Shown piece after piece: positions 1 to 64,000 of a stretch of 64,000 bases of DNA. Positions within the stretch are counted from its first letter, which is position 1. Every line of letters starts with the position of its first letter. This DNA is from Clytia hemisphaerica (taxonomy: Eukaryota > Cnidaria > Hydrozoa > Leptothecata > Clytiidae), in the NCBI GenBank assembly GCA_902728285.1, contig CACVBU010000274.1, positions 834,942 through 898,941 on the forward strand, in the 5' to 3' direction. A program made the translations under genes and the position numbers. The notes under the pieces were generated by a model that saw nothing but the letters and a program-made list of their open reading frames with translations, was not told where the DNA came from and did no database searches.

Positions 1-314
1 GTGAAAAAATATTTTGTAAGATGCAGAAAGCTTTTCTATTCTCGTGTTACATTCCTTTAGGATCTACGTAAAATTTTTCGTCGATTGGTCTACAATTTGA
101 AAGTATTTGAAGCAAAATTGATAGGCCACAAGAGCCTTTGAAAGTCATATTTTCAGTGAAATTCCTAGATGTCAAATATTCGATTTCTGAAAAGGACTCG
201 ACAGTAAACGTGTTATAAGGACAGGGGGACGAGGGCAACTAAAAAAATCGGAACAACTCGCAATTTTGACCAGCAAATGTGCACAAAGTTTTTTCCCTTT
301 CCTATTAGATATAA
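1..314. other. AT-rich stretch, nothing recognised
   Basis: No convincing coding potential, repeat structure or splice-bounded exon was seen here. The short open stretch on the minus strand (47-238) has no recognisable protein features. Confidence 0.5.
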
Positions 315-998
315 CTCGGGTAACTTAATGCATGTCCCAAAATGCATTAATTTTTCCGCCCCAGTTCCAGTCCCTAAACCATAACAAATTATACATTTTT
401 GGAAGCGTATTTTGATGTAGAATACCGTATTCGGTGTAACTTAAATTCTATCTCAGCAGAATTTGAGTTTTTTTAAGAAAACGTGATTATGACGTCATTA
501 TTTATGACGTCATAATTTTAAAAAGTTGAATATCTCAAGAACTAATACTCAAAGCTTTATGAAATTTTGACCAATGATAGAACTCATCAAGACGAGGAGA
601 ATTCTTTTTAAAAAATTTGAAAATTTGCTGATGTCAGCATTTTATCGCAAAAATTCGAATTCTTGCAATTTCTACTGACGTCATTAGTTTTCGGAAATAT
701 TTTCATAACTTTTTGAAACATCTCAATGTACTTTATCAATGGTCCAAATTTCATAAAGTTTTGATTTATATTTCTCGAGATATTCAACTTTTTGTATTTA
801 TGACGTCATCAATCATGACGTCATAATCAGGTTTCTTAAGATATCTCTAATTATACTGTGAAAGAATTTAAGTTACACCTAATACGGTATTCTACATCCA
901 AATACGCTTCCAAAAATGTATAGTTTGTTATGGTTTAGGAACTGGAACTGGGGCGGAAAAATTAATGCAATTCTGGGACATGCATTAAGTTACCCGAG
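315..998. mobile_element. Foldback MITE with CRE-like TGACGTCA motifs
   Basis: The two ends are long imperfect inverted repeats starting CTCGGGTAACTTAATGCATG, with matching tracts such as TTCCGCCCCAGTTCC near each end. The arms run to roughly 600 and from roughly 700, so nearly the whole element can fold on itself. It carries several TGACGTCA-type palindromes (near 490, 507, 680, 802 and 816). No ORF is present and no clear target duplication could be assigned. Confidence 0.8.
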
Positions 999-2093
999 AA
1001 TGCACTTCCGTTGACTAAGTGTGAGGGGGCTGGTTGCTTATTAAAATCTTTCCGGAGACAAAAATCATACTTTTTTGTCTTTTCTTATCTCAAAGCGCAG
1101 GCTCGAAGAATAGGGAGGTGCGTACCAACTTAAGGAATCTGACCATATCGAATCTTTAATATTTGCCACTTACAAAATATAAAGTTCTACTTGATGATAG
1201 CACACAAAGTTTGGCATGTTATACATTTTCTGTTAGGCCAGTTATCTCTGAGTCTGAAAATTTAAGAATCGAAATGAAAAAATTTGATGAAAAAGAAAAT
1301 GAAGACTTTTGCGAGCTTAGTTTTGGCGAAGAAAAAGGTTCATAACGTCATTTTTGCAATTAAATTCTTAATTACTCTTAAGAGATTTGATTAAAAAGCA
1401 ATTTATAAAGGCAATTCTTTGTTAATAGTGTTAAAGAACCTAAAACATAACTTTAATGTTATAAATACTAAAATCAATTTCCCGACTATGGCCAGAGAGA
1501 GCCCTTAACTTATGTAAATGCAAACTTATGTAAATGCAAACTTATTAATAAAACATTTATCTCTTCAGTGCCAGACCTAAAATATCTTTCCTCTTTTTCG
1601 CGACCCACTAAGTTTTAAAAATAGTAGGATTAGTAATACAGAAACTGTCTGGTTATCTTTTCCAAAGGTTCTGAGAGAAAAAGAAATTCCGAGGATGACT
1701 TTCCTCGCTAATTCGAACTTCTCTTATTCGAACATTTCTTATTAGTTGGAACTAATTATTAGTTCCCGCTAATGTACAACATTCATAAAGTACTCTCTAT
1801 AACCCGAATCCATTTGTAATTTAAACAAATTAGGCTACGTCATATTTTCTTTCGTTTCGAGCGTTAAACTTCTACTAGGAGGCCTAAAAACCTGGAGCTG
1901 TCTATTGTGTAGACTAGAACAAATTAGATACACGTCCCGTTAGAGTTAGAGGGATTGAGTTTAAAGCTCCGAAGGGGCTAGAAATGAATCTTCAACCTTT
2001 CTCAAGCAAGAAAATCTTTGGCAGCCGTAATTCAAACTAGCATTGACAAAGCTTGCATGGGTAAAAAATGACTTTGTTGACTTTAAGCATGGA
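999..2093. other. AT-rich intergenic DNA
   Basis: Apart from the short acidic ORF repeat at 1151-1346 I see no gene here. Around 1710-1760 there are short runs resembling the TTCGAA/ATTCGAA end motifs of small MITEs found elsewhere in the window. Confidence 0.4.
1151..1346 (+). repeat. Acidic ORF repeat, copy a
   Basis: The segment encodes an open stretch of about 60 codons beginning MPLTKYKVLLDD and containing SVRPVISESENLR, then an acidic stretch with FCELSFGEEK. Close relatives lie at 36461-36611 (minus) and 56507-57044 (plus), all open in the same frame. The shared end motif GTTCATAACGTCATTTTT follows the ORF here and recurs at the far end of the 56.5 kb copy. It could be a dispersed gene fragment or part of a mobile element; the function is unknown. 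Confidence 0.55.
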
Positions 2094-2445
2094 CCTTAAG
2101 GGAAGAAATTTTCACGGGAATTTAATTTCGCGGTTGGTCAAATTATTTTTTTTCGCAGGAATTTAATTTTGCAGTTCATCGATTTTCGAAAAATTCGCGG
2201 GAATTTAATTTCGCGGTTGCAGGATATTTTTGGCCAAAAGCGTTATTAAATAAGCAAAAAACCTGTTTTCAGGCTTGAAATAGTACGAATTTGGGGGAAT
2301 GCGTGAAATAAATTAAATTTCGCGGGAATTTAATTTTGCGGATTGATGATTTTGTAAAATTTCGCGGGAACTTAATTTTGCGGTTTTAGGCAAAATCCGC
2401 GAAAACCGCGAAATTTTGTTCCGGCGAATATTTCTTCCCTTAAGG
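2094..2445. mobile_element. MITE of the TTCGCGGGAATTTAATTTCGCGG family
   Basis: Terminal inverted repeats CCTTAAGGGAAGAAAT bound an element of about 350 bp filled with repeats of the form TTCGCGGGAATTTAATTTCGCGG in both orientations. Related sequence occurs near 18210-18500, 18893-19109 and 38490-38580. Confidence 0.75.
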
Positions 2446-2852
2446 TATATAATACCTTTAAGCTTTGAATCTCTCCTTATATAAAAGTCAGTATGAAAAG
2501 TTGTCTCTATGTAAGATGCCTTATTAGTCATATACCTTGTACAATATGTCAAGAAGTCAAAAATCAACTTTGTAGTCTCTTGGCTTTATCACAGAATTAT
2601 CACAGTTATTGTTCCACTTCAAAATTTGACACAAATCGTTTTGTTTATTTGGCTATCATATTGACACACCCTTGTCTAAAATATTTGACAACACCACAAG
2701 AAAACACGATTTTAAAAGTTGTTTCAATGACTCGTACTACTTTGAAAAATAAGACTCAAATGATACCACGAATACTGGGCGACAAGAGTTACCAGAAATC
2801 ACTACAAAATGTAAGAGTTCGAGTTCCTATCAGTGGATTAAGGGCGCTAGAG
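2446..2852. other. Unassigned sequence
   Basis: It contains an open stretch on the plus strand (2493-2858), but this runs into the next inverted-repeat element and shows no domain, signal peptide or splice context. I do not call it a gene. Confidence 0.4.
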
Positions 2853-3172
2853 CTATAGAGGCCCCCCCCCCAGCGGACCCTCAATTCACGCAAACACGCA
2901 ATTTTTTTTCAAAATTCACGCATTCACGCAAATTTTCCTCGAATTTCACACAATAATCCGATTTTTAAGAAAATCGGGACAAATCGGAGAAATATTGAAA
3001 AATCGGGAAAACTACCCATAATTGGTGGAAAAAAGGGGAAATTCACTTATTCACGCACAAAATAGCCCAGATTCACGCATTCACGTAATCAAAAAGTGGG
3101 TTTTCACGTTCACGCAAGTTTTTTCAATTCACGCAATCACGCATTCACGCAAACCGCTGGGGGCCGCTATAG
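2853..3172. mobile_element. MITE with internal TTCACGCA repeats
   Basis: The ends are inverted repeats: CTATAGAGGCCCCC followed by AGCGG on the left, and the reverse complement CCGCTGGGGGCCGCTATAG on the right. The interior is a degenerate array of TTCACGCA/CACGCAA units with a short AATCGGGA-rich middle. No ORF. Confidence 0.75.
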
Positions 3173-3500
3173 AATGGGCATAAAATTTGGATTTTTAAGC
3201 ATTTTCTCTACATTCAAGTAAGAACATTTAATGCAAATTCATAACAGTTGCGGGTTACAGACATGTGTCTAGCGGGGTCACTATATAAAAAAGAGGCGAT
3301 AAAAACAAGAGAACAAGCCTAAGATTCCCTCTTCGGACATAAAACATTGTTCGAGGCATTTTAAGTTTACTGTTCTTTGTAGTTTCTGTAAAATAATTTA
3401 TTTCAGGGATGTACCACCCAAAATTATAAAAAAATGTTATGAACGAAAAGTGAGCGACCGCAGTCACAAGAAACCCCTCTTTAGATAGTTGGGGTACTAG
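3173..3500. other. Unassigned sequence
   Basis: Nothing beyond AT-rich sequence was recognised between the two flanking MITEs. Confidence 0.35.
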
Positions 3501-3506
3501 GGTTGC

Positions 3507-3755
3507 GAGCTAACGGGGGGGGGGGGACTAAAAAGGAGAAAACAAAGGAAAGTTTTGTGAATTTTACGACCCTTATTGAGACAAATCTTTCCGGGGTAAA
3601 AAGTTGAAATTTTCCTATTTCTCCGACCCTTAGTGGGACTGAAATTTGATTTTCCGTTTTTTCCGACCCTTAGCGAGACTTTGGAAATCCAAAAAAGTAC
3701 CCTTAAGGGCGGCACATACTGTACCCTCCATTTGCCTAAGTACCCCCCCCCCTGG
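3507..3755. mobile_element. MITE, CGACCCTTAGCGGGACT family, copy 1
   Basis: The element is bounded by poly-G and poly-C tracts and carries the internal periodic motif CGACCCTTAGCGAGACT and the end motif AAGTACCC(TTAAGGGCGGCACATAC). Relatives lie at 14070-14665, 29695-29940 and 35154-35490. Confidence 0.65.
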
Positions 3756-4509
3756 GTTTCTCAAGTTAAAACCGGGTTAAATTGGGACAAGATGGAGTTT
3801 TTACAAGCTCTTATTTGATTTGGTTAATAATAAAAAAAACACTTTTGTTACTTTTTAACCGATTGAGTGTCAAGCAATCAAATTTTGGTCTTAAATAGCG
3901 GATTTTGAGGGAGGAAAACTTATGAATTTTTGATTTGGGGACGCTTTCAGACAGATAGTTGGTTTTTGTAAATCTTTGAGCGATTTCGTTCCTTACCGAT
4001 GGGACCGTACCAATTTTGCCTAGATTAACCCTTCTGGGAAAGGGCAGTGGTTTATAAATGCACTTTACTCCAAAAGAAGGAGGGAATATTTTGGAAATGA
4101 TAAACTTTTTAAGGTTATGCCATGAAAGGACATGAAACTCAGTATTGCTATTTCTCAGAAAACTATATTAGTATTTACTTCAGAGACGAGCGCTGCAAAA
4201 AGCAATTACAAAATTATGTAATTTTTAGTGAAAAAAACAGAGAAGGGTATTTTGAAATACAAGGTCTAGAAAAAAAAATCATTTTTCTGACTTCTTCTTA
4301 ATTTCCTGTTTTTCAAAGTTTTCTGTTTGAGAAAAAGGGATAAGTTTCGAAAATATTTAACGAAATTTGGAAACTCATCGCAGACCATCACATCAGTGAA
4401 ATAGCCTTGAGTTTCATGCCCTGCGTTTTTCTTTTATAAAAAGATGAAGAGCTGAATAGGTTGGCATGGGTGGAGGGTTTGAATGCCCAGCTGGGAGAGG
4501 CTCTATCTT
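3756..4509. other. AT-rich intergenic DNA
   Basis: No gene or clear element was recognised in this stretch. Confidence 0.35.
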
Positions 4510-5226
4510 ACAATTCCTGCATTACTAAAAATAGACAAAAAGAACGACAAATTTCATTAAAAACGACAAAAAAGAACGACAAAGAACGACAAATTTCATA
4601 TTTTGCCATCCGCAACCCCGACCGAAACTGACTGTACCACCCCGCCGATTCATTTCTCTTTCCTTATCACGGGAAATAACTAGTTGTGGTCTAGACTAGT
4701 AAACTAGTCGTTGAAAACAGACCCATATACAAAAAATCAAGCTCCAAATAAAAAGAATCGAAGGGGTGAAGTTGCGTCTCTTTTCTGAATTTCAACGACT
4801 AGAAGCTACTTCCCTCAAAAAACGTTGTTTAATTTTACAACTTTTTTTAGGTTTTTGAGAATCCATCCAACTTTTTTGACTAAATGATATTTCATAGTAA
4901 CATTGAACATGGGAACATATAAATAAATGAGCATTTCTAAAAACACAATAAACGGAAAGAAAACTAAATGCGCACGCACGGGTCAGACATACAGAAATCT
5001 GTATGTCTCTCCTTACGATTTTAGGTGAAGAAAAAGAGGCGTTGGAAGTAGCTTCTAGTCGGTTATTTTCCTTTCTCTCACGCGCGCTGAATATTTAATT
5101 AGTGTTTACATTATTTGATTGACAGTTTTATTATAAGGTTATAAGTAATAACCGACTAGTTTACTAGTCTAGTTGTGGTCTAAAAGAACGACAAACTACG
5201 CATGCGTGTTATTAATGCAGGAATTG
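4510..5226. mobile_element. Nested pair of MITEs
   Basis: The outer element has inverted ends ACAATTCCTGCATTA / TAATGCAGGAATTGT and short AAAGAACGACAAA repeats next to them. Inside it, at 4691-5172, is a second element with ends CTAGACTAGTAAACTAGTCG. The bases TTGTGGT are duplicated on both sides of the inner element, consistent with a target-site duplication and a later insertion. Confidence 0.75.
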
Positions 5227-5241
5227 TCAGTCGAACCCACT

Positions 5242-5321
5242 GCTGGCACACAACGTTGTTTCAACGTTTATCTAACGTTCATAACGTTATATGAACGTTA
5301 AAACAACGTTGTGTGCCAGCT
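5242..5321. repeat. AACGTT palindrome family, copy 1
   Basis: An almost perfect hairpin of about 80 bp with ends GCTGGCACACAACGTTGTTT and several AACGTT sites. Two further copies lie at 32451-32545 and 37581-37665. Confidence 0.8.
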
Positions 5322-5689
5322 GGTTATCTGATATTCCGATGGTGTATTGGCGGCCGCCCACGCTAAAGCTCTGAAGGAGCGGGCCAATATCACCATCGGA
5401 GACCTATAGTAGTCATCGTTTGATGTACCGCATCACAGTCGTGTCTAGCTGTCCTTACACTTTTTGCTTGACTATCGGTTGCACCCGACTGAATTTAGCA
5501 TGAAAATCTCTGCTGCCTGAGAAACCTTACAGAAAAATGAAAAATATGGTAACCAAAGGTTCCAGATGTTAAAATTTTCCCGACCTTCAGAGCTTTAGCG
5601 TGTCGGAAGAAAATTTCTACATCGAGTACCAGATAAGCCAGCTGGGTGCCCTCCTTAAATAAAGCATGATGGAAATCAAATTTCCTAAT

Positions 5690-5825
5690 ACACCCCTTCT
5701 CACAGACCCACTGGGAACCCTTCCCACTGGAAAAGTTGGTCAAAATATCGTCCCCGTTGGAAAATTATCCTCCGATTTTTATCCCCACTGAAAATAATCA
5801 AGTACGCCAATCCTCACTGCAAAAT
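5690..5825 (+). mobile_element. Left part of an interrupted ACACCCCTTCTCACAGACC element
   Basis: This 136 bp matches the left end of the element family complete at 24641-24928. Its continuation is found at 11539-11645, on the other side of the 5.7 kb insertion. The family-typical phrases CCCACTGGAAA, CAAAATATCGTCCCC and CCCCACTGAAAATAATCAA are visible. Confidence 0.75.
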
Positions 5826-6808
5826 CACAGCGTGAAAAGGTCGAATATCCGTGTACTTTAAAGCTTCGGATACGCAAGGATATTGGGAAATATCCTTGCG
5901 TATCCTTGAGTCATGCATATTAATATCCTATGCCGAGGATACTGGATTTTGGGAAAAATACAGGCTAGGATACTACAGAATACAAATGCATACGTATACA
6001 GACAGATGCATACCCGTATGCACGTTTTGTATTCGTATGCATACGATATCAATATCCGTGTAGTAAATCCCGAGGATTCATATATGAAGGGTCGGATTCT
6101 TACGAATATTGAGAAAAATATCCGTCAATATTCACAACTACACACCTATATAACGAGTATTTGACAGTACATATTGGAGGATATTTAGGGGAAATTCTGA
6201 AAGGAAAAATAGAAAATATCCGAATTTGTATACTCGAGAATCCAAAATATCTTTTAATTTGACACTAGTTGTTTTTTTCTCATAATTGTGGAAAGACTGG
6301 TCAAAAGAAATGCTTCTAAAATTTCTTAGGCTTTTTGTCGTTTGAAAGTAAAAAGAGAACAAAATGCATATTCATAGTTATGTTATTTTTAAGAATAAAT
6401 GTGTACTACAAAATTTCAACTTATGCTTAGGAAAAAATAAAAACAAAAATTTAGAAAAATAACATTGGAGAAAAATTGAAACAATAAATATGATAAAAAA
6501 TCAGATGTTTACTCTTTATAATTCTTTATATTACAGACTTTCAAGATAAAAATTAGAAAAGTCATTTAAGAGAGTCTAGAGATTTAAAATTCTGCTCAAA
6601 CATTTAAAACAATATAAATCGCTTGATTCTCGGTTGGAATCTGGTAATACTTGTACGGCAAATAAAATCCAAACTCATCTCTATCTTGATCAAAATCGGT
6701 AGTCCTTGTGACTTCTTTACAGACTTTAAGATATTCCATGAAAAAAGTTCCTTTCCTCTAACTGGTATACTTTTTGTCTGATGCCGTTGACATAACTAGT
6801 TTTGTTGA

Positions 6809-7234
6809 TCATATAAATCTGATTGTATGTTCGGCCAAACGTTTCATTTCATTGACCAGATTCTCTTGGCACTTATGTTCCATCCTTCTGTTGGTCATTA
6901 CAATGCTAAAAAAATACAGAAAATCAATTTGACTTGCAATCTTGGAACTAGTTCCTTTTAAATCTTTAAGAGTGACATAATGGAAAAACTTGGAACTGCT
7001 GGAGAAGTAGGCCAAGCATAAATTATTCATATGAAAAGGCCATTGGAGAAGTAGGGAAGTATCTTCTGGAAGGAAAAGAAGGACACAACAGATTCTTGAC
7101 AACCTCTCTGCCCGAAAACAGAATGTTTGAAAGATAACATAGTCTGACAGGTTCACCAGGATCAATGCAACAATGTTTAAATGAAAACATAAGAATAAAA
7201 CAAATATAACATACATACCTATGTCATGTTGCAT
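6809..7234 (-). CDS. Unidentified hydrophobic ORF, 141 codons
   Basis: An open stretch with an ATG start, hydrophobic in its first third (segments around residues 8-35) and more polar towards the C-terminus (MEHKCQENLVNEMKRLAEH). I recognise no family. It lies inside the 5.7 kb TIR element and might be part of its cargo, an exon of a split gene, or chance. No promoter or splice evidence supports it. Confidence 0.2.
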   Translation of the reverse strand: MQHDIGMYVIFVLFLCFHLNIVALILVNLSDYVIFQTFCFRAERLSRICCVLLFLPEDTSLLLQWPFHMNNLCLAYFSSSSKFFHYVTLKDLKGTSSKIASQIDFLYFFSIVMTNRRMEHKCQENLVNEMKRLAEHTIRFI

Positions 7235-7437
7235 GTATGGAATTTCATTTGATGCGTGAAGTTTTTCTAGACGATTCGGTTAACTTTGTTTGTGATGAGA
7301 TGTCTACTCGGTCCTCGGTCCTGCTGCACCTGAAAATGTGCGAAGTTTGTTATAATTTTCTGATTATGTACCATCAGAACTGGTAACTTACAGTGGAGGG
7401 AAACTCTCAAATGCCTGACTAAAGCAGCAAAATTTCA

Positions 7438-7918
7438 AAACCAAATGTAAGAATATGTTTGACGTGCCAGGACGTGCGATCATTTTTGGCAAGTTACTTG
7501 TCAACCGGTGAATTGCTGGTAAGTGTCATTTAAAAACTCTTGCAAAATCATAATTTCAAGAAAACCAAATGTAAGAATATGTTTCACATGCGATCATTTT
7601 TTGCAAGTTACTTGTCAAACGGTGAATCGCCGGTAAATAAATAGTGTCATTGGGTAGTAAAAACTCTTGCAAAATCATAATTTCAAGAAAACCAAATGTA
7701 AGAATACTTTTCACATGCGATCATTTTTGGCAAGTTACTTGTCAAACGGTGAATTGCCAGTAAATAAATAGTGTCATTGGGTAGTAAATATCATGCAAAA
7801 TCATGATATTTCAAGAAAACCAAATGTAAGAATACTTTTCACATGCGATCATTTTTGGCAAGTTACTTGTCAAACGGTGAATCACCGGTAAATACATGGT
7901 GTCATTGGATAGTAAAAA
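7438..7918. repeat. Tandem repeat, about 126 bp x 4
   Basis: Four head-to-tail units starting AAAACCAAATGTAAGAATA at about 7438, 7561, 7687 and 7815, each containing GCGATCATTTTTGGCAAGTTACTTGTCAA-like sequence. Units 2-4 are closer to each other than to unit 1. Confidence 0.85.
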
Positions 7919-10550
7919 TTCATTTATTGGAAAATTCAACGTACCATGTGTGTCCAGCAGGTGGGTGTCTTGGTGTCTTTGACTTTATTGCTTCTTCTCC
8001 AATCTTGAAATCAATTACTTGAGATCTTCTAAAAAGAAGGTAGATTTAAGATTGAAAAGGCACCCAATCTCTTAAATAAAAAATACATCCAATGGCAATA
8101 TTATAATTTTACAGTCACACTGAAACCAAGTCGGAAGATAAAAATGAGAATTGTATCTATCGCCGATCACAGCCTGCTTCACAAAATAAAAATGTACAAT
8201 CCACCTCATATTATTATGTCAGGAGACACTATGTCAATTTTGCAGACAGAGTATTATAAATCTGAAAGTACAAAGATTTTTACAAAATAAGCCTAAAAAA
8301 TATCTCAACTTTAAGATTGCCATCAACTGTTCAAGTGGATTTCGTCTAAAAATATATAAAAGCTAACGAGTATACGTCTGTAGCCCTTCAACTCACCTAT
8401 TTAGTTTGAGTGAAAGTGTAACACAAATTCCACACCAACATCCGAAGATATCTTTGTGATCAACACAGTAAATTTCTTGAAATTACTTCTAATGATAATT
8501 GAAGTCATTAGGACTCATCTCAAATAATTATTCATCACTAATTGTGCGAAAATTATATGAATTTCTTCGAAAGTCGAGCACTGATGTTGTAAAGTTTCAG
8601 CCGACAGTGTTTTTAAGTCTGACATATTGATTTCAACTTTTTATCTCGATAACCCCAATCATACAAAGAAATTGCCTCCAAACGCCAAGCAACTTCGTTT
8701 GAATTATCAAGACGCCAACCGGTTGTGGTCCTTGACGCTCAGCGGCCTTTGACGCCAGAAAGACTAGGGCCCCCACCGCCGCGAAGAATTATAAAAAAGC
8801 AAAGTAAGGGGCTGTGTGCGAGTTTGAACTTTCTTCCTCTGAAGCAATCTTTTTCGTACAATTACAAAATGGAAAATGCTATATTTTTTGAAAACTAGGC
8901 CTCTGATACTCAGGATATACTCTTTTGAAAAATGAAAGATACCATATTGCATCGAGAGGCGATAAAGTAATGTCACTTCAGTTGGATAGTATTCTGAGTC
9001 GATTTAGATGGGGAGTTTATGTCGCCGAAAGTCACTGGGATCTTGGATGATATACGGGGCTAGTCAGGGTATGTCTCAAAAGCCGAAGGGGTTTAATACA
9101 TTACAAACCTAAACGGCTGTACTGGAAGCTTATTTAATGGGTTTACTTGCAATTGCATTAGTCATATACCTCGTAGATCACTCCAAGGTCCTCCAATGCA
9201 AAAGGCTCGACTGGTTTAAGTCGGTTGAAGAGGGGCAGGAAGCGAGAAATTTTCAAGGTTTTTAGCTGACAATGTTTTTTCATATGATATACATCACTCA
9301 AATCTCTTCTGATATTATATTACAGACGCATCAACCGATCGGGTTGCCAAGTGACGTATTAAATAATTTTACGCTACGCAACCACTATACAGTTGTTGTG
9401 TGTTGGGTCTTTGGAAAATTATATGCAGTGATCATGCATACAATGAAAATTTAAGCCGAATTAGGCGTTTTTAGAATAGCTAAAGCATGAATCTACGTTG
9501 CTGGCCAAGACTAGCGTTTAAATTTTCGCCGTGAATTTTGAATTTCCCCCGTACCATTTACTAATTTGATCTTGAAAAGTACGGGTGTATTTTGAAAATC
9601 ACTGGCAACATTATATTGCAGCGTTTCACGGTGTAGAATAGCAAGGAAGTTGAGAATAGGTGATCTCACCCAGTAACGTCACTGCAACATTTTTCAAATT
9701 TAATTTCACCTGGTAAGAACTATCCGCATTATTTCAAATATTGAACCGTAAAAGCTACCAGTGCATTATTTCGATTTCTCCGTGAAGTACTTCATAAAAT
9801 TTTCCATGAAAACTATCAGTGCAGTTTCCCCTTTTATGAAATAATCCGTGAAAACATTCCGTGAATTTTCACGTTCTACAAAAAAGGGTGTAAAAATGCC
9901 ATTTCCACCGCGAATTCACCCAAAAAGTCTTTTCCTTTCCATCGGAGGATGTGCGCGAACATGGTTTTGCACCGACGAGAGAAAATTTCGATTTTGACTT
10001 TTTAACAAATGGCTAAAAACGCTCGTTTTGTGTTCTACATAGATTCTGTATGTGCGCTATTTTTAGCAAGGAAATTTCGATCCACGAAATTCTTTTTAAA
10101 AAGTAAGGACTTGCCTTATAATATTAGACACTGTTGATACTGTCGATCATGCTGTCAATCAGTGATTATAAACAACTTCGATATAAAGACTAACAAAAGA
10201 GATTAACAAAAATCAGGCAGAAGTTATGATTTGGGGCTAAAATATCGGGTTTTGGGTGAGTATTAAAAATCGGGCAAAATATTTTAAGACACGGGATTAA
10301 AAAGTCGGATGAAATTTCTACAGGGGCGTTGAGAGTCGGCTGACAATTTTTCGGAAAGTTTTAGTCACTAGACCAAAAAATTTGCTACTTACACCCTTTT
10401 TCCTATGATGCATTTTCAACAAAATAAGATGTGCTACAATACGGGAAAGTTTGTCGAATCTTCAAACATTACAACAGCGGTTTTAAAAGTTCCGTTTGAT
10501 ATTAATTATCGGAATTAATATATGCGATAAATTATAGAAGTTTTACTCTA
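7919..10550. other. Interior of the 5.7 kb element, no gene seen
   Basis: AT-rich DNA with short ORFs that lack recognisable features. Around 9530-9880 several CCGTGAA/TTCACGG phrases recur, but no clear repeat boundaries were found. Confidence 0.35.
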
Positions 10551-10553
10551 GTA

Positions 10554-11242
10554 ACATCCTTTAGAAGCAACTTTATCCAGAAACAACATTCTCGATTTTA
10601 GAAACAAAATACTCCCGAGTCAACGTCCTCGCGATGCAAAATTCTCCCAAGGCAAAATTCTTTATCCAGAAGCAGTATTCTCAATAAACAACAACATTCT
10701 TTCAAGCCAACCTTCATTCGAGGCAACATTCTATCCAAAAGCAAGGGCTCTTCCAAAAAAACTTTATACAGGGGTATTGACGAACCTTTTTCACTAACCC
10801 CCTGGAAATTATGAATAACAAATTATCCCTGGAAATCAGGGGTAGACCCCTCTGGAAAGTGAAAGTTCTTGAAAAGGGGGCTAGTAAATAATTATTGATG
10901 TCAGCTAATGAAGCTAATCTGAAAAAGAAATAAAATTCCCTTGGAAAATCAAGGTTTAAAAATGGAATAGCGCAATTTTCTCAAGACGAAATATCCTCCA
11001 GAAACAAAGACCTCCCAATGCAACTTTGTCCATTAACAATAACATTCTCCACCGATGCACTTTTCTAAAAGCAACATTCTCCAGAAAAAAAGTTCTGCCG
11101 AGGCAACTTTTTCCAGAAGCAACATTCTCCCGAAGCAAGGTTCTCCCGAGGCAAATTTCTCCAGAAGCAACATTCTCCCGAAGCAAGGTTCTCCCGAGGC
11201 AACTTTCTCCAGAAGCAACATTCTCCCGAAGCAAGGTTTTAT
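10554..11242. repeat. 16 bp degenerate minisatellite
   Basis: The stretch is built of 16 bp units of the form nGAaGCAAnnTTCTCC. At 11111-11220 these are ordered into a 48 bp higher-order unit (three 16-mers) repeated with few changes. Towards 10554 the units decay. Because 48 is divisible by three, repetitive peptides appear open in several frames on both strands; these are by-products. Confidence 0.85.
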
Positions 11243-11538
11243 CGCGAATATGCATGTAAATGTGAATCGGATATTCTTCTTAAACTGTATCCAAGGTATT
11301 CTGACGGATATTCATAAAGTATACATAAGTATCCTCGATGTAAAACAATATACATTCTAAAGATTCTAATACATACTAGTATCCGTGCGTATACTCAGGT
11401 AAATATATTAATTGGTTAAGTATCCGTACATATCTACTGTAGCGGATACTTGTTAATGGATATTTTTACGGATATTCATGCATACGCAAAAATATCCATA
11501 TTTAAATACTACAGGATATTCGACCTTTTCACGCTGTG

Positions 11539-11645
11539 AATATCATGCTATTTTTCCAATCCGCACGGTCTTTTCTGACTTGAAAACAGAGTTTTGGTCC
11601 GTTATTTTTATCCCACTGGCTGAAAAAGGGGAGAGAAGGGGAGCC
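11539..11645 (+). mobile_element. Right part of the interrupted element
   Basis: It continues the element cut at 5825: the sequence ATATCATGCTATTTTTCCA matches the same position of the copies near 15026 and 28332. The right terminal repeat is degenerate (GAGAGAAGGGG). Confidence 0.65.
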
Positions 11646-13055
11646 ACGAGTTTCCAATTATTTCCTTTTTTTGAATACTTTGAATTTATTTTTTTCCAAT
11701 TCTATTAAAATTTGATAACTTAACTTTCTTTGTAATTGTTTTATTGTAATTTGGTGAGGTTTTAATTAAATTTGGTTGAGTGGGTCAAAGAATATGATTG
11801 GTTTGGCCATGATTGGAGGTTGGATAGATGTACGATTGCCGTGGTTATTTTTGTATTCGCTGAATTCTGTCATCACAGTGTAGTATAAGAGTGCTTACTC
11901 CTCAAATTTAATTCACAAGCTTTTTACATTGGATTGCATAATTGCCACCGGAGGAAGCCTAAAGCTTCTGAGGATGGTATTCATAGCTTCACGCATAAGG
12001 AAGTTGGGCAAACATCTCACAATTTTGTGCGCGTTTTCAGTATTTTAGCTCCGCTTAACGGTAGCATTCTTATCTTACGGTCTCTCTATTGTTTTATCAT
12101 CATCAAAAAGACTTTTCCGGAGTTATTTTGATCTGATTACTCATTTTGAAATGTCAGTTTGTCTTTTTCTTATTCCTGGAGAGTTAAATGAATCTAAGGA
12201 AATTCCCTTTTCTGGGAAATTCCCTTTTTAAACCACAAGTAGTTATTAAGCGCTCTTCATAGGTTAAAAATATTACTCTACTCAAAGTAACCGAACAGTT
12301 CTGTTGCTAAACGTGTACATTACTAAAATAACATATGCAGAGCAGTATCTTCACTTCTCTGTAATTTCTGAAATATGAGGTTCAGATTCTTGTTAATTTG
12401 TTCTTGGGTTTTGGCCAAATTTCAGCCTCGTATTCTTATGAAATTGTTCTTATAAAAAACGTGTAAGACAAGGCACGGATGTCAATCTAAGTAGACCACA
12501 GCGATCTACTTTTGGATAGAACTTTTGTAGAAAAATTTATCAATCAACAAAAAATTTTTGTTTTATCCATATTGTATTTATGATCTGGTCCTTCAGTCAA
12601 AATTTTAGGTCTGTAGCACCACTAGAGTCGGAATTATGTGAACTCCGATTTGCAGGATCTGAGAGGGAATTTCTAGGGATTTTGAGGGATCTGACAAAAC
12701 GAAAGTGCTCTGTTTCAAGAAACCTTATTATAGTTTTCGAAAATGTTGGATTGTAGTCTATTTCGTACATCAATTTATACTAAATACACAAATTTCCAAC
12801 TTCATTCCACTATTAAAACTCGAGTTATTAAAATAAACGAGTCAAAGTTTCCCCGATTTTTCATACTTCCAGCACCAGATCACCGTGGACTGTAAATCAC
12901 TCCCTTGACACATTTGTTAGCATTTGAAAGAATTTTGTTTCAGATGAGAGGTCACTCTTAACAACAAAAATTACTGTAGGGCTAAGATCATTCCTTTTGA
13001 ACGCAAATTCAACTCTATGTGTTCGTTTTGCTGCAGTGGCACCTTAATGAAAGTT
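11646..13055. other. AT-rich intergenic DNA
   Basis: No exon with convincing splice sites or recognisable peptide was seen. The plus-strand open stretch 11934-12131 has no supporting features. Confidence 0.35.
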
Positions 13056-13059
13056 ATGG

Positions 13060-13490
13060 CTAGTATAACAAAAGCAAGACACTGTCCCGATATGAAATAT
13101 GTGTCTGATATGGTTAGTTGGAAAAAATCTCAAAACTTAATAAGCAGGGGTGGGGTTGGAATAAAAATGGCGGGGGTGGGGTTGGAATAAAAATGTCCTG
13201 GGTTGAAAATTTATTTTAAAGAAGATAATACAGCAGAATTAGGACAAAAGAGGGAATAGGTACCTGATATTTTCGAAAAATTAATAAGCGGGGGGCGGCT
13301 ATTAGGTACCCGAGAGTAAGAACATTTAAAAGCTTTCCGGACTCTAAAACACCCAATTTTTTAGGAAAATGGCAGAAAACACCCATAAAATAGTGAAAAT
13401 AAGAACATTATAAAAACTTTTTTTGGCTTAAAATTTAAAAAGGCTCCCGGAGGCTTCAAACATTTTGTGTTCTCATAAAAAAAACCGTGT
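13060..13490. repeat. Mosaic of small repeats
   Basis: 13063-13115 is a fragment of the dispersed repeat found at 19.9, 20.3 and 31.1 kb (GACACTGTCCCGATATGAAA). It is followed by G-rich, AATAAGCGGGG-containing sequence like the Tc1-type MITE at 19958, and from about 13310 by the TAAGAACATTTAAAAGCTTT repeat that recurs at 38.1 and 39.4 kb. Confidence 0.55.
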
Positions 13491-13499
13491 AATGCACTG

Positions 13500-14064
13500 G
13501 AAATTATATTGGAGATGTTTAGCTTTTTAAGGTTATGTCACGAAACTCAGCAATCCTTTTTTTAGAAGACCTTGTTTCAGAGGAGAGAGGCTGAAAATAG
13601 CATTAAAAAATTATGAAATTCTTCACGGAATAAACAAAGAAAGGAGCATTTTGAAATGCAAGGTCTAGAAAAAAAATCAGTTTCATTCTAGATTTCCTGT
13701 TTTTCAAAGTTTGGAATAATATATATCTATATATTAATAGCCGTAGTCTGTATGTCTGTTTTCTGTTTTCTGTTTTCTGTCTGTGTGTCACTTTCGATTT
13801 CGCAAGCAATGTTTTTATTCTCGATAAGTTTGTTTTGATTGACAGATCGGATAGAGCCTGTTTTAGACTTTATTCAGTCTTTGTTTTGAAAAGGCCCATC
13901 TACATTTAGTAATTGTAATTTCTGCCAAGACTTGCCCGCACTGTTTTTCTCTTTTCTTTTGTTCTAAATGTTTTCGAATGTATTTGACGATCGTATTTAT
14001 TAATAACATTCGAATTCTTTTCAAAACAAAACAACCTTTTATAGAAAATCAAATGCAAATCAAA
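13500..14064. other. AT-rich DNA with a short microsatellite
   Basis: A short GTTTTCT tandem run is present near 13757-13778. Nothing else was recognised. Confidence 0.35.
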
Positions 14065-14069
14065 ACCCC

Positions 14070-14665
14070 CAGGGGTTACGCAAACGGAGGGTACGGTATG
14101 TGCCGCCTTTAAGGGTACCTTTTTTGGATTTCCAAAGTCCCGCTAAAGATTGGAAAAATCAAATTTCAGTCCCACTAAGGGTCGGATAAATAGGAAAATT
14201 TTAACTTTTTCCTGAAAGATCGAACTTTGGTCAAAATTTGGTCAAATTTGTCCCGCTAGGGGTCGTAAAATTCCCAAAATTTTCCTTTGTTTTCTCCTTT
14301 TCAGTCCCGGTAAGGGTCCAAAGGTCGAAAGTCGGGCGGCACCCCATTATTTCTTGTGGTTGTCCCGCTTTTCCCTGAAGAATTGTAATTTCTACATTTC
14401 ACTCCTCCATGACATACAGTTTAAAAAATGGACCCTGTCGTTTCGGACGATTCTGGTACGGTATAAATCTAAAAGTAGACGGAAAATTGAAAAACTTGAT
14501 AATTTCCACCCTGAAAATTGTCAAAAATTACCAAAAGTCGACCCTGTCAGATAAGATTAGTAAATTTAAGACCCTGTCACCCTTCACAGCCTGAAAAAGG
14601 GACCCTTACCAGCGGCACGTCCCCGTACCCAATTTTGCTTAAGTAAGTGCCCCCCCCCCTCCGGG
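14070..14665. mobile_element. MITE, CGACCCTTAGCGGGACT family, copy 2
   Basis: The left end CCCCCAGGGGTTACGCAAACGG mirrors the right end that finishes in AAGTGCCCCCCCCC. The shared interior phrases GTCCCACTAAGGGTCGGA and CTTTAAGGGTACCTTTTTTGG run in inverse orientation to copy 1. Two overlapping plus-strand open stretches at 14354-14594 lie wholly inside it and are not genes. Confidence 0.65.
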
Positions 14666-14929
14666 CGGGACACTACACAATCAAAATATGGTTAAGAGAT
14701 GAGACACCCGGGGGAGGGCTAGAGTCATACTTTGAAGAGATTCCTTTTTTTAATATTTGATCGTGCTTTTAAGCCAGCTTCAACATCAAAAGGACTTTAA
14801 GTGCGTTCAGCTACAGCTTAACCAGCGTGCGACGCCGGGTACCGGCTAGTTCTATATAAAAACTTGTCAGCATTTTTGGGATACACTGTATTTCTACCCT
14901 CGTGAAATTTATAAAGTAGCAATATTTGG

Positions 14930-15210
14930 TGCACCGTTCCCACTGGAAAAATTGGCCAAAATATCATCCCCGGTGGATCTTCCAATTTCTGTCCCCACTG
15001 AAAATAATCAAATAAACCATCCTCTCTGCAAAATATTATGCTATTTTTCCCATCCCAACTGAATTCTCGGACTTGAAAACAAAAGAATTGAAATCCCCAG
15101 CCTAAAAACTATGGAAATATCAATCCCCATCGAGTTTGAGTCCGTTATTTTTATCCTATCACTGGTTGAAAAAATCCTAGCGGGTTTGTGATGAGAAGGG
15201 GCTATTCTGA
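14930..15210. mobile_element. ACACCCCCTTCTCACAGACC element, truncated left end
   Basis: It carries GTTCCCACTGGAAAAATTGG, CCCACTGAAAATAATCAAAT and GCAAAATATTATGCTATTTT, all shared with the family, and a worn right end GGTTTGTGATGAGAAGGGG. The left terminal repeat is missing. Its intact centre (around 15025) is the empty-site reference for the 5.7 kb insertion. Confidence 0.7.
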
Positions 15211-15571
15211 ATGTATTATAATTATGTTCCAAGTAAATCAATGCAAAGAACCCCCTATTAAATTGATACTCGAATCGGATCAATTTAGCGTTACACCACT
15301 GAAATATTTCCTCCATTTCGTTTATATCTTTTTGGATAATCTCAAATGATGGAAAACCACACAATTCCTTGGAAAAAATAATAATGACATTGTTTCTTAA
15401 AAAGGCATTTTCCACAACAGTGTGGGCTTTTTCGAACATCTATCATTCGAATTATTTCCCAGTGTTCGTCAAGAGTACAATACTCTCTATAATTCGACTT
15501 TCCGTTCGAGCTCGAATAAGTGAGAGTTAAATTTACTTTCATAACCCGAACTAAAAGTGCCATGTCTCTGC

Positions 15572-18500
15572 TCAAATAATCTTGTAAACAAGCTTCAAAA
15601 TCAAATATGCCACGATCTCAATCAATGAGATAAATGAAGATCCGATGACCAGCCCAATAAAACCACCAATCTCACATGCCATTTGATCCCAAGCATAGAC
15701 AGCTTTCTCTTCCATGATTTTATACGAATCAACAAATTGATATTGAAGTCCAATAGAATAGACTAGTGTTCTGTTATTTTGACGTCTCTTATAAAGACGT
15801 CCAGCTTTACTTTCTGAGAACGTGGTTATGGTTGTAAGATCCATACTAACGCAACCAAGAGTACACGAATAGACCTCTTTCACTTCCCGGTTTTGGTTAC
15901 TCATGATACATTGAGCTATCTGGATGCTGGTCTTATTCTCTGACTTGTACTTGTATTTTTGTTTGATATCTTTGGGAATAAATTTATCAACATAATCATA
16001 AACAGCACCACAGATTTTATAAATCTCTATAAATTGGTTCGATTCAATGCAAGAGCGTCTTGAATAGGCACCAGGAAATATATCCGCACCTTTTTCATCT
16101 GAACAATTCGAAGGATACGGACTTTTAAGTCGTTTAACAATCGTTTTGTCAAGTTTTATTTGATAACCTTTGAAAGAATCGATCTCTAAGCTCTTGGTGA
16201 AATCAACTTCAGTAATTGTTGGATTATGAGGCATTGCCTTCATCTCAACATCGTATAAATCACGGTCACGAGGCACCTGGAACTGGAACTCAATATCGAC
16301 GTGGCCGTACATATCCGATAAGGTCCCTTCCGGATTTAAGACCAAGCAGGTCCCATTTACCGACGTTAGCGATTTCAAATATTTCGGTGATAAACAGTTT
16401 TTACCTCCCCATGTTTTACATCTAGTGACATTGAATATCCCGTTATTCCAAAATCGGTTTCTAACATGATGAATCGGGTTTATGGGGAGAGATCGGTTTC
16501 GACAATTTAGCGGTATTTCATTTCTTCTGGTGATAATTTCTTTGATCGGTATGGAACAGTATGCGAAATAGTTTCGATCGAAAGAATGCTTCTCACAAAT
16601 GGTCAAGCTTGGGAAATGGTTAACGTCACTGATCATCGAACTGATTTCGGTATAGACATCATAATTCAAATATTTGCGAATGAGACCTGAATGAATCGAA
16701 GAAATTGATATAGTTAGAGTGGAACCTCCCAATTTACTTGATCTACACTTTATATCATTAAAAGAACAATAGTAATAAATTCATCGTGAATTTCCTTGTT
16801 CAAAATTGATAAAAATCTATCCAATACCAGTCGCTATTACACTGGAATCAATTAATATTACACTCAAAGAAAGATCTAAAATCTCTGTCTCCCTGTATTT
16901 ATTTTATTCCCATTTCTATGTTTTGGTATCCTTTCCTTAATGCAGGCGAATAAACTGCTTCAATTCAATTCAATTGATTAAATGTTTTGTTTTTAAATTT
17001 AAGAATGATATCGTTTGCTTACTCATCAATTTTAATTTACACGGATGTGGAGCAAGATTGATCAGAAAAAGAAAAACATTTTTTTTGCTTATTCAGCACG
17101 AAATCGAACACAATATGAAACGGGAACACTTATGTAAAACAAAAAACTATTAAATTTTTCCTTCTGTCGTCAAAAGTTTCTCAAAACTCAATTTGCTTGT
17201 AAGCTTCTAATGGCATAATAATTAATGCAAATTTAAAAACGAATTTCCAACCTTTCCGATTTCATTTGGAAAATATAAGGAGCATTCCACCCCAAGAAAC
17301 CCTCCCAAAGTTCCATCCTCCTCCACCTGTTTATTCGTGTAATACCCGAAGGTGTACTAGGTTCGCGGGATCACGTGTATGTACCACGTGACACATCACG
17401 TGTATGTACCACGTGCCATCCCTTTCCTTTATATACTTAAAGTAGACCGTTTCATTCGATGTTTATCCAGAGTCTCTATAATAAATCCATGGTTTAAAAG
17501 TCTAGAACGTCAGAATGTCAGTGCTTTAAGAACTTGAAGAAAATTGAGTGCCTCGAAATGACTTCCTGATTATTCTGAAAAATCATTACTGGTATTAGTA
17601 AATAAATATTCAAACTGCATTCTGTGAACATTCCATTCGAAAAACAACAGTATTGAGGTAACAGTAAACATTCAAAGTTTAACATCTGAAAATTAGTTCT
17701 TTTAAAAAAATGTGTGTTATTTGGTCCTAAATTTATAAAATTTTATTTGGAATTTATAAAACTATACTTCAAATAAGGTAATGAGAGAGGATAGTTAGAA
17801 AAAGTTGAGACTTGAAAATTAACTGTTCTTCAATTGAATATTATAAACACTTTTAAGGTTAAGGATTTTCTTACCTTCGACTTAGTTCTTATGAACCACG
17901 GAGACACAGATAGATATACATTTTTGGAAAGTTTTAAAAAGGTAGGGGAAATCAAAATTACATGGGTGCCAATTCTTTTTCGGGCACTTTTGTGTGTTTT
18001 TGGGACAAATATGATGGTCTCAGGCAAAAACTATAGGTTCAAAATTTAATGAAAATTTTAGCTTGAGAAAAGAGAAATCTGTTGTATATTTTTGGAATGG
18101 CTGAAAAACACTATTTTTAAGGGTCAATATCTTGAGTTGAGTTTTTTTAGAGCTTTCCAAAAATATACAACAGGTCTCTCTTTTCTCAAGCTAAACTTTT
18201 CATAAAATTGGTGGGGCTATTCGCGAAATTTTGTGCATTTTGCGAGAATTTAATTTCGCGAATCAGTATTATCAACTTATTTCACTGAAATTAATTTTCG
18301 CGAAATCGGAATTTGTTTGAGCAGAAAAGCCATAAATACGAGTGAGAAACTCTTTTTGTTTCTATGGTAAAATGGGTGAAAAACTTTAAAGAAAATGAAA
18401 AACAAAATTGTTTCTATGGAATTAGCCCAAAAGATCATTTAATTTCGCAAATTTTTGGAAATTCGCGAAAATCGCGAAAATTTCGCTTTTGCTGGGCCTT

Positions 18501-20829
18501 CACGCCCAACGGGCTTCTTGTTTTTTGTTAAAAGTGTCAAGAAACCCAAAACAAAAGTTTTATTTTCAAAATCCCTTAACAAATTTTCTGACTATGGTCA
18601 GAGCCCTTAATAAATCCAAGGGATAAATATTTGATTTCTCTTGTAAGGACAAGAAGACGGGAGATTCAGCCAAAATACAGCGAAACTAAATTATCCACGT
18701 CTTGTAAAATAGACGTCACTATAATCCAAAATAGTATCAGAGAAAAATATGATTAGATTTATTTTCGGAAATGTCAATTGAAAACGTCTTTTAGATGCTA
18801 ATCCTGTAAACGGAATATTTTCCCTTTCCTTGTTTTCAGAGAAAAAGATCACACTCCCTTTTGAGGGTCCTATGGGAAGGGTTCATCATAAATATTCTAA
18901 ATTTTCGCGAGAAGAAATTTTCGCGGAATTTAATTTCGCGAATTTAGGCTTAATTCGTTTTTGGTCTTTTTAGGGCAAAATAGGGCTTTTCGTAGGCAAA
19001 TAATTCCCTAAACCGCGAAATTAAATTCCGTGAAACTTTTGAAATCGGCTCATTCGCGAAATTAAATTCCGCGAAAAGTTCTTCTCGCGAAAATTAAGAA
19101 TATTCATGATGATTGGAAAAACACCATTCTTATAAGAAAAGCGTGTAACTTTTGCATTACAATTTTTGAAATCTACTTGATACTCTGTTTCGATTGATGT
19201 ACAATTCAAAGGGATTTAAAGCAAAACCGAGGCCACAGGAGCGAATTTCAAAAAGTTCAAATTTTCTATATCTGAAAAAAGGGTTCGTTAGTTAACAGGG
19301 TTCCGTGAAAATTTTAATTATTACAGTAATCGCACGATGGGTTATTTTTTCGCATTTGGCGCCCCTTCAAAGAAAGGAATTAATCGACCGCCGGAGGCGG
19401 TTTCTTTCATAGTAGTACGCTAATCTCGTTTTGCCTTGGCTCATTACTTTGTCTACCATTTACTTTCGGTTTTTTACTAGATTACCCAGGCGTTTCTCTT
19501 TTTTTCCCTGAATGTTCTTTTATTCGGAATTGAATAATCGAGACATGAAAAATGACTATATTGTAATCTGTTTTCAATGAATAATCTAAAATGTAATGGA
19601 GATGACATGTAAGCGTTAATAATGCGCGCGCTCTTTCACAAGCGTGATGCGTGATGGAAGGCGGTCGTTTCAGTGTGGTTTACATCCACACTGTGACCTA
19701 ATCGTTAATTGCATTCTGTAGAGAGCAATTAATCGTTGATCACACTCTTCAATGAAGCGCCAATGTTTACAAAATAGAGTTTAATATTATTTAATAATTA
19801 AAGGTCTGTTTTTAAATAGGAGTGATATCGTTTGCTTACTCATCCATGTTAATTCGTAAGCTTTTTCACATTGGATTGACACGGATGTGGAGCAAGATTG
19901 GTCAGAAAGAGGAAAAGAAAAACATTTTTTGCTTTATATCAGCATAATATAACAATACTCTTGTCTCCCGAATAGACGGGGGGGGGGGAGGGTCCGAATA
20001 AGCAGGGGGTAGGAAGATTTTCTAAATTGTAATAAGCGGGGGGGGGGGGGATGGAATAAGAGGGGGGGGGGTAATTTAAAGACATAATTTTTTTTAACTG
20101 ATATCAATTTCAACAACAAAAAAGAAACTTTAGCAAATAAACACGTAAAATAAGAACCAATACTAACAAAAAGGAAAATTTTAACAAGTTTAAGGTCTAT
20201 CTACACTGTAATGAAATATTGAATTATTCGAATTTAATTAGCGGGGGGGGGGCGGCGGTCCTAATAAGAGCGGGGTGGATGGATTTTTTTTCTCTTAACA
20301 ATTAGCGGGGGGCGTCTATTCGGGAGACAAGAGTAGGCAGACACTGTCCTGACATGAAATATGTGTCTGATATGAAACGGGAACACTCATGTAAAGATAA
20401 AACCTTTAATTAATAACAAAAAAATTCACTCGTGCAATTATTCTCGTTATCGTGTGATTACATATACTAATTATAGAAATAAATCAGATTACCTTGTATT
20501 ATGACGATCGAAAGACAAACGCCACCTGTTAACATTAACATCCAAAAGAATGATTCAATCCGTGATCCGTTGAAGACGCGCGTCAAACCGTGAACGCTGA
20601 AGTTGTTGACATATTCTTCGATTTTCTTACGTATAAGATGTTTGAATGTGATGTTTCCTTCATGAAATTCCTCAGGTTTACCATTATTTTGTGACGTTGT
20701 AGTGGAAGGACTGCCAGTTTTGCTTTGGTTCTCTGTAGAAAAGAGCATTTCAGAATGGTGTACTTTATAAGAAACTTTAAGGCTCGGCGGTTGTTGATTA
20801 AAAAAGCAAGCCTTTAATAGTTCCTCCAT
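15572..20829 (-). CDS. DEG/ENaC family sodium channel subunit
   Basis: Two exons, 20829-20493 and 16686-15572, join in frame across a GT-AG intron (donor GTAATC, acceptor TTCATTCAG) into 483 residues. Seen: a cytosolic N-terminus with the gating His-Gly at residues 80-81 (NNFSVHGLTRVF), a first membrane segment about 92-112, the post-TM1 motif FPSLTIC at 137-143, a cysteine-rich extracellular domain, and a second membrane segment with the Gly-Ser-Ser selectivity triplet at 461-463. These are hallmarks of degenerin/epithelial/acid-sensing channels, trimeric Na+ channels of the plasma membrane gated by peptides, protons or force. The start is set by an in-frame TGA directly before the ATG. The C-terminal tail is short (ends KLVYKII). 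Which subfamily and which stimulus cannot be told from sequence. The 3.8 kb intron holds several MITEs and an E-box cluster. Confidence 0.93.
16980..17150 (+). repeat. Dispersed host repeat, copy 1
   Basis: Shares GTTTGCTTACTCATC, ACGGATGTGGAGCAAGATTG and ATATGAAACGGGAACAC with the copies at about 19800-20400 (plus) and 31115-31335 (minus). Confidence 0.7.
17371..17441 (+). promoter_or_regulatory. Four-E-box cluster followed by a TATA-like site
   Basis: Four CACGTG sites at 17372, 17385, 17397 and 17410 form a 25 bp direct duplication; TTTATATACTTAA follows at about 17429. CACGTG is the target of bHLH factors such as Myc/Max, USF and Clock families. It lies inside the channel gene's intron, so it may be an intronic enhancer, an unseen promoter, or part of a repeat. 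Confidence 0.4.
18210..18505. repeat. TTCGCG-rich MITE-like repeat
   Basis: Contains GCGAGAATTTAATTTCGCGA near its left side and inverse-oriented TTCGCGAAAATCGCGAAAAT at its right, like the element at 2094-2445. Exact ends are unclear. Confidence 0.5.
18893..19109. mobile_element. Short MITE, TTCGCG family
   Basis: An inverted pair: ATATTCTAAATTTTCGCGAG on the left against CGCGAAAATTAAGAATAT on the right, with CGCGGAATTTAATTTCGCG inside each arm. Confidence 0.75.
19800..20405 (+). repeat. Dispersed host repeat, copy 2, interrupted
   Basis: The second copy of the repeat seen at 16980 and 31115, split by the Tc1-like MITE at 19958-20333. The two halves join without loss when compared with the 31.1 kb copy. 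Confidence 0.75.
19958..20333. mobile_element. Tc1/mariner-type MITE with TA duplication
   Basis: Perfect 21 bp terminal inverted repeats start CTCTTGTCTCCCGAATAGAC. TA flanks both ends (19956-19957 and 20334-20335), and the minus-strand relative at 31181-31190 carries the unoccupied site with a single TA. The interior is built of AATAAGCGGGGGG tracts and has no ORF. Confidence 0.9.
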
Positions 20830-21935
20830 TCATTCATTTAGTTCTTTTTCTAGGGTTTTTCTTCTTTGTAGGAAGAAAAACCAGAGGGCATTTTAATTTA
20901 TAAGCGAAAGTAAATATTTCTGATGCTCACATTTTGTTACTTTTCCAAACTTTTAGACTGGAATGGTTGTTCTGACTTTTTCAGAATTGTAATCTTCGAA
21001 TAATATCAATGAGCACAAAATTGCAACTTTGCCGTGATTGCAGACATCAACCTACCTATTTTTTTACTTGGTTAAGCACAGCTTCCCTTAAAATCTCATG
21101 ATTGACTAGGACTTTGAAATTTTGGCCATAGATAGATAATTTGCAAGATTTTGGTTCGACCACCTTTCACTTTTGTATTTTACAGACCAGAATGTAGGGA
21201 CTTGACTAAAACCATTTACTGACTGATTGGCTTGTTCAATTTGACTTAAATTTGTTCCTGAAGGTTGATTTATCAAACGAAAGAGACTTGCAACAGAAAA
21301 ATTCGGTCACGAGTATTTTTGTGGTGTATTATCTAAGATATGCTACGTTTTCTTTACTGCACTTCTAGTACAAAGAAACCTAAAAAGGGGAATGAATGGA
21401 ATAGAATAGGTATTAAGTTTCGTAATTTCGAAATCTGATGTTGCATTACTTGAAAACAAAAAAAGTCTGAAAAAAGAAGATGATATTTTTATCCACTTTC
21501 CTCAATTTTTGTAGAATAGAAAAGATGAAAAACAGCTTTATCGCTGTTTGTTAGTGCCCGCATTTTGACTTTTTATCTTTTAGGCTATTTCATTACCTTG
21601 TTTTTTCCTGTTAAGGTATGGTGATATTTCGAAATATGAGGGAAGGTGAAGAAAAAAATATATCTTGAATATAGATTTTGCATTTGGAGGCTTTCTCAGG
21701 AGTTTTGACCCAAAAATTCTACTATAGAGTCTAGTTCTAGCTGAAATTTGGTTTTTGATGATTTTTATGTCTAGTGAAGTACTAAGTCTGCGATCGCAGT
21801 CGGTAGCGACCCAAAGGCTCCTCTTTCAATAGCTATTTACTCGACTCCTTTCACCCTGGATTGCGTCATTTACCCTTGATCCTTCTCTTAAATTGGCGTC
21901 AAGCAGAGAGATTTTTGTACTATGTGGGTCTTTAA
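20830..21935. other. Upstream region of the channel gene
   Basis: AT-rich; no clear TATA box or further exon could be pinned down. The channel gene's 5' untranslated sequence and promoter must lie here or further right. Confidence 0.3.
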
Positions 21936-21937
21936 GT

Positions 21938-22010
21938 GTGACCCAACCAGGGATCGAACCCACAGCCTTGCGCACCGTACCCGAACGCTCTACCTTTGAA
22001 CTAGCAATAG
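21938..22010 (-). repeat. tRNA-derived SINE head
   Basis: On the minus strand the sequence reads like a tRNA gene with an A-box-like stretch (AGTTCAAAGGTAGAGCG) and a B-box (GGTTCGATCCC), but the acceptor arms do not pair convincingly. This is typical of a SINE rather than a working tRNA gene. Confidence 0.6.
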
Positions 22011-22229
22011 ACTGGGAATACTTGACGAGGTCGCCATCTTGGAAGAAAAACACAAAAATTCAAGACAATTAAAAACTGCTTCAATTCCCAAAAACAATAA
22101 GAATTTGGCCGAACCTTCAACAGTCACTAAGCAATGGCCCCGTAGAAAATCACCGCCGCTTTGGCGCCCTGTAAATAGTTAAAGCCAAACAATCGCCACA
22201 AAATGAACGCCAATCATAAACATTCTCAT

Positions 22230-22375
22230 TGGAACCCAATGCACCATGTCTTCCACGGACCCAACAATTGATTGACGTATTTACTGATTTTACGTCACCA
22301 AAAACCAATCAGCTATTGGGTCCCTGATGTAATGTCAGAAGACATTGCAATGGTGCATATTATGAATAATAATGC
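22230..22375. mobile_element. Small MITE with ATGCACCA ends
   Basis: CCCAATGCACCATGTCTTCC on the left is mirrored by GACATTGCAATGGTGCATAT on the right, with an inner hairpin around GGACCCAACAATTG / CTATTGGGTCC. It resembles the insertion at 55382-55540. Confidence 0.5.
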
Positions 22376-22561
22376 GGTCTTAATTTTTTTGGCTGAACAA
22401 CCAGGTAAGTGCATTAGCGTGGTTTGAGCGGAATGGATGATATGTATCAGATTAGAAACAGCTGGGTAAAGGTTTGGAGACACGAGAATTTTTTTTCGCG
22501 TTGGTGCAATCATGAACATATAAACGACTGGACATATATCTTTAATTGTCTCTTTGAAGCG

Positions 22562-23130
22562 AGCTTCGTTGCCGCCTGTATTTCAAAATTGCTATAAAAA
22601 ATCCGACAATATTCCGTCGTAATTTTATTTCTTTGAATTGTTTAGGTAAAATGATTGATAGAGCTTGAATATTACTCCTATCCTAATGCACAAAAAAATT
22701 ATTTTCAAATTTTTTCACGAGTTTGCAATATATTCTATCAACATTTTCAACTCTGAAATGCAGAATTTCAACTGCGTGTATACTTTTGAATCCCTTTTGT
22801 CACTCCAATAATTTTTTTTATGACTTGAAAAAAATAGCTTGCCAAAGTTGAGAACCTGTGTAATAAGAATATCGAAATTAGAATGTGACACTCTCTAAAT
22901 TAATTAGACACTTTTAAGTCAAAATTTGGAAATATTAGTCGGAGTTTTGACAAGCTGACGATGATTTTGCCTCTGTTATCTTTGTTATGATATAGATAAA
23001 AGACTTGAGAAAAGTAGAACAACAAAGACTTTTGTCGAAATTTTGACGTTGTTAGCAAGGTATTCCCAAGAGGTATACCATCAGAATTTATTGTTTCATT
23101 TGATGATTTTAACGAGGCGGCAACGAAGCT
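22562..23130. mobile_element. MITE with AGCTTCGTTGCCGCCT ends
   Basis: Inverted ends AGCTTCGTTGCCGCCT and AGGCGGCAACGAAGCT bound about 570 bp of AT-rich, non-coding sequence. Confidence 0.75.
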
Positions 23131-24634
23131 AGCAGTATTATCTTCAAAAATACAAAGGAGATGGATGTCCAGTCGTTGATATGTTCATGGTGCAATACAA
23201 CATGCTATATCCCAACAACACAAGAAAAAAAAGTGGTTTTTTTTGTTCCATGGGACAGAACGTGAGGGGAATACCCAAAAGACACGCTGATTTTGTCCCT
23301 GGGACAATGGGACAAAAGTGAGATTTCACATTTATTGGTAGAAAGAAAAATAGGGTGGAGACACGAGAAAGCGTTTCAGGTTGGTGGGATAGAGCATGTT
23401 CCATTGTTGCAAAAAGCATTTCGTGTCCCCAAGCCTTAAGTATTTTTCTGTTTTAGAGGGCATTTAAGAAAGGAAGGATCAGAAAATCTACAGGCTTTTC
23501 ATACCTTTCACAATATGCGAGTGACCTTTATTATTGACGATGCACTCCTTCGGTGATTTGTTGCCATTAGTTACTTGTCTTTTATTTGCCATCATTTCAG
23601 TGAAGTAGCAATGTATCCAACTCTCGCTCGCTCTCCGATGGTTGATATAAAATAACAAGTTGATCATTTTCACACCAAAAATGTTATAAATCATTTCGTC
23701 CAATATCTCTTCAATCCAAATATATAAAAAAACTGTATTCAAAGAAATTATATTGGAAAGAGGATTTGTCTACTATATGTTCTTAAAATTCTGTATGTAT
23801 AATAAAATCTTTTAATAAGTTGTTTTCTTCGCTTTCAAAACTATTATAGTAAGTTGGTCAGTTTTTCTTCAATCGAAAGAAGTTAATTTTCTTCATTTTC
23901 GAGATTGTTATTTTTAAACAGGTTTTGTCCGTCAAGATAAATAGGAGATTCTTAATCAAGATAAACTCCATTTTTGTGAAGACTAAATGACCCAACTAAC
24001 AAGAAGCTCGTCTAAGAAAGTATATCTGACAAAGCAGAAAGCATTTCAAAAAAAAGAAAGAAAACCCCCTCTCAGACGAAAATATCATTCACAATTAAAA
24101 TCAGATTGATTTAAGGTCAAATTATTTCGATATTTATTTCCCGTCAAAATATCAGAATATAATTGAGAGAAATATGAATTTTTGAGTTTTTTTTTGCGAA
24201 TAGTTATCGCGTTTAGGATATCTCAAATGAACATTTTCAATAGATTCGTTAGTCTATAAGTATTTTGACTCTCTCCAGAGTTCTCTTAAGGAAATATTCA
24301 CACAAAAAGTCCTATATATGAAATGGAAATTAAAAAAACATTAACTACAGAATGTCAAAAAAACTATAGAATAACACATTAGAGTCGTAAAAAATGATAA
24401 ATAAAAAATATTAGTCCCAAATAAAATAACATATAACTGAACATTAAAATTCGTCTCAGTCTTATTATTAAATAGTAGACCTAACTTAGAGTAGGAAAAG
24501 TACTTAGACAGACATGAATCGATGGTAAAATTAAAGATCCATGTGCAAATCAAGCGTTGCATCGAAATTAGAATATGCTATAGGCTTAAGAATTTGTCAT
24601 CTAAAATCCAAGTCGAAGAGGAATTTGCTAACAG
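23131..24634. other. AT-rich intergenic DNA
   Basis: Minus-strand open stretches at 23144-23419 and 23488-23742 show no recognisable family or splice context. GGAGACACGAGAA at about 22478 and 23352 marks a small related repeat. Confidence 0.35.
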
Positions 24635-24640
24635 GTTATA

Positions 24641-24928
24641 ACACCCCCTTCTCACAAACCCGGTGGGACTTTATCAGCTAGTGGGGATAAAAATAACCCC
24701 CACAAACGGACCATGTTTTTCATGGCTGGGGATTTGAATTCCATTGTTTTCTAGCCAGAAAATTCGGCGGAGATGGAAAAAATAGCACAATATCTAACAG
24801 TGAGGATTTGATTATCTGATTATTTTCAGCGGGGACAAAAATTAGAGTATAATTTTCCACTGGGGCCGATATTTTGGCCAATTTTTCCAGTGGGAAGGGT
24901 TCCCAGTGGGTCTGTGAGAAGGGGGTGT
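24641..24928. mobile_element. ACACCCCCTTCTCACAGACC MITE, complete short copy
   Basis: Inverted ends ACACCCCCTTCTCACAAACC / GGTCTGTGAGAAGGGGGTGT, flanked by a 6 bp direct repeat GTTATA on each side. No ORF. Confidence 0.88.
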
Positions 24929-25409
24929 GTTATACTGTTCATTCTTTCTAAGAAAGAGCCTACCGATTTTTTTACCAAACTACTGTCATTACCGGCTGTA
25001 AACTCTGCGCAGTTCTACTTTCCCGCGTCCACTATCCATGCAATTGACATCAACATCGTTCGCAGGGAAGTAAGGAAGTTAATACTGTAAGAGCAACTAA
25101 TATTCAAAACAGACGAGACAATACGCCAGGTTATTTCCCAGCAAGTCTTAAAGACAAACAGTGAAGACGAGAGCAGATAACGTTAACCTTGATTGCACTA
25201 CCGACCCTTAGCCGACCTCCCACCTTTTCAAGATCTTAAAATGAGTTTCAGGTAAAAAATCAGAGCCATTAAGGAAGCTAAACTAAACTAAACTAAAAGG
25301 AAATCTTGCCTGGAAATGAAGTGATCCTGTCTATGGCAAAGGAGTTCCCAGTGCTTACTTGAGTTAACCTTACCCCTTATTCATTTGGTTCAAGAAAAGA
25401 ATACAGTTG

Positions 25410-25776
25410 AGTCTCCATAACTCGAACAAGAAAGGGGAACGCAAATTTGTTCGAGTTAAGGAAATTTCGAGATAGGGAGTTAGCCTTTATAAGGTATTAG
25501 CGAGTTTATGTATTCGAGATAAATCGATATGGACGGTATAAAGCAAAGCTGACATAGGACCGAAATCACCGTCCACTTTGCTCGACGACGGTAAAAACAC
25601 CAAGATACCGTCGTCTGTTTAGGCGATATTGAGCCGTACATCAACTATCGACTTTGTTTTGTATCGATTTCACTTACCGTCGCCCTCGATATCCTCCGAT
25701 ACATAAACTCGGTATTGTTAACCGAAGGGACGAGCAAACTTGTTCCAGTTAAGGAGACATTCGAGTTATGGTGACT
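25410..25776. mobile_element. MITE with AGTCTCCATAACTCGA ends
   Basis: AGTCTCCATAACTCGA at the left is mirrored by TCGAGTTATGGTGACT at the right; the inside repeats TTCGAGTTA-type phrases and a hairpin around GACGACGGTA / TACCGTCGTC. Relatives: 37435-37563 and a half-copy near 60735. Confidence 0.7.
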
Positions 25777-25846
25777 CCGATGAAATAACAAAAAAAAAAT
25801 AAAAATAATTGATAAAAATCTTACTACACATGGACGGTTTGATCTC

Positions 25847-28800
25847 TCAAACGTTTGTGCCATAGACTGCTCGATCCAGTTTGAATATCAATTCAGCTTT
25901 ATCGGGCGTGATGGGCGGCGAATCTACAGAACTTGATGCTTTAGAAGATCTTGTATCGCAATATAATGCACAACCTGTGTCGTTTTCTGAACGGATTTCC
26001 GCTACGTCACCGCTCACGTTGATGAGGCATTGGGCCTAAAAAAAACGTGGAATTACAATACACCTTTTCTACCGTAGTCGCGCGGTCAGGCACGTGCCAC
26101 TTTATCATTTAATTATCCCCCTTAAAGTCGATCCAATCCTTTTTTACACCTTTTCCTTCTGTCTATAGGTGCGAAAAAAAGAATGGGACGGTTTTAGGGT
26201 AGTAAAACGGACAAAAAAATACCCGAACGGCAATTGGCGGCGGCTATGGTCGAAAAGGTGTATAGTTTCAGATTTGAGATATTTTCTAAAATAATTATCC
26301 TTTAAATATTCATCAATTGAATCAAAGTTCACGAAAATTGCATTCAAAACTGACATTTCTTTGGAGTCTCAAAGATTTATTCACACGAGTAAAACGGTAA
26401 ATCTTATACATCCTATGTTACAAAAGTGGCCAGTACATTTTTCTTTTCTATTTCTATAAATAATAATTGGTTAGTTTTAAAGGACTAAAAATTCAACTAA
26501 TCGACAAGCTATAGCCCACTTCTATAGGAAGTACTTACATAGTTCTTATGAAATAGGACAAAGGTCATGTGGAAAGTACAAAAGGCAAGGGAAGATAAGC
26601 GGTTTAGGGAAAGAAAAATCTTTTTTGAAAAACAAGCTAGTTAAGTTTCACCAAAAAAGCAACTTTTAACTCAAAAAGTATTTTTTAAGCGAAAATTGCA
26701 AAACACAAATTTAAGGCATACTACAGGAAAAGCGGGAGCCGTGAGGCGGGAAGCTGAACCGGGAGCCGGGAGTCTGGAGGTTGAAATCGAAAGTGGGAGG
26801 CGGGAGGCTAAACCGGGAGGCGGGAGGCTGAATTGGGAACCGGGAGTCAGGAGTCGGGAGGTTGAAATCGAAAGTGAGAGGCGGGAGGCTGAACCGGGAG
26901 GTGGGAGGCAAAATCTTGTGAAGATAAACAAAGACAAATGTTTAAAAAGCACTCTCACGAGTTCCGTATCGTTTGTTAGTATACGCTTTTTCAATATAAT
27001 AAGGAACCTTAACTTGGCTCCGAGCTTGCTCCGAGCCTGGAGTTCCTTATTTTCCCAGAGAATTTCACTCTCAAAGTTCCTTATCGAGTAGTTTTTTCAG
27101 TTAGCTGCTGAAGGGGGGGGGGTCACACTGAAAATTAAAGCATGTTGCCTTAGTCATTCTAGACTAGTAAACCACGTCGTTGTATTTTGCTACAGATTAA
27201 ACTTGCAATAGGATCTATTTTTCTACATGTTCACTGAATACAATGTATGAAAATCTTTTGGTGGCACAGTGGATTTTTTGAGGTTGAAGTTTATAAATTT
27301 CTGGTGTCAATATTCAATTTCTTATACATAGCATGTTTTTGCATCTTTCTCGCAATTTAAAACGTCATAACGACCTATAATTAGCAATTAACTAGAAGAG
27401 TTTGAATCTCAGAGGATAACTTAAAGTCTCATTATTTGGGAATTGGATAAGTGTAATTTGATGATAAATGCAATTAAAATGCTACGAAGAATCACTTTAA
27501 TGGTGAAAGGAGGTTGAACAATACTGTCATTACTGCGGACAAGGCTTGTACATGAGAAATTGGCAAAAATCAGCCAGTTGTTTTTCCAGTGTCTATAATA
27601 ATTCCTTGGAGAAACCTATGACAAAAATAGGGTTAAAGGAAAGAGAAAACACTTAGTTTCAAAACATACTATTTGTAATATTTTTTTAATGATGTATTGT
27701 GTTTATAAAAAATAAATGATCTGATTTTTCTTAGCTCTTATTGTTCCCTATCCCTTGACCAAAAACGTTTGTGCCTTGCCTTATAAATGAGCCTCTCACT
27801 TTTGTTTTCCGCCTTCCGCCTCCCACTTTCGTTTTCAGCCTCCCGACTCCCGGATCAGCCTCCCGCATCCCACTTTCGATTTCAGCCTCCAGCCTCCCAC
27901 TTTCATTTTCAGCCTCCCGTCTCCCAGTTTAGCCTCCCGCCTCCCACTTTCGATTTCAGCCTCCCGGCTCCCGGTTCAGCCTCCCGACTCCCACTTTTGG
28001 ACTGTGAATCCTCAAAATCGTTCTCATTTCAATCTTAATTTGAATTTATGTACAATTTTGTGATCTAATGTTATATGAAGCTTTATACTTATCAGAAAAG
28101 TTTAAAAATAAACAACAACCTTAATATACAAAATGACAAATTGGAAGGTTGAAAAAATTTCCAAGGATCTACCTGATAATCTTTTAATGAATTTAATGAA
28201 AAGAAATCTAATTCTCTCTGATACACCCCCTTCTCACAGACCCCTTCCCACTGGAAAGCTTGGAAAAAATATCGCCCCCGGTGGAAAATTATCCCCCAAT
28301 TTTCGTCCCCACTGAAAATAATTAAAATAATTTTATGCTATTTTTTCCATCCCCCACTGGCTGAAAAATTCTTACCACAATCCTTCAAGAAATATTTGAG
28401 ACAAAGGGGAGTTCCCGGTGTAATTTTGAACACCACAATTGATTTTTAGGCGCCTTAAACTACAGTTGGAAAGTAGAGTTTTAACTCTGAGTTTTAACAT
28501 GAGACTTAGGAGCTTAGGATCTCAGGATTTAAAAGCTCAAATTTGCTCGAATGAGGCTTGGAATATAGCCTAGAAGCCACCAAACCCCTCTAAAATAGAA
28601 ACATTCAATGGAAGAAAGTGGAAGTGCTAAAAAAGCAGTTCTCGCCCGAACTTTAAATTCTGAAAAACGTTAAAATACACTAAAATCTCAATATATTTCG
28701 AGGGAGATTGTCTGAGAAACTAAAAAATGCCAAATTCTGCTCAGCGGGGTTCTTATTCCAAGTTTAAAGCAATTTTTCTGGCTCAAAAATCCCCTTTCTT

Positions 28801-31800
28801 CAATTTTAGGGGCTAAAACTCGAAAAAAAGTCAAAATTTCCTGAAATTTTCACGTTTTTGACTTTTCGTAAATTGGACCTTTGCAAAATATTAAATATTT
28901 CATAAAAAAGTGATTTTGGCCAGGAGCAAACCCTTCAAAATGGTCCGAAACATGCTTTAAGACGAATTTTAGAGGTTTTCAGGTAATTTTGGATCCCCCG
29001 CAGAGCAGAAATCAGCATTTTTCAGTTTTTCAGACAATCCTTCAAGAAATATTTGAGACAAAGGGGAGTTCCCGGTGTAATTTTGAACACCACAATTGAT
29101 TTTTAGGCGCCTTAAACTACAGTTGGAAAGTAGAGTTTTAACTCTGAGTTTTAACATGAGACTTAGGAGCTTAGGATCTCAGGATTTAAAAGCTCAAATT
29201 TGCTCGAATGAGGCTTGGAATATAGCCTAGAAGCCACCAAACCCCTCTAAAATCGAAACATTCAATGGAAGAAAGTGGAAGTGCTAAAAAAGCAGTTCTC
29301 GCCCGAACTTTAAATTCTGAAAAACGTTAAAATACACTAAAATCTCAATATATTTCGAGGGAGATTGCAGGTCTGTGAGAAGGGGGTGTTCTGATGATCA
29401 ATCCTTAGTATTTCTTTTCTTAAATCTGAACTGAAAAATGGCCAACTTGTTAGCAGCAGCGACTACCGTAAGTTGGTCTAATGTCGACACCCCACTTCTA
29501 ATTTCGACATCCCTCTAAAGAAACCTTTAAATATATGAATGATCAGAAGGTCATGATCAATGATAGACAAATGACATTTTTCCTATCTGCTATCAGATAG
29601 CAAGGGAGCAATAGTTTCCATCAGCAATTTCGACCTTCCTATTATTCCTATCAGTAAATAAATTCATTTGTGTAATCTCTAGGTCTAATGGAAAAATTTG
29701 GAAATTTTACGACCCTTAGCGGGACTAATTTGACCAACTTTGACCAAATTTCGATCTTTCAGGGGGTAGAAAGTTGAAATTTTCCTATTTATCCGACCCT
29801 TACTGGGACTGAAATTTGATTTTCTGATTTTTCCAACCCTTAGCGGGACTTTGAAAGTCCAAAAAAGGTACCCTTAAGGGCGGCACATACCGTACCCTCC
29901 ATTTGCCTAAGTACCCCACCCCCGGGGGCCTGGGTGCATTCTATAATGCCAGAGAGCATTTATTTCCAGATAAATTTTATTGATTATACAGTGTGATTAA
30001 AGGATGTGGGTATCCTTTACCAATTCTCGAATTTTTCAGTTCTTACGGTTTCTTTCAATTTTCAGAGACAGCCTAGGCACCCAATTTTGACCACCGGGGT
30101 TTGAAAGTTTTTGCTTCGAGTTTTTATGTAAAGACCGGGCCAAACCGGTCCAACATTTCATCCAACATCAGAAAAAAGGCATGTTGAAATGTTGGATCGG
30201 TTTACTCCGGCCTTTAGATAGAATAAATGATGCAAAATATATTCCGTCATGATAAAATAATTTTTATTTTCCATGGTGTTTTTAGCAGTAATAAGACCAA
30301 GACGGACGTAGTTTTTGATTACCGTAAATCCTCGAATAAGTGCCCCCCTTAGAGCCTGAAGGCCGGTCTCCACTTGCGAGCGCTGCGATCGCATCTTTGG
30401 CTTCAATCATTTTTGTTTGGAGAAAAGATTACGTCATAAAAACGCAGCGCGCGCTTGGAAAAAAAGTTGAATGTAGATCGTTACGTCAGATCGCGCCAAT
30501 GGAATTGCTTCAATTTTCTTTTGACCAATAGCGTGGAATCTTTGCTTGAAGAAGAGCGATCGCATCGCTCGCAAGTGGAGACCAGCCTTGAGGAATTACG
30601 ATTTTTATTTAGTTTAGGGAAAAATGTTTAATTTGTGTACCTAGAGTAAATAATTGTATTACTTTGGAGAGCCAGCGTTTCCGTTCAACCCTTGGCTAAC
30701 AGAATAAAATGTGGAACCTGTCTCGCGCTCTTTATTCCCTTTCTGATTTTCTATGGCCTTATTTTCTTTTTTAAAGTTATTTTCGTGTCCAAGATAAGAA
30801 AATAATTACCTTTTTTTTATCCGAGAACTGATTCAAATTCAAATTCCCCTTGAAATAAAGTTAGACAGCATCAACAATACCATCTTTATCATCCTAAGGG
30901 CTTTTGATGCGCATACTAAACCGGCGTTTGCGACGACGGAAACCGTCTAGTTTTTATCTATGAGCAATTTCATACACGAAACTGAAAATCAGCCAAGACT
31001 TAAGAACAAATTAACGAAAACACGAGCCTCCGATTTCATTAATTACTATGACAGTACTGATTTTAACAGATTTAAACCCATTTTCAGTTTTTAAGTAATG
31101 AAACTAAGCGTATTAAAGGTTTATTTTCCATGAGTGTTCCCGTTTCATATCAGACACATGTTTCATATCAGGACAGTATCTGCCTATTGTTATATTGTGC
31201 TGATATAAGCAAAAAGTGTTTTCTCTTTCTGACCAATCTTGCTCCACACCCGTGTCAATTCAATATCAAAAAGCTTGTAAATCAAAATTGATGAGTAAGC
31301 AAACGATATCACTCTTATTCAAAAACAAAACCTTTAATGGCATAATAAGAAAATTTCATAAAATCAAGAACAGCCCAGTCTGGGCTAAAATTCACCGGAT
31401 CTTATAAAAAAGCGTGTACTATCTGAAAATTTCTTTGAACATTGCAAAAATATATTTACCTCGTTTTTCTGTGTGTTGCTTGTCAACAGGATTTCGTTGA
31501 TATGAAAAGACAAAATAGCATTCCCGCCTAACGCCAACACATGGGCGGTAATGATAGCTCTCACTTCAGCAATGAACTGTTGAATGAACAGTGGGACGCC
31601 ACCAACCTAAAAAATATACAATCAATAAGGAAATCTTTTTACCAGAGTTGCCCTTCTTTTACACAAAATTCATATGTTGAGATTACAGCCCTACTCGCAA
31701 ACACTCTGTTCTTTGGGCTTTTGAAAGAAAATAACCCTGTCATTTTTCCGTTCATAGGGTTGAATTAAAAATCGCAGTAGAACTTTCCGGGGATGTGTTA

Positions 31801-34800
31801 AGTTCAAAGTAAAGTTATTATGCCAATGAAGTGGAAATTCAAATCGAGTAAGTTCATAAATAACTTGATATCCTGGTCACTGAGTTACGTACGCAGGAAC
31901 CTTATTTAGACCCGGGGAACGGCGAAGCCGGTCAAGCGACGAAATGAATACAATTCATCGGTCTAAAAGTTTAGTACATATTCACGCTAATCTAAACACT
32001 GGGCTTGCTAAGAATTTGCTAGCTTGCTAGACGAAAAACGCTTATTTACCGCGTTTTATAAGAAAAATAGAGTCAAAAATTGCGGGAAAAAACCGCGCGA
32101 TTTTGCCTAGCTAGTACTCATTTAAGGTCCCCTTGACGGGCGCAATACTTGAACGAATGTATCAAATAATTTTCAAAATTCACCTCTTTTAAATCTGTGT
32201 TTTCTCTAACCAAGAAGAGATTGACATTACCCAAATACTTTTTGATTTCCATGTTTGGGGTGCAACGTAATGGTGTTATCAGCACTGGTACTGTGAATGG
32301 TAAAGGCTACCAATAAAAAAAGGTTAAAAGACATCACTTAACGTAGTTCACTCATTCAGACATAACAGAAATTAAGCAAAACTAATGGGACTAAATTAAT
32401 ACAGACTGATATTATCCTTTAAAGATTATTGTATTATTATATAACTCCAGCAGGCACATGGCGTTGTTTCAACGTTTACTGTATCTAACGTTCACAAGGT
32501 CCATTTAACGTTAGATGAACGTTGAAACAACGTTGTGTGCCAGCAGCGACACCAATATTACCATTGAGTTTCAAGTCTGAAGGGCTAGAGGAACTCTAAC
32601 CCAGGCAAGAGAAATTGAAGCCACTTATTTCTAATCCAAAACGCGCATAGCAAAACGCGCATAGCATTTAATTTAGGAGCTTAGGATCTAAGGATCCAAA
32701 AGTTCAAAAATAATCCAAGAGAGCTCAGAATACAACCTGGAAGTCTATAAACCCCTCCCTAATTGAAATACTCGAATAAATTTATCAATTAGCCCAAAAG
32801 TGACTTTCTCACCCGAACTCCCAATTTCGAAAAACGAGGAAATATTCTCAATGTATTTTCACCATGATTGTAAGACTACATTGATTTTTTTATGTGGCCT
32901 CAAAGTAAATTGTCGCCTGGTTATTTTTGACTTCCAGAACGTTTGCAGAAAAAGATTTGACGTGCTACGGCATTGGACAATTTTTTACGTGCTCTTATTA
33001 TGGTTAGAGCTGCCTTTTAAGGTCTTGTTAGTGTTGCTTTAGCTTTAATTGCAAATTGTATCAGTATTTATTTTTTAATATTTTTAAAATAAAACGAGCT
33101 TTAGATGAAGGTTAATTTCAAGTAGAATAAGCTTATGTTATATATACCACAATCAAATTCCTAAATCCAAATATTTTAGACATTATTTTCAATTGTTTTA
33201 AAGGGACCAGTCCAAGTTTTTTAAAGCAATCAAATTCGTTTTTTATTTTCACGTAAGAACAGGCGTAAGCAACGAAAAATTCGGAAAATGCATTCTAGAA
33301 TAATCAGATTAGATTTGAATAATATCTCACAGAGATAGAAGGCAAACATTTAAAATTTAATTTCATTAAAAATAAAATAAGGACACGTTAAGTCTCTGCA
33401 TTTTTAATGAATTTAATTTAGTTTTAAGTGTGGTTAGTTCGAAACGCAGGTCACATGTCACAGGTCAAAAGCTGTGATCTGTAACCTGTGTCTAAGACCT
33501 GTAACCTGTCGACCTTTGACCTGCGTTTCAAACTAACCGGTTTAATTGTTAATTCTTACATCATCGTTGCAGACACGTTCGATTAACAGACGTAGCCTAT
33601 GGGTTGGCCAACTTGATGCTAGCTTCTAAGAGATAGAGAAAAAGTTTAATGATAGTTAACGGCTGGATAACTTAGTGAGACAGTTAGGTGCTCGTTATCA
33701 CTTAAAGTACCTCACGTCAGTTTGATTTAATAATTTTAATCCTTGGGAGCGTCGATAAAAGCGTCAAAATAAAACGAAACGTTAGAAGACTGTTGAACAA
33801 GTACTTGAATCTGAGCTATTTCTTTATAAAAGCGTCCAAAAATTTTGAAGCCTTAGGTTGTTCTTAACTTTTTGATTTTTAAGCTAAAAAATGTTCTTAA
33901 AATAATCTCATTTGGTGAGTATTCTCGTGCAATTTCCTAAGAAATTGGTTATTCTGGTATTGGGTAGTCCACAAAGTATTAAAATGTTCTTAACTTGTTC
34001 TTAATAGTTTGTCACCGAAGTCTTATTTTCTTTTATAGTTTTTTCTTAAAAAATGGGCTTTTCCAGAAAGAAATTTTACCCCCACTGTTAAGGATATTGA
34101 TTTTTTGAAATATCCAGCCCCCTGGATATCCTACTTTATTAGTAAAGACCCCTGGATATCCACTCTTAAAAATATGCTCAACCCCCTGGATATCCTCTTT
34201 TATAAAGATGCTTACCCCTGGATATCGTATTTTTTACTTGAAAAGACACTTTACCTCCTGGATATCGTATTTTTTACTTGAAAAGACACTTTACCTCCTG
34301 GATATCCGTTCCCTTGTAGATACTTAACCCCCTGGATATCCACTTTTGAACAAAAATTGTTAACCCCCTGGATATCTGATATCCTCACGGACTATTTCTG
34401 GAAGAGCCCAATGTGTACCGAAATGAGAAGATATTCTAAGGACAACTCCAATGGACCTATAGGGAAAGTGACCGTAGCGAGTTATGTTGCAAAACAATAC
34501 TACATCTTCAAGTTGAAAATAAGCAATCATTTGGAGTATTATTACACCTACGACCATGGCGAAATACATGGTGAAAATAACATCGGAAACATGAAAACAG
34601 GATAATTGTGGCGAAATGAATGAAAAAAAATAACAGCTCAAAACATATGAAAAACAAGATAAATACAGAACATCAAAAACATTCAAAAGTCTTCAGATGT
34701 TCTTAACTTTTTGAGTTTTAACCCTGAAAAATGTTCCTAACATGCATGTTCTTATTTTGACCATTTTGTGAATATTTTTGACCATTTTTCTTACAAATCT

Positions 34801-37800
34801 GGAGTTTTAAGAGTCTGCAATGCCTTAAAATATTCTTAACTTGTTCTTTATTTTTTTGGCCATCGAAGCCTTAACTTCTTGTATAGGTTTGTTCTTACAT
34901 AAAAAACGTTATTGAGCTTAGAAAAATGCAGCTAATGAAGAGGACACTGTAAGAATGCAAAAAAGAGGCCTAATGAAACCACAAAAACCAACATTCAAAA
35001 ATAACATCATCTTACCGAGTTGTTGGCATTGCCTCCTCGTTTCCCTGATCGGATACTGAATCCTAGAAAACAAAAGTAAATAGATAGAGATGTAAAAACA
35101 CACAAATCACACCAATATTATTGCTGCAACGTTAAATAGACACTATACCGTTGCCCGGGGAGGGGGGGGGCACTCGGTTCAAAAACGACCAAAACGTGCG
35201 GCCCAAAATTAGGTCTTGTAAATCGGATCCTTATAGTGCGGAGAAAATTTAGCAAAATTTGAGTAAATGTTGGTGAAGAATCGACCCTTACTGTGCACTT
35301 TCTTGAATATTTTTACCAATTTTAGGCAAAATATAGTCAGATTTTCAAAAATCTACACCCTTAGAGTGCATTTTTCTCATCTTTGCTCATTTCGACCCTT
35401 ACAGTGCAATTTGGGAAGCTTGAAAAAGGGACCCTTAAGAACTGCACGTACGGTAGGTCGTTTACCTTGAGTGCCCCCCCCCCCAGGTACTGTTGTTATT
35501 TAATCTTTTTTCAGCTAAGTACTAGTACGTGCTGGTGGGTTGTTCGCGCAAAAATTATATAGCAAGGCATGATGGATTAAGCTTAATTTTGATATGTATT
35601 ATTGAAGTACAATCGAATTTTTTCTTTCCAGTTTTGCAGTACATACCCAATAAAACCATCAAGTGCCTACACGTATGTATTTGCGCATTGACCTCACTTT
35701 GATAGAGAACTACTAAACTGAGGACTGGATAGCTCAGTCGGTAGAGCAGTTGCACTAGTAATGCAAAAGTCGTGAGTTCGAATCTCACTTCAGTCCTCAA
35801 TTTAGTAGTTCTCTATCAAACTGAGGTCAATGCGCACATACATACGTGTTGGCATTTAATGGTAAGTCCTTGATAATGATATCGTAGAATATCAAAACCA
35901 TCAAGGTATATATTTGTCAATTAAATTGCTAAGCCAAAGAAAATACAACATTACGGATATCAACCAATCATATTGATGCTACTAACCTTGTTCGGCATCT
36001 TCATCTTTTCCCAATTCGTCGCATGAACGCGAAGCTGAAGAAAAAAGAAATTAAGGGCTAAGTTAGTCAAGGAAGCTACCAAATAAATTTGTTCTCTGAA
36101 AGCCATGATAAGGTCTTAAAAAGCCTGTGACACTTTGCTTTTTGATAATTCAAATTTTTTTTTAAATAACTTAGCACACACATGCTAGATTAAAAAGTTG
36201 GAAAGATATCATTGAGTTCGAAAATCATCAAACATAGAAATAACTTTTGGAAACTAAAGAAAAAAGAAATAAAAAAGAAGATGAATAAATGATAATTTTA
36301 CTTGTAGCAAAATTTATAACTGTTTTTCTACAAAAAATTGGGATGAAACATTGGTCAAAAACCGCTTTTTTCAAGTTTTTTTTTGAGAAAAAGAAACTTC
36401 TACAAAACTTTTCCGAAAATGTTTTTTAAGTTTGGTTAAAGATACACCTTCATAATTTTTTCAAAATATTTTTTCTTTGCCGAAAATAAGTTCTTCAAAG
36501 TTGAAATACTGTTCTTCGCAAAAGTCTTCATTTTTTTCTATATCAAATTTTTCCATTGCGATTTGTAAATTTTCAGATTCAGAAATAGTTGGCCTAACAG
36601 AAAATGTATAAAATTCACTATGATCAGAGCCCTTAATTCAAACTCTATAACTCGAGAGGTCCGTTAGTTATCAATGCGTTGTCGAAATTTTCCTTCATTC
36701 GAAGAGATTTGTTTCCCCCATGCGTGTTATGGTGACAATACTAATATACTCAACTGCTTGAACGCGAGTTTGACGATAGTGATCGATTAAGTAAGGTGTG
36801 TTTGCGTGTTGGATGTTTGTTGAAGGAGTCGTTGTAGGTGATGGCATAACATGTCAATGTCAGCTGTGGCCAATGGTCAATGAAAAATAATAACAAAGAG
36901 GATGAGAATCGAAAGTTCCAGTTGACTCGAAACACTCAAATAATGCAAACGAGATGTTAGCGGAAATTTCAACAAGACAGTTTTGGAGAGCCAGAAATTC
37001 TTCAACGGGTTGACTCTCTCTCTCTAATTCGATCTTCAAAGGAGCATAAATTTTTTTCCAATTGGAGAAAGATTCGAATCACAGAGAGTAATTTAAACCA
37101 CTTTCCATTGTGAGGGAACCAATGTCTTATTTCGAAGTAGTGAAAGATTCAAATAATAGAAATTCGAATTAGAGAGATTTGACTAAAAAATAAGTTTTAA
37201 ATACTAATTTTTAAATGACACAAGCTTTATTCAACTCCGGGATTAAGATTAAGTGTAGAGTTGTGTGTCTTCTGGTGAAGACATGTAAGTTGCAAAAGAA
37301 GTTGCCAGTTTCAAAATTTTTGGCTAAAGTTTTTACAGACTAGGCCAATTGCTCTTGGCCATATAAGGAAGAGTAAAAATCAGTCAAGCAGAACCTCTGA
37401 TGGACAAATAATGAGCTTTTATGAAATACATTTCAGTCTCTATGACTCCGATGTCTCCTTAACTCGGGCAAGTATTCTAGTCCCTCCAGTCAGCAAAGTT
37501 ACTCAAAAACTCGAATTTTTTTTCAAATTTGTGTTTCCCACGCCTGTTCGAGTTATAGAGACTCTAATGAGTAAAAATAAGCATATAACGTTGTTTCAAC
37601 GTGCATCTAACGTTATATGGACGTTATGAACATTAGATAAACGTCGAAAAAACGTTGTGTGCCAACTGGGTTGTTACCTGCAGGTATTCTTCATCTGTGA
37701 TTTCAATATCAAACGAAACATGCGACAACGCACAAGGGTGTAACGTTCTTGTCTTCAAGCGTAAACTCTAAATCATAGAAGAAAATTACAAAATAGTCTA

Positions 37801-38413
37801 ATTCCTATCCTCGCTATTTCTTGTTGTATAAAAAGTAGTAAGTAAGTATATTCATACTCGCCACGGGGGATGGAGCCGGGAGTTAGGGAATCAATCCACT
37901 TTTCTATTAGCGCTAAACCTGGAAGGTCGAATGCTGACAGAGCGTCACACCTACTCTCAGCTCCCTAGCTTACCTCCTAGGTCAGATTACCCAATCTAAG
38001 CTGATCATTCGGTGATTTAGCGATGACCAGGGTTCGAACTCACAACACATGGATTGCAAAGCGAATGCTCTTCCGAATAAGTTTTTTTATAAGAACAAAC
38101 TATATAAGAACATAAGGTTTCGATGGCCGAAATGTTAAGAACAAGTTCAGAACATTTAAAGGCTTTGGGGACTCTAAAAACACCTGATTTCTTATAAAAA
38201 TGAACAAAAATGCTCACAAAATGGGGAAAATAAGAAAGTCATTTTTAGGCTTTTCTCAAAAAGTTAAGAACATCTGAAGGTTTCAAAGATTGTGGATGTT
38301 CTTATAAAAAGACTTACCAGAAGACTATTATCACAGACTGATGAAATCCACCTTGACAGTCTTGCATCATCGTCCGTTGCTGGAATCTTCAAGTGACGAA
38401 AAATACAGAGGAG
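25847..38413 (-). CDS. C2CD5: C2CD5 homologue, C-terminal exons (5' end not found)
   Basis: Seven candidate exons with GT-AG borders: 38413-38318, 37767-37678, 36034-35987, 35062-35016, 32306-32184, 31606-31460 and 26035-25847 (stop TGA). The last three are the firmest: they read TPLRC..EIKKYLGNVNLFLVRE, FIAEVRAIITAHVLALGGNA and AQCLINVSGD, the conserved C-terminal domain of C2CD5. The first two match the region before it (LCIFRHLK...LSRWISSVCDN; CALSHVSFDIEITDEEYLQ). C2CD5 is a membrane-associated C2-domain protein tied in mammals to insulin-stimulated GLUT4 vesicle fusion. The N-terminal C2 domain and middle exons were not found and may lie beyond 38.4 kb. Odd: using both small exons (36.0 and 35.0 kb) breaks the frame by two bases, so one is wrong or an exon was missed. 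Confidence 0.85.
26735..26912 (+). repeat. G-rich minisatellite, left arm
   Basis: Repeats of CGGGAGGCTGAACCGGGAGG and AGGTTGAAATCGAAAGTGGG with a unit of roughly 55 bp. The reverse complement array lies at 27805-27995, so the two form a widely spaced inverted pair. Peptides open across it on both strands are by-products. Confidence 0.75.
27805..27995 (-). repeat. C-rich minisatellite, right arm
   Basis: Reverse complement of the 26735-26912 array: GCCTCCCGCCTCCCACTTTC and CGATTTCAGCCTCCCGGCTC recur. About 900 bp of AT-rich DNA separates the arms. Confidence 0.75.
28223..29389. mobile_element. ACACCCCCTTCTCACAGACC element, long copy with internal duplication
   Basis: Ends ACACCCCCTTCTCACAGACC / GGTCTGTGAGAAGGGGGTGT with flanking TCTGAT direct repeats (28217-28222 and 29390-29395). 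Inside, 28377-28710 is repeated at 29034-29367 with about one difference noticed, offset by 657 bp. It lies in the last C2CD5 intron and has no ORF of note. Confidence 0.9.
29695..29940. mobile_element. MITE, CGACCCTTAGCGGGACT family, copy 3
   Basis: Carries ACGACCCTTAGCGGGACTAA, the TTAAGGGCGGCACATACCGT phrase and the C-rich right end. The left end is not clear. Confidence 0.6.
30360..30588. mobile_element. MITE with GGTCTCCACTTGCGAGCG ends
   Basis: AGGCCGGTCTCCACTTGCGA and its inverse partner (ending TGGAGACCAGCCT) bound about 230 bp; TGA flanks both sides as a possible 3 bp duplication. GATCGCATC sites recur within. A lone end (GGCCGGTCTCCACTTTCGC) occurs at 38938. Confidence 0.75.
31115..31335 (-). 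repeat. Dispersed host repeat, copy 3, uninterrupted
   Basis: The minus-strand relative of 16980 and 19800-20405. It lacks the Tc1-type MITE and so shows the original insertion site. Confidence 0.75.
32451..32545. repeat. AACGTT palindrome family, copy 2
   Basis: A hairpin beginning AGGCACATGGCGTTGTTTCA and ending GAAACAACGTTGTGTGCCAG, with internal TCTAACGTTCA / GTTAGATGAACGTT. Confidence 0.75.
33425..33540. repeat. Palindrome with AGGTCA-type motifs
   Basis: GTTAGTTCGAAACGCAGGTC and its mirror GACCTGCGTTTCAAACTAAC enclose several CTGTAACCTGT/AGGTCAnA phrases. A small hairpin element; AGGTCA half-sites may be coincidental. Confidence 0.6.
34110..34380 (+). repeat. Eight CCTGGATATC motifs, 30-40 bp apart
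   Basis: CCTGGATATC starts at 34121, 34151, 34185, 34217, 34257, 34297, 34331 and 34367, usually preceded by CCC. Two neighbouring 40 bp units are identical; the other spacers differ. Confidence 0.85.
35154..35490. mobile_element. MITE, CGACCCTTA family, copy 4
   Basis: Left end GGGGAGGGGGGGGGCACTCG mirrors the right end GAGTGCCCCCCCCCCC. Inside, GACCCTTACTGTGCACTTT-type phrases repeat three times. Confidence 0.65.
35665..35853. repeat. Long hairpin enclosing a tRNA-like sequence
   Basis: About 60 bp arms (GCCTACACGTATGTATTTGC ... and its mirror ending ATACATACGTGTTGGC) flank the tRNA-Thr-like unit at 35723-35796. The arms continue directly from the acceptor stem: TACTAAACTGAGGACT pairs with AGTCCTCAATTTAGTA. 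Confidence 0.8.
35723..35796 (+). tRNA. tRNA-Thr(AGT)-like sequence
   Basis: A 74 base cloverleaf can be drawn: acceptor GACTGGA/TTCAGTC, D-arm GCTC/GAGC, anticodon stem TTGCA/TGCAA with loop CTAGTAA (anticodon AGT), T-arm GTGAG/CTCAC with TTCGAAT. Internal A and B boxes look intact. One extra base sits between the D and anticodon stems, and the whole unit lies in a long hairpin, so it may be a mobile tRNA pseudogene rather than a working gene. It lies in a C2CD5 intron. Confidence 0.55.
36461..36611 (-). repeat. Acidic ORF repeat, copy b
   Basis: On the minus strand it reads YTFSVRPTISESENLQ, then an acidic stretch with FNFEELIFGKEK and a stop, matching the relatives at 1151 and 56507. The N-terminal portion is missing. 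It lies in a C2CD5 intron. Confidence 0.55.
36942..37007 (+). pseudogene. Fragment of the Cys-rich precursor exon 3
   Basis: Sixty-six bases match the segment of exon 3 of the 40-62 kb family that encodes CKRDVSGTFNKTVLESQ, with very few changes. No neighbouring gene parts are present. It is a stray fragment inside a C2CD5 intron, about 3 kb left of copy 1. Confidence 0.75.
37435..37563. mobile_element. Short MITE with AGTCTCTATGACTC ends
   Basis: AGTCTCTATGACTCCGA mirrors CGAGTTATAGAGACT; related to 25410-25776. Confidence 0.6.
37581..37665. repeat. AACGTT palindrome family, copy 3
   Basis: GCATATAACGTTGTTTCAAC to AAAACGTTGTGTGCCAAC; a more diverged hairpin that ends 12 bases from a C2CD5 exon. 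Confidence 0.7.
37855..38079 (-). repeat. tRNA-derived SINE
   Basis: On the minus strand a tRNA-like head with A-box-like ATTCGGAAGAGCATTCG and B-box GAGTTCGAACCCTGG at 38020-38076, followed by a non-tRNA body. The 3' boundary is approximate. Confidence 0.6.
38083..38308. mobile_element. MITE with TTTTTATAAGAACA ends, copy 1
   Basis: Begins TTTTTTTATAAGAACAAACT and ends GATGTTCTTATAAAAA; the inside repeats AAGAACATTTAAAGGCTTTG-type phrases. Relatives: 39420-39660, and parts near 33850-34050 and 34690-34920. Confidence 0.65.
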
Positions 38414-38489
38414 CTAAAAAAAGCGAAAATTAATCTTTCTCTTAAAATCTCAAACACCATTAGGAAATTGAACGAAAATAATCAAAAAA

Positions 38490-38580
38490 GGCATCATCTT
38501 GCGAAAATAAGTTCCGCGAAAATTAAATTATTTCGCGAAAAAATTGTCTCAAGAAAATAACTTCCCGCGAAAATTAATCC
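38490..38580. repeat. GCGAAAATTAA-rich repeat fragment
   Basis: Several GCGAAAATTAA/GCGAAAATAA units, like the TTCGCG MITE family at 2094 and 18893. No paired ends were found. Confidence 0.45.
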
Positions 38581-38589
38581 CCAAAATCT

Positions 38590-39415
38590 AGTCTTGATAA
38601 TGAATCCGTTTTGTAAACAAATGACAGGGGTTTTATTTTGCAAATTCTTTGTTTTTAGGCCGGCGAATTCAAAAACAAACCCTGTGCATTGATAAGCATT
38701 AATTATAATTTCTCGTGCTTTAGACCGGCTAAATTCGCCGTTTGACGGGCCAAAATAATATGCCTGCATGTTATACTTGTAACGCTTTTTGAATTTTGAA
38801 GAGACTCAAAACGCATTTATTTAGAGTAATTTTCTTGAATTTTATGTTAAATAAAGGGTATTAAATTTTGTCTTCTATCAAAATTTTCAGCTCTTGGCTT
38901 GGTTGAAGTTTTGAAATAGTTAGTCCCGTTTGTAAAGGCCGGTCTCCACTTTCGCACGAAATGAGCGAAAACTTTGAGCATGATGACATTTCTGACAGTA
39001 GAGTGTCACAAAAATTAATACAAATTTATTTTTATGTCAAATATATTTAAACTGTTTAACTGTTTAAACTGTAACTTATTGAATACTTAGGACAAAATAA
39101 GCTTTAGACTCAGAGAACTTTTTTCTTAAGCCTTCGTTCAGTTCTTGCTCACTTTGGGCATGTTGAGTGACGTTATCAAATTGTCAAAAGTCACCTTAAA
39201 TACGACAAGGATCTTATGTGTAAATTTTCATCCCAAAGACCCACTAGATCAAAAGTTAAGGGGTGCCACAGGAAAAGGCCCCCTAATTTTGAACCACCTC
39301 TAAGAACCTAGTATGAATAGGGTTAAGGCTTCACTTTTTCTTGCTTGCAAATGGTTGAAAGTTCCTTTAGGGCTTTAAACCAACGAGGTAACATAATTCA
39401 ATGCATTAGTCATTA
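38590..39415. other. Intergenic or intronic DNA
   Basis: No C2CD5 exon could be recognised here. 38938 carries a lone end of the GGTCTCCACTTGCGAGCG MITE family. Confidence 0.35.
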
Positions 39416-39419
39416 CACG

Positions 39420-39660
39420 ATTTTTTATGAGAGCAAACTATATAAGAACACAAGGCCTCGCTGACCAAAATGTTAAGAACAAATTAAGAACATTTTAAGG
39501 CTTTGCCGACTCTAGAACATCGAACTTCATAGGAAAATGGACAAAAATACTCAAAAAAAGGCGAAAACTAGAACATGTTAAGAACATTATTAGGCTTAAA
39601 GCTCAAAGAGTTAAAAATATCCCAAGACTTCAAAAATTCTGGATGTTCCTATAAAAAAAC
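39420..39660. mobile_element. MITE with TTTTTATAAGAACA ends, copy 2
   Basis: Starts TTTTTTATGAGAGCAAACTA and ends GATGTTCCTATAAAAAAAC, with the same interior as 38083-38308. Confidence 0.6.
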
Positions 39661-39930
39661 CATGTACACGAGGAAGACAACCATGGGTAATTGAAGCAAA
39701 CCAAAAAATTAATTGATCTTTAATTATCAATGACATCTTGAAAAAATTTCATTTGAATAATATGCCTTGTGACCTTGTTGGAACCGAACTTTAACAATAA
39801 GAAAAAATGGAGTCAAAGAACAAGGAAGGAATATTGGGTTTTCTAAGGTTGCAAAATATGAAACCAAATAAAAATTGCTCATAAACCCTAACTTAATTTG
39901 AATCACACGGACTTCCCCCTGCTAAACTGT

Positions 39931-39940
39931 TATAAAAAGG
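39931..39940 (+). promoter_or_regulatory. TATA box of precursor copy 1
   Basis: TATAAAAAGG starts exactly 73 bases before the ATG, as in copies 2, 4, 5 and 6. The conserved leader ATCATCTTCACAGTTC follows and probably marks the transcription start. Confidence 0.8.
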
Positions 39941-40003
39941 CCAGCCGAAGCAAGACTAATCATCTTCACAGTTCTACTTGTCAAGATAACAACTCAATTC
40001 AAA

Positions 40004-41556
40004 ATGAAGATTTGGAAAGCTTTGTTACTTCTCTCCTTCTTGGTCGCAACAGTTTATTGTAAGTAAATACTCCTAACATTTTTATTTCATTCAACCTTTA
40101 CTTCGCAAAAATAAAATCTTTATAGTTATGAGTTACAAGGTGAACTTTACCTTCGTTTGTTACCTAAAAATAGTCTTAATTTATATCAATACTTTTTGTT
40201 CGATAAACAGGCGCTGAAGAATCGTCAAAAGATGAAACACCAGCAGCAGAAGCAGTTGAAGATGAATTAGACGATGAATTACCATTGGATCAAGAAGATG
40301 AAGAAAACGAAAGTGAAAGTGACGAGATTGAACAAGATGAAGATGAAGATGAAGATGAAGATGAAGACGAAGAATCAGAAGATCTCCAAGACCAAGCTGG
40401 TAAATCTTCTCATTCTTAAATGACTTCTGTATTTTTACTACAATTAAACAGCTAGGAAAGGGATTGACAGGATAAAATTAGACAGTGGGGAACACTAAAT
40501 GGAAAAGGCAACTATTGCCTTAACGGGAAATATTTCCCGAACGGGAAGGTTGAAAACTTCCCAAAATGACTAAATTTAACAAATCGGTAAGTTTACCAGC
40601 TTCCCGATCGGGAAAGTGGCCTCTGAGCACTCCGGAAATGCCTGTCGAAAGTTAAAGACTTGTCCCTCTTGTAAAGGAGGGAAAATAAATAATATTCACC
40701 AGGTAGTTAAGAAATCCACCGGGTAATCGCTTTTTAATTCTACTTTCCCCATTCCCAATTAAAAACTTCCCTATTTGGAAACTTTTTTTTCGATCGGGAA
40801 ACAAAAATCTGCTTTGTTTACAAAATTCTATTTCCCGTTCGGGAACGATGAACAGTTCTTGACCAAAACGGGAAACAGAAAAGTGATGAAATTTTCAATC
40901 TTGAAACTATTTCCTTTTCGGGTTATTTTCACCTTCTGCCCGTTCGGAAAATACTTCCCGTTAAGGCAATAGTTGCATTTTTCATGTAGTGGTACCGACT
41001 ATTAGATACTATATTCATAATTTATACACAAACAACCTAGCATACAAAGTTGTAATTCCAATAAATTATCAATAAGAATCATCCTCTTCTTTTAGATGCC
41101 GGACATGTCAGATATTTTCCCAAGAAAAGAATTTCCCGAAAGAGAGTCGATGTTTTCGTCAACAAGAACGTTGGTGAATGCAAAAACACACGCGCTGACA
41201 AACCAAACAAATGCTGGTACCGTCGCAAATGCGTCAAACGTGGAGGTCTCTACAATCGACGATGTGTCCGAGTTGTTGTCCGAAAATATTGCCAATACAA
41301 ATACACAACCACCTGCAAATTCTGCACCAAATATTACATCAGAGCCTGTTATCGAATCAGATACAGCAAGTACAAATCCTACGTCAGATGTTACAGAAGC
41401 AAAGATAAGGAATCATGCAAACGAGATGTTAGCGGAACTTTCAACAAGACTGTTTTGGAAAGCCAGAGATTCTTCAACGTCAAAGGATACCCACACTACG
41501 CTCCACACCCACGCGGCCGATTCCACCACAAACGGGTTCACCCAAAACCATGGTAA
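40004..41556 (+). CDS. Secreted cationic 10-Cys precursor, copy 1 (tail type A)
   Basis: Three exons: 40004-40058, 40211-40399 and 41096-41556, joined in phase 1 at GT-AG introns into 234 residues. Exon 1 is the signal peptide MKIWKALLLLSFLVATVY. Exon 2 is an acidic propiece, mostly Asp/Glu, with a run of Glu-Asp repeats. Exon 3 starts DAGHVRYFPKKR, has basic processing-like sites, then a Lys/Arg/Tyr-rich domain with ten cysteines (CWYRRKC, CKFC and others) and a His-rich tail ending HPKPW. An acidic propiece before a cationic Cys-rich product is typical of antimicrobial-peptide-like precursors (general knowledge); this function is an inference, as I recognise no named family. A shifted frame over exon 3 is also open but is not spliced to the signal peptide. 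Confidence 0.87.
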
Positions 41557-41599
41557 ACATCTCCCAATCAAATCGACCACAACAAAATGCTGAACTGAC

Positions 41600-43900
41600 C
41601 GGACTTGAACATTATTAATATTTTTTTACTACTATATTTTACTTCTAACGTTACTGTAAAATTGATTTTTACACCATCTTGATGAATATGAAAACTTTCA
41701 ACAAAAATTCAATTGTTGCATTTTTTACCATATAACTTTTGGTCTTCAAGAAATTCGAGCGAAAGAAAGAACTAAAGAACGTATATTTCGGTAAAAGAGC
41801 AAAACAGCCTTTATGTTCCAATCCTTTACTATGACGAAAATTTGACTAACTTTTGTTATATGTCAAATTGACTTGGAATTTTGACATTGTGCACGAAATA
41901 TGCAATGGGGCAATATTTGCCACTGGGCTGTTGGTATTTTACAAACTCTAAGGTCCCAAACAGTAACATCAATATAACGTTATTATATACTAAAACTCAT
42001 ACATGAAAATATTTTCAAAAATAATTAAACGGGGGGGGGGGGGGCGGCGTCCTCATAAGCACGGGGTGGTCCGTAAAATATTCAAAAATTAACAACAACC
42101 GTGTGGGTATGTTTATTTGGGGCCTTGGAGTACTGACCCATGATCTATTTTTCTAATCTATTTCAACTCCAACTATTTGTATTAGGATAAGAAAAAGTGG
42201 TTCATCTAGAACTTGGATCAGAGTAAGGTAATATTAGTAGGCTGTCAGAAATGTTAAATTTGGACAGAAGGTTATAGTATGGTGAGCATTTTGGGTAGAA
42301 TACTGAGCATTTTTTATTATAAAACCACGCACTCGGCTTAGATGAAATTTTGCAGACCACCTCAGACCACAGGCTTGTCTGCAAAGTAAACACTCGTACC
42401 TGAAATTTAAGTTATTAAGAAGTAGTTGCTAACCCCTTTCAGAGCCAATTTTGTTATTGTACGTTAATTTGGAGATTAATGAATTTCTCTCACTTGCATC
42501 CTTCAAGTAGAAGAAGTTCCTTGAAAATTAATTTTCTCAATCAATCATAAGCTTTAGTTTAGACGGCTGACTTGTTGCCCAGCCAATTCTAATTGTTAGA
42601 GTAGGCAGACAGTGGACAGAAAGCTGGTAGTTAAAATCTTTGTTTTGAAAAGGTTGAAAAAAGACCTTGTATTGACCTTAAAAGTGGATAATGCATTGAC
42701 TTTAGACAGCTAACTTCATGCCAATATCAATTCAAATTAAAAAGCCAGTAGTTACTAATCCTTGTAGAGCTAAATTTTGTTTTTGTACGTTATTTTGGAG
42801 AGCGTTGATATAAAACAAACATTGTTACAAATGATTCCTTCATCAACTCGATGTCTTAATCGATCATTATTTGAACTGCTTGGTTTTAAGGTATTTCAAT
42901 AAAAAACTTCTTTCATTATCTCCGCTGTTTCCGTTTCTTCAAAAAGGTCCCGTGCAAAAATTTGCACAGGAAAAGGATTGATCCATTCAAAGTCTCGGAT
43001 ATTGGAACTAAACTATCACTCCCCCCTGATATTCAAATATCCGAAAGTCTTCTATTATCATGAATCTACATTGAGTTAAACGAAAACCTGTTCTTTCTTT
43101 AGGTTATTTACAAATTTCTTTTTAACTCGAACCTTTATAACTCAAATAATCTCCCTAACGCGAACAAGTTAGCTTCGCTTTCAGTTATCAATGCCATGTG
43201 AACCTTACTGGGACCCGAAGAGTCGCTTTTTTATCTGTCTACCAGAAGGTACGGGAAGACGGCACTCCTTTTCCTGGCTTGCTCCACTCATCCTTGAAGC
43301 TCTGTATGATTGCCGAGTATCAAATAAGGAGGCGACAAAATACATTTTTCAAATCCGTGGTATGACCTGGCTAATGGATAAAGTCACGACCTTCAACACA
43401 GTAGCCAAATGCCATGGATGGATGAATTAGAAATTGCTTTACAGACTCAAAAGTGTTCAAATTTTTCCAAGGTTTGGAGAATTTTATGTTCAACTTTTTG
43501 TTTTATCCATGAATTCGACCTTTTTGTGTCTTTTTAATTTATATTTTGCATTTTTGTCAAGTTTTTGCTGCCTTTTTAGGAGATTTTCTACTTTTATTTT
43601 CATTTTTTCTAATAATAGAAGTGTTTTACAAGGAATTAATATCGCGCTGGTTGATTTGACCTATATTTGACCTATTTGTTTTTTGGTTAATATGACAAAC
43701 AAGGAAAACAATTAAGTTAAATAGAAGAAAACCACCAGGTCTTTTTTAAATTAAAATTACTCATTCTGCCCATTGAAGAAAAATGTTATTATTCATGGCG
43801 TTAAGGAAGTTCGTCAAGTCTTGGGTTTTTATGATCTAAGATGAGATAAAACCAAATAATAATGGGTAGAAACCCAGTCTCAATTAAACGCCTGCGGACT
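41600..43900. repeat. Spacer between copies 1 and 2, mirrored at 59.6-61.6 kb
   Basis: Several stretches are inverse matches to 59580-61590, for example around 42200-42400 against 61040-61310, and 43185-43440 against 60313-60560. A conserved open stretch with ATKYIFQIRGMTWLMDK-like sequence lies in the latter pair, of unknown nature. At 42030 there is a G-rich MITE fragment. Confidence 0.7.
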
Positions 43901-43917
43901 TCCTCGTGAAGAAATGA

Positions 43918-43925
43918 TATAAAAA
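43918..43925 (+). promoter_or_regulatory. TATA box of precursor copy 2
   Basis: TATAAAAA, 73 bases before the ATG, within the conserved block GAAATGATATAAAAAGGCCA. Confidence 0.8.
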
Positions 43926-43990
43926 GGCCAGCTGAAGCAAGACCAATCATCTTCACAGTTCCACTTGTCAAGATAACAACTCAATTCAAA

Positions 43991-45079
43991 ATGAAGATTT
44001 GGAAAGCTTTGTTACTTCTCTCCTTCTTGGTCGCAACAATTTATTGTAAGTAAAACAATAGAAGAATACATTTTTTTCTCTACTGAGAATCTAGTCTGAA
44101 TCGCAGACCTCTTCAAAATAGTAGGTAGTATAGGAACTCTATAAAGAGCACAAATCCGTTAGTGGATACCAGCAAACTACTGGCGATCCTGTATTCTCCT
44201 TTCCAAATGGTTAGTAGTGCTAACATTTTAAACTTTTTCAATTATTTCTAACAATAGCTTTTGCAAAATTAATCTTAAAAATATCTTCATTTATCAAACA
44301 GGCGCCGAAGAATCATCAAAAAATGAAACTCCTGCAGCAGAAGCAGTTGAAGATGAATTAGACGATGAATTACCATTGGATCAAGAAGATGAAGAAAACG
44401 AAAGTGAAAGTGATGAGATTGAACAAGACGAAGACGAAGACGAAGACGAAGAAGAAGACGAAGAATCGGAAGATCTCCAAGACCAAGCTGGTAAATTCTC
44501 TCGTTCTTAATCAACTTCTGTATTTGTACAAACTAAAGGAAAACGGATTCTTTAAATACACAAACAACCTAGCAAACAAAGATGTAATTAAAACAAATTA
44601 TCAATAAGAATCATCGTCTTCTTTTAGATGCCGGTCATGTCAGATATCATCCCAAGAAAAGAATTTCCCGAAAGAGAGTCGATGTTTTCGTCAACAAGAA
44701 CGTTGGTGAATGCAAAAACACACGCGCTGACAAACCAAACAAATGCTGGTACCGTCGCAAATGCGTCAAACGTGGTGGTCTCTACAATCGACGATGTGTC
44801 CGAGTTGTTGTTCGAAAATATTGTCAATACAAATACACCACCACCTGCAAATTCTGCACCAAATATTACATCAGAGCTTGTTATCGAATCAGATACAGCA
44901 AATACAAATCCTACGTCAGATGTTACAGAAGCAAAGACAAGGAATCATGCAAACGAGATGTTAGCGGAACTTTCAACAAGACAGTTTTGGAGAGCCAAAA
45001 ATTCTTCAACGTCAAAGGATACTACTCACACGGCAAATTCCACCCCAAACGTAGATACCACAAGCCTACCCCATGGTAA
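43991..45079 (+). CDS. Secreted cationic 10-Cys precursor, copy 2 (tail type B)
   Basis: Exons 43991-44045, 44302-44490 and 44628-45079 give 231 residues. The signal peptide differs from copy 1 only near its end (VATIY). The propiece is as long as in copy 1. The ten cysteines of exon 3 are all kept. The tail is of the second type, KGYYSHGKFHPKRRYHKPTPW-like, three residues shorter than type A. Intron 1 differs in sequence from the other copies (it holds unrelated DNA around 44060-44270). Differences from copy 1 in exon 3 are mostly at third positions of this frame, which supports selection on the protein. Confidence 0.87.
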
Positions 45080-45480
45080 ACATACTTACTTCGAATATGG
45101 CATCAATAATGCAGAATGGACCGGACTTAGGACTATGAATATATTATTAAACTTTTTATTTTCCCTGTAAAATTGATTTTTACACCATCTTGATGAATTA
45201 AAAACTCATATCAAAATTTCATCGTTTCTCTATATTATTGCCTCATATACATATTGGTCTAGTAAACGACATACAAAAACATACTTAGGCAACTGACCAT
45301 TGATAGCAAATAGCCTTATTGCTGATTATACTGCGAAAAGTCCTTTGTTTCTCTTCTTTGAAATATTTCATAATTAATAATCCTAAGTAACACTAACTTT
45401 TGGGTTTTAGCCCCTAACTCTTGGTTAAAGAGCTCTCCATAAACTAAAATTTTCGATTTTGAAGTCCGTGGTATCAACTT
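45080..45480. repeat. Conserved 3' flank of copy 2
   Basis: Inverse match to 58100-58509 downstream of copy 5, including TTGATTTTTACACCATCTTG and the CTGATTATACTG region. An ATTAAA near 45144 may serve as polyadenylation signal. Confidence 0.65.
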
Positions 45481-46204
45481 CAAATTTAGCTGCGTGCACC
45501 AAATATGTAACGATTTCGTTGATTAATATCCAGGGTCTCTTAATGTGTGTGGTGATTGTACAGACAGGAAATATGCCTAAATCAGATACAACGGTTTTTT
45601 ATCTGCTTTATTGTTTTTCATTAAAATGTCATTTTAATAAATATAAGCTTTCCTATCATAGTTTCTTGGAGCTGTAGGGACCGTCTGTATTTTTTGACCG
45701 GTCTGCAAAGTACCAAATGCTCGATCGGAGCAACACTTTTTGTTACCAGTCTCATTGATTAAACAAATATGAATCAATTTTAGCTAAATTAACCAAGCCA
45801 ATCGGCTATTACAACAAATTTTCTTAAAATATATGCTTAAGGTACGAACCTTTTTACAGAAAGTTTTGAGGTTTGCAATTGCACCCCAAATTTTTAAGAG
45901 TATTAGAAGGATTCGACGATATTGTAAAATTACGTGTGATATTTGTCTATGTGAAATTATGGAGCGCCGTCAGATTTCGATTATTTTTCTTTGCCTTATT
46001 TTTCAAATGTTGAAATCGCTTATCAAAGAAGCTAGAGGAACGAAAAACAACATCCCTGTCCCGAGATACAGTTCCCCTACTAAAAGAATGAAAATGCGTT
46101 AAAATTCATTTTTGTTTTACTAGCTCTTTGTTGGAATACATATTGTCAAGTTATTGAAAAATCTGTTTATTTTTTCATTCAACAAGTCTCTTTCTTATAT
46201 TAAA
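45481..46204. other. Unassigned sequence
   Basis: Open stretches such as 45833-46102 have no recognisable features. This lies between the duplicated block and the foldback element. Confidence 0.35.
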
Positions 46205-46211
46205 CAATTGA

Positions 46212-49113
46212 TAGGGTAGGGCGTCAACAGTCATTTTTGGGGCAAACTCAGATAATTCAAGATGTAGTGTTTTTTTATGAAAATTTAACCTATTGTGAGG
46301 CATTCTGCGCAATTTTTAAGGTCAGAAGTTCAAAATTGGCCGAACCCCCCTGGGGGTACTGATTCGCACTACAGGCAAAAATTGGAAAAAATGGCATTTT
46401 CTGGCCTTTTCAGGCCTGTAAATATGTCAAAACTATTGCAAATCTTATTTTTTTCACTTGCTGTACTAAATTTTATGAAGAAACAACAAAATAATCATAT
46501 TGGATTGAAAATTGTGCCCATTAGAGCCCTAAAAGAGCCGTTTTAAGCCAATTTTGGGTAGCAAAATGCTTTTTAAGGCCAATTTTGCAAGCTCATAAAC
46601 TTTAAACTGATCGATTCGCATGCCTGAAATTTTCAGAGATGGAAGTCTTCAATAAAGTCTTTAAGCAAAATGAATTTCAAGTTTTTCACTTTTTTCAAAA
46701 AATCATAATGGCGTCTTCAAAAATTGCTTTTTAGCAAAAAAAATCATATTTCTCAAAAAATAGCATTTTTTAAGGCAAGCTTCTACAAACTGAGTTTAAA
46801 TGCTGACTGAAATTTTTTTTGCAGTGATAGTATACTGGAGATACTCCAGGGAAATCAAAATCATTTGCATCTGGGATGGGTCTATGTCCGCCATTATGGA
46901 AATAAAATCCCTGCTAAGAGCCATTTTTCAGGCCAAAAACCCAAATTTGGACTGAAAAAATCTCTAAAAATGTCAATAGACATGAGTCCAAATTTTCTTG
47001 CAGTGATAGTATTTTGGAAATACTACAGGAAAATCAAAGTCATCTGGGCTTGGGATTTGGGTATATCCACCATTTTGGAATTGAAATTCCTGCTAAAACG
47101 CAATATTTCAATCAAAAATCCAATTTTTCACTCAAAAAATCTTAACAATGGCAATAGACATGAACCTAAAATCTTTTTGCAGTGATAGTCTTCTGGAAAT
47201 ACTCTAGGGAAATCAAAATTGTTTGGGTTTAGGATTTGGGTATATCCGCCATTATGGAATTGAAATATGTGTTAAAACTGGCTAAAATACAACGTTTCAA
47301 GCAAAAACCCCGTTTTTGAATAAAAATTACTCTAAAATGACAATAGACATGGACCCAAATTTTTTTGCAGTGATAGTCTTCTGGAAATACTCCAGGGAAA
47401 TCAAAATTGTTTGGTTTAGGATTTGAGTATATCTGCCATTATGGAATTGAAATATGTGTTAAAACTGGTTAAATTGCAACATTTCAAGCAAAAATATTAT
47501 ATTGACTTAAAAACTGCTCTAATATGGCAATAGACATGAACCTAAAATCTTTTTGCAGTGATAATATTCTGTAAATACTCTAGGGGTAAAAACTATTCAG
47601 GTATAACATGCTTCTGGGACCGCATTTTTTAAACTGAAGCCAGTTTTAAAATGTATATAATATTTCAAGCTAAAATTTAATCTTTTTTTGACGAAACAAG
47701 TCTTGAAAATGGAAATGTAAGTGGGCTATAAAGAATTGTTGAGTGAAATGGGATTTTTTAAATAATATATTTCAACTAGTATTTCTAAATTAAAGGATTG
47801 TAAATTCACATTCTTTGCTTAATATGATATACAAAATATTTAGTCAATTATGATGTATCGGATGGAAATGTGTAGCATTTTAACAGAGATTTCATTTCCA
47901 TAAGGGTGGATGTAAACAAATCTCAGACTGAAATGATTTTGTTTTTCCAGGAATATTCACAGAATACTATCACTTCAAAAAAATTTGGGTCCATGTCTAT
48001 TGTCATTTTAGAGTAATTTTTATTCAAAAACGGGGTTTTTGCTTGAAACGTTGTATTTTAGCCAGTTTTAGCACATATTTCAATTCCATAATGGCGGATA
48101 TACCCAAATCCTAAACCCAAACAATTTTGATTTACCTGGAGTATTTCCAGATGACTATCACTGCAAAAAGATTTTAGGTTCATGTCTATTGCCATTTTTA
48201 AGATTTTTTGAGTCAAAAATTGGATTTTTGATTGAAATATTGCGTTTAAGCAGGAATTTCAATTCCAAAATGGTGGATATACCCAAATCCCACGCCCAGA
48301 TGACTTTGATTTTCCTGTAGTATTTCCAGAATACTATCACTGCAAGAAAATTTGGACTCATGTCTATTGACATTTTAGAGATTTTTTCAGTCCAAATTTG
48401 GGTTTTTGGCCTGAAAAATGGCTATTAGCAGGGATTTTTTTTCCATAATGGCGGACATAGACCCATCCCAGATGCAAATGATTTTGATTTCCCTGGAGTA
48501 TCTCCAGTATACTATCACTGCAAAAAAAATTTCAGTCAGCATTTAAACTCAGTTTGTAGAAGCTTGCCTTAAAAAATGCTATTTTTTGAGAAATATGATT
48601 TTTTTTTGCTTTTTTTTGAAGACGCCATTATGATTTTTTGAAAAAAGTGAAAAACTTGAAATTCATTTTGCTTACAGACTTTATTGAAGACTTCCATCTC
48701 TGAAAATTTCAGGCATGTGAATCGATCAGTTTAAAGTTTATGAGCTTGCAAAATTGGCCTTAAAAAGCATTTTGCTACCCGAAATTGGCTTAAAACGGCT
48801 CTTTTAGGGCTCTAATGGGCACAATTTTCAATCCAATATGATTATTTTGTTGTTTCTTCATAAAATTTAGTACATCAAGTGAAAAAAATAAGATTTGCAA
48901 TAGTTTTGACATATTTACGGGCCTGAAAAGGCCAGAAAATGCCATTTTTTCCAATTTTTGACTGTAGTGCGAATCAGTACCCCCAGGGGGGTTCGGCCAA
49001 TTTTGAACTTCTGACCTTAAAAATTGCGCAGAATGCCTCACAATAGGTTAAATTGTCATAAAAAAACACTACATCTTGAATTTTCTGACTTTGACATTTG
49101 ACGCCCCACCCTA
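46212..49113. mobile_element. 2.9 kb foldback element (hAT-like ends)
   Basis: Two long inverted arms (about 46212-47590 and 47930-49113) match closely; the ends are TAGGGTAGGGCGTCAA and TTGACGCCCCACCCTA. CAATTGA flanks both sides (46205-46211 and 49114-49120). Each arm contains a roughly 180 bp tandem repeat whose unit starts near CAGTGATAGT (46824, 47001, 47180, 47370, 47557) and is mirrored in the right arm. No transposase. TAGGG-type ends with a 7-8 bp duplication fit hAT elements, an inference. Mirror-image open stretches (46295-46546 and 48790-49041) are by-products. Confidence 0.88.
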
Positions 49114-49378
49114 CAATTGACTCTCGCTAATACGACCTTTCACTATTCGAATATTTTCATAAATGACACGTCAAAATTTTAATTTACCTTACTTCTTTCC
49201 AATGCAAAAATGGTTCTTTCAAAATTTTTAAAACTCAATAAAATCCACTTGAAAAGAGAGAAACATTTTTATGGCCCACCCGCTAGGATATCTTTCTTCC
49301 CTGAATTAAAATTTACTCGAAAATCCTCAAACAACAAGTGGGGCGACTAAATTTACAATACACTTCCGACCACCTTGA
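49114..49378. other. Short junction sequence
   Basis: Contains ACACTTCCGACCACCTTGATG, similar to the region near 58040 next to the reverse transcriptase remnant. Nothing else recognised. Confidence 0.35.
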
Positions 49379-51955
49379 TGCTGGTTATGCATTTAACACA
49401 TATATAATTGCTATCTACGTGAGCATGAACGTTAAACAATCATTCAGAACAAAAATAGTGACGATTTATTAAAATTAGTCGTTTGTTTCTTATAAAAAAA
49501 AACGTTTAGAAACCAAAATTTCATGCTTTTGAAATATTCTTTCATATTCAAGACTTCGTGAGCATAAAAAGACATCTATCTCATCAAAAAATTGAGTAAT
49601 TTGGCTAAGAACATTGATGTATGCTTATTAATAGTGATTCTTATAGATAAAGATGCGTTTTTTGAGCTGAAAAGTTTTTTTACAAAAATCTGCTTGACCC
49701 ATCTTTTACCTACTTTCATGCAAGAAAAATCAGAAAAAAACAACGATCCAATATTTCACAAAGTCCAAAAAACCCATTTTTTAGCCGTTTTTTGGCCCAA
49801 ATTTTCCCAAAAACATTTTTTTTCGAAAATCGGGCTCAGTCACATTCGAGGGTTTATAGTTATGCATCTTTGTGCAAAAAATCATAAAGAATGGAACAGG
49901 CAATCTCGAGAAAAGCTAATACCTAAGTAATTGATAATGTGCTTATAAAAAAATATCGAATTTAGCCAGTTTTTCTATAAAAACACGCCAAGCAACCAAA
50001 ATTTCATGTCTAAACACACATATGCTTCAAAAGTAAGCCTTCGTGAGCAAAAAAAAACATCTATCTCATAAAAAAATTGAGTAATTTGACTAAGAACATT
50101 GATGTATGCTTATTAATAGTGATTCTTATAGATAAACATGCGTTTTTTAAGCCAAATAAATTTTTTTGCAAAAATCTGCTTGAGCCATCTTTTACCTATG
50201 ATGGTACCCTACTTTCATGCAAAAAATCAAAAAAATTTAATGATCCAATTTTTCACAAAGTCCAAAAAACCCGTTTTTCAGCCGTTTTTTGGCCCAAATT
50301 TGCCCAAAAAACTTTTTTTTCGAAAATCGGGCTCGGTCACATTTTGGCCTACACTGTTTTGCACCTTTGTACCAAAAATCAAATGATTCCTATGATTCAA
50401 TCTGGAGAAAAGCTGGTAACGAACGGACAGACGGACGGACGAACGGACAAAGGTGAATTTATAGGACCTTCACCCCACCGGGGTAGGTCCAAAAAGCGAA
50501 GAAACAAAAATATATGCCCTACTGAGCATTTTTGAAATAGGGGTGTTGTTCTTTGTATTTTTTTTGGTAACAGATATTAAATTGAACCGTTAAATTGAAC
50601 CCTAAATACACGCTTTTTTATAAGAATGGTGTTTTTTCATTTCAGGATGGATTCTTAACTTTTTAGGAAAAATCTAAAATATTCTTACCGTATATTCTAA
50701 AGTTAGGATACAACCCCACCTAAATCTAGCATGTAATACATACCTCGAGCAAAGATTGGGCATTTTTGTGAAAGTTTTAAGGATTGCTTGAAGATAATTA
50801 GTAACAATGTACAGGTAAAACGTCTGTGATCAAAAAGATAATGTGAACCGAGTCAACAAAGTGCTCACTATCAGAAAGAACGGATCCAATCTCAAGATTC
50901 TGAAATTGATGGACATAAATTAAGAATATGGTCTGCAATAATTGGATTCAATCGTGTTATTTTTGTCGTAAATAAGTGATACTTTTATGGACCTACCTGG
51001 TTATGCATTTAACACATATATAATTGATATCTACATAAGCGTGACCATGAAACAATCATTCAGAACACAAATAGTGACGATCTATTAAAATTAGTCGTTT
51101 GTTTCTTATAAAAAAAAGTTTAGAAACCAAAATTTCATGCTCTTAAAATATTATTTCATATTCAAGACTTCGAGAACGTATCTCATAAAAAAATTCAGTA
51201 ATTTCAAGAACATTGATGTATGCTTATTAGTAGTGATTCTTATAGATAAAGATGCGTTTTTTGAGCTGAAAAATTCTTTTTTTACAAAAATCTGCTTGAG
51301 CCATCTTTTACCTACTTTCATGCAAAAAGTCAGAAAAAACAATGATCCAATTTCACAAAGTCCAAAAAACCCTTTTTTTAGCCGTTTTTTAGCTGAAATT
51401 TGCCCCCAAATTTGTTTTTTCGAAAATCGGGCTCCGTCACATTCGAGGGTTCATAGTTATGCATCTTTGCTCAAAAAATCATAAAGAATGAAAGAGCCAA
51501 TCTCGAGAAAAGCTAATACCTAAGTAATTGATAATGTGCTTATAAAAGAATATCGAATTTGGCCTATTTTCCTATAAAAACACGCCAAGCAACTAAAATT
51601 TCATGTCTAAACACACATATTTATTAAAAGTAAGCCCTCCTGAGCAAAAAAAACATCTATCTCATTAAAAAATTGAGTAATTTGACTAAGAACATTGATG
51701 TATGCTTATTAATAGTGATTCTTATAGATAAACATGCGTTTTTTGAGCCAACAAAATTGTTTTGCAAAAATCTGCTTAAGCCATCTTTTACCTACGATGG
51801 TACCCTACTTTCATGCAAAAAATCAGAAAAAATTAACGACCTAATTTTTCACAAAGTCCAAAAAAACCCGTTTTTTAGCCGTTTTTTGGCCCAAATTTGC
51901 AGTTGAAAATCGGGCTCCGTCACATTTGAGGGTTTATAGTTGTGCATCTTTGTGT
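49379..51955 (+). repeat. A-B-A'-B' tandem repeat block
   Basis: Two related roughly 500 bp modules alternate: A at about 49379-49930, B at 49960-50460, A' at 50997-51530 and B' at 51560-51900. A and A' both start at CTGGTTATGCATTTAACACA. Within all four, AACATTGATGTATGCTTATT and a Phe/Lys-rich open stretch recur. B ends in an ACGGACAGACGGACGGACGA microsatellite. B' runs directly into the upstream sequence of precursor copy 3. Confidence 0.8.
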
Positions 51956-52056
51956 AACCACGAATATCTCATTAAGTGCATGCACCAGGTCTTTCAGTCA
52001 CTGCGAGACTTATCATCTTCACAGTTCCACTTGTCAAGATAACAACTCAACTCAAA

Positions 52057-53074
52057 ATGAAGATTTGGAAAGCTTTGTTACTTCTCTCCTTCTTGGTCGC
52101 AACAGTTTATTGTTAGTAAATACTCCTAACAATTTTATTTTATTTTTCTCGACAATTACTTTTCAAAAAGAACATCTTTATAGTTATACGTTTTAAAGCG
52201 AACTTTACCTTCGTTTATTACCTCAAAATTGTCTTAATTTCTATCAACACTTTTTGTTCGATAAACAGGTGCTGAGGAATCATCAAAAGATGAAACTCCA
52301 GCAGCAGAAGCAGTTGAAGATGAATTAGACGATGAATTACTATTGGATCAAGAAGGTGAAGAAAACGAAAGTGAAAGTGATGAGATTGAACAAGATGAAG
52401 ATGAAGATGAAGACGAAGAATCAGAAGATCTCCAAGATCAAGCTGGTAAATCTTCTCGTTCTAAATTGTTTAATTATATATTTGTACTACAATTAAACAG
52501 CTAGAAAAGGGATTGATAGAATAGAAGTAGATACTCTATTTATACTTTATACACAGACAACTTAAAGCTATAATTTTAACAAATTGTCAATACGAATCAT
52601 CCTCTTCTTTTAGATGCCGGACATGCTAGATATTATCCCAAGAAAAGAATTTCCCGAAAAAGAATCGATGTTTTCGTCAACAAAAACGTTGGTGAATACA
52701 AAAACACACGCACTGACAAACCAAACAAATGTTGGTACAGTCGCAAATGCGTCAAACGTGGTGGTCTCTACAACCGACGATGTGTCCGAGTTGTTGTCCG
52801 AAAATATTGCCAATACAAATACACCACAACTTGCAAATTCTGCACCAAATATTACATCAGAGCCTGTTATCGAATCAGATACAGCAAATACAAATCCCAC
52901 GTCAAATGTTACAGAAGCGAAGATAAGGAATCGTGCAAACGAGATGTTAGTGGAAGTTTCAACAAGACAGTTTTGGAGAGCCAGAAATTCTTCAACGTCA
53001 AAGGATACCCACACTACGCTCCACACCCACACGGCCGATTCCACCACAAACGTGTTCACCCAAAACCATGGTAA
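52057..53074 (+). CDS. Cationic Cys-rich precursor, copy 3 (type A, probably decaying)
   Basis: Exons 52057-52111, 52269-52445 and 52614-53074 would give 230 residues with no stop codon. Three signs of decay: (1) about 180 bp upstream, including the TATA box, is missing compared with copy 4, since the GCACCAGGTCTTT block joins straight to CAGTCACTGCGAGAC at about 51994; (2) the first donor is GTTAGT, not GTAAGT; (3) the first of the ten cysteines is Tyr (GEYKNT). It also has SRKC where others have RRKC. The reading frame is otherwise intact, so the loss is recent or the gene uses another promoter. The tail is type A. Confidence 0.68.
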
Positions 53075-54898
53075 ACATCTCCCAATCAAATCGATTTAAC
53101 GTAAACGCATAGCGGACTGGACTAACGGACTACAATTTCGATTATTAAATTTTACTTTCACTTTTACTTATAAATTGTAAAATTGACTTTTACGTTATTG
53201 TAAAATTGACTCTTACATTTTTATGATGAAATGCATCAATGACTGAAAACTTGTTACTGAAAACCATGAATGTTTTTTTTTTCAAAATAGTTTATCCTTT
53301 GTTAGTTTTTCTGTATTTTTAGTAGATAAACTCATGTGAAAGCTTTGAAATTAAGTAGCAGAGTATTCAGATCTAAATAACAAGGGCTGCTTACCAAGGC
53401 TATAAGCAATATAAGTTTATGCCATTTAATCTGACTAATAGAAAAGGCAACATAAGAGTCCTCATGGGAAACCTTCGACACTTCGTGAGAAAAAGCAAGA
53501 GATTCGATCAACGGATTACCAACTCATAGAAAACACTCCTCGTTGGGTCAACATTTTCTACAAGTTTGCTACCAACTATTTCCAAGCGGACGTTTTGTTG
53601 AACGACAATTTCCGACATAAGTCTCTCCATCGGTTTTTTCTCCATGTTGACGTCAACCTGAACAGACATTTCCCTGGTATACCTAGTTTCCCAGAACGGA
53701 TGATTTGCCCACAAACATCGGCCGGCGGAGGTTTCCCCGAAAAGTTTTGATTGACCAACCAAATAGCCTAAATATACATAAATTTCTTGGAATTTCTAGA
53801 AGCGAAATCTTATTCAGACTAACATACGCAGATTCTCAAGAAAAGGGGAATTTTTTTTACAAAATCAAAGCTGAAGACAGCTTTGTCCCCTTACACTTCA
53901 ATGACGAGCCCTTAAATGATTTTTTACCAACAGACTCATACTAAATGATTCTGCAATTCACTCTACAAGTCAAATCAACATGTCTGCTTTCGATTTTGGA
54001 ATCTAAATTACTTGAGCTTCCCTAAACGACCATTCCAAAGGTTGGGATAACGTTATGTCATGTTACTTATTGACTGGATACCACCAGTAGAAACTTAGGA
54101 GGGCCATGACCTAAACATAATTTGATAGCACCAATAAAGGCAGTTCAATTGGGCATAGATTATATCTAATCGTGGGTGACATAATGTTCAACTATCACAT
54201 CAGGTGAAATTATAAGCATTTAAATATGGAAAGCACGTCTAAGCTATGATTTCACTCACACACTTGCATTTTTCTTAGTCTACCCTCAAATACATCATAA
54301 CACGTTAAACGTATTGGGGATAGCCCTCACTAACATTTGATATCAAGGGGTAAACAGGTCTCATTTTTGTCAAGTGAACGGCGAAAACATAAAACGAGTC
54401 GTTGGTCTGAATATCGCATTTATCATTACATAAGCATACTTAAAGTAGTGAATACAGTGAATTTTAAACAATTTAGCCAGCCTAGCGAGAACAAAGTCAA
54501 CCCCTGGGGATATTTTATTAAGTTTTGAAAGAAAATACGAAAAACAGGGAAACTAAATTAAAGGAAGAAATTTTATGGCATTATCGATAAAAGCCCGATC
54601 AGGAAAATGTTCTATTGGCATTCCGTCTGGTCGAAGAAAAGAACAGGGAATTGGTCATTGAATAAATGTCCATCGGGAAAATTGCCATCGAGGGGTCCTA
54701 TGGGAATTGTCGATCGCAAATGAAAAAAGCTGTAAAGAAAACAATCATTCTTAATGATTCATGTTAAGAATTTTTCTTTCGTCAAGAAAATGTAAAAATC
54801 AATTTCACATAAGTTTAAAAGTAAAGATAATAGTAAAAAATAATGATAATGTCCAGTCAGTTCAGCATTTTGTTGTGGTCGATTTGATTGGGAGATGT
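53075..54898. other. Centre between the plus- and minus-strand copies
   Basis: Holds the 3' flanks of copies 3 and 4 and the unidentified open stretches at 53442-53944. Apart from these I see nothing; this is where transcription from both sides would converge. Confidence 0.4.
53442..53944 (+). pseudogene. Unrecognised coding-like region, probably frameshifted
   Basis: Open without a stop from 53442 to 53750 (102 codons; contains NTPRWVNIFYKFATNYFQAD), then a second frame (53705-53944) with KGNFFYKIKAEDSFVPLHFN. The frames differ by two bases and no good splice pair joins them, which suggests a decayed gene. The minus strand of 53508-53762 is open too, so direction is uncertain. I recognise no family. 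Confidence 0.3.
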
Positions 54899-56033
54899 TT
54901 ACCATGGTTTTGGGTGAACACGTTTGTGGTGGAATCGGCCGTGTGGGTGTGGAGCGTAGTGTGGGTATCCTTTGACGTTGAAGAATTTCTGGCTTTCCAA
55001 AACAGTCTTGTTGAAAGTTCCGCTAACATCTCGTTTGCATGATTCCTTGCCTTTGCTTCTGTAACATCTGACGTAGGATTTGTATTTGCTGTATCTGATT
55101 CGATAACAGGCTCTTATGTAATATTTGGTGCAGAATTTGCAGGTGGTTGTGTATTTGTATTGGCAATATTTTCGAACAACAACTCGGACACATCGTCGGT
55201 TGTAGAGACCACCACGTTTGACGCATTTGCGACGGTACCAGCATTTGTTTGGTTTGTCAGCGCGTGTGTTTTTGCATTCACCAACGTTCTTGTTGACAAA
55301 AACATCGACTCTATTTCGGGAAACTCTTTTCTTGGGATAATATCTGACATGTCCGGCATCTAAAAGAAGAGGATGATTCTTATTCATTATATGCACCACT
55401 GCAATATGACTTCAGGAAATTATGCAACTTTTCTCTTTTTGTTCCACCCAATACGTCACTTTTTCTTTTGTTTAAGTGACGTATTGGGTGGAAAATTTTC
55501 AAAGTTCTCAGAAGACTCTCCAGTGGTGCATATAATGAATTGATAATTTGTCAAAAATACACCTTTGTTAGCTAGGTAATGTGTATAATGATGTATAAAT
55601 TGCGTATCTGCTTCAAATACTTTGTATTAATGACAGAACGAGGGAATTTACCAGCTTGATTTTGGAGATCTTCAGATTCTTCGTCTTCTTCTTCGTCTTC
55701 GTCTTGTTCCATCTCATCACTTTCACTTTCGTTTTCTTCATCTTCTTGAGCCAATGGTAATTCATCGTCTAAGTCATCTTCAACTGCTTCTGCTGCTGGT
55801 GTTTCATCTTTTGATGATTCCTCAGCGCCTGTTTATCGAATAAAATGTGTTGATATAAATTAATACAATTTTGAGGTAACAAACGAAGGTAAAGCTCGCT
55901 TTAAAACATAACTATGAAAATTTTCTTTTTGCGACATAAAGGTTGAATGAAATAAAATTGTTAGGAGTATTTACTTACAATAAACTGTTGCGACCAAGAA
56001 GGAGAGAAGTAACAAAGCTTTCCAAATCTTCAT
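54899..56033 (-). CDS. Secreted cationic 10-Cys precursor, copy 4 (tail type A)
   Basis: Exons 56033-55979, 55828-55652 and 55359-54899 give 230 residues. The signal peptide is as in copy 1. The propiece is four codons shorter than in copies 1 and 2, has Met where others have Ile in DEMEQ, and ends LQNQA. Exon 3 keeps all ten cysteines and ends HPKPW. A synonymous change (ATA for ATC, Ile) creates a TAA in the competing shifted frame, showing that only the Cys-rich frame is maintained. Intron 2 contains a 159 bp MITE (55382-55540). Confidence 0.87.
55382..55540. mobile_element. MITE inside intron 2 of copy 4
   Basis: Ends ATTCATTATATGCACCACTG and CAGTGGTGCATATAATGAAT, with an inner hairpin CCACCCAATACGTCAC / GTGACGTATTGGGTGG. 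Introns of copies 5 and 6 show the uninterrupted sequence. Confidence 0.85.
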
Positions 56034-56098
56034 TTTGAATTGAGTTGTTATCTTGACAAGTGGAACTGTGAAGATGATAAGTCTCGCAGTGACTGGCC

Positions 56099-56106
56099 TT
56101 TTTATA
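56099..56106 (-). promoter_or_regulatory. TATA box of precursor copy 4
   Basis: TATAAAAA on the minus strand, 73 bases before the ATG. The upstream block to about 56440 is shared with copy 5 (59563-59880), including the GCACCAGGTCTTTCTTAAAT and CAGCGCTGCGATATTATTTC phrases. Confidence 0.8.
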
Positions 56107-56506
56107 TCATTTCCTCACGAGGAAGTCTGCAGGCGTTTAATTGAGACTGGGTTTCGGTCCATCAATGTTTGGTTTTATTATTTCTTAATTTTGAAAACCC
56201 AAGACTTAACGAGCTTCCTTAACGCTACAAACAATAACATTGCTCCCCAATCGGCAAAATGAGTAATTTTGATTTAAGAAAGACCTGGTGCATGCATTTG
56301 CTAAGATATTCGTGGTTTTCTTCTATTTGACTTAATCGATTTCCTTGTTTGTCAAATTAACCAATAAACATAGGCTAATATAGGTCAAATCAACCAGCGC
56401 TGCGATATTATTTCCTTGTAAACAGTTGCATTGTTAGAGTGAAACGACTGAATGTACTTTTGAAAAGTGCAGTATTTGTTTATATTGCAGTAAGGCAATA
56501 GTGAAT

Positions 56507-57044
56507 TTTTAATATTTGCCACTTACAAAATATAAAGTTCTACTTGATGTAGCCCACAAAACTGTGGCATGTTATACATATTCTGTTAGGCCAATTATCC
56601 GCGAGTCTGAAAATTTAAGAATCGCAATGAAAAAATTTGATGAAGAAGAAAATGAAGAGGACTTTTGCGAAGAAGAGTATTTCAACTTTGAAGAACTTAG
56701 TTTCGGCGAAGAAAAAACATTTTGAAATTTTTTTGTGGTATAGCTTTTATCGAACTAAAATTACTTTTTTGGAAAATTTTTCTAAAAGCTTATTTGCTTC
56801 ATAATCTTGAAAATAGTGCTTTTTGACCAATTTTCCATCCTAATTTTTCATAGAAAAACAGCCATAACTTTTGATGCATTAATTAAGAAAATTTTTCCGA
56901 AAAATGTAAAACAGTTCAATTCTTTGCGGATAGTTTGAAAAAACTTCGAAACAAAAACAAGGTTAATCACCCATTAAAACTTAGCACTTTTTATAAAAGA
57001 AGGTGATGCAACGTCTTTTTAAAGTTCATAACGTCATTTTTGTA
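56507..57044 (+). repeat. Acidic ORF repeat, copy c
   Basis: The longest copy: an open stretch at 56516-56725 reads MPLTKYKVLLDVAHK, then SVRPIIRESENLR and an acidic end with FNFEELSFGEEKTF. The far end carries GTTCATAACGTCATTTTT as at 1337. It ends where the orphan promoter of the precursor family begins. Confidence 0.55.
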
Positions 57045-57135
57045 AAGATGATTAGTCTTGCTTCGGATGGCCTTTTTATATCATTTATTAATGAGGAAGT
57101 CCGCAGGCGTTTAATTGACACTGGGTTTCTATCCA
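57045..57135 (-). pseudogene. Orphan promoter of the precursor family
   Basis: Matches the sequence upstream of copy 6 (62720-62810) almost exactly, with TATAAAAA at 57080-57073, but stops before the leader. No exon follows on the minus strand; the acidic ORF repeat replaces it. It marks a lost gene copy. Confidence 0.75.
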
Positions 57136-57424
57136 TTAGTATTCGGTTTTATATTTTGATATTAATGAAACCCAATTCTAATGATCTTCCTTAACGCTAA
57201 AACTTTAAACTGAGGTCTATAATATTAGAAAGAATTTTGCAGTGGCTTTTATGGATTGTGGGTAGCATATATTAATCATCTTCTTTGTTGTGAATATAAA
57301 CTAGTTGATAGGTGCGCGCCTTCGAATAAATAACATTATTAAGAAAGATGCTAACTTTGTTTATCATTCCAATACTTCAGGCGTAAAAACGCGAGCAGAA
57401 TCTTCTGCGAGTATGAAAAATCGC

Positions 57425-57960
57425 AAAATTTACGACAAGTTCAGTTCTTGAGAACAGCGAATATGGTCTAGGATAAGCGAAAACAAGGATGAGTCATCAG
57501 CAAATAGTTTGAACATGGAAATAATGTAAATAAAAAAAAAGAGGAGTCCGAGAATAGATCTCTGAGGTACGACGGCCAAGATTTTCGTCCAATCAAAAGC
57601 TTGACCATCAAGAAACACCGGTCCGTCTCCCGTGAAGAAAATTCTGGAATAATAAAAGAAGAGAGCCAGAAACACCATATGACTTAAGTTTGAAAATTAA
57701 ACCATTATGCCAAACTCTGTCAAAAATTTTGGAAATATCAAGGAATACTCCACGAGTATCTAGGGGTCGATCAATATCAAAACCATTCAGGATGTCGTGT
57801 GTTATGGATAACAGCTGAGACAAACAAGAGTCACCCTCGCGGAAACCAGACTGGGAATTTGTGAAAAGATTGTTGTTTTCAAATAGGTGTAGACGGAGTC
57901 AAAGGTTTTTCAACGATTTTTCCAAAAATAGGCAGAAGAGACACTGTCCGTCAGAATCTT
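57425..57960 (-). pseudogene. Non-LTR retrotransposon reverse transcriptase remnant 1
   Basis: Two overlapping frames carry reverse transcriptase motifs: LLSITHDILNGFD and VFLDISKIFDRVWHNGLIF (motif A region), then KILAVVPQRSILGLLFF (motif B region) and LFADDSSLF (the ADD catalytic motif). The order and motifs fit Jockey/CR1-type LINEs. A frameshift separates the halves, and there is no endonuclease. It repeats at 63105-63640. Confidence 0.8.
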
Positions 57961-58509
57961 GAGATAGTATAGAAAAAATGCTCACTACGGCATCATTTCT
58001 TTTTGTTTCTTTGATTTTCTCCATAAAAACAACATCAAAGTGGTCGGAAGTGTATCAAGTTTGGTCGTTCCACTGGTTGATTGCGGGATTTTCGAGTAAA
58101 CTTGAACAAATTTGAAGTCGATACCATAGATTTCAAATTCGAAAATTTTAGTTTATGGAGAGTTCTTTAACGAAGAGTTAGAGGCTAAAACTCCAAAGGT
58201 TAGTATTAATTATGAAATATTTCAAACTTGATAAATGAAGGACTTTTCTCAGTATAATCAGCAATAAGGCTATTTACTATCAATGGTCAGCTGCCAAAGT
58301 ATGTTTTTGTATGTCGTTTTTTACTCAAGGACCAAAATGTATATAAGAAATAATATAGAGAAACGATGAAATTATGATATGAAGTTTTTAATTCATCAAG
58401 ATGGTGTAAAAATCAATCTTACAGGGAAAATAAAAAGTTTAATAAAATATTCATAGTCCTAAGTCCGGTCCATTCTGCATTGTTGATGCCATATTCGATA
58501 TAAGCATGT

Positions 58510-59489
58510 TTACCATGGGGTAGGCTTGTGGTATCTACGTTTGGGGTGGAATCTGCCATGTGGGTAGTATCCTTTGACATTGTAGAAATTTTGGCTCTCC
58601 AAAACTGTCTTGTTGAAAGTTCCGCTAACATCTCGTTTGCATGATTCCTTGTCTTTGCTTCTGTAACATCTGACGTAGGATTTGTATTTGCTGTATCTGA
58701 TTCGATAACAGGCTCTGATGTAATATTTGGTGCAGAATTTGCAGGTGGTTGTGTATTTGTATTGGCAATATTTTCGAACAACAACTCGGACACATCGTCG
58801 GTTGTAGAGACCACCACGTTTGACGCATTTGCGACGGTACCAGCATTTGTTTGGTTTGTCTGCGCGTGTGTTTTTGCATTCACCAACGTTCTTGTCGACG
58901 AAAACATCAACTCTCTTTCGGGAAACTCTTTTCTTGGGATAATATCTGACATGTCTGGCATCTAAAAGAAGAGGATGATTCTTACTGATAATTTATTGGA
59001 ATTACAGCTTTGTTTGCTAGGTTGTCTGTGTATAGAAAGAATCCGTTCTCCTTTAGTTAAATATTTGTACAAATACAGAAGTTATTTAAGAACGAGAGAA
59101 TTTACCAGCTTGATCTTGGAGATCTTCTGATTCTTCGTCTTCGTCTTCATCTTCGTCTTGTTCAATGTCGTCACTTTCACTTTCGTTTTCTTGATCTTCT
59201 TGATCCAATGGTAGTTCATCGTCTAATTCATCTTCAACTGCTTCTGCTGCTGGAGTTTCATTTTTTGATGATTCTTCGGCGCCTGTTTATGGAACAAAAT
59301 GTGTTGATAAAAATTAAGACAATTTGGAGGTAACAAACGAAGGTAAAGTTCGCTTTAAAACTTATAATTAGAAAGATGTTCTTTTTGCGAAGTAAAGGTT
59401 GAATGAAATAAAGTTATTAGGAGTATTAACTTACAATAAACTGTTGCAACCAAGAAGGAGAAAAGTAACAAAGCTTTCCAAATCTTCAT
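58510..59489 (-). CDS. Secreted cationic 10-Cys precursor, copy 5 (tail type B)
   Basis: Exons 59489-59435, 59282-59106 and 58961-58510 give 227 residues with standard GT-AG introns. The propiece has SSKNET and ESDDIEQ variants. All ten cysteines are present. A few changes set it apart (FVDKNV for FVNKNV; SQNFYNVKGYYPHGRF at the start of the tail). The tail ends HKPTPW, as in copies 2 and 6. Downstream 58100-58500 mirrors the region behind copy 2. Confidence 0.87.
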
Positions 59490-59554
59490 TTTGAATTGAG
59501 TTGTTATCTTGACAAGTGGAACTGTAAAGATGATTGGTTTTGCTTCGGCTGGCC

Positions 59555-59562
59555 TTTTTATA
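59555..59562 (-). promoter_or_regulatory. TATA box of precursor copy 5
   Basis: TATAAAAA on the minus strand, within ATTATATAAAAAGGCC, 73 bases before the ATG. Confidence 0.8.
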
Positions 59563-59579
59563 TAATTTCTTCACGAGGA

Positions 59580-61590
59580 AGTCCGCATGCGTTTAATTGA
59601 TACTGGGTTTCTGTCCATTAATATTTGGTTTTATTTTTTCATAGATTTTGAAAACCCAAGACTTGACGAACTTCCTTAACACCGCAAACAATAACATTGC
59701 TCCACAATCAGCAAAATGAGTAATTTTGATTTAAGAAAGACCTGGTGCATGCACTTGCTAAGATATTCGTGGTTTTCTTCTATTTGACTTAATCGATTTC
59801 TTTGTTTGTCAAATTAACCAAAAAACAAAGGCCAATATAGGTAAAATCGACCAGCGCTGCGATATTATTTCCTTGTATAAAAACTTGTCTTATTAGAAAA
59901 AAGATAAAAGTAGAATTTCACCTATAAAATCTCCTAAAAAGGCAGCAAAAACTATAACATCTTGACAAAAATAGAAAATAGAAAATAAGAAGACACAAAA
60001 AGGTCGAATTCATGGATAAAATTCCCAAAACCTTGGAAAAACTACAAAAGATTTGAAGGGAGTCTGTAAAGCAATGAAAATAAACATGTTCTACCATAAT
60101 AAATTTTATTTTTGTTTCGATTTTGGGAATTTTAGAGTCTTGCGGGTCCATAAAACAAATAATCAAATTGGTCTCGCCTAATAAAAAATATATAAAATTG
60201 ATACTAGACCATTTTTTTTTTTTTTTGTTCTTCAAGAAAGAGATATTATCAGGCTAGTATTTTAATCAAGTTATTCTAGTTTCAGCAATAGCAGTTATTG
60301 AGCAATTTCTTAATTTAATTATCCATGGCATTTGGCTACGGTGTTCAAGGTCGCGGCTTTAACAATTAGCCAGGTCATACCAGGGATTTGCGAAATGGAT
60401 TTTGTTTGATGCTCAGCAATCATACAGAGCTCTAAGGATGAGTGAAGAAAGCCACGAAAAGGAGTGCCATGTTCCCGTACCTTCTGGTAGACAGATAAAG
60501 AAAAACGAGTCCTCTGGTCCCATTCAGCTTTGATTGAAAACTTCATTCAACTTTATGTTACTATCACATGCAAAAATAGACAGCTGTCGATTTTGCAGTT
60601 TTCGAGTACATTTCTGATTCGGGTGAGATAGAATTTCTTAAGTCAGCTTTAATTAAAAGCACACCAGACCATCTAAAAGAAATGTTGGAAGAAAGAGGCA
60701 ATGAGTCATTTCATAAATAGGAAAAAGTATTACAGTATAGTCTCCATAACTCAAATACGCACGGGGAACACAAATTCTTTCAAGTTATGGAAATTTTGAG
60801 ATATGTTGGAGTAAGGTTTATAAGGAAGGCATTGCTAACTGAAGAAGAAACTAAATTGTTTGCGTTAGGGATATATTCGAATGAAACGTTAAGAAGTTTT
60901 CGGTTAATTCAATGTAGAAACATGACAACAGTCACTACGTTCAGGCTATTTTGAAATGTTTTCAATGAACCTCGGGATTATTAATCCCAAATCACCCTCT
61001 AAACCATGTTATTACTAGTATTAATAACTTAAATTTCAGGTACGAATTTTTACTTTGCAGACAAGCCTGTAAAATACAGTCGGCCACCCTTCAGAACCCA
61101 GGGGGTATAACAAGCTTCTGAAAAGCCTTTCGACGATAAAATAATCATCTGAGGTGGTCTGCAAAATTTCATCTATGCCGAGTGCGTGATTTTTTAATAC
61201 AAAAATGCTCAGTATTCTGCCCAAAATGCTCATCATAGCAAACTGCTTGTCCAATTTTGACATTTCTGACAGCCTACTAATGTTACCAATACCTAACTTT
61301 GATCCAAGTTTCAAATAAAAAACTATTTCTTATCCTAAGACAAATAGTTAGAGTTGAAATAGATAAAAAAGAGAAATCATGGGCCAGTACTCCGAGGTCC
61401 AAAAATAAACCTACCCGGTTAATAGTAAAGGATTGGAACATAAAGTTATACGATTTTGAGGGAAAAAGGCTGTTTTACACTTTTGCCGAAACATACGTTC
61501 TTTAGTTCTTTCTTTCGCTCGAATTTCTTGAAGACCAAAATGTATATGGTAAAAATAAAACAGTCCAGTTTATTTTGAAAATTTTAATAT
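59580..61590. repeat. Spacer between copies 5 and 6, mirror of 41.6-43.9 kb
   Basis: Inverse match in pieces to the spacer between copies 1 and 2 (see 41600-43900), including GACCTGGCTAATTG and the TCTGTCTACCAGAAGGTACGG phrase. It shows the two-gene block was duplicated in inverse orientation. Confidence 0.7.
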
Positions 61591-61705
61591 TCTTCAAGAT
61601 GATGCAAAAACCAATTTTACAGGGAAAATAGAAAGTTTAATAAAATTCATAGTCCTCAGTCCGGTCCATTCTGCATTGTCGATGCCATATTCGAAGTAAG
61701 CATGT

Positions 61706-62683
61706 TTACCATGGGGTAGGCTTGTGGTATCTACGTTTGGGGTAGAATTTGCCGTGTGGGTAGTATCCTTTGACGTTGAAGAATTTTTGGCTCTCCAAAA
61801 CTGTCTTGTTGAAAGTTCCGCTAACATCTCGTTTGCATGATTCCTTGTCTTTGCTTTTGTAACATCTGACGTAGGATTTGTATTTGCTGTATCTGATTCG
61901 ATAACAGGCTCTGATGTAATATTTGGTGCATAATTTGCAGGTGGTTGTGTATTTGTATTGACAATATTTTCGGACGACAACTCGGACACATCGTCGGTTG
62001 TAGAGACCACCACGTTTAACGCATTTGCGACGGTACCAGCATTTGTTTGGTTTGTCAGCGCGTGTGTTTTTGCATTCACCAACGTTCTTGTTGACAAAAA
62101 CATCGACTCTCTTTCGGGAAACTCTTTTCTTGGGATAATATCTGACATGTCCGGCATCTAAAAGAAGAGGATGATTCTTATTGATAGTTTCTTCGAATTA
62201 CAGCTTCGTTTGCTATGTAATGTATAAAGTATTAATAGAGTAACTGTTTCAGATACTTTGTATTAATAACAGAAGTCAATTAAGAACGAGAGCATTTGCC
62301 AGCTTGGTCTTGGAGATCTTCAGATTCTTCGTCTTCGTCTTCATCTTCGTCCTGTTCAATCTCATCACTTTCACTTTCGTTTTCTTCACCTTCTTGATCC
62401 AATGGTAATTCATCGTCTAATTCATCTTCAACTGCTTCTGCTGCTGGAGTTTCATCTTTTGATGATTCTTCGGCGCCTGTTTATCGAACAAAAAGTGTTG
62501 ATAGAAATTAAGACAATTTGGAAGTGACAAACGAAGGTAAAGTTCGCTTTAAAACTTATAATTAGAAAGATGTTCTTTTTGCGAAGTAAAGGTTGAATGA
62601 GATAAAATTGTTCTGAGTATTTACTTACAATAAACTGTTGCAACCAAGAAGGAAAGAAGTAACAAAGCTTTCCAAATCTTCAT
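61706..62683 (-). CDS. Secreted cationic 10-Cys precursor, copy 6 (tail type B, GC donor)
   Basis: Exons 62683-62629, 62476-62300 and 62157-61706 give 227 residues. The second intron starts GCAAAT where all others have GTAAAT, so it would be a GC-AG intron, a rare but functional class; otherwise it would be a splice mutation. In exon 3 all ten cysteines are present, with KLC for KFC and CYKSK for CYRSK. The promoter with TATA is intact. The upstream block is of a second type, shared with the orphan promoter at 57045. Confidence 0.8.
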
Positions 62684-62748
62684 TTTGAATTGAGTTGTTA
62701 TCTTGACAAGTGGAATTGTGAAGATGATTAGTCTTGCTTCGGATGGCC

Positions 62749-62756
62749 TTTTTATA
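62749..62756 (-). promoter_or_regulatory. TATA box of precursor copy 6
   Basis: TATAAAAA on the minus strand, 73 bases before the ATG. Confidence 0.8.
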
Positions 62757-63104
62757 TCATTTATTAATGAGGAAGTCCGCAGGCGTTTAATTGACACTGG
62801 GTTTCTACCCATTAGTATTCGGTTTTATATTTTGATATTAATGAAACCCAATTCTAATGATCTTCCATAACGCTAGATTTTAAACTGGTGTCTATAATAT
62901 TAGAAAGAATTTTGCAGTGGCTTTTATGGATTGTGGGTAGCATATATTAATCATCTTCTTTGTTGTGAATATAAACTAGTTGATAGGTGCGCGCCTTCGA
63001 ATAAATAACATTATTAAGAAAGATGCTAACTTTGTTTATCATTCCAATACTTCAGGCGTACAAACGCGAGCAGAATCTTCTGCGAGTATGAAAAATCGCA
63101 AAAT

Positions 63105-63640
63105 TTACGACAAGTTCAGTTCTTGAGAACAGCGAATATGGTCTAGGATAAGCGAAAACAAGGAAGAGTCATCAGCAAATAGTTTGAACATGGAAATAAT
63201 GTAAATAAAAAAAAAGAGGAGTCCGAGAATAGATCTCTGAGGTACACCAGCCAAGATTTTCGTCAAATCAAAAGCTTGACCATCAAGAAACACCGGTTCC
63301 GTCTCCCGTGAAGAAAATTCTGGAATAATAAAAGAAGAGAGCCAGAAACACCATATGACTTAAGTTTGAAAATTAAACCATTATGCCAAACTCTGTCAAA
63401 AATTTTGGAAATATCAAGGAATACTCCACGAGTATCTAGGGGTCGATCAATATCAAAACCATTCAGGATGTCGTGTGTTATGGATAACAGCTGAGACAAA
63501 CAAGAGTCACCATTGCAGAAACCAGAATGGGAATTTGTGAAAATATTGTTGTTTTCGAAATAGGTGTAGACGGAGTCAAAGATTTTTCAAAGATTTTTCC
63601 AAAAATAGGCAGAAGAGACACTGTCCGTCAGAATCTTGAG
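63105..63640 (-). pseudogene. Non-LTR retrotransposon reverse transcriptase remnant 2
   Basis: Duplicate of the remnant at 57425-57960, with the same frameshift region and motifs (VFLDISKIFDRVW, KILAGVPQRSILG, FADDSSLF). Here GVPQ is kept where the first copy has VVPQ. It was duplicated together with its neighbours rather than inserted separately. Confidence 0.8.
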
Positions 63641-64000
63641 ATAGTATAGAAAAAATGCTCACTACGGCATCATTTCTTTTTGTTTCTTTGATTTTCTCCA
63701 TAAAAACAACATCAAAGTGGTCGGAAGTGTATCAAGTTTGGTCGTTCCACTGGTTGATTGCGGGATTTTCGAGTAAACTTGAACAAATTTGAAGTCGATA
63801 CCATAGATTTCAAATTCGAAAATTTTAGTTTATGGAGAGTTCTTTAACGAAGAGTTAGAGGCTAAAACTCCAAAGGTTAGTATTAATTATGAAATATTTC
63901 AAACTTGATAAATGAAGGACTTTTCTCAGTATAATCAGCAATAAGGCTATTTACTATCAATGGTCAGCTGCCAAAGTATGTTTTTGTATGTCGTTTACTC

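Follow-up and report, generated by a model that had tools for sequence, protein, structure and literature searches.

Six three-exon genes at positions 40004-62683 (22.7 kb) of a 64,000-nucleotide stretch of Clytia hemisphaerica DNA, here called the window, encode predicted secreted precursors in which a strongly acidic propiece precedes a strongly basic domain with up to ten cysteines. This ten-cysteine family is apparently without a name, and its cysteine pattern and predicted fold match nothing significant in the libraries searched. Tentatively, and at a little under an even chance, we favour the reading that its members are charge-masked polycations with an affinity for anionic surfaces, used most likely in defence; this proposal draws on sequence, a structural model and analogy with known precursors. 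More broadly, the family may have a part in defending or building the surface.

The final gene models bear out the three-exon structure given in the preliminary description of this DNA, with both introns in phase 1 in all six genes and no internal stop in any predicted precursor. The copies share exon 1, with ATGs at 40004, 43991 and 52057 on the forward strand and at 56033, 59489 and 62683 on the reverse strand, and this exon encodes, judged by eye, the signal-peptide-like start described before. Additionally, the junction between exons 2 and 3 is found already joined in P0001, a Clytia database protein. The genes are as follows:

40004..41556, forward strand: g1, exons 40004-40058, 40211-40399 and 41096-41556; 234 residues, ten cysteines, tail type A
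43991..45079, forward strand: g2, exons 43991-44045, 44302-44490 and 44628-45079; 231 residues, ten cysteines, tail type B
52057..53074, forward strand: g3, exons 52057-52111, 52269-52445 and 52614-53074; 230 residues, nine cysteines, without a TATA box
54899..56033, reverse strand: g4, exons 56033-55979, 55828-55652 and 55359-54899; 230 residues, ten cysteines, tail type A
58510..59489, reverse strand: g5, exons 59489-59435, 59282-59106 and 58961-58510; 227 residues, ten cysteines, tail type B
61706..62683, reverse strand: g6, exons 62683-62629, 62476-62300 and 62157-61706; 227 residues, ten cysteines, tail type B

The ten conserved cysteines first attributed to every copy hold for five of them but not for g3, in which tyrosine replaces the first cysteine. 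The intron 1 donor of g3 is GTTAGT and its TATA box has been lost through a 183-bp promoter deletion; judging from its sequence, g3 is probably a decaying copy. Intron 2 of g6 has a GC splice donor. In the five genes other than g3, the motif TATAAAA starts exactly 73 bp before the ATG, as had been reported:

39931..39937, forward strand: TATAAAA of g1
43918..43924, forward strand: TATAAAA of g2
56100..56106, reverse strand: TATAAAA of g4
59556..59562, reverse strand: TATAAAA of g5
62750..62756, reverse strand: TATAAAA of g6

The strong, shared regulation that this spacing had suggested is plausible from the promoters, with the exception of g3.

The contrast in charge between the two parts of the precursor is as pronounced as originally described, with propiece/mature values for g1-g6 of -36/+36, -35/+36, -31/+32, -30/+35, -30/+35 and -31/+36, giving near-neutral precursors (net 0, +1, +1, +5, +5 and +5). 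In the cluster copies, the mature part of about 150 residues is rich in lysine and tyrosine and ends in a His-rich Pro-Trp tail, which comes as two types rather than the single one first proposed, is partial in the relative P0002 and is missing from divergent relatives. Sixteen of 21 aligned rows contain a candidate dibasic site around mature positions 16-17, which g4 and four relatives lack; the site falls inside a strand in the AlphaFold2 model. Basic pairs are common by chance in a protein as basic as the mature part.

Our protein database search returned a single named match, an uncharacterized C. hemisphaerica protein that is 97% identical, and profile searches of ENA contigs found further relatives. 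Thirteen database relatives with 38-46% identity to the g6 domain show the ten-cysteine pattern. In an alignment of 21 rows (A6), ten cysteines are kept in 20 and a core charge of +20 to +43 in all; the core is 119-133 residues long, or 151 in P0016. Left out of A6 were P0007, an ABC-transporter fragment with about 20 tail residues on an apparently chimeric contig, and P0017, whose reading frame departs from the family past the fourth cysteine. In the relative P0003, which is about 46% identical, a propiece of charge -33 is followed by a domain of +38; P0003 is the only divergent relative in which a propiece is visible, the other divergent rows being single-exon readings. Among the six copies, mean NG86 dN/dS is 0.19 for the whole gene, 0.10 for the propiece and 0.24 for the mature part (15 non-independent pairs); by these whole-gene averages both parts are under purifying selection, with no sign of diversifying selection. 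The low mean dN/dS, together with the recurrence of the cysteine pattern in the database relatives, shows that the cluster is not a product of chance.

The profile and structure searches that the preliminary description had called for leave standing its statement that no named family is recognisable. Pfam returned no family for the mature domain up to E 1, and a scan of the 21 rows up to E 10, in which HMMER filters remove most matches above about 0.1, gave 18 weak families, none of them credible. The best of these, CCDC142 (E 0.01, four rows), and a furin-like cysteine-rich region (one row, 0.046) were taken as noise. Neither the sequence nor either of two profiles had a PDB match below E 0.66, and pattern searches of the prokaryote and viral collections yielded 16 and 43 matches, respectively, with no confirmed relative among them. 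A housekeeping family, the kind of match that was to count against the description, was found in none of the Pfam, PDB and protein searches.

AlphaFold2 models the mature domain as a long beta-sheet (pLDDT 79.3, pTM 0.49); an earlier run on seven close rows gave a pLDDT of 40. Foldseek found no structural match at E <= 0.001, and neither a C-type lectin nor a midkine chain was among the matches listed. The Foldseek lists, all above E 0.001, contained many long hairpins belonging to the pores of complement, perforin and gasdermin, and many entries for LptE, a likeness that we tentatively take as a shared arrangement only. Amphipathicity was assessed for seven segments in nine of the 21 rows, and only strand 57-89 and scattered rows of its halves passed 0.05. 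Along this strand, a segment picked post hoc, cationic and hydrophobic residues alternate at p < 0.05 in five of nine rows at 180 degrees, without significance in the remaining four, and in none of the nine at 170 degrees. One conceivable, though unlikely, interpretation is a new animal protein family that has a fold of its own. Its amphipathic beta-sheet would be very long, locked by disulfides and strongly cationic on one face, and its precursor would neutralise itself until the two halves were freed and able to insert into membranes or condense with polyanions. Such a protein would be a charge-switched effector, unrelated to defensins or pore formers.

In the charge-masked reading that we favour, the acidic propiece would keep the basic part electrically neutral in the secretory pathway, so that large amounts of precursor could be produced with no binding to membranes, nucleic acids or glycans, and having several copies under the same kind of TATA promoter would boost output. 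After release, the two parts would separate, perhaps at the candidate dibasic site, and the beta-sheet, now free and held together by as many as five disulfides, would bind bacterial envelopes, mucus, glycosaminoglycans or chitin; the most likely use would be protecting the animal's surface or early stages from microbes. The near-neutral precursors and the same design in P0003 argue for this reading, as do the basic ten-cysteine core kept across A6, the purifying selection on both parts, the similarity of the core among the six copies, the model of long beta strands, the alternation along strand 57-89 and the precedents of Hydra antimicrobial peptides and alpha-defensins. Against it stand the size of the mature part, which is large for an antimicrobial peptide, the gaps in the candidate dibasic site and its place within a modelled strand, the loss of the strand alternation at 170 degrees, the structural-looking repeats of P0016, the visible propiece in a single divergent relative and the averages that give no sign of diversifying selection.

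Precursors of comparable design are known. The precursor of eosinophil major basic protein has an acidic propiece that balances a basic protein of well over 100 residues, much like that of the cluster; it has a C-type lectin fold, and no C-type lectin was among the 18 Pfam families listed for the 21 rows. In alpha-defensin precursors, as described in excerpts of PMC3308943, an anionic prosegment, thought to hold the peptide inactive, likewise stands before a cationic, disulfide-rich part. The alpha-defensin domain is small, with six cysteines and three disulfides, in contrast to the larger ten-cysteine domain here, and defensins were absent from the Pfam matches of the mature domain and the 21 rows. 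Hydra antimicrobial peptides, including periculin, are characterised in the available part of PMC10945409 by a signal peptide, bipartite charge, a complex cysteine pattern, clustered near-identical paralogues and lineage restriction. The cluster shares with them the acidic/basic charge behind a signal peptide (here by eye) and the clustering of near-identical paralogues, so the likeness to antimicrobial or defence precursors in the preliminary description fits in design, while its worry over size stands. That paper found no homologues of these peptides in Clytia or Hydractinia, and our profile searches, which require shared 5-residue words and return mostly matches without names, gave no Hydra-named match. 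The pairing of an acidic propiece with a cationic disulfide-rich effector is already known from vertebrate defensins and Hydra antimicrobial peptides. Charge masking in the cluster, if true, would mean that this safety device had been invented independently once more, and would offer an effector family open to testing in a jellyfish that serves as a laboratory model.

Doubtful, but deserving of weight, is a structural or adhesive role, in which the basic Tyr/Lys/His part would be cross-linked in chitin-protein perisarc, larval glue or mucus, with the acidic part providing solubility until secretion; the family would then belong to the exoskeleton of hydroids or the glue of their larvae. The Lys/Tyr-rich composition and His-rich tail of the cluster copies fit such a role, as do the Lys/His/Pro-rich repeats in front of the P0016 domain, which look structural. 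In the available text of PMC5316283, the perisarc of Clytia gracilis is chitin-protein with glycosaminoglycans, whereas that of a cultured Clytia sp. was negative for a glycosaminoglycan stain, and adhesion is one option given for Clytia Cys-rich secreted proteins by the authors of the PF1 study (PMC12225738, in excerpt). However, core tyrosines range from 3 to 17 over the 21 rows of A6 and divergent relatives have no His-rich tail, so the cross-linking residues are not the conserved part, and the ten conserved cysteines suggest a folded domain. Since tyrosine is not conserved in the core, we gave less weight to a DOPA-glue as the central function.

Cnidarian secreted Cys-rich products in multiple copies are often nematocyst proteins, and the closest named protein is cnidarian; a capsule, tubule or venom component of stinging cells with a removable propiece is nevertheless improbable: the Pfam matches of the 21 rows up to E 10 include no toxin or nematocyst family, and no minicollagen-type repeats were seen by eye. 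Least probable is a heparin-binding signal of the midkine/pleiotrophin type, acting on cells via glycosaminoglycans. Midkine is a similarly basic, ten-cysteine, beta-structured factor, matching the cysteine number, strong basic charge and predicted beta structure here, but its family is absent from the 18 Pfam families and from the PDB sequence-profile matches, and many near-identical copies suit bulk production over signalling.

The ten-cysteine family was not found in the available portions of a Hydractinia cell atlas (PMC11876637) or a review of medusozoan defences (PMC12194522), and is unnamed among the matches listed from open-licence PMC literature on Clytia. Compared by description only, it is possibly identical with PF1, a family published from neurosecretory cells of the Clytia planula (PMC12225738, in excerpt). 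PF1 proteins are described as short, secreted Clytia products of several homologous genes with conserved cysteines, in which their authors found no similarity to known proteins or folds. The cluster family is likewise from Clytia, multi-copy, predicted to be secreted, conserved in its cysteines and unmatched; PF1 is said to have no non-Clytia relatives, whereas the cluster family has relatives in ENA contigs.

Finally, the six copies agree at 92.4-97.0% in the cysteine core. Their 3' UTRs are far less alike, dropping to 57-66% except within the pair g1/g4 and within the trio g2/g5/g6, a contrast which suggests that the core has been homogenised between copies. Gene debris is also present, the second item lying outside the interval originally noted:

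57040..57160, reverse strand: orphan promoter matching that of g6, with TATAAAAAGGCC running down from 57080; the match ends before the ATG and no gene follows
36939..37007, forward strand: exon-3 remnant, 69 bp, 95.7% to g2

On sequence grounds, this remnant is a dead additional copy.

As the preliminary description had proposed, six copies of one gene are present at 40004–62683 (window GC 32–38%). In the final gene models all six copies (g1–g6) have three exons and two introns, every intron being of phase 1, in agreement with the gene structure it had given.

Copies in the cluster, by start position and strand
g1: start 40004, forward strand
g2: start 43991, forward strand
g3: start 52057, forward strand
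g4: start 56033, reverse strand
g5: start 59489, reverse strand
g6: start 62683, reverse strand

Exon 1 encodes a hydrophobic N-terminal start that, judged by eye, resembles a signal peptide, exon 2 an acidic propiece of 58 or 62 residues, and exon 3 a basic part of 150 or 153 residues. The longer propieces are those of g1 and g2, and since both contain a six-base repeat (AAGATG or AAGACG, Tandem Repeats Finder), their length was probably set by repeat expansion. Propiece and mature charges are opposed in all copies (g1 −36/+36, g2 −35/+36, g3 −31/+32, g4 −30/+35, g5 −30/+35, g6 −31/+36), and the precursors are therefore near neutral. The His-rich Pro-Trp C-terminal tail is of type A in g1, g3 and g4, and of type B in g2, g5 and g6. 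Intron 2 of g1 (40400–41095) measures 696 bp, compared to 137–292 bp in the other copies, and seems to consist in part of an inverted-repeat element inserted there.

A search with the mature domain retrieved A0A7M5X7E5 (P0001), an uncharacterized Clytia hemisphaerica protein matching at 97% over the full length, which belongs to a cluster of five sequences and differs from every window copy, which puts the source in Clytia hemisphaerica or a near relative; the predicted exon 2/exon 3 junction is already joined in P0001, showing the same splice in an independent gene prediction. A profile of the window copies and the relative P0002 yielded 7 proteins with E ≤ 10 out of 531 candidates, of which P0003–P0006 and the chimeric P0007 were new, and a second profile, enlarged with first-round relatives, found 16 among 499 candidates; all relatives except P0001 derive from ENA contigs. 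The family alignment covers six window rows and 15 database rows and excludes P0007 and P0017. Of its 21 rows, 20 have all ten cysteines, g3 being the exception; core charges span +20 to +43, and tyrosines number 3 to 17. In a tree with good support on only 3 of its 18 inner branches, P0001 and P0002 group with the window copies in a single clade (100/99), separate from the others. The charge-balanced design is also present in P0003, a relative ~46% identical, in which a 64-residue acidic stretch (−33) lies immediately upstream of the +38 domain. Other divergent rows, P0016 excepted, begin close to the boundary of exon 3, which leaves their propieces out of view. As P0003 and P0017, whose reading frame is broken, come from contigs of equal length (180,117 bases), neighbouring copies may exist in that genome too.

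Mean NG86 dN/dS was 0.19 (propiece 0.10, mature 0.24; averages over 15 non-independent pairs), and the exon-3 core is 92.4–97.0% identical across all six copies. Over the first 110 bases past the stop codon, 3′ UTR identity was 90.1% between g1 and g4 and 91.7–94.5% among g2, g5 and g6, falling to 57–66% between these groups and likewise for g3 against all. Core dS (0.09–0.22) stays below the divergence of the UTRs, suggesting that the core was shaped by gene conversion as well as purifying selection; alternatively, the low UTR figures could reflect 3′ ends that are not homologous.

The TATA box described for five copies, 73 bp ahead of the start codon, was recovered, with TATAAAA starting at that distance in five of the six. 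Relative to g4, g3 is missing 183 bp including the TATA box, and similarity between the two upstream regions resumes 62 bp ahead of the start codon. The ten conserved cysteines described for the cluster hold in five copies but not in g3, where the first mature Cys is replaced by Tyr, leaving nine. Core identity is also lowest for g3 (92.4–93.7% to the others, versus 95.2–97.0% among the remaining copies), and from its sequence this copy is probably silent or decaying. Intron 2 of g6 has a GC rather than GT donor, so that its splicing may be less efficient. A 69-bp exon-3 remnant (36939–37007) and an orphan g6-type promoter (57040–57160, minus strand; TATAAAAAGGCC from 57080 down), a near-identical match to the sequence upstream of g6 that ends before the ATG and has no gene behind it, are traces of earlier copies that died.

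The likely role of the propiece is to mask the basic part through synthesis and storage, by analogy with alpha-defensin precursors, for whose prosegments a comparable role is proposed in excerpts of PMC3308943. A dibasic pair at mature positions 16–17 (16 of 21 rows) could serve as a cutting site, a role weakened by its absence from g4 and four relatives and by its position within a predicted strand. The freed basic part would bind polyanions. We favour a role in microbial defence, since the architecture and clustering resemble those reported for Hydra AMPs (PMC10945409, in excerpt). Close behind stands a structural role: passages of PMC5316283 describe the Clytia gracilis perisarc as chitin-protein with glycosaminoglycans, although they also report a negative glycosaminoglycan stain in cultured Clytia sp. 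The relative P0016 carries structural-looking Lys/His/Pro-rich repeats ahead of its ten-cysteine domain, in propiece position, an architecture of a different kind, which hints at a structural branch of the family. In addition, the authors describing PF1, a family of Cys-rich secreted proteins from Clytia planula neurosecretory cells, leave open adhesive as well as antimicrobial roles (PMC12225738, in excerpt).

The g1–g6 family could be this planula family, and it is not named in open-licence PMC text on Clytia among the matches listed. We rate it as a nameless family and cysteine pattern within the known class of charge-balanced cationic precursors, with identity to the planula family possible.

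Other features in the window
315–998: self-reverse-complement stretch, 82% over 690 columns
15572–16780, reverse strand: long ORF from a DEG/ENaC channel gene, matching Pfam ASC at E 5.1e-21 (profile 41–455)
20467–20829, reverse strand: upstream ORF, part of a DEG/ENaC channel gene (ASC, E 2.2e-4, just under cut-off, profile 1–48)
35722–35798, forward strand: tRNA-Thr(AGT) (ARAGORN and Rfam, 62.4 bits)
46205–47464 and 47878–49119: large inverted repeat between g2 and g3 (1.26 kb at 94.5% identity) that contains tandem repeats
57040–58319 and 62716–63996: 1.28-kb repeat, 98.2% identity, from the g6 promoter upstream

The two DEG/ENaC ORFs are probably two exons of one gene, and the inverted repeat looks like a palindromic mobile element. 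The orphan promoter is part of the 1.28-kb duplication, both copies of which contain a reverse-transcriptase fragment (57608–57898, RVT_1 E 7.4e-9; 63263–63586, RVT_1 E 3.4e-6, under the curated cut-off).
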